A DNA stretch of 64,000 nucleotides, taken from assembly GCA_017654935.2 (NCBI GenBank), contig CM065684.1, forward strand, positions 63,769,594-63,833,593, written 5' to 3'. Under the pieces are notes generated by a model that was not told where the DNA came from, searched no databases, and worked only from the letters and a program-made list of their open reading frames with translations. A program made the position numbers and the translations under genes. This document shows, one piece after another, positions 1-64,000 of this stretch. Positions within the stretch are counted from its first letter, which is position 1. Every line of letters starts with the position of its first letter. This DNA comes from Phymorhynchus buccinoides. Lineage: Eukaryota > Mollusca > Gastropoda > Neogastropoda > Raphitomidae.

Positions 1-520
1 TGAACAGTTGAAATGCATGCAGGATGCCAGTGCACAAGAGGGTTAATTCTGAACAGTTGAAATGCATGCAGGATGCCAGTGCACAAGAGGGTTAATTCTG
101 AACAGTTGAAATGCATGCAGGATGCCAGTACACAAGAGGGTTAATTCTGAACAGTTGAAATGCATGCAGGATGCCAGTGCACAAGAGGGTTAATTCTGAA
201 CAGTTGAAATGCATGCAGGATGCCAGTGCACAAGAGGGTTAATTCTGAACAGTTGAAATGCATGCAGGATGCCAGTACACAAGAGGGTTAATTCTGAACA
301 GTTGAAATGCATGCAGGATGCCAGTACACAAGAGGGTTAATTCTGAACAGTTGAAATGCATGCAGGATGCCAGTGCACAAGAGGGTTAATTCTGAACAGT
401 TGAAATGCATGCAGGATGCCAGTGCACAAGAGGGTTAATTCTGAACAGTTGAAATGCATGCAGGATGCCAGTACACAAGAGGGTTAATTCTGAACAGTTG
501 AAATGCATGCAGGATGCCAG
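1..520 (+). repeat. 49-bp tandem array, left arm
   Basis: About 10.6 head-to-tail copies of a 49-bp unit starting TGAACAGTTGAAATGCATGC. Copies differ mainly at one site (CCAGTGCAC or CCAGTACAC). The same unit, inverted, forms the outer end of the right arm. Confidence 0.97.
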
Positions 521-1454
521 TGCTTCAGCCTTTATTTAGTTTGTTCTCTGGAATGCAATATTTATCTCACACAGGGTGTTCTGTCAAGATTTGGAACTTG
601 TGTTCTTTTCGCAGTGTAGCAGGCCTATGCATTTCATTATATGTTTTATATAATGTGTTCTTTGTCTTTTCATTTACATGATATTGACGTACATTTACAT
701 TATGCAATTTTATTGTCTCCAAACAAGTGAAGATATTTTTTCGATTTAACTATAGGATTTGGTATTTCCATTGATTATTATTGGCTTGGTATGTTTGATT
801 TCACCATTTTTTCCTCAGTAAAATGATTGGGTCCTTTACGTTTTACATCACTGTGCCAAGCGTGTGCGTTTCATTTGACACTTTTTTTGTACTGTGTGAT
901 GAATTATGAGTTAGATGTTTATTTGGAATCTTGACAGCTTTTTAAAACAAAATTGATACATGTTACATTAAGTTGACTGTATGGGCATGTATCCTTTCCA
1001 AATCTTTTCGCTGAAAGTTGTCACGCTGTATGCTTGTACATTACTATTCAATTGTTGTTGAGTTTTGCTCTATAGTCTTTTGTATTAGCCTCATGAAAAT
1101 AAGATTTGTGTTATATTCTTGGATTTCTATAACTGCCGAGTTTTCTTTGTTTAGATTTGGGTTTGGTACTCAGCTTGTTTTTCTCTACCATAATATAGAG
1201 ATATGAAGGCCTGCTGTTTGAACGTTAAAATGGTGCAAAGGAAGTGGCTCAACATGCTTTTTATTTCGTCCTTGCTCAAGTTGAAGCTCATGTTTATTTG
1301 TATTTATATGGCGCTTTTGTATATCTATCTGAGGTTTTTGTTTGTGTTTGCTATCAGGTAACAGGAGATTGCCAATATATTCTGCATTTAAAATATATGG
1401 GCTTAATGTGTTGCTCTCTCTGTGTGTCTGTCTGCCTCTCTCTGTCTGTCTGTC

Positions 1455-1487
<33 letters not shown>

Positions 1488-1895
1488 GTGTCTCTGTCTG
1501 TGTCTGTGTGCATGTATGTGTGTACCTGGGTACACGACTGCATGGTTGTATGTGAAAATGAGACTGATCCATCACTGTTTTCTCCCTATCCTTTTCACCA
1601 TTTCTCTATTCTTCTTCTTTCTGCATTCCTATATGGCCATAATGTGTCAGGTTTTCAGTTTTCACTGGTCTCCCCACTGCGTACAGCCGACACGGATTTT
1701 GGAGGAGCTCAAAGAAGGAATTATTGGGAAGATGTTTTTTGAAAAAAGGCAGGAGAATGGGCCAATAAGTCGGAAAGATAGTAGATGATAGAAAGCAAAG
1801 GGAAAAGGCAGGAGTCAAAGAGTGGCAGATTAGAGGAAGTGTCCCCTTAATCTCCTTCCTTTTAGTGATGGCAAGTCTAGATATTTGAGCCTTTC
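521..1895. repeat. Left inverted-repeat arm, non-array part
   Basis: This segment matches the reverse complement of 6554-8362. Recognisable blocks include the stretch after the array (GGCCTATGCATTTCATTAT), a (TC/TGTC)n microsatellite at about 1419-1510, and the inner end near 1865-1885 (GGCAAGTCTAGATATTTGAG). It has no credible coding frame; the short frames here read through the microsatellite. Confidence 0.85.
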
Positions 1896-2385
1896 TCCTT
1901 AAAAAGACATATTTTTACAAGCTTTCACTATTTTTGTTGCTCTTCTTTGAACATTTTCTAGCTGAACTGAGTGCTTTTTCAAATAAGGGTATCAACTACT
2001 ACAGTGGAGAACTGATAACTCAAAAACACAGGATAGCTCACAATAATTTGTGGGTCCCAGTATAATAATCTCTATGTTGAAAAGTCTTTTTAACTCAAAA
2101 TACTGGCTATTTAAAAATAAATTTCAGTCCCTTAAATTTTGACTTAAAAGGTGGGGCCAGGCTCTTTTGGCTGAAAAATAATTTCAAATCGTCTCGGCGA
2201 AAAAATATGCTTTTGTTGACTACTGTAGTGTAGGTTGATGAATAAAGTTTTCTCGCTTTTTTTTTTTTACTATATCTTGTTAGTCTCCAACTCATCTGAA
2301 GTGGGAATTGAAAGAATTTGTTGTTTGAAGCACAGTGTTTGACAAGGCGACGCTCAAGTGGGATGCACTTCTGATTTTGTGTTGC
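1896..2385. other. Unassigned AT-rich spacer inside the element
   Basis: Nothing recognisable. It contains a T10 run near 2259 and only short frames. Confidence 0.6.
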
Positions 2386-2905
2386 TATGACGTAACGTGT
2401 TCCTATGACGTAACGTGTTCTATGACGTAACGTGTTCTATGACGTAACGTGTTCCTATGACGTAACGTGTTCCTATGACGTAACGTGTTCTATGACGTAA
2501 CGTGTTCTATGACGTAACGTGTAACGTCCTATGACGTAACGTGTTCCTATGACGTAACGTGTTCCTATGACGTAATGTGTTCCTATGATGTAACGTGTTC
2601 CTATGACGTAACGTGTTCCTATGACGTAACGTGTTCCTATGACGTAATGTGTTCCTATGACGTAACGTGTTCCTATGACGTAATGTGTTCCTATGACGTA
2701 ACGTGTTCTATGACGTAACGTGTCCTATGACGTAACGTGTCCTATGACGTAACGTGTTCCTATGACGTAACGTGTCCTATGACGTAACGTGTTCCTATGA
2801 CGTAATGTGTCATATGATGTAACGTGTTCCTATGACGTAACGTGTTCCTATGACGTAACGTGTCCTATGACGTAACGTGTTCCTATGGCGTAACTATGAC
2901 GTAGG
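2386..2905 (+). repeat. 18-19-bp tandem array carrying TGACGTAA in nearly every unit
   Basis: About 27 copies of a unit close to CCTATGACGTAACGTGTT, with one-base length variants and an occasional T for C. Each unit holds TGACGTAA, which resembles an ATF/CREB half-palindrome. The array lies just inside the left arm of the inverted-repeat element and has no counterpart in the right half. Confidence 0.95.
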
Positions 2906-5389
2906 AATAACTATGACGGAAAGCCAGCAAATTAGGGGGCTGGCGTTTCCACCATACTAATTCAAGCCACTAGAAACAGAAGATGTTGAAAGAAGATGAA
3001 GTGGCAGAGCGATGACAACATTGGCTGTGGGGGTCCCTCCTGTTCATGTTGTCCACCCATTTTCGCTGCCCAGCTGGATCTTTGAAAGGAAACCTGTGAA
3101 CTGTGTAGCATGACCCGGGTACTTGTTCTTCGAAGCACCGCAGAGCAAACTCTAGGCATTTTTAGTTGGACCCTAAAAAAACGTTTTACTTTCGCCCGCC
3201 AGTTCTATGTCATCATTTCCACTTTCGATGCAATTCTAGCAGACAATTTTTTTTCAATTTCTGAGTATCGTTTTATCTATAAAAAAACACACCTAGAAAT
3301 CCAGAAAATTCAGCCTTTCACTGCATTTATGGCATTTTTCATTTTTTTATTTTTTGTTGTTGAAAACTGCTTGTACGTGGAAGCTGAGACCTTGGATCTC
3401 TTCAGGTCCAGGCTTGGCTCCCCAAACTGCCCAACCTTCACGCCCTCTCCCCCCCTTTCAACAACACCCCCCCCCCCCCCTCCCCTTGCTGCCCCCACTG
3501 TTTTGCTTTTGCCTCTTCTGATCTGGCGACTGTGGGCCTGGCCCAGCGTTAGGCTGGGTTGGGGCTGGACTATGTCCCCAGCTTGCTGGGGGCTGAAAAG
3601 CTTTGTGCCTGTCCGGCAGCTCCACTAATGCTGGGCGTATCAGACTAGGAACACTGACCCTACCCCCCCCCCCCCCCTTCCCACCGTACATAGGCCCCCA
3701 CCTACCCCCTTTTTTGTTTCTTTTTTAAAAATTTAAAGTATACTTTATTATTTCTTTATTTACTTCTATTATCTATCTATTATTTTGTTCCTTTCTTTCT
3801 GCTGTGTCTCGGCGCTGCGTGGTGACCTCCGTATTTTCTGTTTTTTCCATTATATCGGCAAATATCTTCAACCTGATGAAGCTGGCTGATTGACCTGAAG
3901 AAGAGAAGAACATATATATAAGTACCGATGACATCTCTAACCTTCATCTTAACGCTTGGCCTTTGTTGCTAGGCGCCAAGCAGTACAATAGGCTACAGCG
4001 ATCAGTGTCAATTTATACCTAGGTGGGGAAAAGGGCCGACGTGCCATTGCATGGAGGGGTAAGTGAAGAAGAGAAAGTGGGGAAAGCATCAGAGGATTTG
4101 TTGGTGCGCATTTCTTGCTTTTCCACTTGCTTTTGTTCTTGCTTTTCCACTCTTGTTAGAGAAAGGTGTACTTTTAGTGGTCTCATTGGAATTGCAGACT
4201 AATTGTCAAGCAGCATGCAACTTCAAGAAGACGATTATTAGTGGGTCTTCTTCCTGTCGGGGATTGTAGCACAAAATACAATGGCCAAGTTCTTAGAAAC
4301 TGATCAGATACATATTATTATACAAACATGTTGTTTGAATGTGTCCTCACCGGGTTAATTTAAATGTCCACAATGCTCTCTTTATCATCTGATGGTAACT
4401 GTCATGAGACGTTTGCATACAAAGCCTCGATCCTTTTATTTGCAGAATCATGTGCAGATGGGTGCTGCCCTGCTTTGAGCCCATTGCTGCATTACAGATT
4501 TCGGACTGTCAGGGCCTCGTCTGGTGCCAACAATTATCCCAGTAGTCAATGTTGTGTAATAAGTGCTGACCCACGCATTTTCAGCTACAGTTGAAAGGAA
4601 TGACATGATGTTCAAAGTGAGTCTGCTTCCACAAAAAGTCATTGCCAATGAGCTTAGAAGCATCGTGCTTCAAAGTTAGTCATACTTGGTGGAAGACCAC
4701 TCTAACAAGCGTCTTATCCAAGTTCTGGCCATCGTGAACACTTCTATGATGAGGCGATGAGATATTGTATCCGTAGGCTTGATACCAGTGCTTAGCTGGC
4801 ATGGAGTTTTGGTATGTGGATGTATTAACGTGATAATAATATCAGCCTCAGCAGCTTATCAAAGATGCAACTATTAAGAGTCTTGATGATCCAATCTTAT
4901 TCTGAAAGGAGCTTTTGTACTTCAGTACTATTGTAGTGTCCAGACTCTGCTCTAAGCGATTACCCCCCCCCACACACACACACACACACACACCTACTTC
5001 CCATCACAATTTCACTAGCCCGCCAATGCAACCAAGTAGCTCACCAGCATGATCACCCTCGTAGCCAGGAATAAAGTCATTGTACTCCCTCCCCCTCCTT
5101 GTAAATTGCGCAACTATCCAGTACAGCTGTTGTCACTGGTGAACTCATTGCACGTCTGTTCAGCCATGGATAACAGAGCCTGGAGACACGTCCAGGAAGA
5201 GACTACATTTGTCTGTTGGGTGTTGTGTCCTCCATACTCAGGACAAGGGTCACCACTGATAATTGTGCTCATAAAGGCAATATCTTCTTTAGTCACTTGA
5301 TGCAAATAAACCTGAAGTCTGGCTACAGATGGGACAGAGTTGACACTCGATGTGCTTTTTTGAAGTGGAAATTAGATCGACATAAAATA
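2906..5389. other. Unassigned sequence with simple repeats
   Basis: No gene or recognisable transposon was found. It holds C-runs near 3470 and 3664, a (CA)n tract at about 4969-4994 and scattered short frames without family features. A CTGATGAAG string near 3880 was checked as a hammerhead core and rejected. Confidence 0.5.
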
Positions 5390-5600
5390 CAGTGGTTGAA
5401 CGTTTACCTGAAAGTCGGTTAAGCGAAACTTCTGATACCTGAAAGCAATTTTCATTTCCCGGCCAAAAGCCTTCTTTGGAAGACTAATTTCCCGACGGAC
5501 AAGTGAAACGACGGATAAACGAAACTTCGGATACCTGAAACGTATGTTGACAATCCGCACAGCCTCCAAGACGGATTAGCGAAAGTTTTATGAAAAGGCA
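5390..5600. mobile_element. Possible mariner-like MITE fragment
   Basis: It starts TA-CAGTGGTTGAACG and has internal near-repeats of a block like AAGCGAAACTTC..GATACCTGAAA at about 5422-5442 and 5519-5540. CAGTG after TA is typical of Tc1/mariner ends. The opposite terminus was not identified. Confidence 0.35.
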
Positions 5601-5974
5601 TGCCTGCACACACGTACTAGTTTTCCCTGTTACAGAAACTGTGTGACTGAAGCCGCCGCCCCCTTCTCTCTCTCACACACACACACGCACGCACGCACCC
5701 ATACACACACAGAGGCTCCCTTACCTCCAGCTGAAGCTTTCGTCATGGATGATGGATACATGACTAATTACATGGGCCCATCAATAAGTAATGTCCTTAC
5801 AGTTGTAAAACAGCAACATTGGATTTACACGAAACTTTACAATGATGTAAACTACCCTTCCTTGATAACCACACACATTTTCAAGCGTGTTGGTTTTGAT
5901 TCTTTTTCAGACCTGCCAACCCCCTAACCGACCAAAGAGGAATATTTGAAGCAGAAAAGAGGAATTTTAGGGAG
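5601..5974. other. Unassigned sequence with a CA-rich microsatellite
   Basis: A (CA)/(CACG) tract lies at about 5670-5712. A short plus-strand frame reads through it. Nothing here supports a gene. Confidence 0.5.
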
Positions 5975-6553
5975 TTAAGAGGAATTTCGGTGCGGAACCT
6001 TACCTTTCGCAAACAAACACGATTTGATGCAATTAACTCTTATCCTTGTTAACTTGTACTGTTCAAAACAGGTCTTGCTTGGAGGTGTCACAATAAACTT
6101 TAGCAAAGCAAGAAAACTGAAGGTAGATAATGAACCAAACACTTGTACATTACACATCTCATCAAAAACACTTGTTGGTTGCACATCACAGTTGCTCTGA
6201 AAACAAACACAGCTCCCTGCCCGAAGAGTCTCTGCCCGAATCGCCTCATGAGGATTCTTAGTCTCCTCCTCTTCTGCTGACTGGAAAAAGTCATTCATGG
6301 TCTAAGTCGACTCATGGGCGCTTGACGCATCTGTGTGTTTTTGAGACTTAACATGGCGCTTCACATCCATCATCATCCCTCCATGAGACACTGTAAAGTC
6401 CTTCGTGCATGGTATGCATCGGGCGTAATACACACCTTTACTAGAGCTCCCAATACACAGAAACTTTTCAGTGTATGCCTTGCGAAACTTCTGTTCAGTT
6501 CTCTTTCTTTCCCCATCGGCCAAATCACTACAATCCCCTCTACGTAAAACCAT
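5975..6553 (-). pseudogene. Broken zinc-finger, hAT-transposase-like frame
   Basis: A minus-strand frame runs from 6553 to 5975 with one in-frame TAG at 6304-6302. The upstream part contains YYARCIPCTKDF followed by DVKRHVKSQKH, a CxxC...HxxxxxH arrangement like the BED/TTF-type fingers at the N-terminus of hAT-related transposases. After the stop it continues NDFFQSAEEEE and then EAIRAE, as between finger and core in such proteins, and then degenerates. No catalytic core is seen, so it is inactive. It lies in the centre of the inverted-repeat element and could be its former protein or an unrelated insertion. Confidence 0.45.
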
Positions 6554-8362
6554 GTCTTATGGAGAAAGGCTCAAATATCTAGACTTGCCATCACTAAAAG
6601 GAAGGAGATTAAGGCGAGACTTCCTCTAATCTGCCACTCTTTGACTCCTGCCTTTTCCCTTTGCTTTCCATCATCTACTATCTTTGTGACTTATTGGCCC
6701 ATTCTCCTGCCTTTTTTCCCAAAAACATCTTCCAATTAATTCCTTCTTTGAGCTCCTCCGAAATCTGTGTCGGCTGTACGCAGCGGGGAGACCAGTGAAA
6801 ACTGAAAACCGGACACAGAAATGCAGAAAGAAGAAGATTAGAGAAATGGTGAAAAGGATAGGGAGAAAACGGTGATGGATCAGTCATTTTCACACACAAC
6901 CATGCAGTCATGCACCCAGGTAGGCCTACACGCATGCATGCACACAGAGACAGACAGACAGGGAGAGACAGAGACACAGAGAGAGAGAGAGACAAACAGA
7001 GACACAGAGAGACAGACACACACAGAGAGAGCAACACATTAATTAAGCCCAGATAAAAAAAAATATTATTTTCAATGCAGAATATAAGTATATTGGCAAT
7101 CTCCTGTTACCTGATAGCAAACAAAAACCTCAGATAGATATACAAAAGCGCCATATCAATACAAATAATCACGACCTTCAACTTGAGCAAGGACCAAATA
7201 ATAAGCACGTTAAGCCACTTCGTCTGTGCCGTTTGAACCCTTTCACCGCCAGCCATCCTTGAGCCAAAACTTCCCATAATATAAACTTACTTGGCTACAG
7301 AAAAGATTTTGTGTCTGCAATACTGCGGGTTTTCTCTGTGACACATTTAGAATAGGGTCAATCCTTACTGCCCAAATTTAGGAACACAATATAATTGAAT
7401 AATAGACCCTGATTTGAAGAGTTTTAATGACATGGGTGTTAAATCATTGTGGTGCAAAAATGTGAATGGCGGTGAAAGGGTTAACGTTCAAACAGTAGGC
7501 CTTCATATCTCTGTATTATGTAAGAGAAAAACACGCTGAGTACCAAACCCAAATCTAAACAAAGAAAACTAGGCAGTTATAGAAATCCAAGAATATAACA
7601 CAAATCTTATTTTCATGAGGCTAATACAAAAGACTATACAGCAAAGCTCAACAACAATTGAACAGTAATGTACAAGCGTGACAAATCGGTTGGCGAAAAG
7701 ATTTGAAAAGGATACATGCCCATCCAGTCAACTTAACATGTATCAAATTTATATAAAAAAATCTGTCAGATTTCAAATGAACATCTCAAACTCATAATTC
7801 ATCACACAGTACAAACAAGTGTCAAATGAAACACACACGCTTGGCACAGTGATGTAAAACGTAAAGGACCCAATCATTTTACTGAGGAAAACATGGTCAA
7901 ATCAAACACACCAAGCCAATAATAATCAATGGAAATACCAAATCCTATAGTTAAATCGAAAAACAATAATTAAATATCCATACACCAAAAAAAAATTTTG
8001 TTTATTTCTTTTCCTTTTATAATGCTGACTTCCTGCAAAGTGCAAAGCTGAACATTACTCAGTAAAGCAACAATGCTGATTTAGTACAGTCCAATAGCAC
8101 ACTGAATACTAATACAACATTGTTCTCTTTTCTATCACACAACCATGATTACAGTCAAGGTTTTTCTTCTTTTGGGCTCCATCACAAATGACGTCAATAT
8201 AATGTAAATGAACGTCAATATAATGTAAATCAACGTCAATATAATGAAATGCATAGGCCTGCTACACTGCGAAAAGAAGAACACAAGTTCCAAATCTTGA
8301 CAGAACACCCTGTGTGAGAGATAAATATTGCATTCCAGAGAACAAACTAAATAAAGGCTGAA
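6554..8362. repeat. Right inverted-repeat arm, non-array part
   Basis: Reverse complement of 521-1895, including the (GA/GACA)n tract at about 6945-7030. It is longer than the left arm because of a MITE at 7238-7480 and extra sequence around 7985-8220, where short GTCAATATAATG units also repeat. Confidence 0.85.
7238..7480. mobile_element. piggyBac-like MITE, 243 bp
   Basis: The ends are inverted repeats: CCCTTTCACCGCCA at the left and its complement TGGCGGTGAAAGGG at the right. The right flank is TTAA (7481-7484) and the left flank is TGAA (7234-7237), which fits a mutated TTAA target duplication. CCC ends next to TTAA are typical of the piggyBac superfamily. The paralogous left arm (about 1217-1242) has the uninterrupted site, so the left arm shows the empty site. 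There is no coding capacity. Confidence 0.75.
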
Positions 8363-8988
8363 GCACTGGCATCCTGCATGCATTTCAACTGTTCAGAATT
8401 AACCCTCTTGTGCACTGGCATCCTGCATGCATTTCAACTGTTCAGAATTAACCCTCTTGTGCACTGGCATCCTGCATGCATTTCAACTGTTCAGAATTAA
8501 CCCTCTTGTGCACTGGCATCCTGCATGCATTTCAACTGTTCAGAATTAACCCTCTTGTGCACTGGCATCCTGCATGCATTTCAACTGTTCAGAATTAACC
8601 CTCTTGTGCACTGGCATCCTGCATGCATTTCAACTGTTCAGAATTAACCCTCTTGTGCACTGGCATCCTGCATGCATTTCAACTGTTCAGAATTAACCCT
8701 CTTGTGCACTGGCATCCTGCATGCATTTCAACTGTTCAGAATTAACCCTCTTGTGCACTGGCATCCTGCATGCATTTCAACTGTTCAGAATTAACCCTCT
8801 TGTGCACTGGCATCCTGCATGCATTTCAACTGTTCAGAATTAACCCTCTTGTGCACTGGCATTCTGCATGCATTTCAACTGTTCAGAATTAACCCTCTTG
8901 TGCACTGGCATCCTGCATGCATTTCAACTGTTCAGAATTAACCCTCTTGTGTACTGGCATCCTGCATGCATTTCAACTGTTCAGAATT
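8363..8988 (-). repeat. 49-bp tandem array, right arm
   Basis: About 12.8 copies of the same 49-bp unit as at 1-520, in inverted orientation. One copy carries ATTCTGCATG in place of ATCCTGCATG. Confidence 0.97.
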
Positions 8989-9091
8989 AACCAACCTTGA
9001 AAAGCAGGAAAATGGAAAAGACCAAAAACATACAAAACATAACGCGTTTGGGACCCTAAAAAACAGATTTGATACATCAACCGCTCTCAAC

Positions 9092-9267
9092 GTACTTTTC
9101 GTACTATATAAGGCGATACTTTCCCCAGACTTGGACCCCTGTGCCTTATAATGTGACTAATACAATAGTAAGAAAATAGAATAACAAAATCTGAAATTTG
9201 AGTACAATTTGGGGGGGGGGGGGGGGTCTAATACAAAGGTCCGCCTTGTAGTCCGAAAAACACAGTA
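9092..9267. mobile_element. Mariner-like MITE, degenerate
   Basis: The right end GTCCGAAAAACACAGTA and the left block TACTTTTCGTACTATATAAG are imperfect inverted repeats, both continuing into AAGGCG-type sequence. CACAGTA ends are seen in Tc1/mariner elements. A long G-run lies inside, at about 9211-9226. Confidence 0.4.
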
Positions 9268-10315
9268 ATTCATGTTATTATCCAAATTCTGTAAAGGCAA
9301 TGACAAAATTTCAGTTGTAACTTTCTTGATTGTTCATAAATTTACAGGAAAAGGTGTCTACACGCAACAACAAATAATCTCATGAGGCATTTGAGTCTCC
9401 TAACAAGATCCACATTCCAGCCCTTGGAGGGCATATAGCCAACAGACAAAAGGAAGCACATAGCTTTCTGAATTCTAGGCGGCATTTTTCCATTGATTTT
9501 TCTCTCCATATAAAGACAATAATATTGCAACAACAACAAAATCATTTCTTCATTCTCGAAAAATAAATAAGAAAATGTACAAATCTTTTCTTTCTCTTCA
9601 CTCCTCTTCCTACATTACTTTTGGTTCTTCAGAGACTTCTCTCCCTTTATTCAACAAAACTTATCAACAAGAATTCTTCTGCCAAAACACGTTACCTCAA
9701 ACGGCCAGAAGACACGAACAATTTTCTTAGGAAAAAGCAAAATAGTAATCATCAGCCTTTAGGATAAAACCTTATCTCCGCTATGAAACGTGTCCCCTCT
9801 CCTCTTTCGAATTGTTTGCTGTTTGGGAAGGATTCACCCCTCAATACATCCAGAGGCGTCTGGTGGCAAGCAGGAAGAGCAGAGGATTCATCACGAAATA
9901 ATAAATAATAATTTGAGAAGCCAGTGATATTTTTTTTTATTAATTATTTTTCTCTGAATGGGCGTTTGTGCACACCGTCTGCCATTTTGTAAAATGCGAA
10001 ACGTGGTGGCATGGGTCTGTACATCGATTTCTCGATAAAGATGTAGATTAACACCCTTCCCGCTCTATTTCTTGGTTCTTTCCGCGTAAATTGTGCAATC
10101 AATTAAATCTGTACATTTTATGAAACAGTTATAGCTACGGTTGTGGCGCACAGGCACATATTACCATGACCGGGACATATTTCACGCCGGGACATATTTC
10201 TCCCGACTCAGCCAGGAAAAAGTAACTTTGGCTTTTAAACCCTCATATTCTACATCCTGATTTGAGGGCTGTTTGTCAGAGGGTGCTAACAGCCTTCTCT
10301 GTTCCATTTGTGATA
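9268..10315. other. Unassigned intergenic sequence
   Basis: AT-rich with no recognisable gene. About 70 bases near 10018-10085 (ATCGATTTCTCG...GGTTCTTTCCG) resemble 25438-25510, so an unnamed interspersed repeat is present. Confidence 0.4.
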
Positions 10316-10489
10316 CAGTGGAACCTCCCTTATAAGACCTCCCATTATAAGACTCCCTCCCATATAAGACCTACTTCTGTGAGACATTGCCCTTTGTAAG
10401 AATTAAAACTACCTCCCTTATAAGACCCCTCCCTCATAAGACCTCATTTTGGATGGTTTTTGAAGGTCTTATAAGGGAGGTTCCCCTAT
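10316..10489. mobile_element. Mariner-like MITE copy 1
   Basis: Starts TA-CAGTGGAACCTCCCTTA and ends with the inverted form, somewhat degraded. It is the same family as the copies at 11262, 49828 and 51195. It lies just downstream of the amidase stop codon. Confidence 0.7.
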
Positions 10490-10533
10490 AGTACCTCCAG
10501 GCGTGTGCCCCACTATCATTGCTACGGATCGAC

Positions 10534-10760
10534 TCAACACTGAGACTGGGATGCAGTCAGCTTCTCCACGGCTCGGGCCACCTGAAGGACCGTCACCTCG
10601 TCAAACTTCCTGCCCACGATCATCAGGCCGATGGGTAGTCTGCCCTTGCCGGCGGCCTCGTCAGGGGCAGAGAAGCCCGCGTTGATGGAGAGGGCGGGGT
10701 GCCCCGTGAGGTTGAAGGGCATGGTGTTGGGGGTCATGGTCAGGCAGTTCTGCTCAATCT
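10534..10760 (-). CDS. Amidase exon j (last exon)
   Basis: The acceptor CTGTGTGCAG precedes base 10760. Two bases complete the split Glu codon, then 74 codons and a stop follow (227 bp). It begins [20 protein letters not shown] and contains [20 protein letters not shown], the conserved amidase C-terminus where LPIG(L/M)MI(T/V)G is near invariant. It is fully open. The array at 10808-11185 in the intron just upstream is made of copies of this exon's 5' part. Confidence 0.93.
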
Positions 10761-13700
10761 CTGCACACAGCGCAACGTCACAAGGTTAGTTAGGGAGTGG
10801 TGGGTGGTTGATGGAGAGGGCGGGGTGCCCCGTGAGGTTGAAGGGCATGGTGTTGGGGGTCATGGTCAGGCAGTTCTGCTCAATCTCTGCACACAGCGCA
10901 ACGTCACAAGGTTAGTTAGGGAGTGGTGGGTGGTTGATGGAGAGGGCGGGGTGCCCCGTGAGGTTGAAGGGCATGGTGTTGGGGGTCATGGTCAGGCAGT
11001 TCTGCTCAAACTCTGCACACAGCGCAACGTCACAAGGTTAGTTAGGGAGTGGTGGGTGGTTGATGGAGAGGGCGGGGTGCCCCGTGAGGTTGAAGGGCAT
11101 GGTGTTGGGGGTCATGGTCAGGCAGTTCTGCTCAAACTCTGCACACAGCACAGCATCACAATGTTAGTTAGGGAATGGTTGGTTGATGGTTTCGTCCCAT
11201 GAGGACGTTAAACCCCACGTTCATTCATTCGCAAGAAAACAATATTGAGCAACATTCTGTGCAGTGGAACCTCCCTGGGACCTTGACAAATCATCCCAAA
11301 TAAGGTCTCAAGTGGGAAGGAGTTGCATAAGGGAGGTCATTTTAATACTTACAAATGACAATGTCTCGGAGAAGTAGGTTTTACGTGGGAGGGAGTTTTA
11401 TATAGGGTGGGTGGGGGTGGAGTGTCTTATAAGGGAGGTTCCACCGTATAGAGTAGAGTAACGCAGGTCTGATACAAGTTGTGCTGCTCTCAGCACAATA
11501 GAAAATGGATACGTTTCTGGATGGCGGGACAAACAGGAGGGTATGATTGTGAAGGTGAGAGTGTGTGTGGTGTGCATTTTTGTGTGTGAAAGAAAAATGT
11601 GTCTCTGTGCATGTGCATCATGTTTGTGTGTGTGAGAAATATGTGTCTCTGTGCATGTGCATCATGTTTGTGTGTGTGAGAAATATGTGTCTCTGTGCAT
11701 GTGCATCATGTTTGTGTGTGTGAGAAATATGTGTCTATGTGCATGTGCATCATGTTTGTGTGTGTGAGAAATATGTATCTCTGTGCATATGCGTCATGTT
11801 TATGTGTTTCGGGCGTAACACAGATTCTTTATCTTGTATAAAACCCCTCATTTTATTCAGATAATATTTTTGTTCATTATTACAACTATGGGGAGGTATG
11901 TTAGCTCAGAACAATGAACTCCACCGAAGCAGCTCAGCAGCAGTGCAGTGTCTCATGTGGTGGTGGCCTCCTGATAATTTAACACTTATTTGCTCCCCTT
12001 GGACTACTGATTTCGGATTCTGCAGCCTGACAAATAGAGTGTGGCTGCGAGTTGTGACTGGGAACAAGCAGTGTGGGGCGCAACACCACTGTACGATCCA
12101 GAAGATGAGACAGCAAACAAAAAGCCAAAAAAAAACCTATTGGATGAAAATACATTTGTAAACTATTCAATAAAAAGTGGCAAAAATCAGGAAAACCTAA
12201 AACAAATACAGACCCAAAATAATAATAATAATAATAAATACACCCACCAGCAAAAGTGCAGTCTGCAGGAGGAATCTTGGCGGCAGGTTCCGGCAGGGTT
12301 GGCATCACCAGCACGTCACACTCCTTCAGCGCGTCGTCATATCGCCGTGACAACTCCTCCACCATGTTCATGCCCTTGCCGTAGAAACGGTTGCCATAGT
12401 AATAGTCGATGTACTTCAAGTGCATGGTCAGGCACTTCAGCAGTGGCTGCAGGTCCTGGGGGTAGGTGGTGCGGCCCCGGTACAGCGTCTCCTGCAGGGA
12501 CGTGGCATAGAACCCTTTGCGGGAGTAGCACGTGCCTGAGAGAGAGAGAAATGTAAATCAGAAAGCACTGATGATGTGCAAACTTCTGCCTTTGGCGTAG
12601 AACCCTTTGTGGGAGTAGCACGTGCCTGAAGAGAGAGAAATGTACAGCAGAAAGCACTGATGATGTGCAAACTTCTGCCTTTGGCGTAGAACCCTTTGTG
12701 GGAACTAGCACGTGCCTGAAGAGAGAGAGAAATGTACAGCAGAAAGCACTGATGATGTGCAAACTTCTGCCTGTGGCGTAGAACCCTTTGTGGGAATAGC
12801 ACGTGCCTGAAGAGAGAGAGAAATGTACAGCAGAAAGCACTGATGATGTGTAAACTTCTGCCTTTGGCGTAGAACCCTTTGTGGGAGTAGCACGTGCCTG
12901 GAGAGAGAGAGAAATGTAAATCAGAAAGCACTGATGATGTGTAAACTTCTGCCTTTGGCGTAGAACCCTTTGTGGGAGTAGCACGTGCCTGGAGAGAGAG
13001 AGAAATGTACAGCAGAAAGCACTGATGATGTGTAAACTTCTGCCTTTGGCGTAGAACCCTTTGTGGGAGTAGCACGTGCCTGGAGAGAGAGAGAAATGTA
13101 AATCAGAAAGCACTGATGATGTGTAAACTTCTGCCTTTGGCGTAGAACCCTTTGTGGGAGTAGCACGTGCCTGGAGAGAGAGAGAAATGTAAATCAGAAA
13201 GCACTGATGATGTGTAAACTTCTGCCTTTGGCATAGAACCCTTTGTGGGAGTAGCACGTGCCTGGAGAGAGAGAAATGTACAGCAGAAAGCACTGATGAT
13301 GTGCAAACTTCTGCCTTTGGCATAGAACCCTTTGTGGGAGTAGCACGTGCCTGGAGAGAGAGAGAAATGTAAATCAGAAAGCACTGACCGTGCGCAAACT
13401 TCTGCCTACAGATACAGCGTTTCCTGCATGGATGTGGGGTAGAACACTTTGCGAGAGTAGCACGTGCCTGCATACTTTGCATAATCATAATTCTATAATA
13501 ACAATAATAAAGTCATAGAATCAACAACATTTCTATATCTTATTGTTTACTTCCAGTTTAAATTGTTTTACCGTTCCCCAAAAAATCCACATCATGCCAA
13601 AAAATCAGCAAATAAGAATATTTACAATAAAAATGTAAGATCATTATTGAATATTCTCAACTGTCCACAAAGTATTTTCATAATCTACATATAATTTTCG

Positions 13701-14398
13701 GAACAGTCCACATGAAAAAAAGATTTTAAAATGGATTACAAATTTGAAAAACAATTCAGACAAACTGAAAGACAATCCTTTAGATGTTACCATGCATTTC
13801 CACTTAATTGGCATCAATATTGTTCCCTTGCAACATGCAGACCGGTATATTGATCACTGCTTTCATTACCATTGGCTTCAATAATTGTTCCCTTGCAACA
13901 TGCAGACCGGTATATTGATCACTGCTTTCATTACCATTGGCTTCAATAATTGTTCCCTTGCAACATGCAGACCGGTATATTGATCACTGCTTTCATTACC
14001 ATTGGCTTCAATAATTGTTCCCTTGCAACATGCAGACCGGTATATTGATCACTGCTTTCATTACCATTGGCTTCAATCATGCTCTTGTAGGTCCCGTGTC
14101 CTTGCTGTCACCGTCCACAGGGCCCCACCTGAACAATACAGCATTATTCTGAGATCAGTTTGTTTTATCTTCGTTGTTATTGTTGTCACTGTCATCATCA
14201 TCATCCTTGTCATCATCATCATCATCATCATTATAATAATTATCATAATTTTCTCATCATCATTATCATCTTAAAGAATATCAATGTCATCATCTCCAGT
14301 GATCAGAATGAAAGAGTTTACAGCATATCCAGCAAAACATTGAAAAGGGATATGCAATTAAGAGGGAACGCAAGACACAGAGAATAAGAAGGGGGGGT

Positions 14399-14433
<35 letters not shown>

Positions 14434-17400
14434 CAAAGGGGGGGGGGGGGGGGGGGGGGGGGGGGGTGGGGGGGGGGGGGGGGGGGGTGGTGGGGGGGGG
14501 GGAGAACATTGAAAAGGGATATGCAGATTAAGAGGGAACGCAGAGACATCACAGAGAATAGAGGGACAGAGGGGGGGGGGGGGAGGCAGAGACATCCACA
14601 CAGAGGCAGAGACAGAGAGACATCCACACAGAGGCAGAGACATCCACACAGAGGCGGAGACAGACACACAGAGGCGTGAGACAGACACAGACATCCACAC
14701 AGAGGCGGAGACAGACACACAGAGGCGGAGACAGAGACAGACAGACAGACACAGAAACAGAGACATCCACACAGAGGCAGAGACAGACACACACATACAG
14801 AGACAGAAACAGACATCCACATAGAGGCGGAGACAGACACACAGAGGCAGGAGACAGACACACAGAGGCGGAGACAGACACACACATACAGAGACAGAAA
14901 CAGACATCCACACAGAGGCGGAGACAGACACACACATACAGAGACAGACACAGACATACAGAGAGGCAGACAACACAGACATCCACACAGAGGCGGAGAC
15001 AGACACACACATACAGAGACAGAAACAGACATCCACATAGAGGCGGAGACACACACAGATACAGAGACAGAAACAGACATCCACAGAGGCAGAGACAGAC
15101 CACACAGAGACAGAAACAGACATCCACATAGAGGCGGAGACAGACACACACACAGAGACAGAAACAGAGCCACACAGAGGCAGAGACAGACAGACACATA
15201 CAGAGACAGAGACAGAAACAGACATCCACACAGAGGCGGAGACAGACACACACAGACACATACAGAGACGGAGAGACAGACACACACATCACAGAGGCAG
15301 AGACATCCACACAGAGGCAGAGACATCCACACAGAGGCAGAGACAGAAACAGACATCACACACAGAGGCAGAGACAGACACACACATACAGAGACAGAAA
15401 CAGACATCCACACAGAGGCAGAGACATGACACACACATAAACAGAGAGGCATGAGAACAGACACACAGAGAGATCGGAGACATCCACACAGAGGCAGAGA
15501 CAGACACACAGAGGCAGAGACAGACAGACACATACAGAGACACAGACATCCACACAGAGGCAGAGACAGACACACACATACAGAGGACAGAGACATCACA
15601 CACAGAGGCAGAGACATCATACAGAGACAGAAACAGACATCCACATAGAGGCGGAGACATCACAGAGGCAGAGACAGAAACAGACATCCACACAGAGGCG
15701 GAGACAGACACACACATACAGAGACAGAAACAGACAGACCACACAGAGGCAGGAGACAGACACACACATACAGAGACAGAAACAGACATCCACATAGAGG
15801 CGGAGACAGACACACACATACAGAGACAGAAACAGACATCCACACAGAGGCAGAGACAGACACACAGATACAGAGACAGAAAACACATCCACACAGAGGC
15901 GGAGACAGACACAGACACACAGAGGCAGAGACAGAATCCACAGACATCAGACACACAGAGGCAGAGACAGACATCACACAGAGGCAGAGACAGACATCCA
16001 CACAGAGGCAGAGACAGACACACACATACAGAGACAGAAACAGACATCCACACAGAGGCAGAGACATCCACACAGAGGCAGAGACAGACACACATACAGA
16101 GACAGAAACAGGAATCCACACAGAGGCGGAGGGACAGTCCACACACACATACAGAGACACATAGATCGGAATATATACAGAGTCACATCTTCTTTAGGCA
16201 AAAGCACAACGATAATTGTGCCTAACGCTTCATCCACCTTGTGGCCACAGTTGTGCAGCGTTGTGTCACCATCTCCAGCACTTCTAGGAAACAGACACAC
16301 AGACAGATGAACAGACAAACACACTTCTAGAAACAGAAAGACATGAGCAGACAAACACACTTCTAGGAAACAGAAAGACATGAAGACAAACACTTCTAGG
16401 AAACAGACACACACAGACAGACCAACAGATGAACAGACAAACACACTTATAGGAAACAGAACAGAGATGAACAGACAAACACACTTCTACTTATAGGAAA
16501 CAGACAGACACACACACAGACCAACAGATGAACAAAACACACTTATAGGAAACAGACACACAGAACAGACCAACAGATGAACAGACAAACACTTCTAGGA
16601 AACAGACCACACAGATCCCAACAGATGAACAGACACACAGAAAGACACAAACACACTTCTATGAACAGACAAACACACTTATAAGACAGACCAACAGATG
16701 AAGACACAACACACTTATAGGAAACAGAAAGACACACACACAGGCCACAGATGAACAGACAAACACACTTCTATGAAACAGACACACAGACACAGGCACA
16801 GATGAACAAACACACTTCTAGGAAACAGACAGACAGACAGACCAAACAGATGAACACAACACACTTCTAGGAAACAGAAAGACACACAGACAGACCAACA
16901 AGATGAACAGACACAACCACACTTCTAGGAAAGACACACAGACATCCCAACGACAGAACAACACCCTTCTACCAGAAAGACAGCATGAACCAACACACAT
17001 ATAGGAAACAGAAAGACACAACACACAGATGAACAGACAAACACTGGAAACAGACAGACACACAGACATCCCAACAGATGGACAGACACCCACACTTCTA
17101 GGAGAACAGAACAGACACACAGACAGACCAACAGATGAACAGACAAACACACTTATAGGAAACAGACAGACACACACAGACCAACAGATGAACAAACACT
17201 TCTAGGGAACAGACAGACAGACACAAACAGCTGAACACAAACACCCTTCTAGGAAACAGAAACAGACACACCAACAGACACACAGACAGACCAACAGAGA
17301 CCAAGATGAACAGACCACCACACACCATCTTTGTGCAGCGGCAACAGAGGCACCCTGCACGGTACAGCCATCACTGAGTCAGGAGCTCAACTATCTTCCT

Positions 17401-20400
17401 CACAACGTCCCGAACCTCCGGACAGATGAACTCACAAGCCCTCCTTCAGCTTCCTCAACACACCTCCATATGAACCTCCACGGACAGCAGAACTCAAAGC
17501 CCTCCTTCAGCAGGCCAATCCTCTTTCAGACGTCACACTGACCAAGATGGATTTATTCACCACTGAACATAGATAGATAGCGGCAAATAGGCATCCTCTT
17601 TCCACATCAACTTCACATGCAATATGTAACTATTGCTATCTGTATGAATATTGTCCCGAACCTCCGGACAGCAGAACTCAAAGCCCTCCTTCAGCAGGCC
17701 AATCCTCTTTCCATAGATCAATCATGCATGACGTCACCTTCACACTGAACTCATAGATACTGACGTCACCCTCATACTGAAATAAATACATCAGTCATGC
17801 ATATGAATATTGTCCTGAACCTCCGGACAGCAGAACTCAAAGCCCTCCTTCAGCAGGCCAATCCTCTTTCCACTGACGTCACCTTCACACTGAAATAGAT
17901 AGATAGATAAATAAATACATCAATCATGCATATGAATATTGTCCTGAACCTCTCGGACAGCAGAACTCAAAGCCCTCCTTCAGCAGGCCAATCCTCTTTC
18001 CACTGACGTCACCATCACACTGAAATAGATAGATAGATAAATAAATACATCAATCATGCATAAGAATATTGTCCTGAACCTCTGGACAGCAGAACTCAAA
18101 GCCCTCCTTCAGCAGGCCAATACTCTTTCCACTGACGGTCAACCATTGAGATAGTACTGAAAATAATACTTGGAACATATTGTCAGCATAACTCAAAGCC
18201 CTCCTTCAGCAGGCCAATTGTCTTTCCACTGACGTCACCATCACACTGAAATAGATAATAGATAGATAAATGGATTTACCTGAACCTCCGGAAATACATC
18301 CTTCAGCAGGCAATGCTTTCCAGACGTCACCATCCCACTGAAAATAGATAGATTGGTTTGAATAAATACATCGTCATGCATAAGACTATTGTCCTGAACC
18401 TCCGGACAGCAGAACTCAAAGCCCTCCTTCAGCAGGCCAATTGTCTTATCCCTGACGTCACCCTCACACTGAATAGATAGATTGATTTTTTAATAAATAC
18501 ATCAGTCATGCATTATGAATATTGTCCTGAACCTCCGGACAGCAGAACTCAAAGCCCTCCTTCAGCAGGCCAATACTCTTTCCACTGACGTCACCTTCAC
18601 ACTGAAATAGATAGATGGATTTAATAAATACATCAATCATGCATAAGAATATTGCAGAACCTGCAACCTCCGGACAGCAGAACTCAAAACCCTCCTTCAG
18701 CAGGCCGATTGTCTTTCCACTGACGTCACCCTCACACTGAAATAGATGGCAAAATCGATATCCACAGGCAGTCTTGAAATGGGAAAAAATATTCATAAAA
18801 CATTTCAAAACTACTACTGATTGTCAACTGCGGTGGCTTCAGTTGAGAGTATTACATAGACTCCTGCCCACTGAAAGATACTTGTTTTTATGTAAAATTT
18901 CAAATTCTCAAACATGTACTTTTTGTGGCTTTCCCCCCTGAAGATGAAACTTTAGTCCACCTTTTCTGGACTTGTAACCATGCTCAGGTATTTTGGACAA
19001 ACTTCATTAATACATTTTCTTGGATTCATGACGATTGCAACCATACACATAATTTTAGTCTCTCACAAACCCTAGTTTTGCTAGGATGGAAACAAAACCA
19101 AAAAACGGATAAAGTCATGGATCTGATCATACTATTGGCTAAATTATATATATTTAAATGTAAGCTAAATAAAACAATCCCATGTCTGACAGCTTTTTAA
19201 AATTATCTCAAAAGTCGCTTCTGGGAGGAATTGTCGTGTCATTCAATGGAAGCCTACTTCGAAGGCTCTCTTCCAGACTACCTTTTCCTCTCTTCTCTCT
19301 TGCCTACACACCAGAACGCAACCTCAGATCAAGTAGCCTCAAACTTCTTTGCTACACCTGTCACCAAATACAAAACAAGTTGGAAACAGAGCTTTCCGTT
19401 TCCAAGCACCACACATCTGGAACAACCTCCTTCCTCTCTCCGCAGCTCTCCATCTTTGTCTTCTTTCAAAACTGGCCTGAAAACTGTTTACTCTTCAAAA
19501 AATACCTCTGTGTGATCTCCTGTGTCTTCTCCCCTTCAGTTCACCCTCTGTGAGTTTTTGCTGAGTTGGTCTATGTGTGAGTGCAGTGCGATAATGTGGC
19601 TAATTGGTTTTTTTTCAATGGATTTTTTGTTATGGTTGTGTTTCCACTTTTGTATAATTATGTTGTTTTTCTTCATGATTATTGTATGTATGTTTTTGGT
19701 AAAGCGCTGTGAGTCCTGCTGCGCCAGGAGACCGGCGCTATATAAGAGTTATTATTATTAAGGGACTATGGACAATTTTACATATAATTGGAACGCTTAC
19801 AAACCTCTGATTGATAGCTGCGGGTGAAAAAAGTAATGTAGTACAATAATATTATATTGATTTGTAGGCTTGTATTGCTACAACATGCCTTCTTTTATTT
19901 GTTTTTTCTTTAATGAGATGAACTTGGCTTGATTAGAGAATGGAAATTATAAACTTTTGTTGTCAGCACATACAATTTAAAAAAATTTGATTATGACTGA
20001 CACCCTGAAGATTTGCAGTGGAAACAAAAATGATTGCCCCCCCCCCCCCCCCCCCCCTTCTTTTGTCTAAATAATACTATTACTCGTTACTGTTTTTTAG
20101 ACGCCTTTTTGGTATGTACGTAGGCTGTTAGAAGCGAACATTTACAAGAATAGGAGAGAGAGAGAGAGGAAGGGGGGGGGGGAGAGAGAGGGAGAACAGA
20201 GAGGGAGTTTATGTATGTTCCTGGATGTGTATTTCTATTTGTGAGTGTGTGTGTTTTCTATGTATATTTGTAGTAATGTTATGTTACATGATTTATGTTT
20301 GCATGTTTGCTTAAAAATGAAAAAAACACCTCTTGGTAATCACTGCTTATTATAAAATAAAATTTCCAACCTTCTCATTTCAACATGATTACAAACTCAC

Positions 20401-23400
20401 AGTCACTCACTCACTCACTCTTTCAAATCAGAAACACAAAGAAACACTTTAGATTTTAAATGTAATTTATTGTTTGACTGATTCATACATTTTTATACAT
20501 GTACAAATCGTATCCATGTGCTAAATATTGAAAATGCATGTTGATGGATGGGTGTGTGAGAGAATGAAGGAATTGTGGAGGGGAAAGATGAGAGAGAAAT
20601 AAAATATGTTATAACAAAAATATTTGTTTTAAATAATAAAAAAAATAGATAGATAGATAAATAATAAATAAATCATGTATAAGATTACTGTCCTGCGCCT
20701 CTTCACAACAAAACTCAAACCCTTTCAGCAGACTGTTAGTCAGTCAGCGGACCAATCCTCTTTCCACCGACATCACCATCACACTGAAATAAATAAACCA
20801 ATATACCATGTACAAGATTATTGTCCTGCACTTCTTGACAGCAGAACGCAAAGCTCTCCTTTGAGGCCAGTCCTCTTTCCACCGACATCACCATCACACT
20901 GAAATAAATAAACCAATATACCATGTATAAGATTATTGTCCTGCACTTCTTGACAGCAGAACTCAAAGCTCTCCTTTGAGGCCAGTCCTCTTTCCACCGA
21001 CATCACCATCACACTGAAATAAATAAACCAATATACCATGTACAAGATTATTGTCCTGCACTTCTTGACAGCAGAACGCAAAGCTCTCCTTTGAGGCCAG
21101 TCCTCTTTCTGCTGACATCACCATCACACTGAAATAAATAAACCAATATACCATGTACAAGATTATTGTCCTGCACTTCTTGACAGCAGAACGCAAAGCT
21201 CTCCTTTGAGGCCAGTCCTCTTTCTGCTGACATCACCATCACACTATACAAAATATTAAAATAATTATTTTCCTCCTTTTCTCGGTGACAAAATTCAATC
21301 AATATTCCAACCTTTCACTCTTGTGCATTGGTATACAACTAAAATATAACGGCACCCACCACCACCACCACCACCACCACCACCCACCCACTAGGAAAAA
21401 GAGATAAAAAATTCATTCAACTTTCATTTTTCAGATGCGCTATCAGGCAGAGTTGATGGGTACAAGTGCAAGTGTACTGAGATCCTTTGTCCTTTAAGAA
21501 AAACAAGCAAGCGTGTATGAAGATGTAATGATTTTAAGTGAATGTTACTATTGTGTGTGTGTGTATGCAGATGCACTAAGTGCAGTAATTAGATAAGAGT
21601 GCAAGTGTACTATAAATGGTAAAAATGTAAGAGTGCAGTTGTACTAACCAGTGTAGAGTACTGGGGCACTGAGAGGTCTTGAGGCTGCCTGGAATCTCTA
21701 CCATCATCATAGCCTGCGATTACCTGGGAACATCAACATCAAATTAGCATGCGGTACACATGCACGCACGCACACACGCATGCGCACAAACACTAGAGTA
21801 GCTCCATGTTCGCAGCTCGTGTAAGTGACATTTCATAACATACGTTTGATCGTAGACATTATCACAAATCTCAACATTCAAACTTGTCAGTTGTTGTTGG
21901 ATGGATGTACTTTCACAAAGACCTCACTGATAGTGGCTCCATGACTCGAGTCTCATTTCTGTTAAAAGAAGGTTTAGTAGGTGCTGTCTTGCATTTGTTA
22001 GGTAAGAACAGGTCCACTCAAATTTACCACAGTGACGTAGCTGCAGTGCAGTGTCTCCTCTCCTGGTTGCCTCTCGATACACAACCACCGACTGCTCTTT
22101 GGTTTGGGGACTGTGAGTACACAAGCCAGGGTATGGCTGTATGCGAGTTTAGAGGACTTAGAGAAAACAATATAGAGAGCACTGTCGGTGGACCAAAACA
22201 AATGAAAATAGGATTCCAACCTAAAGTCTTAATCTTACCCTTAGGTCCAAAATGATAGTAGTGTTTGTAATGTTAATTGCACCAAATGAGAAAGAAAAAA
22301 CCCACACTTTATGCATTATCCATGAAACACAGCTTATAGCAAAGGTTCAAACCTCTAGGCGACATTCTCTACTGCCTTGGCAAAGGGGTCCTAATGGTCT
22401 ACAGTGCAGTGGGGTATCCATCATCATCATCACCATCATCATCGTCATCATCACCACCATTTGCCATGGGCCCCAGATGATCCACGGTGGGCTATCCATC
22501 ATCATCATCATCATCAACATCGTCAACGATTCAAACCTCCAACATCAGAGCGACATCCCCCACAGTCTGGGCCATGGGCCCCAGATGATCCACGGTGGGC
22601 TATCCATCATCATCATCATCATTATCAAAGATTCAAACCTCCAACATCAGAGCGACATCCCCCACAGTCTGGGCCATGGGCCCCAGATGATCCACGGTGG
22701 GCTATCCATCATCATCATCATCATCATCATCAAAGATTCAAACCTCCAACATCAGAGCAACATCCCCCACAGTCTGGGCCATGGGCCCCAGATGATCCAC
22801 GGTGGGCTCCATGTTCACGGCACCGGTATAAGGCACCAGACCCCACGTGGGCTTCAGTCCCACAATGCCGCAGTAGCTGGCCGGGATGCGGATGGACCCC
22901 CCCTGGTCCCCTCCGATGGCCATGTCCACAAGGCCCAGGGACACCTGTAGAGACAGTGTGTGAGGTGGGGGGTGGGTTAGGTCCTAGTGGATGGACCCCC
23001 CCTGGTCCCCTCCGATGGCCATGTCCACAAGGCCCAGGGACACCTGTAGAGACAGTGTGTGAGGTGGGGGGTGGTTCAGGTCCTAGCGGATGGACCCCCC
23101 CTGGTCCCCTCCGATGGCCATGTCCACAAGGCCCAGGGACACCTGTGGAGACAGTGTGTGAGGTGGGGGGTGGGCTAGGTCCTAGTGGATGGACCCCCCC
23201 TGGTCCCCTCCGATGGCCATGTCCACAAGGCCCAGGGACACCTGTGGAGACAGTGTGTGAGGTGGGGGGTGGTTCAGGTCCTAGTGGATGGACCCCCCCT
23301 GATCCCCTCCGATGGCCATGTCCACAAGGCCCAGGGACACCTGTGGAGACAGTGTGTGAGGTGGGGGGTGGTTCAGGTCCTAGTGGATGGACCCCCCCTG

Positions 23401-26400
23401 ATCCCCTCCGATGGCCATGTCCACAATGCCCAGGGACACCCGTGGAGACAGTGTGTGAGGTGGGGGGTGGCTTAGGTCCTAGTGGATGGACCCCCCCTGA
23501 TCCCCTCCAATGGCCATGTCCACAAGGCCCAGGGACACCTGTAGAGACAGTGTGTGAGGTGGGGGGTGGTTCAGGTCCTAGTGGATGGACCCCCCCTGAT
23601 CCCCTCCGATGGCCATGTCCACAATGCCCAGGGACACCCGTGGAGACAGTGTGTGAGGTGGGGGGTGGGTTAGGTCCTAGTGGATGACCCCCCCCCTGGT
23701 CCCCTCCGATGGCCATGTCCACAATGCCCAGGGACACCTGTGGAGACAGTTTGTGGTGGAGGTGGGGGGTGGGTCAGGTCCTAGTGGATGGCCACCTACC
23801 CCCCCCCCCCCCCCTGATACCATCCGATGGCCATGTCCACAAGGGCCCAGGGACACCTGTGGAGATCGTGTGACGAGGGAATGAGCTAAATGGCTAAGTC
23901 TCTAGGGGAAGACTTTTAAAGTGTTACATTTTCAATGAGAACATTTTCCTTTAGAGCCCACTTCTCTAGGATGTGGGAGATGAGCGAACTTCCCCAGCCC
24001 CTTTTCATCTAATACATTTATAATTTTGCCGGGGTTCTGGCTCGTATGATTGAAAGAAACACAAGTGGTATATTTGCTCTAAATGGCAGACAGAGTGAAG
24101 TAGGTTTTTACATGAAAATTACAAAACTTCCACTCTCATCAGTCTGACCAATGGGTTCAGGATTATTTGTACACTTGTAATTTATTTACTCACAAATCTG
24201 TATAACAGATTATGAAGCAATAAGAAAGCAGCTCAACAGCGCAAAAACAAAATATGTATGAAAAATGAAATCCAAAAGAATTATACAAGACCTTTGTCTG
24301 TCTGAAAAAGGTTAGCCCCAAGCCGGAAGGGTCACTTATATATTATCAAGTGTCCAGGTAAAGTTATAATTATTTATACTGTCCCAAGGACTCAGCTTAG
24401 GTAAGCTTCCTCTGTCTGGATCGTCGGTGAGTGCTGGGGTGACTAGGCTGGCTCTTCAGAGGAGAGTAGTTCCCAGTATTTCTGGATGAGGCGTCGCGGG
24501 ATGGCACATCACAGGCGTGGTCTCCTCAAGGTTTATGGGTGCGGTGGCGACTTGGCGGCGGCACCGTCTTCTTGCTTGTGAGTCAGGGGTAAGGCTTCCT
24601 GACCACGATGCCCTGCTGAGAATCACAGGAGGATATGGGTGTAGATCTCTATGGATTAGAGACAAGGGGCTTCAGTCGGCAGGGTATTAGTGAATCCCAA
24701 CCGGCTAGAAGACAGGCCTTGTTCAATAGCACTATGAAAAATAATATGAATTTTAGTTGTCAAACTGAAATAAAACATGAAAAGTTTACTGGAATCAACT
24801 GTTATGATTCATTAACAAGCTAGATCAAAATCTATGATCAATCAAGCAAGCAAATATCATTCTCAGTCCAACACTTTGGAAAGGAATGTAAAGTGAACAA
24901 AATATAGTTAAAAGCTGCAAGTTTGCAACCAAGAAGTTTCACACATACACATGTATGTATACAAATCAAAGTAGGCATAGAATAAGGTTCTTGCACAAAA
25001 AGAGTTAAAGTCAAAATAAAACACAAAAGAGTGAATATGTGCACATAATTAGACCAGCATATTTACCAATTCTTTTCACTGACACCTCTACTACTTATTC
25101 AACATGGAGCATAGAATTTGAATCAAAACCGAATCAAACAAAACTAAATCTCAAGCAATTATTTTATACCCAAACACATTCAATATTACTTAGGAGTTGG
25201 GCTACTAGCACTACTGGCAGGCAACAAGCTGAGGGTTTGTTCCTACAGTGTTGACTCACCAGTTTAGCTTGCTTGTGACTATGACTAAGAGGCAAGGCAA
25301 GGCAAGGCGAATGTTTATTCCATACCCACTGGGGCACAGAAATATAAACCAGTACACACATAGTTAAAGACTTAAAATTTATCAACCAAAAAAAGGATGT
25401 TCCAGCAAAAAAAAAAGGTATAAGTGCATGGCTTTGAGACATCGATTTCTCAGCACATATGTAATTTACACCCTCCTGCTGGGGGGACTATTTCTGGTTC
25501 TTTCCGTGGTTAGGTTAGATGGTCTTTTCCTTTGCCACAAGCATCTGTTTTTGTCAAATCATCTATTTTTTTGGAGCATTAATCGCTGTCTTAGTAACAT
25601 CGAACCAAAACAGAGTGATGTCTAATTATGAAAACGACGAGGATATATCTAGAAAAATATACTTTTTATATTCTATACCATGATTACAAAAAAACAAAAC
25701 ATAATGTGACATTTTGTTCATACAGATCATCGAAAGAACTGTTTATAATGTACAAAGTGCTTAAGTTTAATCAAAAGTTTCTTATTTTTTTCGGAGAAAA
25801 CATGCATTAAATTTATACGCATTTGTCGCACACAAAGTACCGCCGAAGATATCTGTTTCTTTCAGTGTTAAAGAAGGGGACAGACAAACAATAATGGACT
25901 CATCTGCCACATCGTTCAGATTTACTTCATCATTATCAACATGCATTACCAGGTTTGTAAAGAAGCAATCTTTAAGACATCTCTTCACTTTCTCTTTGAA
26001 CCATAATGGATGTACATCAGCAAATTTTGAATTCAACCAAAACTGCTTTAAACCATTTCGTTTAAAAACGTATGAATGTATTTTGATATTTTTATTTTCG
26101 TGTATTTTAATTCATCCATTCTCAAAGTGGGAGGTTGGGGGGGGGTTTTATACACATAATGATAGCTTTTTCACTTGCATTGGTGTGATGGTGGTGTCCT
26201 AGTGGGTTTGCTGCCTCAAGTGCGAGAAGATTTTTGCCCTTTTATCGTCTGCTTTTTTAAACTACTGAAGTGAAAACATTGCCTCCCTTGTTTGATTAGT
26301 TTAGCAACCATACTTTAAGCGCGGAAAAATACAGTAAATGAATTCAATTATACATTTTGTTCATTTTATACGAAAAAAAAAGTATTTATCGTCTTTTAGA

Positions 26401-29400
26401 AAATTCTTGCACAGAACCTTACTGAAGAAAAGTAAAAATAATAAAAACATTGTTCGTGAAATTTTAAGTCACGTGACTAAATCATTGCAGCACTTGAGAT
26501 GCGTACGGGCCCACGGTAGGGCTCACACTTCTCCAATCCTTGTTTCGATTGAAACGAACACTCGAAGAAGAACCACGTTTCTGTCGAACATCTCGACATG
26601 TCCACCTCGTTTTCGTATTGTCGTCGTCGTCTTGCCCTTTTTCATATGGGTCACAAACAGGGAGGGTTGAAAGGCCTTCATTAGTATGCTTATTTTAGTT
26701 GGTTGCCAAGCGTTTTGATAAATCATCGTACGTGGTGTCAGACTTGGCAGTGTATTTTGTAATACGAATACTCTGTTGAACTCAGTTAGCCATATTTCGT
26801 GATACCTTCTCATAGAAATAAGAGAGGTGTACGTGCCAATGAAAGCAAGCATGCGTTTGTTTTTATGTTTTTAATTGTGGGTGAATCGAAGTCTGCGCGC
26901 GCGCGCGCGTGTGTATGTTGTGTGGTGTAGGACATTTCTATTTGACCATTATTTTTTCGAATGTGTTCGTGATGTGACAATGTACAGTCCCATCCGGTTA
27001 TAAGAAAGTTGATTGGAAAGAATTTTAGATAGAAGAAGAAATGTCAAGCCTACAATAAGACCGTGAAGGCATATATGTTTTTTTAATGAATTTATTTGTC
27101 ATTTTTGCTATTATTAATGTAACATACATTGAACGCATTTTTTCACCCGTGTGTCCTCACAGTTTTGACGGCCTGTCCATTTAGAATAACGTCCTTTTAA
27201 CCTACTCCTGGGCGTCCGTGCGAGCGTTGAAATGAAAGCAGGACAACTGGTTAAACCAAATGATGCATTCTGGGATTTAACAGTGGACTGAATACAGGGT
27301 ATTTCCTGTCTCTCCAAATATCATGAAAAGGAGTCGATGGGTCCCGCACTTTCAAACACCAACTATAAAATTTTAGTTGCAATCTTTGAATAATATCATT
27401 CCAGATATAACAAAACAAATTTCAACATCCGTATGTAAGAATTGGAAGTAACGTTTTATTAAATAGGTTCAATCATGTCTGCAGGAAAGCTCATAACTTA
27501 GCTTTTGTCAACACAGCAACAATGCCGAGAAGCTCGATCAAACAGGTCATGTTGTGGCAACATAAATCGGTTTACTTATAGCTAACTTTAACCCTAAGTA
27601 CAAGAAAATCTTTTCTGTTCCTATAAAAGGAAGTCAATGAAAACCGTCTAACATACAAGTTTACATTTCTTAGCATTTAATTCAATTTCCCATTTTTCAC
27701 ATGCTGTTTGATACAATCGACCTTGCTGCAGATCCGCTGAAGTTTCAGAAAAAATGACAGTGTCGTCTGCATTACAGTAATAAAACAATTTCAACAAATG
27801 TCTACATCAGATTCACTGATGCCTGCTTCATTTGCTGCCCTGCAACATAATAAAAAAAAAAAAAAAAAAAATGTAACAATGCCAGTCATATCACCGACAT
27901 AAATTCTTTTCATATCATTCAAAAAACATGGCACATTGTCAGGTAACAAATTCTCTCCTTGTCTCACACCGACATCTAGAAAAATAATCCATAAAATTCC
28001 CATTAACAGCTAACATGATTTCGGCTTGAAGTACATTTGTGTTATTACTCTAATAGTTTGCCGTTAATGCCATTATTTTATCAATTTCTGACACAAAACG
28101 ACCTATATTTACTTTATCAATGCTTTTCGTAAGTCCTAAAATGCACAATGTAATCGTTTTTTTTACTTAACAGCAAAATATCAATCACGCCATAATATAG
28201 TAAACAATGGTCCGAGTGTTGAGAAACGTTACTCCTAAAACACTTTGTTCCATGCCAATCAAACCAAAATGACTCGATGAATACAATTTAAACGTTCATT
28301 CAGGATACTTGTACAATTTTCCAAAGCATGACAACATAGTAATACATCAATAGTTAGTGAATCTCAGGGGCATCCTTTATTTTTAAATATAGGATGCATT
28401 ACTCCATTACCATCATACGGTACTCCTACCATTATTAGCACAAGGTTTAATATTAATATACACACTAAGCATTTTTACTGCTGAATATTGCGGAATTCAT
28501 GTTATAAATAATGTTATCTAGTCCGCAGGCCTTGTTATGCTTAGCTTGTTTATGCAATGTAAATCTCAGTAATTCATTATCCAAAAGCATTCGCATTATC
28601 ATTATTAAAGTCTTACCCAAATGCGTGATCATCTTCTTCTTCACCTACTGCTTTCAATTTTTAATAGATTTTTTTTAAGCTTGCACTGGGTTTGATTAGG
28701 TTAGGTTTTCTCTTTTCGGTTTAAATGGTCCAATGAGCCTTTTGTCTTTTGCTGCAATTGTCGCATTGTTTTGCCCTTCGTGATTACATTTTCTCTTGTT
28801 TTCTAACCGTTTTCTTATATGCCTTGCCCCATGGTCTCCTTTCTGCCTTCAACAAATCATTTTTCATAAGTAGACTTCTTCTCCTACAACTGAATAATTC
28901 TTCTTAACCTTACAGTACTACGTTGAACAGGATGGTTTATTTTTTGTTTTTTCTTTTTAGGCTGTACACAGTTCGTTTTCTTTTTCACATATTTATGTAT
29001 TTGCACTGTTAAGTACGATCTCTTAACGTCTGCCCACATATTATCAACACTATTTTAATTTAATATCTCTAGCCGTTTATAAGCAAATCATCAAGTTCAA
29101 ACTCTATTGATGTAATGTTTTTCAACATCTAAATCATTCAACAAAAGTTTTTTTCAAGGCGTATTCCATTTCCATAATACTTTGGCATCAATGGGGCACT
29201 ATAGGAACTTGTACTGGTTCTCTCTTCTATCAGTTGATGAAATTACAAACTTAGATAGACAAGGGGACACTGGATGTCTGAAAATAATTCATTAAGAATC
29301 ATGCACACAAAGTATGCAACACTATCAACAAAGCAAATGACACAACAGCGTAATCCACCCAGACGCTTCTTACAAGTCGTTTCCTTTACCATGATACCTT

Positions 29401-32400
29401 TACTGATCTACCGTTAATAATAATAAACTGACATTCCTTACAAACACTTCATTAATTCATGCCCCATGGGGTTTGTCCCTGTCTATCTTTAGAGTTTCTT
29501 ACAGGAAAATTAACATCTCTATCGAACACACCATCGCAAAAAGAGTTAGTAACAACAACTCAATTTTACCTGGCCAGTCTCTGAGTTAAATCCCCTAACA
29601 GACAAACACTGCTAAGGCCCAAGTGCTAAAAAAGAAGGAAAGCTACAGATCCCGCTTTCGATACAAACAGCGGTCATGCGCTTTTTGCTTACACGGCAGT
29701 ATTTGTCAAAATCCCATGCCGAGGGAAAGAGAGAACTAAAGGACACCGCTTTCGCCGTGGGGAATCCTGTGATGTCACAAATCTAAGCCCCGATAAGAAA
29801 AAGAGTGGATGGATAAATAGAAAAGACGGTGTGGGGTGTAGAGGAAAAGTGGCGCGTGTGTGACACATTCCACTCACAGAGTGTGTGAGGTGGGGGGGGC
29901 TATGTCCTAGCGGACCATTTCGTGAAAAGCATCAAAACTATCTTGTCATTGTCCCATTATCATCATCTTTTGTCACTGTCATTATCATCATCTTGGACAG
30001 ACCAGAGCAGCTACAGGGACCTCAAGTAAACATCTAATAAACAATCTCTTCTTTCTTTGATATTTTTGTCTTCCTGCCCAAAAGTTCTTTTCGTCTTACC
30101 AATGAGCAATTTAAACATTTATCATCATATAATTCTCATCCTCATCCTCATCCTAATGTATTGCCTTTGTCATCGTGCATCTTAATCTTTATCATAATAA
30201 TACAGGAATACAAAATCTCAGAATAACACATATAACTAACGTAACATTTTTGAAAAAAAAAAAAAGAAAATAGAAATAATGCAATGTTAAGTGTTACTTG
30301 TGACCAAAAAGACTTATACAATTATATCATGTGGCTGACTGAACTCGTCAGCCTAGATGTTGAACCTAGCGTGTATCTTTTGGTATTTGGCATATTCTAG
30401 TCTAGATGGTCTCTGTGAACAAGGCTCTGTGAAATTCGGGCTGCTCGCCCACGAGAGCTCGTCACTGCAAGCGGAGCACCTACACTTTATTTTTTGCCAC
30501 ATAGATTAGTTTTAACTTAAATTGGACTGCAGACTTCCATCCTACATTGTCATACCAATGCCCCGCTCCCCCGCTAGACCCCCGGCGATACAGTTTGTTG
30601 TCGTGGGGGTTGTGGACAGCCCGTCAGTGTTGGGTGATGCTCTGCCACTGACACAACATGTCCTCGCACCCCTGCTTGCCCCAAGATACATCCACCTGTA
30701 ACACCACAACACCATTCCAAGATTATGATGTAGATACCTGCAATACTATAGAATAACAACATAGCATCATGTAACATGCTGCTGCCCTAACACACGTCCT
30801 CCACCGCTCCTTCCAAGATACATCCCCGCTGGTAACACCAACAACACCATTCAAATTATATGCAATACACTGCAATACTATAAGTACAAACTAGCATAAT
30901 GTAACATGTTTCGGTACACTGAAACACACAACGTCTTCCACTGCTGACTTGCCCAAGATACATCCCCACTGGTAACAACACAACACCATTCCAGATTATA
31001 ATGTAATACACTGCATACTATTGGCTCACTGCATGTATGGTTATTAACGCCCTTGGCAAAAGTTAAAGACCCTTGTTGATCAGTATCCAAAAAGGGCAGC
31101 CCTCTTGCAAAGGCACGCCATTAAGTGACGCTCAAATAGGGTTATATTGGCGAGAATTTACCCTTCTTTGGTCATACTCAACCATCTTCCCCTCCCCCAC
31201 CAAGGCATTCACTCTTGCAAAAGGTTTCTCTGCATTTGCCAATATATGCAACATAGCAATAATGGAACATGCTGCTGCCACTGAAACACGTCCTTCAATG
31301 TGACTTGCCCAGATACATCCCTCCTGGTAACCCCACAACACCATTCCAAATTTAATGTAATACCTGCAATACTATAAATGCAACATAGCATAATTCAACA
31401 TGGGTACTGCCACTAACACACCTCCCTCCACTGGACGATTTGGCCCAAGATACGTCCCCTTGCACACCATTCAATTATGATTGTTTACGCTGAAATGCAA
31501 CATAGCATAATTTAACATGGGATGCCATTGAAACCAGGCCTCCACTGCTGACTTGCCCAAGATACATCCCCCTTTACCACAAATGAATACACCTCATGGA
31601 CAATAATTCTAACAGATAAGTTTTAGCTTCATGTAAATGTGTTTGTCGTCCACAAACGGACCATAGTGTGAAACTAACTATAACCTGCACCTTATTATGA
31701 CAGATTGCTAACGGTGGTTGGATGATGTTTCGAATCACAATGTTGCTGCTTGCAGCCGAGAGGACATTAACCCTGTTTTCACTTTCAGTGTAAAACTGTT
31801 GAAACCAATATGACCGCTAATATACTCTTGATCACCACACCAAAGAGGCAGTGATCACGTTTTGACAACCCCCCCATCCCCACCCACCCCAGTGCAAGTC
31901 TTCACCCACACGTAGCCCTACCTCCGATCACTGGATTGGTTGCAAACTTCACTGAAAAAAGACGATTCGCAACATACCTAAACAGACCATATTCATTATT
32001 TATTTCATCATCATTAATCACGTGTTACTCTGCTATGTGGTGGCAATGCATGTGCATTTACTGGGTCTAGGTGAGTCTGTGTGTTTGTGTCCGAGGGTCT
32101 GTGTACATGTGTGTGTTGTGTGTGTCGCGTCGTGTGCGTGCGTGCTCGTGTGTGTGTGTGTTTGTGCCGTCTGTCTCACTCTTATCTTTCTTAAGCCTAC
32201 ATCCAAACTCCAAAAAATTCCGGAGACAAAGTTCAAACTTGGGCACAAAGTCCATAAATTTGGTTCTCACACACGCACGCACGCACGCACGCACAGCACA
32301 CACACACACGCACACGCATACACGCACACATACACGCACACGCATACGCACACAATACCAGCATCCAGAATCCTGGAGACGACGGTAGCATCGAACTCAG

Positions 32401-35400
32401 GCACGTAGTGATCCATGAACTTGGTTCCGTTCCTCATGGGCACTCCTGCCACTGCTGTATTGTCCTTGATGGCTACCCTTTTGCCAAACAGTTTGCCGCT
32501 TGGCGCGCCTTGGATGTCACAACGCCACGCCCTGAAAACCATCAGTATCGTCATCACTGTCATTATCATCTGTATTGTCATTATCATAAATTTTATCCGA
32601 CCCCCCCGGAAAAACACCCCATAAATATCAACATCACCATGTTATCCTAGATGGCGACTGCTTTACCAAACAGCTTACGGCTTGACACAACCTTCGATGT
32701 CACAACGCCACGCCCTGAAATCATCAGCATTGTCATCATTATTGTCAGCATCATCATCATGACAATCATCAAGATCATTAGCAACAACATTGTAACTGTC
32801 AAGTTAACCTTCATGGTTACCGTTTGAAGAAAATGTTTGCCCCCAGAGGCTGCTTGGGTGTCATCATACGCAGTGTTGTCCTTGATGGCTATTGTTTTAC
32901 GTAACAGCTTGACGCGCCATTGGGTGTCACAACCGCCTCGCCCCTGAAATATCAGCATCTGTCCACATCCTCATCACCATCCTCACATGATCACTACCCT
33001 CCTCCTCTTCATCACTTCTATATTGTCCTTAATGGCTACCATTTTGCTAAAACCGTTTCCCTCTAGATGCCGCTTGGACAATCACAGAGCACTATTTTCA
33101 TCAGCATCATCAGCATCGTCATCATCTTTAACGATTAATGTTTTCCAAACTGGTTTGAAATGTTTCTTGGATGTCGCAGTACTTACTATACTACAGTCTA
33201 AAGTAAGACAGAGAGAGATAGAAGAGAGTGGGGGGAGGTGTTTGGTGGGCTGGCGGGATGGAGTGAGGGAGGGGGGGATAGTGGGGAGAGAGAGAGAGAG
33301 AGGTGTGTGTGTGTAGGGGTGTGGGGGTGTGCATGCATGTGTGTGCGTAAGCTATTCCGCACACACCAATGATTAAAGCATCGCTAGTTTAATGACCATG
33401 TAGGTCTTATCTTCACAGAACTACAATTGCGCACAGAATTGTAGAAACCATTCATTTTCGTCCCAAATGCTTTGAATCTTGTGGAAGTTGGGTGAGCATA
33501 GCAGCACAGATATCTCCGGCTAAACCAAGACTCACTTATTAATTTACCCCACCACCCCCAGAAGAAGAAGCTGTCCCTGCTTATCTCATAGCACAAAAGA
33601 GCACAGAAACCAACTTTGGCAACTGTCACCTTTAGTAATAGGCTTTTTCCACTGCTGTGGGTGATCACTTTACCGCTGAACCTCCGTCGCTTGTGAACGC
33701 CTTGAGACAGATAGATAGAAGTTGTACAGTCTTTACTTTTGCCTTGATTATTATATCTTCACATCACATCATTTTCATCATCATCATTATCATCATCATG
33801 CCATCACCATGTCATCACCACAACCATCATCATGTTATCTTCACCACCATCATCATGTCATCACCACAATCACCATCATCATCATCACTATCATCATCGC
33901 CGTCGTTATGTCATCACACCATCTCATCATCTTCTTCATCATCATCATATAATCATCACCACCATCACCACCACATCATCACCATCATCATCATGCCATC
34001 ATCACCATCATCATCATATCATCATCATCATCATCATCATCGTCATTGTGATCATCATCATCCTCACCACCACCATCATCATCATCATCGTCATCATTAC
34101 TATCATCATCATCATCATATCATCACATCTCCTTCTTCATCACATATTAATAATCATCATCACCATGATCATAATCATATCATCATCATCATAACAATCA
34201 TCACCACCATCACCACCAACATCACCAACCACCATCATCATCAACTTTCATCACCAGCAACCACCATCATGCATCATCACCACCACAATCATCATCACCA
34301 CCATGATCACCATGATCATAATCATATCATCATCATCATAACAATCATCACCACCATCACCACCAACATCACCATCATCATCAGCATCACCATCACCATT
34401 CTCATCATCATTATTATCATAATCATAACCTTCTTCATCACCATCACTATTATCGTCACCATCATCATCACCATTTTTATAATCATCGTCATCATCATCA
34501 TAACAATCATCACCACCATCTTTCGTCTTCATCCACATCATATAATCATCATCACCATCATCATCATTATCTTTATCATCATCGTCATCATCATCATAAC
34601 AATCATCATCAGTGAGGTATAAAAGAAAGTCAAAAGCTAAACGGATGTAATGAGTGAATGTAACAAATGCGTCGCATGGCGTCAGGCAGTTACCATGCGT
34701 TACAGGGGTTGTCCTCCGGCTGGGGTCTGTGTCCTGGGGTCCGGGGGTACTTGACCACTGGCACTGTGGGGTCCACCATCTCACTGACCCTCTGGTAGGA
34801 AGCGGTCAGACCCTTCATTTTCTCTGCGCACGGACAGGAGCACAATGTCATCACAGGCGTGCACAGCACAAGTCACTGGCACACGTGCGCAGAGACATAA
34901 ATTGTCAAAACAAATGCACATGCACAGTCACACACGTGCGCAGAGACATTTGTCAAAACAAACGCACATGCACAGTCACACACGTGTGCAAAGACATTTG
35001 TCAAAACAAACGCACATGCAGTCACACACGTGCGCAGATACATTTGTCAAAACAAACACACATGCAAAGTCACACACATGCGCAGAGACATAAATTGTCA
35101 AAACAAAAGCACATGCACAGTCACACTCTCGCACTCAAAGGCTATCCAAATGTGCCTCACAGACATTTTTCAAAGCCAACGCACATGCACAGTCACACAT
35201 TGTGCGCACCCCCTTGCAGAGTGAAAGTGCACAATCAACACACACACATACAAATTTTTGATTGATGTTTGTATTTTGGTTTAATGAGGGCAGGATAAAA
35301 AAAAAGCTTTGTCAGCTAAAAAAAGATAATTTTGACTTGACTTGACACACACACACACACACACCAGGGACCCCCATTTGGGGGTCTATGAAGTACTAAA

Positions 35401-35974
35401 AATTCTAAAGGACCCTCTAAAAGTATGTGCAGGGGGTCCCAGGGATGCACAAGAAAAAAATCGTTTTTAGCATTCGCAATACCACTGGGACCCTCTATCC
35501 CGCCTCTAAGGGACCCTCTATACTGTAAGAGTGAAGAAGAAGTCCCTGGGACCCCTTTGTTTTACGGGACGATTGGTAGCCCCTGACATATACACACACA
35601 CACACATACTGCGTGTAAGCGAGCACATATGCCACGGGGGGCGTACGATTCGATGGCAGAGGTGCGACGGGGACGCAAGCAGCACGCACCTCAAGGGCAC
35701 GCTCGCGTAGCTGACAAGTGCAACTTCGGCGCAATTTGAAGCATGTGCACGACCAACACACAAACACTGACTAAGATGGCGGTCTCCCATAATATGCGCG
35801 CGCTCCTTGATGGCCGATTATGACGACAACGTTGGTACCAGCCATAACAGACACAGAACAGACATACCTCACCCGCATCTGTTCCCCAGCTCATGTTCTG
35901 TACGCATTGTACTTCAGCTCCCGTTGAATCTCCCGAAGGTCTTTCATCGGGGAGGTCTCAGGCTGGGGCATGTA
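10534..35974 (-). CDS. Amidase-signature hydrolase gene, ten visible exons (5' end not found)
   Basis: Exons, 5' to 3' on the minus strand: a 35974-35873, b 34823-34694, c 32531-32359, d 30695-30556, e 22944-22744, f 21723-21649, g about 17537-17326, h 14128-14065, i 12535-12248, j 10760-10534. All carry GT-AG junctions, and phases agree across the intact junctions b/c, e/f and i/j. Family knowledge: amidase-signature enzymes hydrolyse amide bonds with a Ser-cisSer-Lys triad. Here Lys lies in [12 protein letters not shown] (c), the cis-Ser in GGSSGG (d) and the nucleophile in [11 protein letters not shown] (e). The order and motifs fit bacterial-type amidases of about 500-560 residues better than fatty-acid amide hydrolase; substrate is unknown. 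Exons b, c, e, f, i and j are clean; a, d, g and h hold indels. The start codon, first exon and promoter were not found. It may be functional with consensus errors, or a pseudogene. Confidence 0.88.
10808..11185 (-). repeat. 126-bp tandem array copied from the exon j acceptor edge
   Basis: Three further copies of a 126-bp unit follow the exon itself at exact 126-bp spacing (GTTGATGG at 10681, 10807, 10933, 11059). On the minus strand each copy holds the acceptor TGTGTGCAG and about 27 codons of exon j through GHPALSIN, then leaves the exon and meets a stop. The last copy is more diverged. Confidence 0.93.
11262..11446. mobile_element. Mariner-like MITE copy 2
   Basis: It is bounded by CAGTGGAACCTCCCT and by GGGAGGTTCCACCG-TA, with the internal block TACTTACAAA..AATGTCTCGGAGAAGTAGG shared with copies 3 and 4. 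More diverged than those two. Confidence 0.75.
11575..11815 (+). repeat. 44-bp tandem array
   Basis: About five copies of a 44-bp unit beginning GTGTCTCTGTGCATGTGC. It is not derived from a recognisable exon edge. It lies in the intron between exons j and i. Confidence 0.9.
12248..12535 (-). CDS. Amidase exon i
   Basis: Acceptor CTCTCTCTCTCAG before 12535 and donor G|GTGGGT after 12248. The length is 288 bp: 2 bases, 95 codons, 1 base. It reads [20 protein letters not shown], then [20 protein letters not shown] and [29 protein letters not shown] is a highly conserved amidase segment. It is fully open and in phase with exon j. Confidence 0.93.
12536..13475 (-). repeat. ~90-bp tandem array copied from the exon i acceptor edge
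   Basis: About ten copies at roughly 90-bp spacing. On the minus strand each holds the pyrimidine tract, the AG acceptor and the start of exon i ([10 protein letters not shown]), then diverges to a unit-specific tail ([11 protein letters not shown]) and a stop. The outermost copy, about 13405-13470, is different: it keeps exon-like sequence further, through a [12 protein letters not shown] segment. Confidence 0.93.
13476..13814. other. Intron sequence, nothing recognised
   Basis: AT-rich intron of the amidase gene between two arrays. No frames or repeats stand out. Confidence 0.6.
13815..14064 (-). repeat. 65-bp tandem array copied from the exon h donor edge
   Basis: The block TGTTCCCTTGCAACATGC recurs at 13821, 13886, 13951 and 14016, giving a 65-bp period. 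On the minus strand each unit contains ATTGAAGCCAATG|GTAATG, the last bases of exon h plus its donor. The copies are nearly identical. Confidence 0.93.
14065..14128 (-). CDS. Amidase exon h (short, with a 1-bp frame problem)
   Basis: The acceptor TTGTTCAG precedes 14128 and the donor AATG|GTAATG follows 14065. From the expected phase it begins GALWTVTAR and, after a one-base shift, continues [11 protein letters not shown], joining exon i in phase. The 64-bp length is one base off what the phases require. The order (Leu-Trp, then Tyr-Lys-x-Met) fits the region before GxGxxxxGFY in bacterial-type amidases. Confidence 0.7.
14129..14389. other. Intron sequence with ATC-rich tract
   Basis: Contains an (ATC)n/(ATT)n-rich tract at about 14192-14275. 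No gene seen. Confidence 0.6.
14390..14582 (+). repeat. Poly-G tracts
   Basis: Very long G-runs interrupted by short spacers (14391-14502 and 14570-14583), flanked by a repeated block containing GAACATTGAAAAGGGATATGC-like sequence. Their true length is uncertain in any assembly. Confidence 0.9.
14583..16165 (+). repeat. Minisatellite of CACACAGAGGCAGAGACAGA-type units
   Basis: About 1.6 kb of a complex repeat of roughly 25-50 bp (ACATCCACACAGAGGCAGAG, ACACACACATACAGAGACAG, AAACAGACATC). Many one- and two-base indels interrupt the pattern. Long frames on either strand here only read through the repeat. Confidence 0.95.
16265..17315 (+). repeat. ~50-bp minisatellite (AGGAAACAGACACACAGACA type)
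   Basis: About 20 irregular copies of a unit running TTCTAGGAAACAGACACAC, GACCAACAGATGAACAGAC, AAACACAC. Copies are heavily disrupted by small indels, consistent with instability or poor consensus. The segment at 16178-16264 between this and the preceding array is unique. Confidence 0.93.
17326..17537 (-). CDS. Amidase exon g (indel-ridden, internally duplicated)
   Basis: The acceptor GGTCAG precedes 17537 and the donor GATG|GTGTGTGG follows about 17326. Across frames it reads IGLLKEGF...[15 protein letters not shown], then a Gly-Cys-Thr-Val segment and PLHKDG. This matches the bacterial-type amidase order RIGxxxEGF, PEV, GCTVE, xPxH. At least two or three indels and an internal duplication of the LKEGFEF segment break the frame. 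The array downstream in coordinates (17538-18770) consists of copies of its 5' half. The exact 5' boundary is uncertain. Confidence 0.65.
17538..18770 (-). repeat. ~100-170-bp tandem array copied from the exon g acceptor edge
   Basis: About ten copies (CAGCAGGCC near 17691, 17850, 17980, 18110, 18206, 18431, 18564, 18698 and others). On the minus strand each has ATTTCAG, then [19 protein letters not shown] and CCPEVQD, then (GATA)n/(ATAA)n-rich intron-like sequence. In several copies the exon part is an intact frame of about 23 codons. Confidence 0.92.
18830..19197 (+). pseudogene. LINE 3' ORF end, zinc-knuckle-like region
   Basis: It reads [15 protein letters not shown], then CTFCG and, after a frameshift in a C-run near 18935, [19 protein letters not shown]. 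CxxC...ETxxHLFWxC...FW is the usual C-terminal pattern of many non-LTR retrotransposon reverse transcriptase proteins. The rest of the element is missing. It lies in the amidase intron between exons g and f, opposite in strand. Confidence 0.6.
19200..19762 (+). pseudogene. L2/CR1-like LINE 3' end
   Basis: The frames contain [17 protein letters not shown], the usual C-terminal tail of L2-like reverse transcriptase ORFs. A 3' tail follows with AAGCGCTGTGAGTC..GCGCTATATAAGAG and TTATTATTA at about 19702-19760. It is 5'-truncated and frameshifted. Confidence 0.65.
19763..20640. other. Intron sequence, nothing recognised
   Basis: Holds a C-run at about 20037-20057 and a (GA)n/G tract at about 20153-20205. 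No gene features. Confidence 0.55.
20690..21246 (-). repeat. ~117-bp tandem array, second locus of exon g-derived units
   Basis: Five copies at about 117-bp spacing. On the minus strand each has TTATTTCAG, then [12 protein letters not shown] and a segment resembling [13 protein letters not shown]. It is clearly the same ancestral unit as the array at 17538-18770 but diverged as its own subfamily, with most copies lacking one base in the middle. The two loci are separated by LINE remnants and unique sequence. Confidence 0.9.
21247..21648. other. Intron sequence with (CAC)n tract
   Basis: Contains (CAC)n at about 21353-21386 and small AAGTGCA-type repeats. No coding evidence. Confidence 0.55.
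21649..21723 (-). CDS. Amidase exon f
   Basis: Acceptor TTCCCAG before 21723 and donor CTG|GTTAGT after 21649. Exactly 25 codons, phase 0 at both ends, reading [20 protein letters not shown] then QYSTL. The (M)L..VIAG(Y/R)D..D.RQ motif is characteristic of bacterial-type amidases right after the DAALML segment that ends exon e. No array abuts this exon. Confidence 0.93.
21724..22385. other. Intron sequence, nothing recognised
   Basis: Unique intron between exons f and e. A block near 22045-22070 (GCAGTGCAGTGTCTCCTCTC) resembles one near 11939-11955, but no element was defined. Confidence 0.45.
22386..22743 (-). repeat. 102-108-bp tandem array copied from the exon e donor edge
   Basis: GGGCCCCAGATGATCC recurs near 22471, 22579 and 22681, and again in exon e at 22786. 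On the minus strand each unit has [19 protein letters not shown], the donor GTTTGA and an (ATG/GAT)n tract. The first copy (about 22386-22475) is partial. Confidence 0.93.
22744..22944 (-). CDS. Amidase exon e (catalytic serine)
   Basis: Acceptor GTCTCTACAG before 22944 and donor GAG|GTTTGA after 22744. It has exactly 67 codons, phase 0 at both ends. It starts [20 protein letters not shown], continues [20 protein letters not shown] and ends [30 protein letters not shown] carries the nucleophilic Ser of the amidase signature. It is fully open and flanked on both sides by minisatellites made from its own two edges. Confidence 0.96.
22945..23885 (-). repeat. 99-bp tandem array copied from the exon e acceptor edge
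   Basis: About nine further copies at a strict 99-bp period (GATGGACCCCCC at 22891 in the exon, then 22990, 23089 and on). On the minus strand each has CTCTACAG|, then [18 protein letters not shown] including the catalytic Ser, then His and a TAG stop. The last two copies carry extra C's and small indels. A short relic of the tail (GAGTGTGTGAGGTGGGGG) sits at about 29878-29912. Confidence 0.95.
23886..27100. other. Long intron segment, mostly unassigned
   Basis: No clear gene. The part at about 24400-24660 is more GC-rich than its surroundings and may be transposon-derived. (GGCAA)n lies at about 25290-25310. A minus-strand frame of 84 codons at 25782-26036 is open, contains [20 protein letters not shown] and has no family I recognise. 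A short (GC)n/(GT)n tract is at 26895-26925. Confidence 0.45.
27655..28145 (-). pseudogene. Degenerate LINE reverse transcriptase
   Basis: The minus strand reads [16 protein letters not shown], then [20 protein letters not shown], then [20 protein letters not shown] and [17 protein letters not shown]. These match, in order, the FDxVN, GVRQG..LSP..F..FLND and YADD..I motifs of non-LTR reverse transcriptases. Stops, frameshifts and an A-run interrupt it, and the YADD tyrosine is lost. More of the same element may extend on both sides (about 27100-29400). Confidence 0.65.
28146..30420. other. Intron segment, mostly unassigned
   Basis: AT-rich, probably decayed LINE sequence in its first kilobase, with no clean frames. 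A partial relic of the exon e array tail lies at about 29878-29912. Confidence 0.4.
30421..30500. repeat. Interspersed repeat (SINE-type 3' domain)
   Basis: GTGAAATTCGGGCTGCTCG..GAGAGCTCGTC..GCGGAGC resembles 44008-44065. The same block recurs with the SINE-like sequence there, so it is probably part of that family. Confidence 0.4.
30556..30695 (-). CDS. Amidase exon d (GGSS signature, frame broken)
   Basis: The acceptor GTGTTACAG precedes 30695 and the donor ATTG|GTATGA follows 30556. In the expected phase it starts GCILG, matching the DAG at the end of exon c. Shifted frames then give [21 protein letters not shown] and GGSSGG, the cis-Ser signature of amidases. The last codons (GCA TTG) return to the phase needed for exon e. 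The total length (140 bp) still fits the phases, so the indels compensate. Either homopolymer errors or real decay could explain this. Confidence 0.75.
30696..31600 (-). repeat. Degenerate ~130-bp repeats copied from the exon d acceptor edge
   Basis: AGATACATCC marks copies near 30819, 30957, 31310, 31450 (AGATACGTCC) and 31560, besides the exon at about 30685. On the minus strand each has a TTACCAG-like acceptor and the start of exon d (GMYLGKS-type), then TTGGAATGGTGTTGTG-type intron sequence. Unrelated sequence interrupts at about 31030-31230. The copies carry many small indels. Confidence 0.75.
31601..32066. other. Intron sequence, nothing recognised
   Basis: Unique AT-rich sequence with a C-run near 31869. 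No coding evidence. Confidence 0.5.
32067..32350. repeat. (GT)n and (CA)n microsatellites with unique centre
   Basis: GT-rich at about 32067-32170 and CACG/CA-rich at about 32268-32350, forming an imperfect inverted pair around about 95 unique bases. Confidence 0.8.
32359..32531 (-). CDS. Amidase exon c (catalytic lysine)
   Basis: Acceptor GGTTTTCAG before 32531 and donor GCTG|GTATTG after 32359. 173 bp: 1 base, 57 codons, 1 base, fully open. It begins [20 protein letters not shown], continues [20 protein letters not shown] and ends [13 protein letters not shown]. The Lys in AIKDN is the general base of the Ser-cisSer-Lys triad in this family. The phase joins exon b through a split Trp codon. 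Confidence 0.95.
32640..33190 (-). repeat. Degenerate repeats copied from the exon c acceptor edge
   Basis: Three or four diverged copies (about 32650-32730, 32820-32950, 33020-33100, partial at 33140-33180). On the minus strand they read [41 protein letters not shown] and the like, preceded by acceptor-like AG and separated by (ATC)n-rich spacers. They are older or less accurate than the arrays at exons e, i and j. Confidence 0.75.
33191..33765. other. Intron sequence with small GA and GT tracts
   Basis: (GA)n/G-rich at about 33206-33320. No coding evidence otherwise. Confidence 0.5.
33766..34615 (+). repeat. (ATC)n/(CAT)n trinucleotide array, ~850 bp
   Basis: Nearly continuous ATC/ACC/ATT trinucleotides with larger internal duplications (ATCATAACAATCATCACC occurs three times). 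All frames here are repeat read-through (poly-His, Ile, Ser). Confidence 0.96.
34694..34823 (-). CDS. Amidase exon b
   Basis: Acceptor CGTGCGCAG before 34823 and donor CATG|GTAACT after 34694. 130 bp: 2 bases, 42 codons, 2 bases, fully open. It reads [20 protein letters not shown], then [20 protein letters not shown] and NA with a split Trp. The (M)KG..ASY..V.E..(D/E)P start and the P..(N/D)P..AW end match the N-terminal region of bacterial-type amidases. Confidence 0.9.
34850..35235 (+). repeat. ~50-60-bp tandem array (ACGTGCGCAGAGACAT type)
   Basis: About six copies combining CAGTCACACACGTGCGCAG, AGACATTTGTCAAAACAAA and CGCACATGCA. It sits in the intron upstream of exon b. The shared string GTGCGCAGAGA is in the opposite orientation to the exon b acceptor, so it is not counted as an exon-edge copy. 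Confidence 0.9.
35236..35872. other. Intron sequence, nothing recognised
   Basis: Contains short (CA)n tracts (about 35345-35363, 35591-35604) and a repeated GGGACCCTCTA-type block at about 35410-35520. No coding evidence. Confidence 0.5.
35873..35974 (-). CDS. Amidase exon a (earliest exon recognised, one frame break)
   Basis: The acceptor GATTCGCAG precedes 35974 and the donor GCGG|GTGAGG follows 35873. It reads [20 protein letters not shown] then KYNA; a second frame gives NMSWGTDA with the phase needed for exon b's Glu-Lys-Met-Lys. The helical, charged N-terminal segment before (M)KG..ASY fits amidase N-termini. One indel is required to join the frames. Low sequence conservation makes this the least certain exon. 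Confidence 0.55.
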
Positions 35975-36320
35975 CTGCGAATCTCATCAATAACGTTATC
36001 ATCATTATATTTCTGCGAATACTGCCATAAAATACGTTATCATCCATTATATTTACTGCGAATCTGCCATAAAAATCCGTTTATCATTATATTTTACCGC
36101 GACTCTGCCATCAAATACGTTTATTACATTTACTGCGAATCTGCATCAAATACGTTATCATCTTATATTTACTTGCGAATTCTGCATAAAATCGTTATCA
36201 CATATCTTTACTGCGAATCTGCCTCAAATAAGTTATATATTTACTGCGAATCTGCCCGCAAATACGTTATCATTATATTTACTTTGCGAATCTGCCATCA
36301 ATACGTTATTAAATTTACTA
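35975..36320 (-). repeat. ~40-48-bp tandem array abutting the exon a acceptor
   Basis: About eight copies of TACTGCGAATCTGCCATCAA and ATACGTTATCATTATATTT. On the minus strand each unit ends GCAGATTCGCAGTA, the exon a acceptor plus its first two bases. There are many one-base indels between copies. Confidence 0.8.
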
Positions 36321-36786
36321 TCATTGTTGTCAGCATCAGCATTCGCATCATCATCATCATTGTGGTCACGCATGCCTGCATGCATAAACACCGCATGGCA
36401 CACACACACACGAGCACACACAAAGCACACAACACATGTGTGCATGCACACACCATCGCGCGCCAAGCACACCAAACCAATAACAAATCATTAACAAATC
36501 ATATAACACAATTTACTCTTATTAATTATTGTAACTCAAGCCCCCTATCAACTAGTTTCGGCCTATTGGGAGACCACAGGCACCATCACCATGAGTGTGT
36601 CTTGGGGAAGTAACAAACGTATAGTGCTAAGTGTCCGACAGGTTCAGAGTCTGCTGTGCCATTCTATTACATTCGTTATCATTGTCATGGTTGAATATGC
36701 GCGTTCATTACTCAAGAGCCGCTTTTGTACAGAAATGTATATTATCTAGCTCGATATATTATTATGGCCTACAAAACTTGTGCTGT
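36321..36786. other. Unassigned sequence upstream of the amidase exons
   Basis: The missing first exon and promoter of the amidase gene could lie here or further right, but no start exon can be supported. Confidence 0.4.
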
Positions 36787-37095
36787 GTAGTGTGAGGAGA
36801 GAAGAGAGAGGAGAGAGAGAGAGAGAGAGAGAGAGTGAGAGAGCGGAGAGAGAGAGGCAGACAGAGAGGGGGAGAGAGTGACTATGTGTGTGTGTGTGGT
36901 GTGTGTGTGTGTGGTGTGTGTGTGTGTGTGTGCGGTGGCGTGTGTGTGCTGCGTGTTGTGCGTGTCGTGCGCGCGCGCGCGCGCGCGCGCCAGCGTGGTG
37001 TGTGTGCGTGTGCGCGCGCGTGCGTGTGCGCGCGCGTGCGTGTGGCGTGCGCGGCGCGCGTGCGTGTGCGTGCGTGTGCGTGCGTGTTTTTCATA
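36787..37095 (+). repeat. (GA)n, (GT)n and (GC)n microsatellite block
   Basis: GA-rich at about 36800-36870, GT-rich at about 36882-36960 and GC/GT-rich to 37090. A stretch of alternating purine-pyrimidine (GCGCGCGC) lies at about 36968-36991. Confidence 0.95.
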
Positions 37096-37965
37096 CTTTA
37101 ACGTCTGGATCCACTTCTCGTGATTTAGACATGGAAAACAATGTTATGTATGCGAGGTGGGTGCATGCAATGCACATTGAAGGAGATCTATGCATGTGTA
37201 CGTATGTACTTATGAAGAGATAGGCCTATATTGTAAGAAAGTAATAAGCAAAGAGAAAAAAAATAACAAAAAGCAACCATAATAACACAAAACTGAATAA
37301 AATGTGGGGGAACATCCCCCCTCGCAAATAATCATAAAGTAATAAACGCATAGCCAACATAGCCCCCCCCTCCCACAATAAGTTTGTCAATCAAGCCAAC
37401 ATGCATCATTCAGGTAGGTCACTGAACGGCTGAAGTTAATTTGCACCTATACTATGATAGAAAGCGTTTGTCCCCCCCCTCCTCTCTTTTTCTTGCTCCC
37501 CTTTTCTCTGAAATTATCGTCCGATGCATGTATACAATACAAGCGCACACACACACATGCGCTGGCGCTGGCAAGCACATCTCGCGACCTACAGAGATCA
37601 TGCAAAGGCATCAAATGTGCATTCACGCACACAATGCTTTAAATCAACATTCTCGTCACAGATGATAAGTATGTCAGTGATGTACCAATGATCGAAAATG
37701 TTATAGGACAAACTATCTTGAGACAAGATAAATCAACAGGACAGTGATGTTCCCACTCATGCAGAAATCAATTAAACAAACGCATGCCATGTTAAGATGT
37801 AAACAGACATTTGTCCCCTGACAGGGGGAACACAAAATCATATTTTCAATTTTAATAGGTCAATGGCCTATGACTGGGACTTTCGCGACTTCGGGACATC
37901 ACTGATATGCATTCTAACTTCGTTTATCTCTGGTGTCCTTTGTCCCCCCCCCTCCTCTCCTCTCT
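37096..37965. other. Unassigned sequence
   Basis: No gene or element recognised. Short C-runs near 37363 and 37471. Confidence 0.5.
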
Positions 37966-38003
<38 letters not shown>

Positions 38004-38039
38004 TGTCTGTCTCTCTCTCTCTCTCTGTCTGTCTCTCTC

Positions 38040-38081
<42 letters not shown>

Positions 38082-38392
38082 GTGTCTGTCTGTCTGTCCT
38101 CTGCTCCTCTCTGTCTGTCTGTCCTGTCTCTCTCTCTCCTCTCTCTCTCTGTCCTGTCTGTTTATCTCTCTCTCTCTCTCTCTCGATTCATCCCTCTCTC
38201 TCTCTCTCTCTCTGTGTCTGTCTGTCCTGTCTCTCTCTGTCTGTCTGTCTGTCTGTCTGTCTCGTCTCTCTGTCTGTCTGTCTGTCCTGTCTGTCCTGTC
38301 TGTCTCTCTCTCCGTCTCTCTCTCTCACCTCTCTCTCTTCTCTCTCCTCTCTCTCTTCTCCACTCTCTCTCTCTCTCTCTTTCTCTCTCATG
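37966..38392 (+). repeat. (TC)n/(TGTC)n microsatellite, ~430 bp
   Basis: Interleaved CT and CTGT repeats with short interruptions. Open frames here are repeat read-through only. Confidence 0.96.
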
Positions 38393-38766
38393 CCGGATTG
38401 GGATGGGGGGGAGTGAGAGTTGTTTGATGATGATGATATTGGTTGTCTTTCAAACAAAAATTGCCGACATGTGTCACCATCACAGCTTCAAAAATGTATA
38501 ATCTAACGTTAATTGATTCTCCAATAAATATATATGTGAAACTTATATCAGCTCTTGCTGTCAATGTGTCCAAATACAATAATGCTGTATGCATTCTTAA
38601 TAATATCACAGGAAGTAATTTATACTTATTCTATTAAAGACCCTATTAGTATTACAAGTCATGGTCTTTTGTTACTTCTCACTAGCCCATCAGAATGCAC
38701 ATTTTGCCAGCAGCTGTTTTGTGGACACACACACACACACACCCACACGGACCACCACACACACAC

Positions 38767-39266
38767 NNNNNNNNNNNNNNNNNNNNNNNNNNNNNNNNNN
38801 NNNNNNNNNNNNNNNNNNNNNNNNNNNNNNNNNNNNNNNNNNNNNNNNNNNNNNNNNNNNNNNNNNNNNNNNNNNNNNNNNNNNNNNNNNNNNNNNNNNN
38901 NNNNNNNNNNNNNNNNNNNNNNNNNNNNNNNNNNNNNNNNNNNNNNNNNNNNNNNNNNNNNNNNNNNNNNNNNNNNNNNNNNNNNNNNNNNNNNNNNNNN
39001 NNNNNNNNNNNNNNNNNNNNNNNNNNNNNNNNNNNNNNNNNNNNNNNNNNNNNNNNNNNNNNNNNNNNNNNNNNNNNNNNNNNNNNNNNNNNNNNNNNNN
39101 NNNNNNNNNNNNNNNNNNNNNNNNNNNNNNNNNNNNNNNNNNNNNNNNNNNNNNNNNNNNNNNNNNNNNNNNNNNNNNNNNNNNNNNNNNNNNNNNNNNN
39201 NNNNNNNNNNNNNNNNNNNNNNNNNNNNNNNNNNNNNNNNNNNNNNNNNNNNNNNNNNNNNNNNNN
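38767..39266. other. Assembly gap (500 N)
   Basis: Exactly 500 N, the round number used for gaps of unknown size. A (CA)n tract runs into it from the left. Confidence 0.99.
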
Positions 39267-39539
39267 ATGGAGAACTATAACGAGCCGGCTGAAGAGGCAG
39301 ACACACACAGCCTCAGGTAACGAGTTCCAGTCTTTGATGTTGCGCGGGAAGAAAGAATTAGGCCTACTTCTCCTGTATTCAGTCCGGCACTGGACGGTGG
39401 ATAGTTGTGAATGAAAAAATCCGTCTGATGGTGGATAGTTGCCGGCTGTGCCCTCTTCTTAGGCGAGTTGGAACAGACTTCAGTCTGGTGTTGTCGACTT
39501 TTTTTTTCTTCTTTTTTTTTCCACGCTTGAACCCCAATA

Positions 39540-39748
39540 TAATTATGTCAGTTATTGCCGGTTACAGGCAGGTGGACATCATTGGCAGAAGAAGATACAA
39601 AATGCTGGGCCTAATTAGAAGAAGTTTTATTGGGTTAGATAATATAGTATTTTTAAAACTATATAAAAGTTTGGTCAGACCTCAGTAGTCCACATCTAGA
39701 ATATGGAAATCTGATCTGGAGTCCGTTTTTAAAAAGGCAATCGGCAGC
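39540..39748 (+). pseudogene. LINE fragment, left part, interrupted by an L2-like LINE
   Basis: The frames read YKMLGLIRRSFIGLDNIVFL, KLYKSLVRP and, shifted, HLEYGNLIWSPFLKRQSAAL. This is the segment after the reverse transcriptase core in CR1/Jockey-group LINEs, normally followed by E(R/K)(V/I)QRRAT. That continuation is found at 41470 (RIQRRATKLV) after the insertion. Confidence 0.65.
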
Positions 39749-41468
<1,720 letters not shown>

Positions 41469-41505
41469 TTATTAAAAAGGATCCAAAGACGAGCAACAAA
41501 ATTAG
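41469..41505 (+). pseudogene. LINE fragment, right part after the insertion
   Basis: KRIQRRATKLV is the expected continuation of the host LINE left at 39748. AAAAAGG flanks both sides and could be the target duplication. Confidence 0.5.
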
Positions 41506-42314
41506 TTTGCTGTGGGGTTCTCAGACGGGGCTTGCATACTCCAAGATGGGGCGGACCATTGCTTCCACCTTAATAAAGAATATACACTGGAAAGAGAAAG
41601 TTTTAAAATAGTACTGATGATTTCTTGAATTTGATTCTAATCGATCTTTCCTTGGCTGCAAAATTTTCCTACCCATTTTGGATAGGTTAGAATTTCCTTG
41701 GGAGCGTTTCGGTATTTTTACAATTTACAGGGAGAGCACTCTGAACGTTTTGTTTTCAATCGTTAGTCATGTGGAGATGGCAACCCTGAGACCGGGTAGG
41801 CTGTGTTTGGAGCGGATGGGGTCTGCTCTGGGACAATTTAAAAGAATCCCCGCGGTTCATCAATGCTCGACACATAGGTCTCACTGTCACCATGTATCAG
41901 ATCACGGTAAGTAGACAGAGATAGGGTTTGTGGATGTTTTCTTCTTATTTTTCATGACAGCTGTGCCAACTCAAAAAAAAAGAACAAAAACTTAAAAAGA
42001 CGCATATGTGCGAAATCGATCATGACGTACCATCAAATTTTATCTTTTGTGTATTCGACACTAAATTGACCCTAAACTCGCTGACGAAGTGGATCGAGGG
42101 TTTTCATTTTTAACCGATTGCCGATCGAGAACAACGGTTAAAATCGGCTTTGAATCGGTTGTTTTTGTTGGAGAGCTCACCAAATGCTGAAATGGGTTGA
42201 AAAATGCTCAAAATCGGCCCTAGCGGCCCCCTGGACCCCCAGCCGAATCAGTTGTTTTTACTCTTTTATGATTTATCTGTTGTTTCATTTCAAAATGAAA
42301 ACCCTGCCCCGCTC
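41506..42314. other. Unassigned sequence
   Basis: No gene or element recognised. Confidence 0.5.
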
Positions 42315-42380
42315 CCATACTTACCACCATCTTTCAGTCGTCTCTCACCAGTGGTCAAGTCCCAGCAGACTGGATATGTG
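42315..42380 (+). pseudogene. Jockey-like LINE fragment, left part
   Basis: FQSSLTSGQVPADWICAHIT matches the segment normally followed by P(V)FKKG in Jockey-group reverse transcriptases. The continuation is at 44335 (LTPVFKKGEHYDPANYRPIS). The interruption holds another LINE and a SINE-like repeat. Confidence 0.6.
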
Positions 42381-42389
42381 CTCACATCA

Positions 42390-43985
42390 CAGTGTCTAGC
42401 CAGTTGGCATGGCCTCTAACATTTTTATTTAATAAATCTGTACTAGTAGGCAAATTACCTACTAGCTGGAAAGTAGCTCAAGTTACACCAATATTTAAAA
42501 AGGGCGATAAGAGTAGTCCTGGGAACTACCGCCCAGTGAGCCTTACCTCCATCGTTTGTAAACTTTTTGAAGGTTTTATCCATGACGCACTGTGTGATCA
42601 TTTAATTGAGAATGATATTTTATCTAAAGACCAATTTGGTTTTACCCGGGGACGATCTTGTGTCACACAGCTGTTAGTCACCTTAGGAGATTGGATAGGC
42701 TCCCTGGAGGAAGGTAGGCCAGTGGACACCGTTTACCTAGATTTTCAGAAGGCGTTCGATACTGTTTCACATTCCAGACTTATTTTGAAGCTAGCGGGTT
42801 ATGGCGTGGGCGGAAGACTGTTGGGGTGGATCAGGGATTTTTTGAGCGAGCGCACACAATATGTAACTATAAATGGATTTAGTTCTAAAAAGGTAGATGT
42901 CACTAGTGGGGTCCCACAGGGTAGTGTCCTGGGACCCACTTTATTCCTGTACTTTATAAATGATTTACCAACTTGTGTAGACTGTAATATGAAGATCTTT
43001 GCTGATGACACTAAGGCATACAATAATGTAGAAAACAATGATGAATCAAGAAAAAGAGTTCAAATGTGCATTGATAACTTAGTTACATGGGCTGATACTT
43101 GGCTCATGAAATTTAATAGTCAAAAGTGTAAGGTTATGCACCTTGGTAAAAAATAATCCCAAGCATACATATTATATGAAAAATAATGAAGATAAACGGG
43201 TGCTGGAACCTACAGATGTTGAGAAAGATCTTGGGGTGTTTGTGGACCCGGGCTTGACTTTCAAACCTCACATAAATAATATTGTATTAAAAGCCAACAG
43301 GATGTCCGGTCTGCTTGTTAGCATTATTACTAACAAATCAAAAGTTATAATGATTCCTTTATTTAAGGCTTTGGTGAGACCTATGTTAGAGTATGGAAAT
43401 CCTGTATGGTATGCACATTTGAGAAAACACATTGATATGCTAGAGGGAGTTCAGAGGAGGTTTACAAAAAAGATTGTTGGTACAAATGATATGACCTATG
43501 AGGAAAGACTTATTTATCTGCGGATACCTAGCCTAGAGTATAGAAGGCTCAGGGGTGATATGATTGAAGTTTATAAAATATGTCACCATTTATACGATTA
43601 TTCCACTACTAACAGCCTACTAACTCTTTTTGAGGGTGATAGAACCCGTGGCCATAACTTTAAGTTGTACAAAAAAGATACTAACACCAGACTAGCACAA
43701 AACCTTTTTACTAATAGAATAATAAATGCATGGAATAACCTTCCCGATGAAGCAGTTAATGCAAAGTCATTAAATTCATTCAAAAAATATCATAGACAAG
43801 TTTTTCCAAAACAAAATGTATTCAGTTAATATACAGATTTAAAGGAATAAAACACAGATGCCTTAGTAGTCATCAGTGAATGAAGCCAAACCAAATAAAA
43901 ATCAAAAACATATTTAGAGGGCAAAAGGCTAAACAAAATAGCCTATAGTGCCATTTAGGTATTAGGTATTAGGTATTAGGTACTT
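42390..43985 (+). mobile_element. CR1/Jockey-group LINE, 5'-truncated, nearly intact ORF
   Basis: Reverse transcriptase motifs in order: [58 protein letters not shown] and MKIFADDTKAY. One shift in an A-run at about 43147-43152 separates it from the second half: DLGVFVDPGLTFKPHI, LVRPMLEYGNPVW, GVQRRFTKKI and INAWNNLPDEAVNAKSLNSF, ending at 43829. The 3' end has about four tandem TATTAGG units at 43957-43982. The FADD catalytic box is intact, so it is young, but the 5' part is missing. Confidence 0.85.
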
Positions 43986-44205
43986 TATAGTCACAGAGGC
44001 GTCTATGTGAAATTCGGGTTGCTCCCACCTGGAGAGCGCGTCGCAGCCAGAGGCGCGCCACCCAATTTTTTTTGTTTTTTTGTTTTTTGCATGCGATTTT
44101 TGTCACTGATGAGGGGGGGGGGGGGGGGGGGGGTGTAAATTTTGACAAAATGACAACTTTTTCGTTGCCACTGGGTTTAACGTGTGCTAAGTGCATGGGC
44201 ACACG

Positions 44206-44236
<31 letters not shown>

Positions 44237-44332
44237 TCCACGTTCAGACCGTTAAGGCCTAAGTGCAAAATGAGAGGAAAAATCCCCTTGTACCCAGGTT
44301 CGAACTCGGGTTTACTTGACATGCTATGCTAT
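43986..44332 (-). mobile_element. tRNA-derived SINE-like copy, minus strand
   Basis: The minus strand has GAGTTCGAACCTGGGTAC (B-box-like) at about 44290-44310, then TCGGATGAGACGATAAACCG and GGTCCCGTGTGCCCATGCAC, matching 46908-46960 of the SINE at 46727. CTATG repeats at its end and a GAAATTCGGG domain at about 44008 accompany it. A G-run lies at 44113-44133. Confidence 0.6.
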
Positions 44333-44334
44333 GC

Positions 44335-45375
44335 TATGCTCTCACACCAGTGTTCAAGAAAGGTGAACACTATGATCCAGCAAACTACAGGCCCATTTCA
44401 CTGACCTGCATCTCGTGCAAACTGCTAGAGCACATCATTGTCAGCTCTGTGATGGATCACTTAGAGAGAAATAACATCTTCTGTGGCCAGCAGCACGGAT
44501 TCAGGAAGAACTGGTCCTGTGAGACTCAGCTCCTAGAACTTGTCAGCGAACTGGTGGACAGCATGGAAGAGGGCAAACAAACAGACATCCTTGTCATGGA
44601 TTTTGCCAAGGTGTTTGACAAGGTGAATCACAGCCTTCTCCTGCACAAACTCCACCACTATGGCATTAAAGGGCGAAGTCAATGGCTGGATCAAGAACTT
44701 TCTGACAGATAGACTTCAGGCAGTTGTAGTCGAGGGAGCCCGATCGGAAGATGCTTGCGTAAAATCCGGCGTCCCCCAAGGATCGGTGCTTGGACCCTGT
44801 CTCTTCCTCGCTTACATAAATGACCTGCCAGAACAAGTGACCTCACCAACACGACTGTTTGCGGATGACACAGCACTCTACAAAACCATCACTTCTGAAC
44901 AGGACCAAAGACAGCTGCAACAGGACCTCCAACACCTGGCAGACTGGGAAGGAAATTGGCATATGTAATTCCATCCCCAAAAGTGCATTGTCCTACCTGT
45001 GTCAAGGAGTAGAACACCACTCCGCCATAGCTATGACCTGCATGGCCACACCCTGGACACAGTGACTTCAGTGAAGTATCTAGGTATCACCATCCAGAAG
45101 GACATCAGCTGGGACTTGCATGTTGAGGCCATAACATCAAAGGCAAACAGAATGTTGGGCTTTCTACAACGGAATCTGAAGATCTGCTCATCAGAACTGA
45201 GGGAGAAAGCATACCTGACCCTTGTCAGACCCCTGCTTGAATATGCCAGTTCTGTGTGGGACCCCCCACTTTATAAGATCCTGAACGGCATCGTCAAAGT
45301 CGACAACACCAGACTGAAGTCAGCTCCAACTCGCCTCAGAAGAGGACACAGTGTTTGCTTCTTCAGCTGGCTCGT
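44335..45375 (+). pseudogene. Jockey-like LINE, right part, frameshifted and internally deleted
   Basis: It contains [76 protein letters not shown] and RLFADDTALY, then (shifted) SVKYLGITIQKDISW and LTLVRPLLEYASSVWDP. After WDP it jumps to LYKILNGIVKV and RLRRGHS, missing the usual intervening segment. Frame changes occur near 44670 and 44970. The catalytic FADD remains. Confidence 0.8.
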
Positions 45376-45639
45376 TCTAGTCCCCCATCAAGATGTAAAT
45401 CCCCCCCCCCCCCCCCCCCCAGTTTAGGTGTTCCTGCCGACTCAGCATCATGTCGGGGGCTCGATCAGCGAGACCCGACTGGCTGGGTCATCTTCGTAGA
45501 GTAGTTTTTTGTTTTATTTTGTTTGTTTCTTTTTGATGCCCGACTTCGGACCTCAACCGCATATAGTATCATAAAATCAAACTGATGATTGTGGATACTC
45601 AACGGTAGAAGAAGAAGATCCCTAACCATATTCCTAACC
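45376..45639. other. Unassigned sequence with C-run
   Basis: C-run at 45400-45420, then TCGGGGGCTCGATCAGCGAG and ATCATAAAATCAAACTGATG. Possibly a LINE 3' untranslated part; not proven. Confidence 0.4.
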
Positions 45640-45740
45640 CTAACCCTACCCGCTTCTTTTGGTCGTTTCGGCCTCGCCCAATGACTGAATGAGTGAAGTT
45701 GGCCCCGTGTCCATCCAAGTCGGCCTCGTTTCCGACCAAG

Positions 45741-45794
<54 letters not shown>

Positions 45795-45804
45795 CCACAC
45801 AGTT

Positions 45805-45865
<61 letters not shown>

Positions 45866-46111
45866 ATTTTATGCTGTTGTATGAATGGAGTCATTTGTGT
45901 CATGTCTCTTCTTCTTGACTGTGCGTGACCACAATCAACACTTTGATTATTTTGCCACGGAACCGGGGAGGTTCTAGACCACTTTTGCCGGAAGAAAAGG
46001 CTCAAGGCCTCAGAAGAAATAATACAACAGAGAGAGCACAGATAAGAGAACTAGGAAACTGTTGATCCGTTGGGTTGTTGCGCACGCACACACACACACA
46101 AACCACATAGT

Positions 46112-46152
<41 letters not shown>

Positions 46153-46178
46153 CCTCTCTCTCCCCTCCCTCCCTCCCT

Positions 46179-46237
<59 letters not shown>

Positions 46238-46440
46238 GCTTTTGCTTGTGTCTAATATATGAGGTCTAAAAACAAACACATAGTGTTGGGTTGGTCGGAA
46301 TGACATAGTGTTGGATTGGTCGGAAACGAGACCGACTTGGACAGACACGAGGCCGAATTGATTCATTGGGCGAGGCGGAAACGACCAAAAAAGCGGGGCC
46401 GAAATGGCACGAGGCCGATCTGACCAGACACCAACCTATC
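45640..46440. mobile_element. ~0.75-kb inverted-repeat element with microsatellites inside
   Basis: Left arm about 45650-45740 (GGTCGTTTCGGCCTCGCCCA ... CAAGTCGGCCTCGTTTCCGA) is the inverted match of about 46311-46400 (TTGGTCGGAAACGAGACCGA ... TTGGGCGAGGCGGAAACGAC). The centre holds two (CA)n(TC)n blocks at 45742-45862 and 46084-46232. There is no coding capacity. Superfamily unknown. Confidence 0.65.
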
Positions 46441-46726
46441 CCTAACTCTAAACCTATTTATTACACAAACTGAAACAAAAATAATACACATGAACAAGTG
46501 AAGAGTAACGTTATTTTTATTGACGAGGCATAACAGAATGTGTAATATTTCAACAAAAATGTTTTTTTCAAACAACATAGACAACACAACAATACTTCCC
46601 CGCTTCACAGTCGAGCAGTCTCCAAAAAAAATCGGTTAAAAACCTATCCCTAACTCTTCGCACATGCGCAGACATGTTGAGAACAAATCCATTTTGATAC
46701 GCATACGCACACACACACAAATATCT

Positions 46727-47085
46727 GGGAGCCGCTGTAGCTCAGTTGGTAAACTTGTCTGAGTCGCTAGTTTGTAATCCGTCAGGTTTGCGAGTGTGCA
46801 GGTTCGAACACAGCTTGGTTCACAGTGGTGTGTCCTTGGGAAATTACTCCTATTTTCCTCCACCCTGGGGTAAATGGGTACCTGACGTCAGTTGGGGGAA
46901 AAGTCCTTCGGATGAGACTTTTCAAAAACCGAGGTCCCGTGTGCGAATGCATGCACAAGATCTTGCGCACACGTTAAAGCCCATCCCACTATTTGATACA
47001 AGTAGGCAGTGTGTGCTGGTAGGATGGATTACACGAATTCACATAGCACGCATCCTGTGCGCTATTAATGGTTTGAATGAAGACC
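46727..47085 (+). mobile_element. tRNA-derived SINE
   Basis: GGGAGCCGCTGTAGCTCAG starts a tRNA-like head with an A box (TAGCTCAGTTGG, 46738-46749) and a B box (GGTTCGAAC, from 46801). The body contains CCTTCGGATGAGACTTTTC, AAACCGAGGTCCCGTGTGC and TTGCGCACACGTTAAAG, shared with the minus-strand copy at 43986-44332. The spacing between boxes is longer than in a real tRNA, and no cloverleaf-grade tRNA is claimed. Confidence 0.8.
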
Positions 47086-47099
47086 GGTGAGCGCGGGAA

Positions 47100-47385
47100 A
47101 GGATAAACATCTCCAACTGGAAGAAGAAGAGTCACCCTGCAGACAAACGGAACCTGGAACGAAGAGGTCACTCGCAACAGCTCCTCATCCCTCAGTGTCG
47201 GATGCAGTATCGCCAGAGTTCCTTCTTTCCCCGGACAATCAGGGAGTGGAACGACTTGCCTACATCAGCAGTTGAGGCCAGAACTCCAGAGAGTTTCGCA
47301 GCCGGAGTCTGGAAGCACCTGAATGGACACCTGCCTGCTGCACCCATCATGCCTGATGGCCCCACTCAGGGGTCATTGGGCTAGC
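47100..47385 (+). pseudogene. Jockey-like LINE C-terminal fragment
   Basis: It reads RRGHSQQLLIPQCRMQYRQS and SFFPRTIREWNDLPTSAVEA, ending with a stop at about 47382. This is the usual C-terminal tail of Jockey-group ORFs. The RRGHS string also ends the fragment at 45375, so it could be the far end of that same LINE split by the inverted-repeat element and SINE. Confidence 0.7.
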
Positions 47386-47892
47386 AACCCAAACTCTCTT
47401 CTTCCTTTTTTTCCCCCCTTCTCTTCTCGCATTCTGCTTTTGCTTGTTGCTGGAAGTGGGGTCTGTTCCTTCCCGGCTGAACTGGGGGTGTTAATGGTCT
47501 TAACCCAGTGCAAGCACTTAATCCCTTATCTTTTTATCTGTCCTCTCTTCTGTCTAAGGCCTAACTTTTAAGTTTCTTCTCAGACTTTGAGCCTTTTATT
47601 CCGGCATGAGTGGTAGAACCTCCCGGTTCCATGGTAAAATAATCAAAGAGCTGATTATGGTCACGCACAGCAAAGAAAAAGAAGAAGACACACAAACAGA
47701 GAGAGAGGAGGAGGAGGAAACTATAGGCAAAACAGCTAAAATTATGTGTGTATCACTTTGTGTGTGTGTCACTGTGTGTGTACGTCACTGTGTGTGTGTG
47801 TGTGGTTTGTAGTATGTTCCCTCATATGTGAATCATAATATATAAATTCCCATTATTATTATTATCATTTTTGTTTTCTTTGTATATTCCAG
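47386..47892. other. Unassigned sequence, end of intron before CSKMT-like exon
   Basis: Contains a (GT)n tract at about 47756-47810 and ends in a pyrimidine-poor but usable acceptor, TTTCTTTGTATATTCCAG. Confidence 0.5.
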
Positions 47893-48578
47893 ACAAGAGG
47901 AGTGAGAAACTCGGTGAACGTCAGTACTGGCAGAGTCAATACCAGCGAGCCCTGGCACCCTCCTCCTCCTTCGACTGGTTCCTCCCAGACAAAGTCGTGT
48001 CCAGCTTCGCCTGCTTCGCTCTCCTCAACGTCGCCTCCAAACGCACCTTCCACGAGAACTCTGACGAAACCATGTACCAACGGGTCCAACCCATCAACGT
48101 TTTAGACCTCGGCTGCGGAAAATCCTCTCTCCCTATGTATTTCTACGAATGGACTCCCTTCCCTGTAGCTATCCACTGTTTAGATTATGTTTACGAAGCG
48201 GTGAATTTTCAAATCAACAGTTTACGGTCGGTACCGGCGGGGCATCTTGGTAGTTACGTTTTCGGAGTTTGTGCCAGCGTTTCTCATCTTCCGTACCAAT
48301 CGGGACATTTCCATGTGGTGACGGATAAAGGGACGATGGACGCGGTGCTGAGAGATCCTAAGAACGGAGCTGAGCGCACTCGGTCGATGCTGCAGGAAGT
48401 GCACAGGGTGCTGAGGACGGGAGGCTCGTTCCTGCAGGTCACGGACGAAGACCCTGACAGTCGCATGTTTTTCTTGGAAACGCACTCGCCGCCTGGCTGC
48501 AGCTGGAAGTTCTCCATCCTGACGGGGAGTGATGTGGGTGTGGGCAGAGAGTGCTTTGTCTATTCCTTCTGCAAGTGA
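47893..48578 (+). CDS. CSKMT: CSKMT/METTL12-like methyltransferase, last exon
   Basis: Acceptor ATATTCCAG precedes 47893. The exon (686 bp) is fully open to TGA at 48576-48578. It starts with a split Asp codon, then KRSEKLGERQYWQSQYQ. It holds FDWFLPD, the AdoMet motif VLDLGCGKSSLP, CLDYVYEAV, DKGTMDAVL, VHRVLRTGGSFLQVTDEDPD and a VYSFCK end. The family member CSKMT (METTL12) methylates a lysine of mitochondrial citrate synthase; the (F/Y)DWF, DKGTxDA and DEDPD motifs in order are diagnostic. About 228 residues cover the methyltransferase domain; the upstream exon with the mitochondrial signal was not found in the 0.5 kb before it, nor elsewhere in the window. No stops or frameshifts, in contrast to the surrounding retroelements. 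Confidence 0.9.
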
Positions 48579-49455
48579 TGTTTCCACAATGTATTATGAT
48601 TTTGAATATGTTTAGTGTGTTTCGGAAAAAAGATAAATTTTGGGCGTTGACATCTGTCCAATAGTGTGATTAAGCTAAGTTGGTAAATTTGTTTGGGATT
48701 TTGTTTACCACGGCTGCCCAATAGCACCCCCACCTATTCTTCTTGCCTCCATTACCATTTCTCTGCCCTTATCCATTTGTTGTCTGTAGTATGAGACCTG
48801 GTTGTAATTTCTCTTAAACAACCGATCCCAGGGATCGGGTCTTGCTCGTCAGAAAAGCTCTGCCTCGCGGTGGCTCGCACAACTGTGATTCAAATGTGGC
48901 GCGTGCTCAGCGCCTCCCCTCTTTTAGTTTTATAGTCCGGTCGCAGGTTTAAGAAGATAATAACATGTTTTTGACTTTGACTTATCCCCCTGCTTACCCC
49001 CTCTCTCCCCTTATTTGGAAATCTTACTCACTAAGTAGCCTTTTTAGCTACCATTGTTTTATGCACTTTAGATCTGTTTTAAGACCTAAGTCTAGTTGTG
49101 AATGTAGAGGTGCTGTTGTGAGTTTTTTTCTTGGATTGAAAAGTGAAATTTGTATGGTGTAAACTTATGAATGATACTCGTAGTCCCTTGCCTATAGAAA
49201 CTATACACAGTCAGCAGGAGTATACTACCATATCTTATACACAGAGAGTGTTCTTACGCAAATTGGTTTTCTGCTAGTATTGTTTTTTTATCTAATGTTT
49301 AAGTCGATGTCAAAATCAAAATAATGTTGTCTTTTGTTGTTGTTGCTTTAATAGTTATAGGACATGCACTTATATTTAGTGTTTTTTCTGGTTAATTTAT
49401 TCTTTTGTTTGTGCTTGTTTTGATAGTTTTTAACTCTCTCTTTCTTTCAATCTCT
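48579..49455. other. 3' untranslated region and flanking sequence
   Basis: Probably begins with the 3' UTR of the CSKMT-like gene; no AATAAA was found close to the stop. The block at 48820-48920 (AAAAGCTCTGCCTCGCGGTG..GGCGCGTGCTCAGCGCC) looks like the SINE-type domain seen at 30421 and 44008. Confidence 0.4.
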
Positions 49456-49533
49456 GTCTCTTTGTGTGTGTGTGTGCACGTGCATGCGTGTGGGGCATGT
49501 GGAGTGTGTGGTGGAGTGTGTGTGTGTGTGTGT
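49456..49533 (+). repeat. (GT)n microsatellite
   Basis: GT/GTGC repeats, followed by AAGTCAAGTGAAGTCAAAATT, a LINE-tail-like sequence in reverse orientation. Confidence 0.85.
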
Positions 49534-49827
49534 CAAGTCAAGTGAAGTCAAAATTTTATTTCAAGATGGACATTGAACATACATGCTTTTTTTCATCAAG
49601 CCATCTAACAAAGACAAAATGCAAACACGCACGCACAATACACAAACCATATTGCTTATTTACATACAAAAAAGGAACACGGAACAGATAAATATTGACA
49701 GTAAACAATGGAAGGCTTACGAAAAGCAAAACATATCAACAAATCGTGCCACATATTTAAATGGCAATGGGGACACAAAAGGTCATTGTGTGTGTGTGTG
49801 CATTTGCGTGCAAGCGTGTGTGTAGTA

Positions 49828-50003
49828 CAGTGGGACCTCCCTTATAAGACCTTCAAAAATCATCAAAAATGAGGTCTTATAAGGGAGGGGTTTTATAAGG
49901 GAGGTAATTTTAATACTTACAAAGAAGGGCAATGTCTCGGAGAAGAAGGTCTTATGTGGGAGGGAGTCTTATAATGGGAGGTCTTATAACGGAGGTTCCA
50001 CTG
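49828..50003. mobile_element. Mariner-like MITE copy 3 (176 bp)
   Basis: TA-CAGTGGGACCTCCCTTA at the left and GGTTCCACTG-TA at the right; TA target duplication on both sides. It shares AAGAAGGGCAATGTCTCGG and the overall 176-bp length with copy 4. Confidence 0.85.
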
Positions 50004-50267
50004 TATATAAATGCGCTTGATTGAGTGACATTTTGTTTGCTGATGTAATTTTCTTTTCACTGTAAAACATTTGAATATTAAGAAATTCTGTTTTCAAAAT
50101 GAGAATCTCCTTGATGCGTATGTATGCGTAAGTGGCTACAATGTAGTCTAAGTAAGAATCTCAGAAGTCAACATTTTTGTATCAAGTATGTATCATGTGA
50201 TAGAATGAAATTCATGTTCAGCTATATCTGATTCTGTGATTGTGTGCATTCCATACCTTGCATTCAT

Positions 50268-50346
50268 TGTGTGTGTGTGTGCGTGTGCGTGCGCACATGT
50301 GTGTATGCGCACATGTGCGTGTGCGCGCACATGTGTGTGTGTGCGC

Positions 50347-50386
<40 letters not shown>
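50268..50386 (+). repeat. (GT)n with GCGCACATGTGT units
   Basis: Alternating purine-pyrimidine repeat with palindromic GCGCACATGTG(C) units, ending in pure (GT)n. Confidence 0.9.
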
Positions 50387-50388
<2 letters not shown>

Positions 50389-50398
50389 AACAAGGAAG

Positions 50399-50525
50399 GC
50401 CTTGGTTGTAAATGCTAAGGGCAGAAGAGGGACTAATGCGATAGCCTTGGTTGTACATGCTAAGGGCAGAAGAGGGACTAATGCGATAGCCTTGATTGTA
50501 AATGCTAAGGGCAGAAGAGGGACTC
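50399..50525 (+). repeat. 45-bp tandem repeat, about 2.8 copies
   Basis: GCCTTGGTTGTAAATGCTAA starts at 50399, 50444 and 50489, with near-identical copies. Confidence 0.93.
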
Positions 50526-50635
50526 ATTTTGAGGCTCTCTTGTACTGTGTGCACCCCCCACCCCCCTCATGTTTACCACCTTCAATCTCAAAGTCTGCTT
50601 CCTCTCAGCGAAAATTATGAAAATAATCCGAGGCT

Positions 50636-50695
50636 GCTTTATTTATTTATTAAGAAAATGTGTATAGCGCTTAATCTTTAAGCTCTACATAATCC
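50636..50695 (-). mobile_element. LINE 3' tail, minus strand
   Basis: TTTATTTATTTATTAAG then TGTATAGCGCTTAATC is the reverse complement of the AAGCGCTATA...TTAATAAATA tail shared by LINEs in this window. No coding part is attached. Confidence 0.45.
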
Positions 50696-51002
50696 TGAAA
50701 AATAACAATAATATGATTAGTAAAAATTTGTATTGACGATTGTGTGTGAGGGTTTTTTGTTGTTGTCATATGATTCTATAGCTCATAATTAGCCTGCATT
50801 GTATTGTTGTTAATGTCGTTTATTCTGAAGTAGACTACTGTTTGAATTTTTTTATGCAATAATAAATGCGACTAAAAATGTTCATGCTTCAAGGATGATT
50901 TTTTTGTTTGTTCTTTTTTTAAACATGCCTGTATGTGTAATTTTAATCCAAGAATATTAACAGAACAAACACATATTGACATAACATGGTCAATGACCCG
51001 AC

Positions 51003-51136
51003 CCCTTCTCTCTCTCCCTGTGAGTGTGTGCGTGTGTGTGCGTGCATGCATGTGTGTGTGTGTGTGTGTGTGTGTGCGTACATGCGGGTGCACACGCACG
51101 TGTGTGTATGTGTGCGTATGTGCTTATGCGAGCACA
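51003..51136 (+). repeat. (TC)n then (GT)n/(GTGC)n microsatellite
   Basis: Short CT tract followed by GT-rich sequence to about 51130. Confidence 0.9.
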
Positions 51137-51194
51137 CACTTGCAATACAAGAGAAGTAGACAGACAGAAATACCAGACATATTATATATACATA

Positions 51195-51370
51195 CAGTGG
51201 AACCTCCCTTATAAGACCTTCATAAATCATCCAAAATGAGGTCTTATAAGGGAGGCGTCTTACATGGGAGGTAATTGTAATACTTGCAAAGAAGGGCAAT
51301 GTCTCAGAGAAGTAGGTCTTATGTGGGAGGGGGTCTTATAATGGGAGGTCTTATAAGGGAGGTTCTACTG
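51195..51370. mobile_element. Mariner-like MITE copy 4 (176 bp)
   Basis: TA-CAGTGGAACCTCCCTTA at the left and GGAGGTTCTACTG-TA at the right. Same length and very similar sequence to copy 3, 1.2 kb away. Confidence 0.85.
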
Positions 51371-51697
51371 TATGTAATTACATCGACGTCGCTTATTTGC
51401 CAAGACAATAGCAGCAGCATTTCACACACACACACGCACGCACGCACGCGGATGAAAACGAGGAATGGCGAAATTGGGTTAGCAGGGACGACCAAATTAA
51501 ACCAGCCAAGCAAGCAGCACCCCAATAGTCAGGAATAAGCTAACTTGCAGAAGCTTTTAGAGAGTTTCCTGTTCAACAATCAACTGGTATTCCGCCAGAT
51601 CGGTTTGGTTGTGTGGTTCTCAGTATGAATGAACATGTACACCCCCCACCCCCACTCCCATTCCCTCTGTCACTGTCTATCACAGTCTCTGTCTCTT

Positions 51698-51698
<1 letters not shown>

Positions 51699-51782
<84 letters not shown>

Positions 51783-51800
51783 GTTTTCTCTCTCTCTCTC

Positions 51801-51859
<59 letters not shown>

Positions 51860-51862
51860 TTA
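51699..51862 (+). repeat. (TC)n microsatellite
   Basis: About 160 bp of CT dinucleotides with a TCGTTTTC/TCGATC interruption. Frames read through it. A C-run follows at 51960-51983. Confidence 0.97.
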
Positions 51863-51983
51863 TCAACGTATGATTTTCATTTTCTATTTGTTGATTTGTT
51901 CTTCTTTTGTTTTTGATACGACTTATTGTTCTAATTAATAAAACATTGTTACTAGAACACCCCCCCCCCCCCCCCCCCCCCCC

Positions 51984-52594
51984 TATTCGTGAATAGACCC
52001 CTCCCTGTGGTAATGACAATAAGTCAGTGTCAGTGTCTTTTGTTCTCTCTCTCTCTCTCAGTCCCTCTTCCCCCACCCATCCCCTGTCTCTGTCTCTTTC
52101 TCGACGTACACACGTCTACGAGTCAACAGAACTAAGCTCAATTCCATTCGCTACGACAGAAATAGAGAACAGTCATGATTGACTTTTTAACAAATTACAA
52201 GACCGTAGGGATGGAAAAAACAAAACACCCAAAGAAGACAATTTGGATGTTCTACTCTTTAATCACCTTGATTAATCTACTGAACAACAAGAAAAGAACC
52301 AAAAAGGTTGAAAAAAAGTAACTAAAAGTAAAATGAAAGAGTATATAAAAAGTCATAAAAAAAAGAGAGATTTGAAAAAATTATTATTAAAACAAATCGG
52401 GGTTTCCTGCCATTGCAGTACTTCCAGGATCGTCCCACTGTCTCTGTAGTTAATAATGTCCTATATGTGCCTGTTCCAGGCCGGAGGACGTTTAACGAAC
52501 TTCCACAATAACATTAAAAAAAGAGTTCAAACTATCATAGACTTTAAAGCTGATGGTTCTTGGACTCGTAGACCCCTCTTATATATGCACAGAA
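51984..52594. other. Unassigned AT-rich sequence
   Basis: No gene or element recognised. Confidence 0.5.
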
Positions 52595-52690
52595 ATAATT
52601 GTTATAATAATAACAGTAATAATAATAATTTTATTTCATATAGCGCTAAAATCCATACATAAGTATTCTCGATGCGCTTTACAACAGAAG
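52595..52690 (-). mobile_element. LINE/SINE 3' tail, minus strand
   Basis: (AAT)n, then TTTTATTTCATATAGCGCTA and ATGCGCTTTACAA: the reverse complement of the GTAAAGCGC...GCGCTATAT...ATTATT tail seen at 41418-41468. The body, if present, would extend to about 53280 but shows no coding motifs. Confidence 0.55.
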
Positions 52691-53280
52691 GAAAAACATG
52701 CAGTAAAATCAACAAGACAGTTATGTTAACAACATTCCACACGCACAGAAACAAAGTAACAAAACCAACACGAATCTTACTCACAAACAACATCCACTTT
52801 TCCTTATCCAGCACTCTCACCCCCCTGACAAACATCTCACCCTCACCTGGGGCGAGTTTCATTGGGGGGCGCTTTTCACGCGAATAACTGTGACGCCAAA
52901 AGGAGTCTAAGAAACCTTTAGAAAACGTTTGCCTAAAAATATTACAAGCTCTTGTCTGATTGGGAAAAAAAAGTATTATTTTAACCAAACTTTTATGGGC
53001 CAAGCAACATCAAGAAATGTATCCACCCCATCCAAGTCACGTGATAGTTCGCCGTGAGATTGCTTGGGGAGAGGCTCAGAGCGCTCGCCAAACTATAGGC
53101 AAATGAAGGTGTTTCTTAGGACCGTTTATGCCGAATTGTGTTTAAAACGGACCCCTGCGTCAAACATATTAAATCATCTCACTTTTGGCCCATAAGATTA
53201 GGCCAATTAAAACCATTTTCGTAAAAACACGAGAGCAATTTAAAAGTAATACACTTTGAATAATTGTAGATAGAAATAGG

Positions 53281-55722
53281 TCTACAACCTATGCTAACAA
53301 CCTATCCTAACAACCTATCCTAGCAACTTATCCTAACAACCTAAACAACCCATCCTAACAACCTATCCTAACAACCTATCCTAACAACCTATCCTAACAA
53401 CCTATCCTAACAACCTACAGAAACAACCTATCCTAACAACCTATCCTAACAACCTATCCTAACAACCATCCTAACAACCTATCCTAACAACCTATCCTAA
53501 CAACCTATCCTAACAACCTATCCTAACAACCTACCCTAACAACCTATCCTAACAACCTATCCTAACAACCTATCCTAACAACCTATCCTAACAACCTATC
53601 CTAACAACCTATCCTAACAACCTATCCTAACAACCTATCCTAACAACCTATGCTAACAACCTATCCTAACAACCTATCCTAACAACCTATCCTAACAACC
53701 TATCCTAACAACCTATCCTAACAACCTATCCTAACAACCTATCCTAACAACCTATCCTAACAACCTATCCTAACAACCTATGCTAACAACCTATCCTAAC
53801 AACCTATGCTAGTATCCTAACAACCTATGCTAGCAACCTATCCTAACAACCTATGCTAGCAACCTATCCTAACAACCTATGGCTAACAACCTATCCTAAC
53901 AACCTATCCTAACAACCTATCCTAACAACCTATCCTAACAACCTAACCCTACAACCCTATCCTAACAACCTATCCTAATCCTAACAACTATGCTAGCAAC
54001 CTATCCTAACAACCTATCCTAACAACCTATCCTAACAACCTATCCTAACAACCTATCCTAACAACCTATCCTAACAACCTATCCTAACAACCTATGCTAG
54101 CAACCTATCCTAACAACCTATCCTAACAACCTATCCTAACAACCTATCCTAACAACCTATCCTAACAACCTATCCTAACAACCTATCCTAACAACCTATC
54201 CTAACAACCTATCCTAACAACCTATCCTAACAACCTATCCTAACAACCTATCCTAACAACCTATCCTAACAACCTATCCTAACAACCTATCCTAACAACC
54301 TATCCTAACAACCTATCCTAACAACCTATCCTAACAACCTATCCTAACAACCTATCCTAACAACCTATCCTAACAACCTATCCTAACAACCTATCCTAAC
54401 AACCTATCCTAACAACCTATCCTAACAACCTATCCTAACAACCTATCCTAACAACCTATCCTAACAACCTATCCTAACAACCTATCCTAACAACCTATCC
54501 TAACAACCTATCCTAACAACCTATCCTAACAACCTATCCTAACAACCTATCCTAACAACCTATCCTAACAACCTATCCTAACAACCTATCCTAACAACCT
54601 ATCCTAACAACCTATCCTAACAACCTATCCTAACAACCTATCCTAACAACCTATCCTAACAACCTATCCTAACAACCTATCCTAACAACCTATCCTAACA
54701 ACCTATCCTAACAACCTATCCTAACAACCTATCCTAACAACCTATCCTAACAACCTATCCTAGCAACCTATCCTAACAACCTATCCTAACAACCTATCCT
54801 AACAACCTATCCTAGCAACCTATCCTAACAACCTATCCTAACAACCTATCCTAACAACCTATGCTAGCAACCTATCCTAACAACCTATCCTAACAACCTA
54901 TCCTAACAACCTATCCTAACAACCTATCCTAACAACCTATCCTAACAACCTATCCTAACAACCTATCCTAACAACCTATCCTAACAACCTATCCTAACAA
55001 CCTATCCTAACAACCTATCCTAACAACCTATCCTAACAACCTATCCTAACAACCTATCCTAACAACCTATCCTAACAACCTATCCTAACAACCTATCCTA
55101 ACAACCTATCCTAACAACCTATCCTAACAACCTATCCTAACAACCTATCCTAACAACCTATCCTAACAACCTATCCTAGCAACCTATCCTAACAACCTAT
55201 GCTAACAACCTATCCTAACAACCTATGCTAGCAACCTATCCTAACAACCTATCCTAACAACCTATCCTAACAACCTATCCTAACAACCTATCCTAACAAC
55301 CTATCCTAACAACCTATCCTAACAACCTATGCTAGCAACCTATCCTAACAACCTATGCTAGCAACCTATCCTAACAACCTATGCTAGCAACCTATCCTAG
55401 CAACCTATCCTAACAACCTATCCTAACAACCTATGCTAGCAACCTATCCTAACAACCTATGCTAACAACCTATCCTAACAACCTATCCTAACAACCTATC
55501 CTAACAACCTATCCTAACAACCTATCCTAACAACCTATCCTAACAACCTATCCTAACAACCTATCCTAACAACCTACCCTAACAACCTATCCTAACAACC
55601 TATCCTAACAACCTATCCTAACAACCTATCCTAACAACCTATCCTAACAACCTATCCTAACAACCTATCCTAACAACCTATCCTAACAACCTATCCTAAC
55701 AACCTATCCTAACAACCTATGC
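53281..55722 (+). repeat. 13-bp tandem array (CCTATCCTAACAA), ~2.4 kb
   Basis: About 185-190 copies of CCTATCCTAACAA. Most are identical; variants CCTATGCTAACAA, CCTATGCTAGCAA, CCTATCCTAGCAA and CCTACCCTAACAA are clustered near 53810-54000, 54755-54865 and 55175-55450. It contains no stop-free gene and is not a telomere repeat. Confidence 0.98.
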
Positions 55723-56000
55723 AACATTCGAGGGTCTTATGTCCCTCCGTTCAAACGCTACCATGGTAACGTAGATACATACATACATACATGCATACAA
55801 ACAGACAGCCCTAAAAACATGAACCAGCATCGCTTCGCGGTTGCGTATTTTCACTAGACGAGCATTACGCTTTACATGTTGGCGCATTCATGCGAAACAA
55901 TGTACAAGTTCAAACTTCATAATGTGAGCAAACTGTGTGAGTAGTCTTAGTTAGCAGAGGTCTACATTGTGTCCGTGCTTTCTACATTTCTTCTTTCGTT

Positions 56001-56500
56001 NNNNNNNNNNNNNNNNNNNNNNNNNNNNNNNNNNNNNNNNNNNNNNNNNNNNNNNNNNNNNNNNNNNNNNNNNNNNNNNNNNNNNNNNNNNNNNNNNNNN
56101 NNNNNNNNNNNNNNNNNNNNNNNNNNNNNNNNNNNNNNNNNNNNNNNNNNNNNNNNNNNNNNNNNNNNNNNNNNNNNNNNNNNNNNNNNNNNNNNNNNNN
56201 NNNNNNNNNNNNNNNNNNNNNNNNNNNNNNNNNNNNNNNNNNNNNNNNNNNNNNNNNNNNNNNNNNNNNNNNNNNNNNNNNNNNNNNNNNNNNNNNNNNN
56301 NNNNNNNNNNNNNNNNNNNNNNNNNNNNNNNNNNNNNNNNNNNNNNNNNNNNNNNNNNNNNNNNNNNNNNNNNNNNNNNNNNNNNNNNNNNNNNNNNNNN
56401 NNNNNNNNNNNNNNNNNNNNNNNNNNNNNNNNNNNNNNNNNNNNNNNNNNNNNNNNNNNNNNNNNNNNNNNNNNNNNNNNNNNNNNNNNNNNNNNNNNNN
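56001..56500. other. Assembly gap (500 N)
   Basis: Exactly 500 N, about 270 bp after the 13-bp array, so the array region may be incompletely assembled. Confidence 0.99.
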
Positions 56501-56762
56501 TTATCACGTTAGGTGAAATTACAGTGTGGTCTCGTACAAGCACAATACAATCAAAGAAACACATTTGCATGCATGAAAAATGGAAACAAAACTAAGGAAA
56601 AATGAATGACAAATCATGCTTCGCAAAAAAACATTTGAACATAGTTAGGGTCGATAGAATCTCATTTGTTCACCCCCACCCTACCCCAAACCCCCACCCT
56701 CTCCAAGTCACCTCAAGCTTTCACATATTTTTTGTCGCTTCCCGTTCCCAACATTTCATGCG

Positions 56763-57325
<563 letters not shown>

Positions 57326-57779
57326 GCACGCACTATATCTGAACAGTCTCGCATAATCACCGTCATGAGAGAAGATGTGGTGTTCTTTTCACAACTTTAC
57401 TATCTTTGAGTCACACAACGGGCTGCCTTATCTGAGTAAGGCCGACATTCACTTGCAATGTACCATACTTGATGATTATGGTGGTGCTTTTTCATTATTA
57501 TTATTTTTCATTCTAGTGCCAGTCCAACTATCATTTCAGGCGTTTCTCTGATTTTTAATAATTCATTTCTGTTCTTGCATATAACATGTTTGCCTTTGCC
57601 AGGCAGAATGTCCCCTATTGATATTGCGTACGTTGCTGTGGGACCTTAGGCAATTTTAGTTTGTTTGTTTTTGTCGTTTGTTTTATTTTGTTTTGTTTCT
57701 ATTGAAAGATTGAGTTGTAATAGGACGATAGCAAACCATGAATTGATTTATCATGCTATTTGCTTTCCTTCTCAGTCTT
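57326..57779. other. Unassigned sequence
   Basis: No gene or element recognised. Confidence 0.5.
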
Positions 57780-58556
57780 GGCCTCTGTCTCTGGATGTCT
57801 GGCTCTGTGTGTTTATCTCTGTCTCTGTGCATATCCCTGTCTGTCTCCCTATATGTCGCTCTGTGTGTTTATCTCTGTCTCTGTGTATATCCCTGTCTGT
57901 CTCCCTATATGTCGCTCTGTGTGTTTATCTCTGTCTCTGTGTATATCCCCGTCTGTCTCCCTATATGTCGCTCTGTGTGTTTATCTCTGTCTCTGTGTAT
58001 ATCCCCGTCTGTCTCCCTATATGTCGATCTGTGTGTTTATCTCTGTCTCTGTGCATATCCCCGTCTGTCTCCCTATATGTCGCTCTGTGTGTTTATCTCT
58101 GTCTCTGTGTATATCCCTGTCTGTCTCCCTATATGTCGCTCTGTGTGTTTATCTCTGTCTCTGTGTATATCCCCGTCTGTCTCCCTATATGTCGCTCTGT
58201 GTGTTTATCTCTGTCTCTGTGTATATCCCTGTCTGTCTCCCTATATGTCTCTCTGTGTGTTTATCTCTGTCTCTGTGCATATCCCCGTCTGTCTCCCTAT
58301 ATGTCGCTCTGTGTGTTTATCTCTGTCTCTGTGTATATCCCCGTCTGTCTCCCTATATGTCGATCTGTGTGTTTATCTCTGTCTCTGTGTATATCCCCGT
58401 CTGTCTCCCTATATGTCGCTCTGTGTGTTTATCTCTGTCTCTGTGTATATCCCTGTCTGTCTCCCTATATGTCGCTCTGTGTGTTTATCTCTGTCTCTGT
58501 GTATATCCCCGTCTGTCTCCCTATATGTCGCTCTGTGTGTTTATCTCTGTCTCTGT
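57780..58556 (+). repeat. 56-bp tandem array, left part (split by LINE)
   Basis: About 13.9 copies of a 56-bp unit (GTGTTTATCTCTGTCTCTGT, then GTATATCCC(C/T)GTCTGTC, then TCCCTATATGTCGCTCTGT). It lacks stops in all three forward frames, so long meaningless frames run through it. It continues at 60363 after the LINE. Confidence 0.96.
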
Positions 58557-60109
58557 CTCTCCGCTATTGTCAATGAATCCCTCACTTCAGGCTGCTTTCC
58601 CTCTGCACTAAAAACTGCTATCGTTCGACCTCTGCTCAAGAAATCTTCTCTAGACCCTGAAAACCTGAAAAACTACCGTCCTGTTTCCAACCTTTCCTTT
58701 TTGTCTAAAATCATTGAAAAGATCGCTCTTCTCCAACTCCAGGATCACCTTGACCGCAATAATCTACTCTATCCTTTGCAGTCTGCCTATCGCTCTGGTC
58801 ACAGTACCGAAACAGCTCTTCTGAAAATAGTCAATGATCTTCTCTGTGCTCTCGATGATGGTCAGATCTCTCTTCTCTCCCTACTAGACCTGTCCTCTGC
58901 CTTTGACACTATCGATCACCAAACACTTCTATCTCGACTTCAACATACCTTTGGCGTCTCTGACACAGCACTCTCGTGGTTTCATTCCTATCTCTCTGAT
59001 CGCACTCAAGTTGTCTCTGTTAATGGCCTCTCTTCTCGTTCAGCTGCTTTGGAGCATGGTGTTCCTCAGGGCTCTGTCTTGGGACCTATTCTCTTTGTCC
59101 TTTATACACAACCCATTTCCGACATTGTTTCTCATCATGGCATTTCCCATCACTGCTTCTCTGACGACAACCAGATTTACTCGTCTGCAGATCCTTCTCT
59201 GCTTCCATCCATTATTCAACGTACACAATCATGCATTGCTGACATTAAATCATGGATGACTAACAACAAGCTCCAACTGAACAATGGTAAAACAGAAATG
59301 ATTTTCATTGTACCCAAGAAACTCTTGTCAGCAAACTCTGTCCCCACTTCCATCCAGTTAGAAAACTCTCTTATCCACACTTCTACCACTGTACGCAATC
59401 TTGGCGTCACACTTGATCAGACTCTTTCCTTCCAAAACCAGATTTCCTCTGTCTGTCGTGCTTGTTACTTAGAACTTCGGCGCATTGGATCTGTAAGACA
59501 TCTTCTTTCCGAGGAAGCTACCAAAACTCTCATCTCTGCCTTCGTACTCTCCAGACTAGATTACTGTAATTCCCTTCTTGCTGGCTGCCCACAAACTGTT
59601 CTCGCTAAACTTAAAAAAATTCAAAACAATGCTGCTCGCCTTGTACTGAGGTGCTCCAAATTCTCTCATTCTACCCCTATGCTTGAATCTCTTCACTGGC
59701 TTCCTGTTGGAAAGCGTATCGACTACAAGCTCTCTCTGCTCTGTTACAAGTCCCTGAATGGTCTTGCTCCTTCTTATCTCACTGATCTCCTGAACCTTTA
59801 CACACCTCTTAGACAGTTACGCTCCTCTTCTGACACTTCTCTCCTCCAGATCCCTCGTTACCGCACCAGGACTCTCGGTGAACGTTCCTTCTCTTTTCAG
59901 GCCTCCTCTACTTGGAACAAACTCCCTCTTCCTCTCCGTTCTGCCAACTCCCTTTCTTCATTTAAGTCTTCCCTCAAAACCACTCTCTTCAAATCGTAGC
60001 CTGCTCTGTTCTTTTGGAAAGTAATTTTTGTCCCTTCTCTGCGCGTGTGTTTGTGTGCAGTGTGTGGTTTGTGCGGGCGTGTGTTGTGTTGTGGTGTGTC
60101 GTGTGGTGT

Positions 60110-60153
<44 letters not shown>

Positions 60154-60362
60154 GTTTGTGTGTGCGCGTGCATGTGTGTGTGTATGCGAGGAAATGTTTG
60201 ACATTCTCATATTTTCTACTGCTTGTTGTTGTTGCTGTTGTTGTTTGTTTTGTCTTTGTTTTGTGGGGGGGGGGGGGGGGGGTGTATTCATTTATTTGTT
60301 TATTATTGTAAGCGCTTAGGGCTTGTTTAAGATTAAGCGCATATAAATGCTCATTATTATTA
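58557..60362 (+). mobile_element. L2-like LINE with open reverse transcriptase frame, inserted in the 56-bp array
   Basis: About 480 codons are open to the stop at 59997-59999. Motifs in order: [106 protein letters not shown] and [20 protein letters not shown]. The 5' part (endonuclease and first reverse transcriptase blocks) is missing. The 3' UTR has a (GT)n tract (60108-60150), a G-run (60265-60283) and the tail AAGCGCATATAAATGC with ATTATTATTAT. The catalytic box is FSDD instead of FADD, as in the copy at 39749. The frame is fused by chance to the upstream repeat. Confidence 0.9.
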
Positions 60363-60620
60363 TATCCCTGTCTGTCTCCCTATATGTCGCTCTGTGTGTT
60401 TATCTCTGTCTCTGTGCATATCCCCGTCTGTCTCCCTATATGTCGCTCTGTGTGTTTATCTCTGTCTCTGTGCATATCCCCGTCTGTCTCCCTATATGTC
60501 GATCTGTGTGTTTATCTCTGTCTCTGTGTATATCCCTGTCTGTCTCCCTATATGTCGCTCTGTGTGTTTATCTCTGTCTCTGTGCATATCCCCGTCTGTC
60601 TCCCTATATGTCTCTCTGTG
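60363..60620 (+). repeat. 56-bp tandem array, right part
   Basis: About 4.6 copies of the same 56-bp unit, restarting at ATCCCTGTCTGTCTCCC directly after the LINE tail. Confidence 0.96.
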
Positions 60621-60746
60621 TGTCTTTGTGCGCGTTCGTACATGTGCGTGTGTGTATGTGTGCGCATGTATGTGTTTTTTGTGTATGTTTATGCCTCGAT
60701 GTGAACGCGGGCGTGCGAACATTGTACTGTGTGTTTATGTTAGTGT

Positions 60747-60813
<67 letters not shown>

Positions 60814-60880
60814 GTTTGTGTGTGTGTTTTGTGCCTCGTGTGTGAACGCGGGCGTGCGTGTGTTGTACTGTGTGTTTGTG

Positions 60881-60935
<55 letters not shown>

Positions 60936-61020
60936 GTGTGTGTGTGTGTGTGTGCGTGTGCGTGTGCATGTGTGTGTGTGTGTGTCGCATGTGTGTGTGC
61001 GTGCGTGCGCGCGCGCGCCC
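60621..61020 (+). repeat. (GT)n microsatellites with two related spacer copies
   Basis: Two (GT)n blocks (60738-60812 and 60883-60985), each preceded by a similar spacer TGTGAACGCGGGCGTGCG, so a larger unit of about 145 bp was duplicated. Ends in GCGCGCGC. Confidence 0.93.
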
Positions 61021-61855
61021 GCGATGTGTTTAAATTGTGGTGGGTTTGCACGCTATAATGAATTCCATTGTTGAAGGGCATTGTTCCTCTTGCCCCCCCA
61101 CTCTTACTGCTGATCTATTATGCAGGACGTCATTAGCAGTCTCAGGGGAGCAACATACAAGCACACTGTATCAGATCAAAGCAGCATGGAAACTGAGAGG
61201 AATAGGATAATAGTTCTAACACATTTGCCTTTGCCATGAAAACTCGAGCAGGTATATTCCGTGTGTGGCGATATAACAAATATGATTATAATATTTCTGT
61301 ATGTTATATTTTGTTCTGTCAAAGACACTGGTTCTGTGTGTAAGTTGCGTTCCATTTCATCATATCACATCAAGTTAGAAATAGAAAAAGAGACAGCCGA
61401 AACAGCACTGTCCTTAATTTGAAAAGAAAGGCTACCCCCACCAAAAGCTCACCAATATTGCGAAAGAACATAAAAGGGGGATGAGAGATATGCCGAAATG
61501 CTTATTTTATGTCATTCAAAATAAAGAAAGAATGGGGGGGAAAGAAATCCCTACAAGTGTATCGCCGAGCGGCAGATAAGTTCCCGAGCGGCTGAATGTG
61601 GGCACATGACAGCAGCATGACGCAGCTGCGCTCCAATGACAAAAAACTGAGCAATTGCCAAAATAAATAATACATAATATGTCTTTATAATGAGCGGTTG
61701 TAAATGACCGTTACAGATGGACCTATCGGCAGACCATAACCATTGTGACCTTGACCTTGACTTTTTTTTTGTACTAAATATTCGGAATTACAATAAGCCA
61801 ATGCATTTGCACACCAAACTTGAACATTGTAAGTCCAACGATGTGAAAGTATGGG
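61021..61855. other. Unassigned sequence
   Basis: No gene or element recognised. Confidence 0.5.
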
Positions 61856-62040
61856 CGGGTTCACATTAGACGCGTAAGTTCCGTACGGAAAACCCTAAAT
61901 AAGTGGAAGAAAGAAGGGTAAAAGTTTACGCATACATAGGGGAAATTCGGACACGTGTGCAAATCTTTTCCCTTCTTTGTTTCACTTATATATGGATTGC
62001 GCACGGGTTTCCGCATGGAATATCCGCTTATGTGTGTACA
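61856..62040. repeat. Unknown interspersed repeat, copy 1
   Basis: GGGTTCACATTAGACGCGTA through GGAATATCCGCTTA recurs at 63405-63570 with small differences, such as a 14-base insertion near 61915. Confidence 0.9.
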
Positions 62041-62490
62041 CGGCCATATGGCCACAAGAAGAAATTTACGTGTTCAAGGTCAAACTTCAAGGTCATGGTC
62101 AGCATGGTTATTATCTTTGTATGGGACCTTTTGTGTACTGTGATGCACCACCACAGTAAATTAGAAGCGACTCCATGCAACATGTCTTGAGATACAGCCT
62201 TGGGGTTCGAACCCCGTGATTTGCACGCACACGCGCACGAGCGCACAGACAAATTCATTATTATAATGTTATAGCTCTTTCATCAGAAAACGTTGTGGGA
62301 AAACCCCCGCATTGAAATACGTACGAAAGTTTGCGAAATATAAGCGATGATGTGTTTTGGGGTTTCAACTCCTTAATCAGCATGACATTGACTTTAAAAT
62401 AAAACTAATGCAATCAGTCAATAGGTAATGTCCTCTAAAACTTGTATGCTAAAAGTGATTGAAATAGACTAAATGGTTTTCAAGAAAACG
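62041..62490. other. Unassigned sequence
   Basis: A GGGGTTCGAACCCCGTG palindrome at about 62203-62219 looks like a tRNA T-arm/B box, but no A box was found, so no tRNA or SINE is called. Confidence 0.5.
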
Positions 62491-62502
62491 CGACCGGACG
62501 GA

Positions 62503-62542
<40 letters not shown>

Positions 62543-62588
62543 CGGACGGACGGACGGACGGACGGACGGACGGACGGGCGGACGGATG
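62491..62588 (+). repeat. (ACGC)n(ACGG)n tetranucleotide array
   Basis: About 11 ACGC units followed by about 10 ACGG units. Confidence 0.96.
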
Positions 62589-62643
62589 AAACAAAAGGCA
62601 CACTTCCCGAAGCTTCGCTCGGGAACTAATAAGATGAAAACGG

Positions 62644-62730
62644 TAAGCTTACAACGGTATAAGTAACATGAGCTTATTAACCAGCGGCGAAGCGAAAACT
62701 GGTTAATGGTTTCCTGGCTGACCATCTATC
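62644..62730. repeat. Unknown interspersed repeat, second block, copy 1
   Basis: CTTACAACGGTATAAGTAAC through AACTGGTTAATGGTTTCC recurs at 63566-63645, there directly joined to the repeat of 61856. Confidence 0.9.
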
Positions 62731-63404
62731 TATTTATGTGAACACGATAGCGTTTGAACGGAGGGATCCAGGACCCTCACATTGTGCATGCGGATAGGTA
62801 CTTAGAATATCTAGGCGAAGTTCGAAGATGAAGGTCATTGGTCAAAGGTCACGGTCACTGGAGCCGAAAATGCTGCCGTGCTGCTAGTTAAATCTAGCGT
62901 TTTTATGCCTTAGTTTCTGGTATGAGTCAATCTTGTATGAAGTGCAAGTGTAGGAGAGGTTGATTCCCCCAATGTAAGGGAAACTCTGAGTGTAATCGAT
63001 GGCTGGATGTCACAGATAGTCAGTTTCATCATTAGTGATGGATAGCGCGAGACGTATTGGGTCAAAGCGACCCAATGTCCCCAACACTGAGGTTAGCGTT
63101 ATTCTAAATGTAAACAGTCAACAGATCTTGTTAAATAAAATAAAAACAAAAACAACAACAACAACAACTGAACATTAAAGACCCACCACGTCACGTGCCA
63201 AAAATCATGGTTTCCACGTGTTTTCCCTCTAACGGCTGGTAAGAAATCTTCAGAAATCTTCTAAGCATAAGAGGGAATGAGACACGTGACGTGGGGGGTC
63301 TTTAAGAGTTGGAGCAACGCGCACGAATGTAAATGTGTGCGCCTGCACGTGCGTTGGCTTGTATGTGTTTAAACGTGCGTGCGTTCGTCGGTAAAACTTA
63401 GGCC
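62731..63404. other. Unassigned sequence
   Basis: Contains the inverted pair CACCACGTCACGTGCC / GGGAATGAGACACGTGACGTGG around 63183-63300, i.e. a short hairpin-like repeat. No gene. Confidence 0.45.
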
Positions 63405-63645
63405 GGGTTCACATTAGACGCGTAAGTTCCGTACGGAAAACCCTAAATAAGTGGAAGAAAGACGTATACGCATATTGGGAAAATTCGGACACGTGCGCAA
63501 ATCTTTTCCCTTCTTTGTTTCACTTATTTATGGATTGCGCACGGGTTTCCGCATGGAATATCCGCTTACAACGGTATAAGTAACATGAGCTTATTAACCA
63601 GCGGCGAAGCGAAAACTGGTTAATGGTTTCCTGGCTGACAATCTA
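63405..63645. repeat. Unknown interspersed repeat, copy 2 (both blocks fused)
   Basis: Joins the sequences of 61856-62040 and 62644-62730 with the 0.6 kb between them absent. This is either the ancestral compact form or a deletion. Confidence 0.85.
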
Positions 63646-63671
63646 TTCCTAGTACACGAACAAAAAATGTT

Positions 63672-63806
63672 TGGTGAGCGCTCCTTTTCCTTTTCGGCCC
63701 CATCAGTTTGGAACTCCTTACCACGCGAAATCCGCCATATCCAGTCCTTGCAATGTTTCAAATCAGCTCTCAAGACCCACCTGTTCAAGCTACATCACAA
63801 CCTTTA
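63672..63806 (+). pseudogene. L2-like LINE C-terminal fragment
   Basis: GERSFSFSAPSVWNSLPREI and RHIQSLQCFKSALKTHLFKL, then a stop. Same tail as the L2-like copies at 39749 and 58557, but a different subfamily by sequence. Only the last 44 codons remain. Confidence 0.75.
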
Positions 63807-63903
63807 AGCCACATTACTTCTGGACTCTATTCTCACACACACACTCCCCTCCCCCCATATTAGTTTCACTGTGTGTTGACTGCAATGTGTACGTCAGCTT
63901 TGT

Positions 63904-63906
<3 letters not shown>

Positions 63907-63991
<85 letters not shown>
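63907..63991 (+). repeat. (GA)n microsatellite at window end
   Basis: Pure GA dinucleotide for about 85 bp. Confidence 0.98.
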
Positions 63992-63994
<3 letters not shown>

Positions 63995-64000
63995 ATGTGT

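Follow-up and report, generated by a model that had tools for sequence, protein, structure and literature searches.

Many exons of a minus-strand gene in the gastropod Phymorhynchus buccinoides adjoin tandem repeats whose unit is a copy of the exon's own edge, a locus that raises the questions of what process multiplies exon edges and whether it acts beyond a single gene. The gene lies in a stretch of 64,000 nucleotides (the window) on contig C5 of the 2.12-Gb genome, and the coordinates of its parts are given below as window positions.

Minisatellites that span exon-intron junctions are known from the lancelet, where they are called mirages. According to excerpts of PMC3087553 and PMC3902484, they occur in Adh3, in the globin genes BflGb6 and BflGb9, in troponin C, and in PGBD5, the Adh3 (Canestro 2002) and troponin C mirages being cited there. 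Their units of 10-72, 60, 108, or 150-160 bp repeat the 5' or 3' exon boundary, mostly with the splice site; the BflGb6 mirage is on the acceptor side, with units of 150-160 bp that number six and three in two haplotypes, and the BflGb9 mirage is on the donor side (excerpts of PMC3087553 and PMC3902484). Lancelet mirages reportedly leave splicing undisturbed (excerpt of PMC3087553).

An amidase gene present in several copies

The minus-strand gene is an amidase by profile match (PF01425, E 1.6e-74), and its closest proteins are those of Babylonia (68% identity; named urethanase-like) and Nucella (67%). Its exons, a to j, were positioned via homology (tblastn with snail proteins) together with splice sites. 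The gene sits on one of two inverted contigs separated by a 500-N gap (G000:C5:63716626-63808359, which overlaps the left part of the window). We refer to the window copy as copy A and to the second contig version of the locus as copy B. The contigs are 99.1% identical across 20 kb. Across the gene's 5' half, identity is 90 to 94% and small gaps run to the hundreds; between exons g and h, the simple-repeat arrays match at 83 to 86%. Judged from these alignments, A and B are probably two versions of one locus, haplotypes scaffolded side by side.

For the window version, we take the 5' half to be poorly corrected. This half shows 360 gap openings in 6.9 kb relative to copy B, and its richness in indels makes the window frames of exons a, d, g, and h untrustworthy. 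The frame breaks that the window shows in exons d and h are not present in copy B, where exons c to j fuse into a single open frame ending at a stop. Copy B is without exons a and b because the preceding sequence reads N; exon a reads through in the paralog C743, although its frame is unreliable in the window. The contig pair also carries a partial amidase copy, tail to tail with the first (B2, exons f to j; B3, exons h to j), and C3 is a diverged paralog whose frame is intact.

Exon edges repeated beside eight of ten exons

Repeats built from the exon's own edge and splice site adjoin eight of the ten exons, the exceptions being b and f. The acceptor side is affected in seven exons (a, c, d, e, g, i, and j) and the donor side in two (e and h). 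All exons and edge copies described here lie on the minus strand. Arrays were located by TRF; exon limits come from tblastn and splice sites, those of g in the window being set by eye.

The last exon, j (227 bp including the stop; 10534-10760), carries an acceptor mirage of 4.0 copies of a 126-bp unit composed of 80 exon bases, the AG, and 46 intron bases (10681-11183). Exon i (288 bp; 12248-12535) has an acceptor mirage of 10 copies of a 91-bp unit with 33 exon bases (12503-13407). An older, longer, decayed copy of the same edge, recognized by eye, lies past this array at about 13403-13470, which points to two generations of duplication; two generations are likewise visible at exon g. Exon h (64 bp, 63 in copy B, its window frame broken; 14065-14128) bears a donor mirage in which a 65-bp unit of 13 exon bases, the GT, and intron sequence is repeated 4.2 times (13807-14077). 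The true copy of exon g (157 bp in copy B) occupies 17326-17482, its start being approximate in the indel-rich window. Its younger acceptor arrays, with units of 130 and 133 bp that include about 78 exon bases, extend over 17780-18747, and an older, diverged array of edge copies with a 115-bp unit lies at 20752-21245.

Exon f (75 bp; 21649-21723) is free of arrays at its edges. Exon e (201 bp; 22744-22944) is flanked on both sides, by an acceptor mirage of a 99-bp unit with 55 exon bases repeated 9.1 times (22890-23791) and by a donor mirage of a 102-bp unit, comprising 65 exon bases, the GT, and (GAT)n intron, repeated 3.3 times (22463-22808). Exon d (140 bp in copy B; 30556-30695, start approximate and frame broken in the window) has an acceptor mirage with a unit of about 140 bp, or 137 bp with 58 exon bases in copy B (30656-31021), and decayed copies seen by eye reach about 31580. 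Exon c (173 bp; 32359-32531) has its 5' edge partially repeated three times, in decayed form and with roughly 80 exonic bases per unit, in GAT-rich intron (32640-33090); these copies were spotted by eye and were not reported by TRF. Exon b (130 bp; 34694-34823) lacks an edge array, and a purely intronic array with a 48-bp unit lies near it at 34880-35126. Finally, the acceptor array of exon a (35874-35974, window frame unreliable) consists of noisy units of about 40 bp at 35973-36309; in C743, the corresponding units are clean and 35 bp long, and in both copies the units end 2 bases into the exon.

The copies retain their splice dinucleotides to a large extent. Intact junctions in copy B number 4 of 4 at j, 10 of 10 at i, 14 of 14 at g, 9 of 10 at the e acceptor, 3 of 3 at the e donor, 4 of 4 at h, and 4 of 6 at d. 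Wherever the sequence of an array was read, the innermost copy is the true exon. Translated in the frame of the exon, each of the seven edge arrays in copy B is interrupted by stops; the unit length is divisible by three in three of the seven, about the chance level. As judged from these translations, the decoy copies would not code.

Paralogous copies and the probable seeds of duplication

Comparison among the copies reveals how variable the arrays are. In B2 and B3, exons j and h each have a single edge and no array there, and the array at exon i has 18 units as compared with 10 in A and B. TRF found no array in C3 at exons f, g, h, i, or j or at the e acceptor. At exon d, arrays occupy the acceptor side in B and C743 and the donor side in C3. 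Decayed copies occur in C3 at exon c, along with one decayed donor-side copy at exon e, and the duplications at c and at the e donor may therefore be ancestral. The remaining arrays originated or disappeared separately among the copies, and the paralogs thus record repeated, recent, and independent origins or losses.

Differences extend to the two contig versions of the locus. The older 115-bp array at exon g is one unit longer in A (4.3 units) than in B (3.3), the two being probably haplotypes. The units at exon j vary at a Phe/Ile codon: A has two Phe and two Ile units, B has one Phe and three Ile, and the true exon is Ile. This different division of the variants between A and B, true exon included, indicates that the coding copy takes part in exchange within the array.

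Short direct repeats mark the unit ends of two arrays. In the unduplicated B2, the 8-bp word CCATCAAC occurs in the intron and again in exon j at a spacing of exactly 126 bp, the length of the exon j unit in A and B. At exon h, the unit is flanked by the 12-base words ATTGAAGCCAAT and ATTGATGCCAAT, which are identical at 11 of 12 places. The spacing in B2 suggests that slippage between short repeats is the likely seed. Among the joints that could be read, those at j and h show clear unit-end repeats, and those at i and the e donor carry extra bases. Exon lengths from c to j are alike in copy B and C3 (173, 140, 201, 75, 157, 63/64, 288, and 227 bp, the 64 reflecting a one-base difference of placement in C3), and comparison of the two over these exons reveals no new intron at a new coding position.

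An earlier, sequence-only reading of the window had described arrays built from the gene's own exon edges, and TRF places them accordingly, the array at exon a included. The unit lengths that it listed (65, about 90, 99, 102-108, about 117, and 126 bp) hold, although it had missed the units of 130-137 bp. Its argument that no single satellite had spread through the gene is upheld by units that differ from exon to exon, so we reject that explanation. The retained AG and GT sites (for example, 10 of 10 at i and 14 of 14 at g) agree with its view of the arrays as strings of decoy splice sites, and the differences among paralogs in arrays, edges, and copy numbers support recurring, independent local duplication at junctions.

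Mirages in other genes

The sequence-only reading had described these arrays for one gene and proposed that other genes of the genome be scanned for the same pattern. In such a scan, 12 of 30 sampled exons from the myosin-head and aldehyde-dehydrogenase (Aldedh) families overlap an array, and with arrays in myosin, Aldedh, and GatA-like exons, we reject the notion of a process limited to the amidase gene. The set of 30 consists of 24 myosin and 7 Aldedh matches minus one myosin decoy (the first match of L030); before the decoy was dropped, whole arrays overlapped 10 of the 24 matches for myosin and 3 of the 7 for Aldedh. The myosin sample was drawn from 68 matches and comprises 22 matches, the top 23 by E-value less a near-identical one, plus two in the same stretches. 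The myosin genome search scored the best 65 of 306 candidates and might favor exons with repeated copies. Very long open frames beside some myosin exons had been noticed before selection, which was still made by E-value. The Aldedh sample contains 7 of 13 matches, six being omitted as seeming close copies or for size. For both families, the exon limits are profile limits rather than mapped splice sites.

Reading of the sequences confirmed that the units contain an exon edge and its splice site at L036, L037, L042 (both edges), L048, L061, L062, and L063; at L041, the array is intronic only and abuts the exon. A GatA-like exon on C15, whose five best PDB matches are GatA chains, carries a donor mirage in which a 117-bp unit is repeated 11.7 times. 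Amidase-family matches with an array number 3 of 10 on C15, near-identical copies of one exon, and 0 of 2 for the single exons on C22 and C2. Similar myosin exons L035 and L036 both have acceptor-side arrays, that of L035 extending just 7 bases into the exon match, and the members of the similar pairs L029/L030 and L033/L034 differ in array presence. At L030, the decoy half-exon within a mirage (704-811) matched the myosin-head profile with an E of 5.4e-4, which indicates that automatic annotation can mistake decoys for exons.

Two further searches were set aside. An exon set for PF00083 (9 matches, 3 of them full-length single exons) was not used. Among 120 listed protein homologs scanned for three or more repeated 7-residue words, only P0003 and P0010, both from Batillaria, qualified; they repeat long stretches and look like fused gene copies, and we do not regard them as mirages in predicted gastropod proteins.

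Preference of arrays for junctions

Arrays are concentrated near the sampled exons. Within 500 bp of an exon, they cover 8758 of 28815 intron-side bases (30.4%), versus 184 of 15000 bases (1.2%) in the background, a small sample of 10 of 20 randomly drawn stretches trimmed to 1.5 kb. An array is present in 20 of 27 exon-centered stretches and in 1 of 10 background stretches. Elsewhere, coverage is 17.3% in the window from 1 to 10 kb, 5.8% from 37 to 64 kb, and 0 and 4.5% beside C3. Coverage is level from 0 to 400 bp off the exon, as expected from outward growth of arrays started at the edge and equally from arrays strewn near exons.

To ask how often single units span an exon edge, we treated each unit as a seed. 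In myosin and Aldedh, 12 of 33 units span an edge versus 6.25 expected (P = 0.0065); for myosin only, the figures are 9 of 28 versus 5.3 (P = 0.037). Among the amidase genes, this test covered copies B, C743, and C3. On single-copy length, 7 of 12 units in copy B span an edge where 1.1 are expected (P about 1e-5), and no significant excess appears in C743 (2 of 12, P = 0.17) or C3 (1 of 3, P = 0.33). Random re-placement of whole arrays gives 7 of 12 versus 3.2 in copy B (P = 0.014) and 5 of 16 versus 2.7 in the window copy (P = 0.12, with the d and g edges omitted), and no excess in C743 (2 of 12 versus 2.1) or C3 (1 of 3 versus 1.2). Because the extra copies are products, this procedure overstates chance. 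The array shuffling proposed in the sequence-only reading thus found significant junction enrichment in copy B and no significant enrichment in the other copies. Its suggestion of junction targeting, taken strictly, has moderate support: edge-spanning units exceed expectation near the sampled exons, and coverage does not change over the first 400 bp. Overall, the junction preference is real and moderate.

Origin of the arrays

We consider the best explanation (probability about 0.7) to be local tandem duplication near exons that gives rise to mirages and is filtered by selection, a process reaching beyond one gene and probably genome-wide in this gastropod. A segment near an exon, about 35 to 175 bp long, would be duplicated in tandem, again and again, probably seeded by short direct repeats through slippage or template switching. 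The arrays would then expand, contract, and homogenize through unequal exchange. Selection would presumably purge duplications that fall within an exon or contain an entire exon. Edge-only duplications would be tolerated, since exon definition matches each acceptor to a donor and the innermost copy alone has both splice sites; splicing past the decoys is presumably correct.

Local duplication with selection does not by itself account for the array-poor background (184 of 15000 bases), where either the process may favor exon zones or old near-exon sequence may retain arrays while transposons turn over deep introns. A mutational process that targets exon-intron zones, through transcription- or splicing-linked breaks, R-loops, or pausing, would duplicate junctions preferentially. 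Consistent with such targeting, array density within 500 bp of sampled exons exceeds that of the background stretches about 25-fold, and edge-spanning units exceed random seeds in amidase copy B (7 of 12) and in myosin and Aldedh (12 of 33). However, the excess of edge-spanning units near exons is only twofold, coverage is flat over the first 400 bp, purely intronic arrays such as that of L041 abut exons too, and C743 and C3 are without significant excess. Old near-exon sequence together with selection could yield the same picture, and we regard targeting as unlikely, if worth keeping in view. Chance, by which some arrays in an array-dense gene of a minisatellite-rich genome would inevitably overlap exon edges, appears quite improbable to us: the unit-as-seed results (P about 1e-5 in copy B, 0.0065 in myosin and Aldedh) and the almost array-free background stretches argue against it, even though some stretches off known exons are not array-poor (17.3% in the window from 1 to 10 kb) and whole-array re-placement is less decisive (P = 0.014 in B, 0.12 in the window copy, no excess in C743 or C3).

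The splice dinucleotides that remain intact in most copies would fit a selected function, in which repeated splice sites or edges aid exon recognition or regulate splicing. Yet intact paralogous exons do without arrays (C3, B2), paralogs differ in unit lengths and edges, stops occur in seven of seven edge arrays of copy B, and unit lengths that are multiples of three (three of seven) are about as frequent as chance predicts, so that we find a selected function very hard to credit. Least credible of all is an assembly artifact. The indel-rich 5' half of the window copy and the placement of A and B on inverted contigs across a 500-N gap do invite the suspicion, but clean arrays with unit-to-unit variants recur in copy B, C743, B2/B3, and on other chromosomes, and we reject an artifact as the whole answer.

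A bolder reading posits a genome-wide, ongoing mutational process in this gastropod lineage that turns exon-intron junction zones into minisatellites and hits at least a third of conserved exons. Array exchange would then return variants to coding edges, and the half-exons left behind, in their thousands, would be raw material from which new exons and introns could form. We offer this reading tentatively, at somewhat worse than even odds.

Comparison with known systems and implications

Although the sequence-only reading knew of nothing alike, the lancelet mirages in Adh3, globin, troponin C, and PGBD5 genes, as the excerpts describe them, are close counterparts. The repeat unit of the snail arrays likewise spans the exon-intron boundary, and both boundaries can be affected (exon e and myosin L042 on both sides, exon h on the donor side, and the other affected amidase exons on the acceptor side). 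Copy number differs between lancelet haplotypes, and probably between snail haplotypes too, if the two contig versions of the locus (4.3 versus 3.3 units) are such. Lancelet mirages are described as undisturbing in splicing; in the snail amidase, exons c to j of copy B form an open frame, and normal splicing is presumed. Unlike the lancelet cases, the snail belongs to another phylum and has mirages at 8 of the 10 amidase exons and arrays overlapping 12 of 30 exons sampled from two further families, its paralogs reveal independent origins or losses, and short direct repeats are found at the seed of two arrays. Among the matches listed in a search of the open-licence literature, judged by title and abstract opening, we found no report of mirages in molluscs or gastropods. 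New here are the phylum, the scale, and the evidence from paralogs that arrays originated repeatedly.

Intron gain by tandem duplication of segments that bear splice sites has been proposed (Rogers 1989, Zhuo 2007, and Gao and Lynch 2009, as cited in an excerpt of PMC3087553) and is also the topic of PMC4974935 and PMC2891723. Tandem duplication doubles splice sites in the snail as well. Unlike in intron gain, however, the duplications occur at existing junctions, and we reject new intron gain because exon lengths from c to j are equal in copy B and C3. The human IFI6 (6-16) gene has a minisatellite whose units carry a repeated splice donor; the snail units carry splice donors too, whereas IFI6 is a single gene with a short unit.

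If a third of the exons in a 2.1-Gb snail genome bear near-perfect decoys, they would constitute a natural test of how the spliceosome chooses its sites and of how tandem repeats give new introns, exons, and coding variants. They would also call for caution in annotation, one mirage decoy having scored as myosin-head in a profile search. Young arrays are numerous, and with the unduplicated paralogs for reference, the seed mechanism of mirages should be readable at the level of single bases.

Neighboring features

Other repeats accompany the gene. A 49-bp satellite occurs at window positions 1-523 and 8363-8992 in opposite orientations, and more arrays of this satellite lie beside the other amidase copies. 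Positions 53284-55720 are occupied by a 13-bp satellite of 188 units with a strong strand skew. An open frame of 750 aa with an RVT_1 reverse-transcriptase domain (57747-59996) includes a 56-bp minisatellite, the unit of which is found again downstream at 60362-60623. The neighboring plus-strand gene has an open frame with a methyltransferase domain (47832-48575), and a short repeat with a 16-bp unit stops 31 bp short of that frame.
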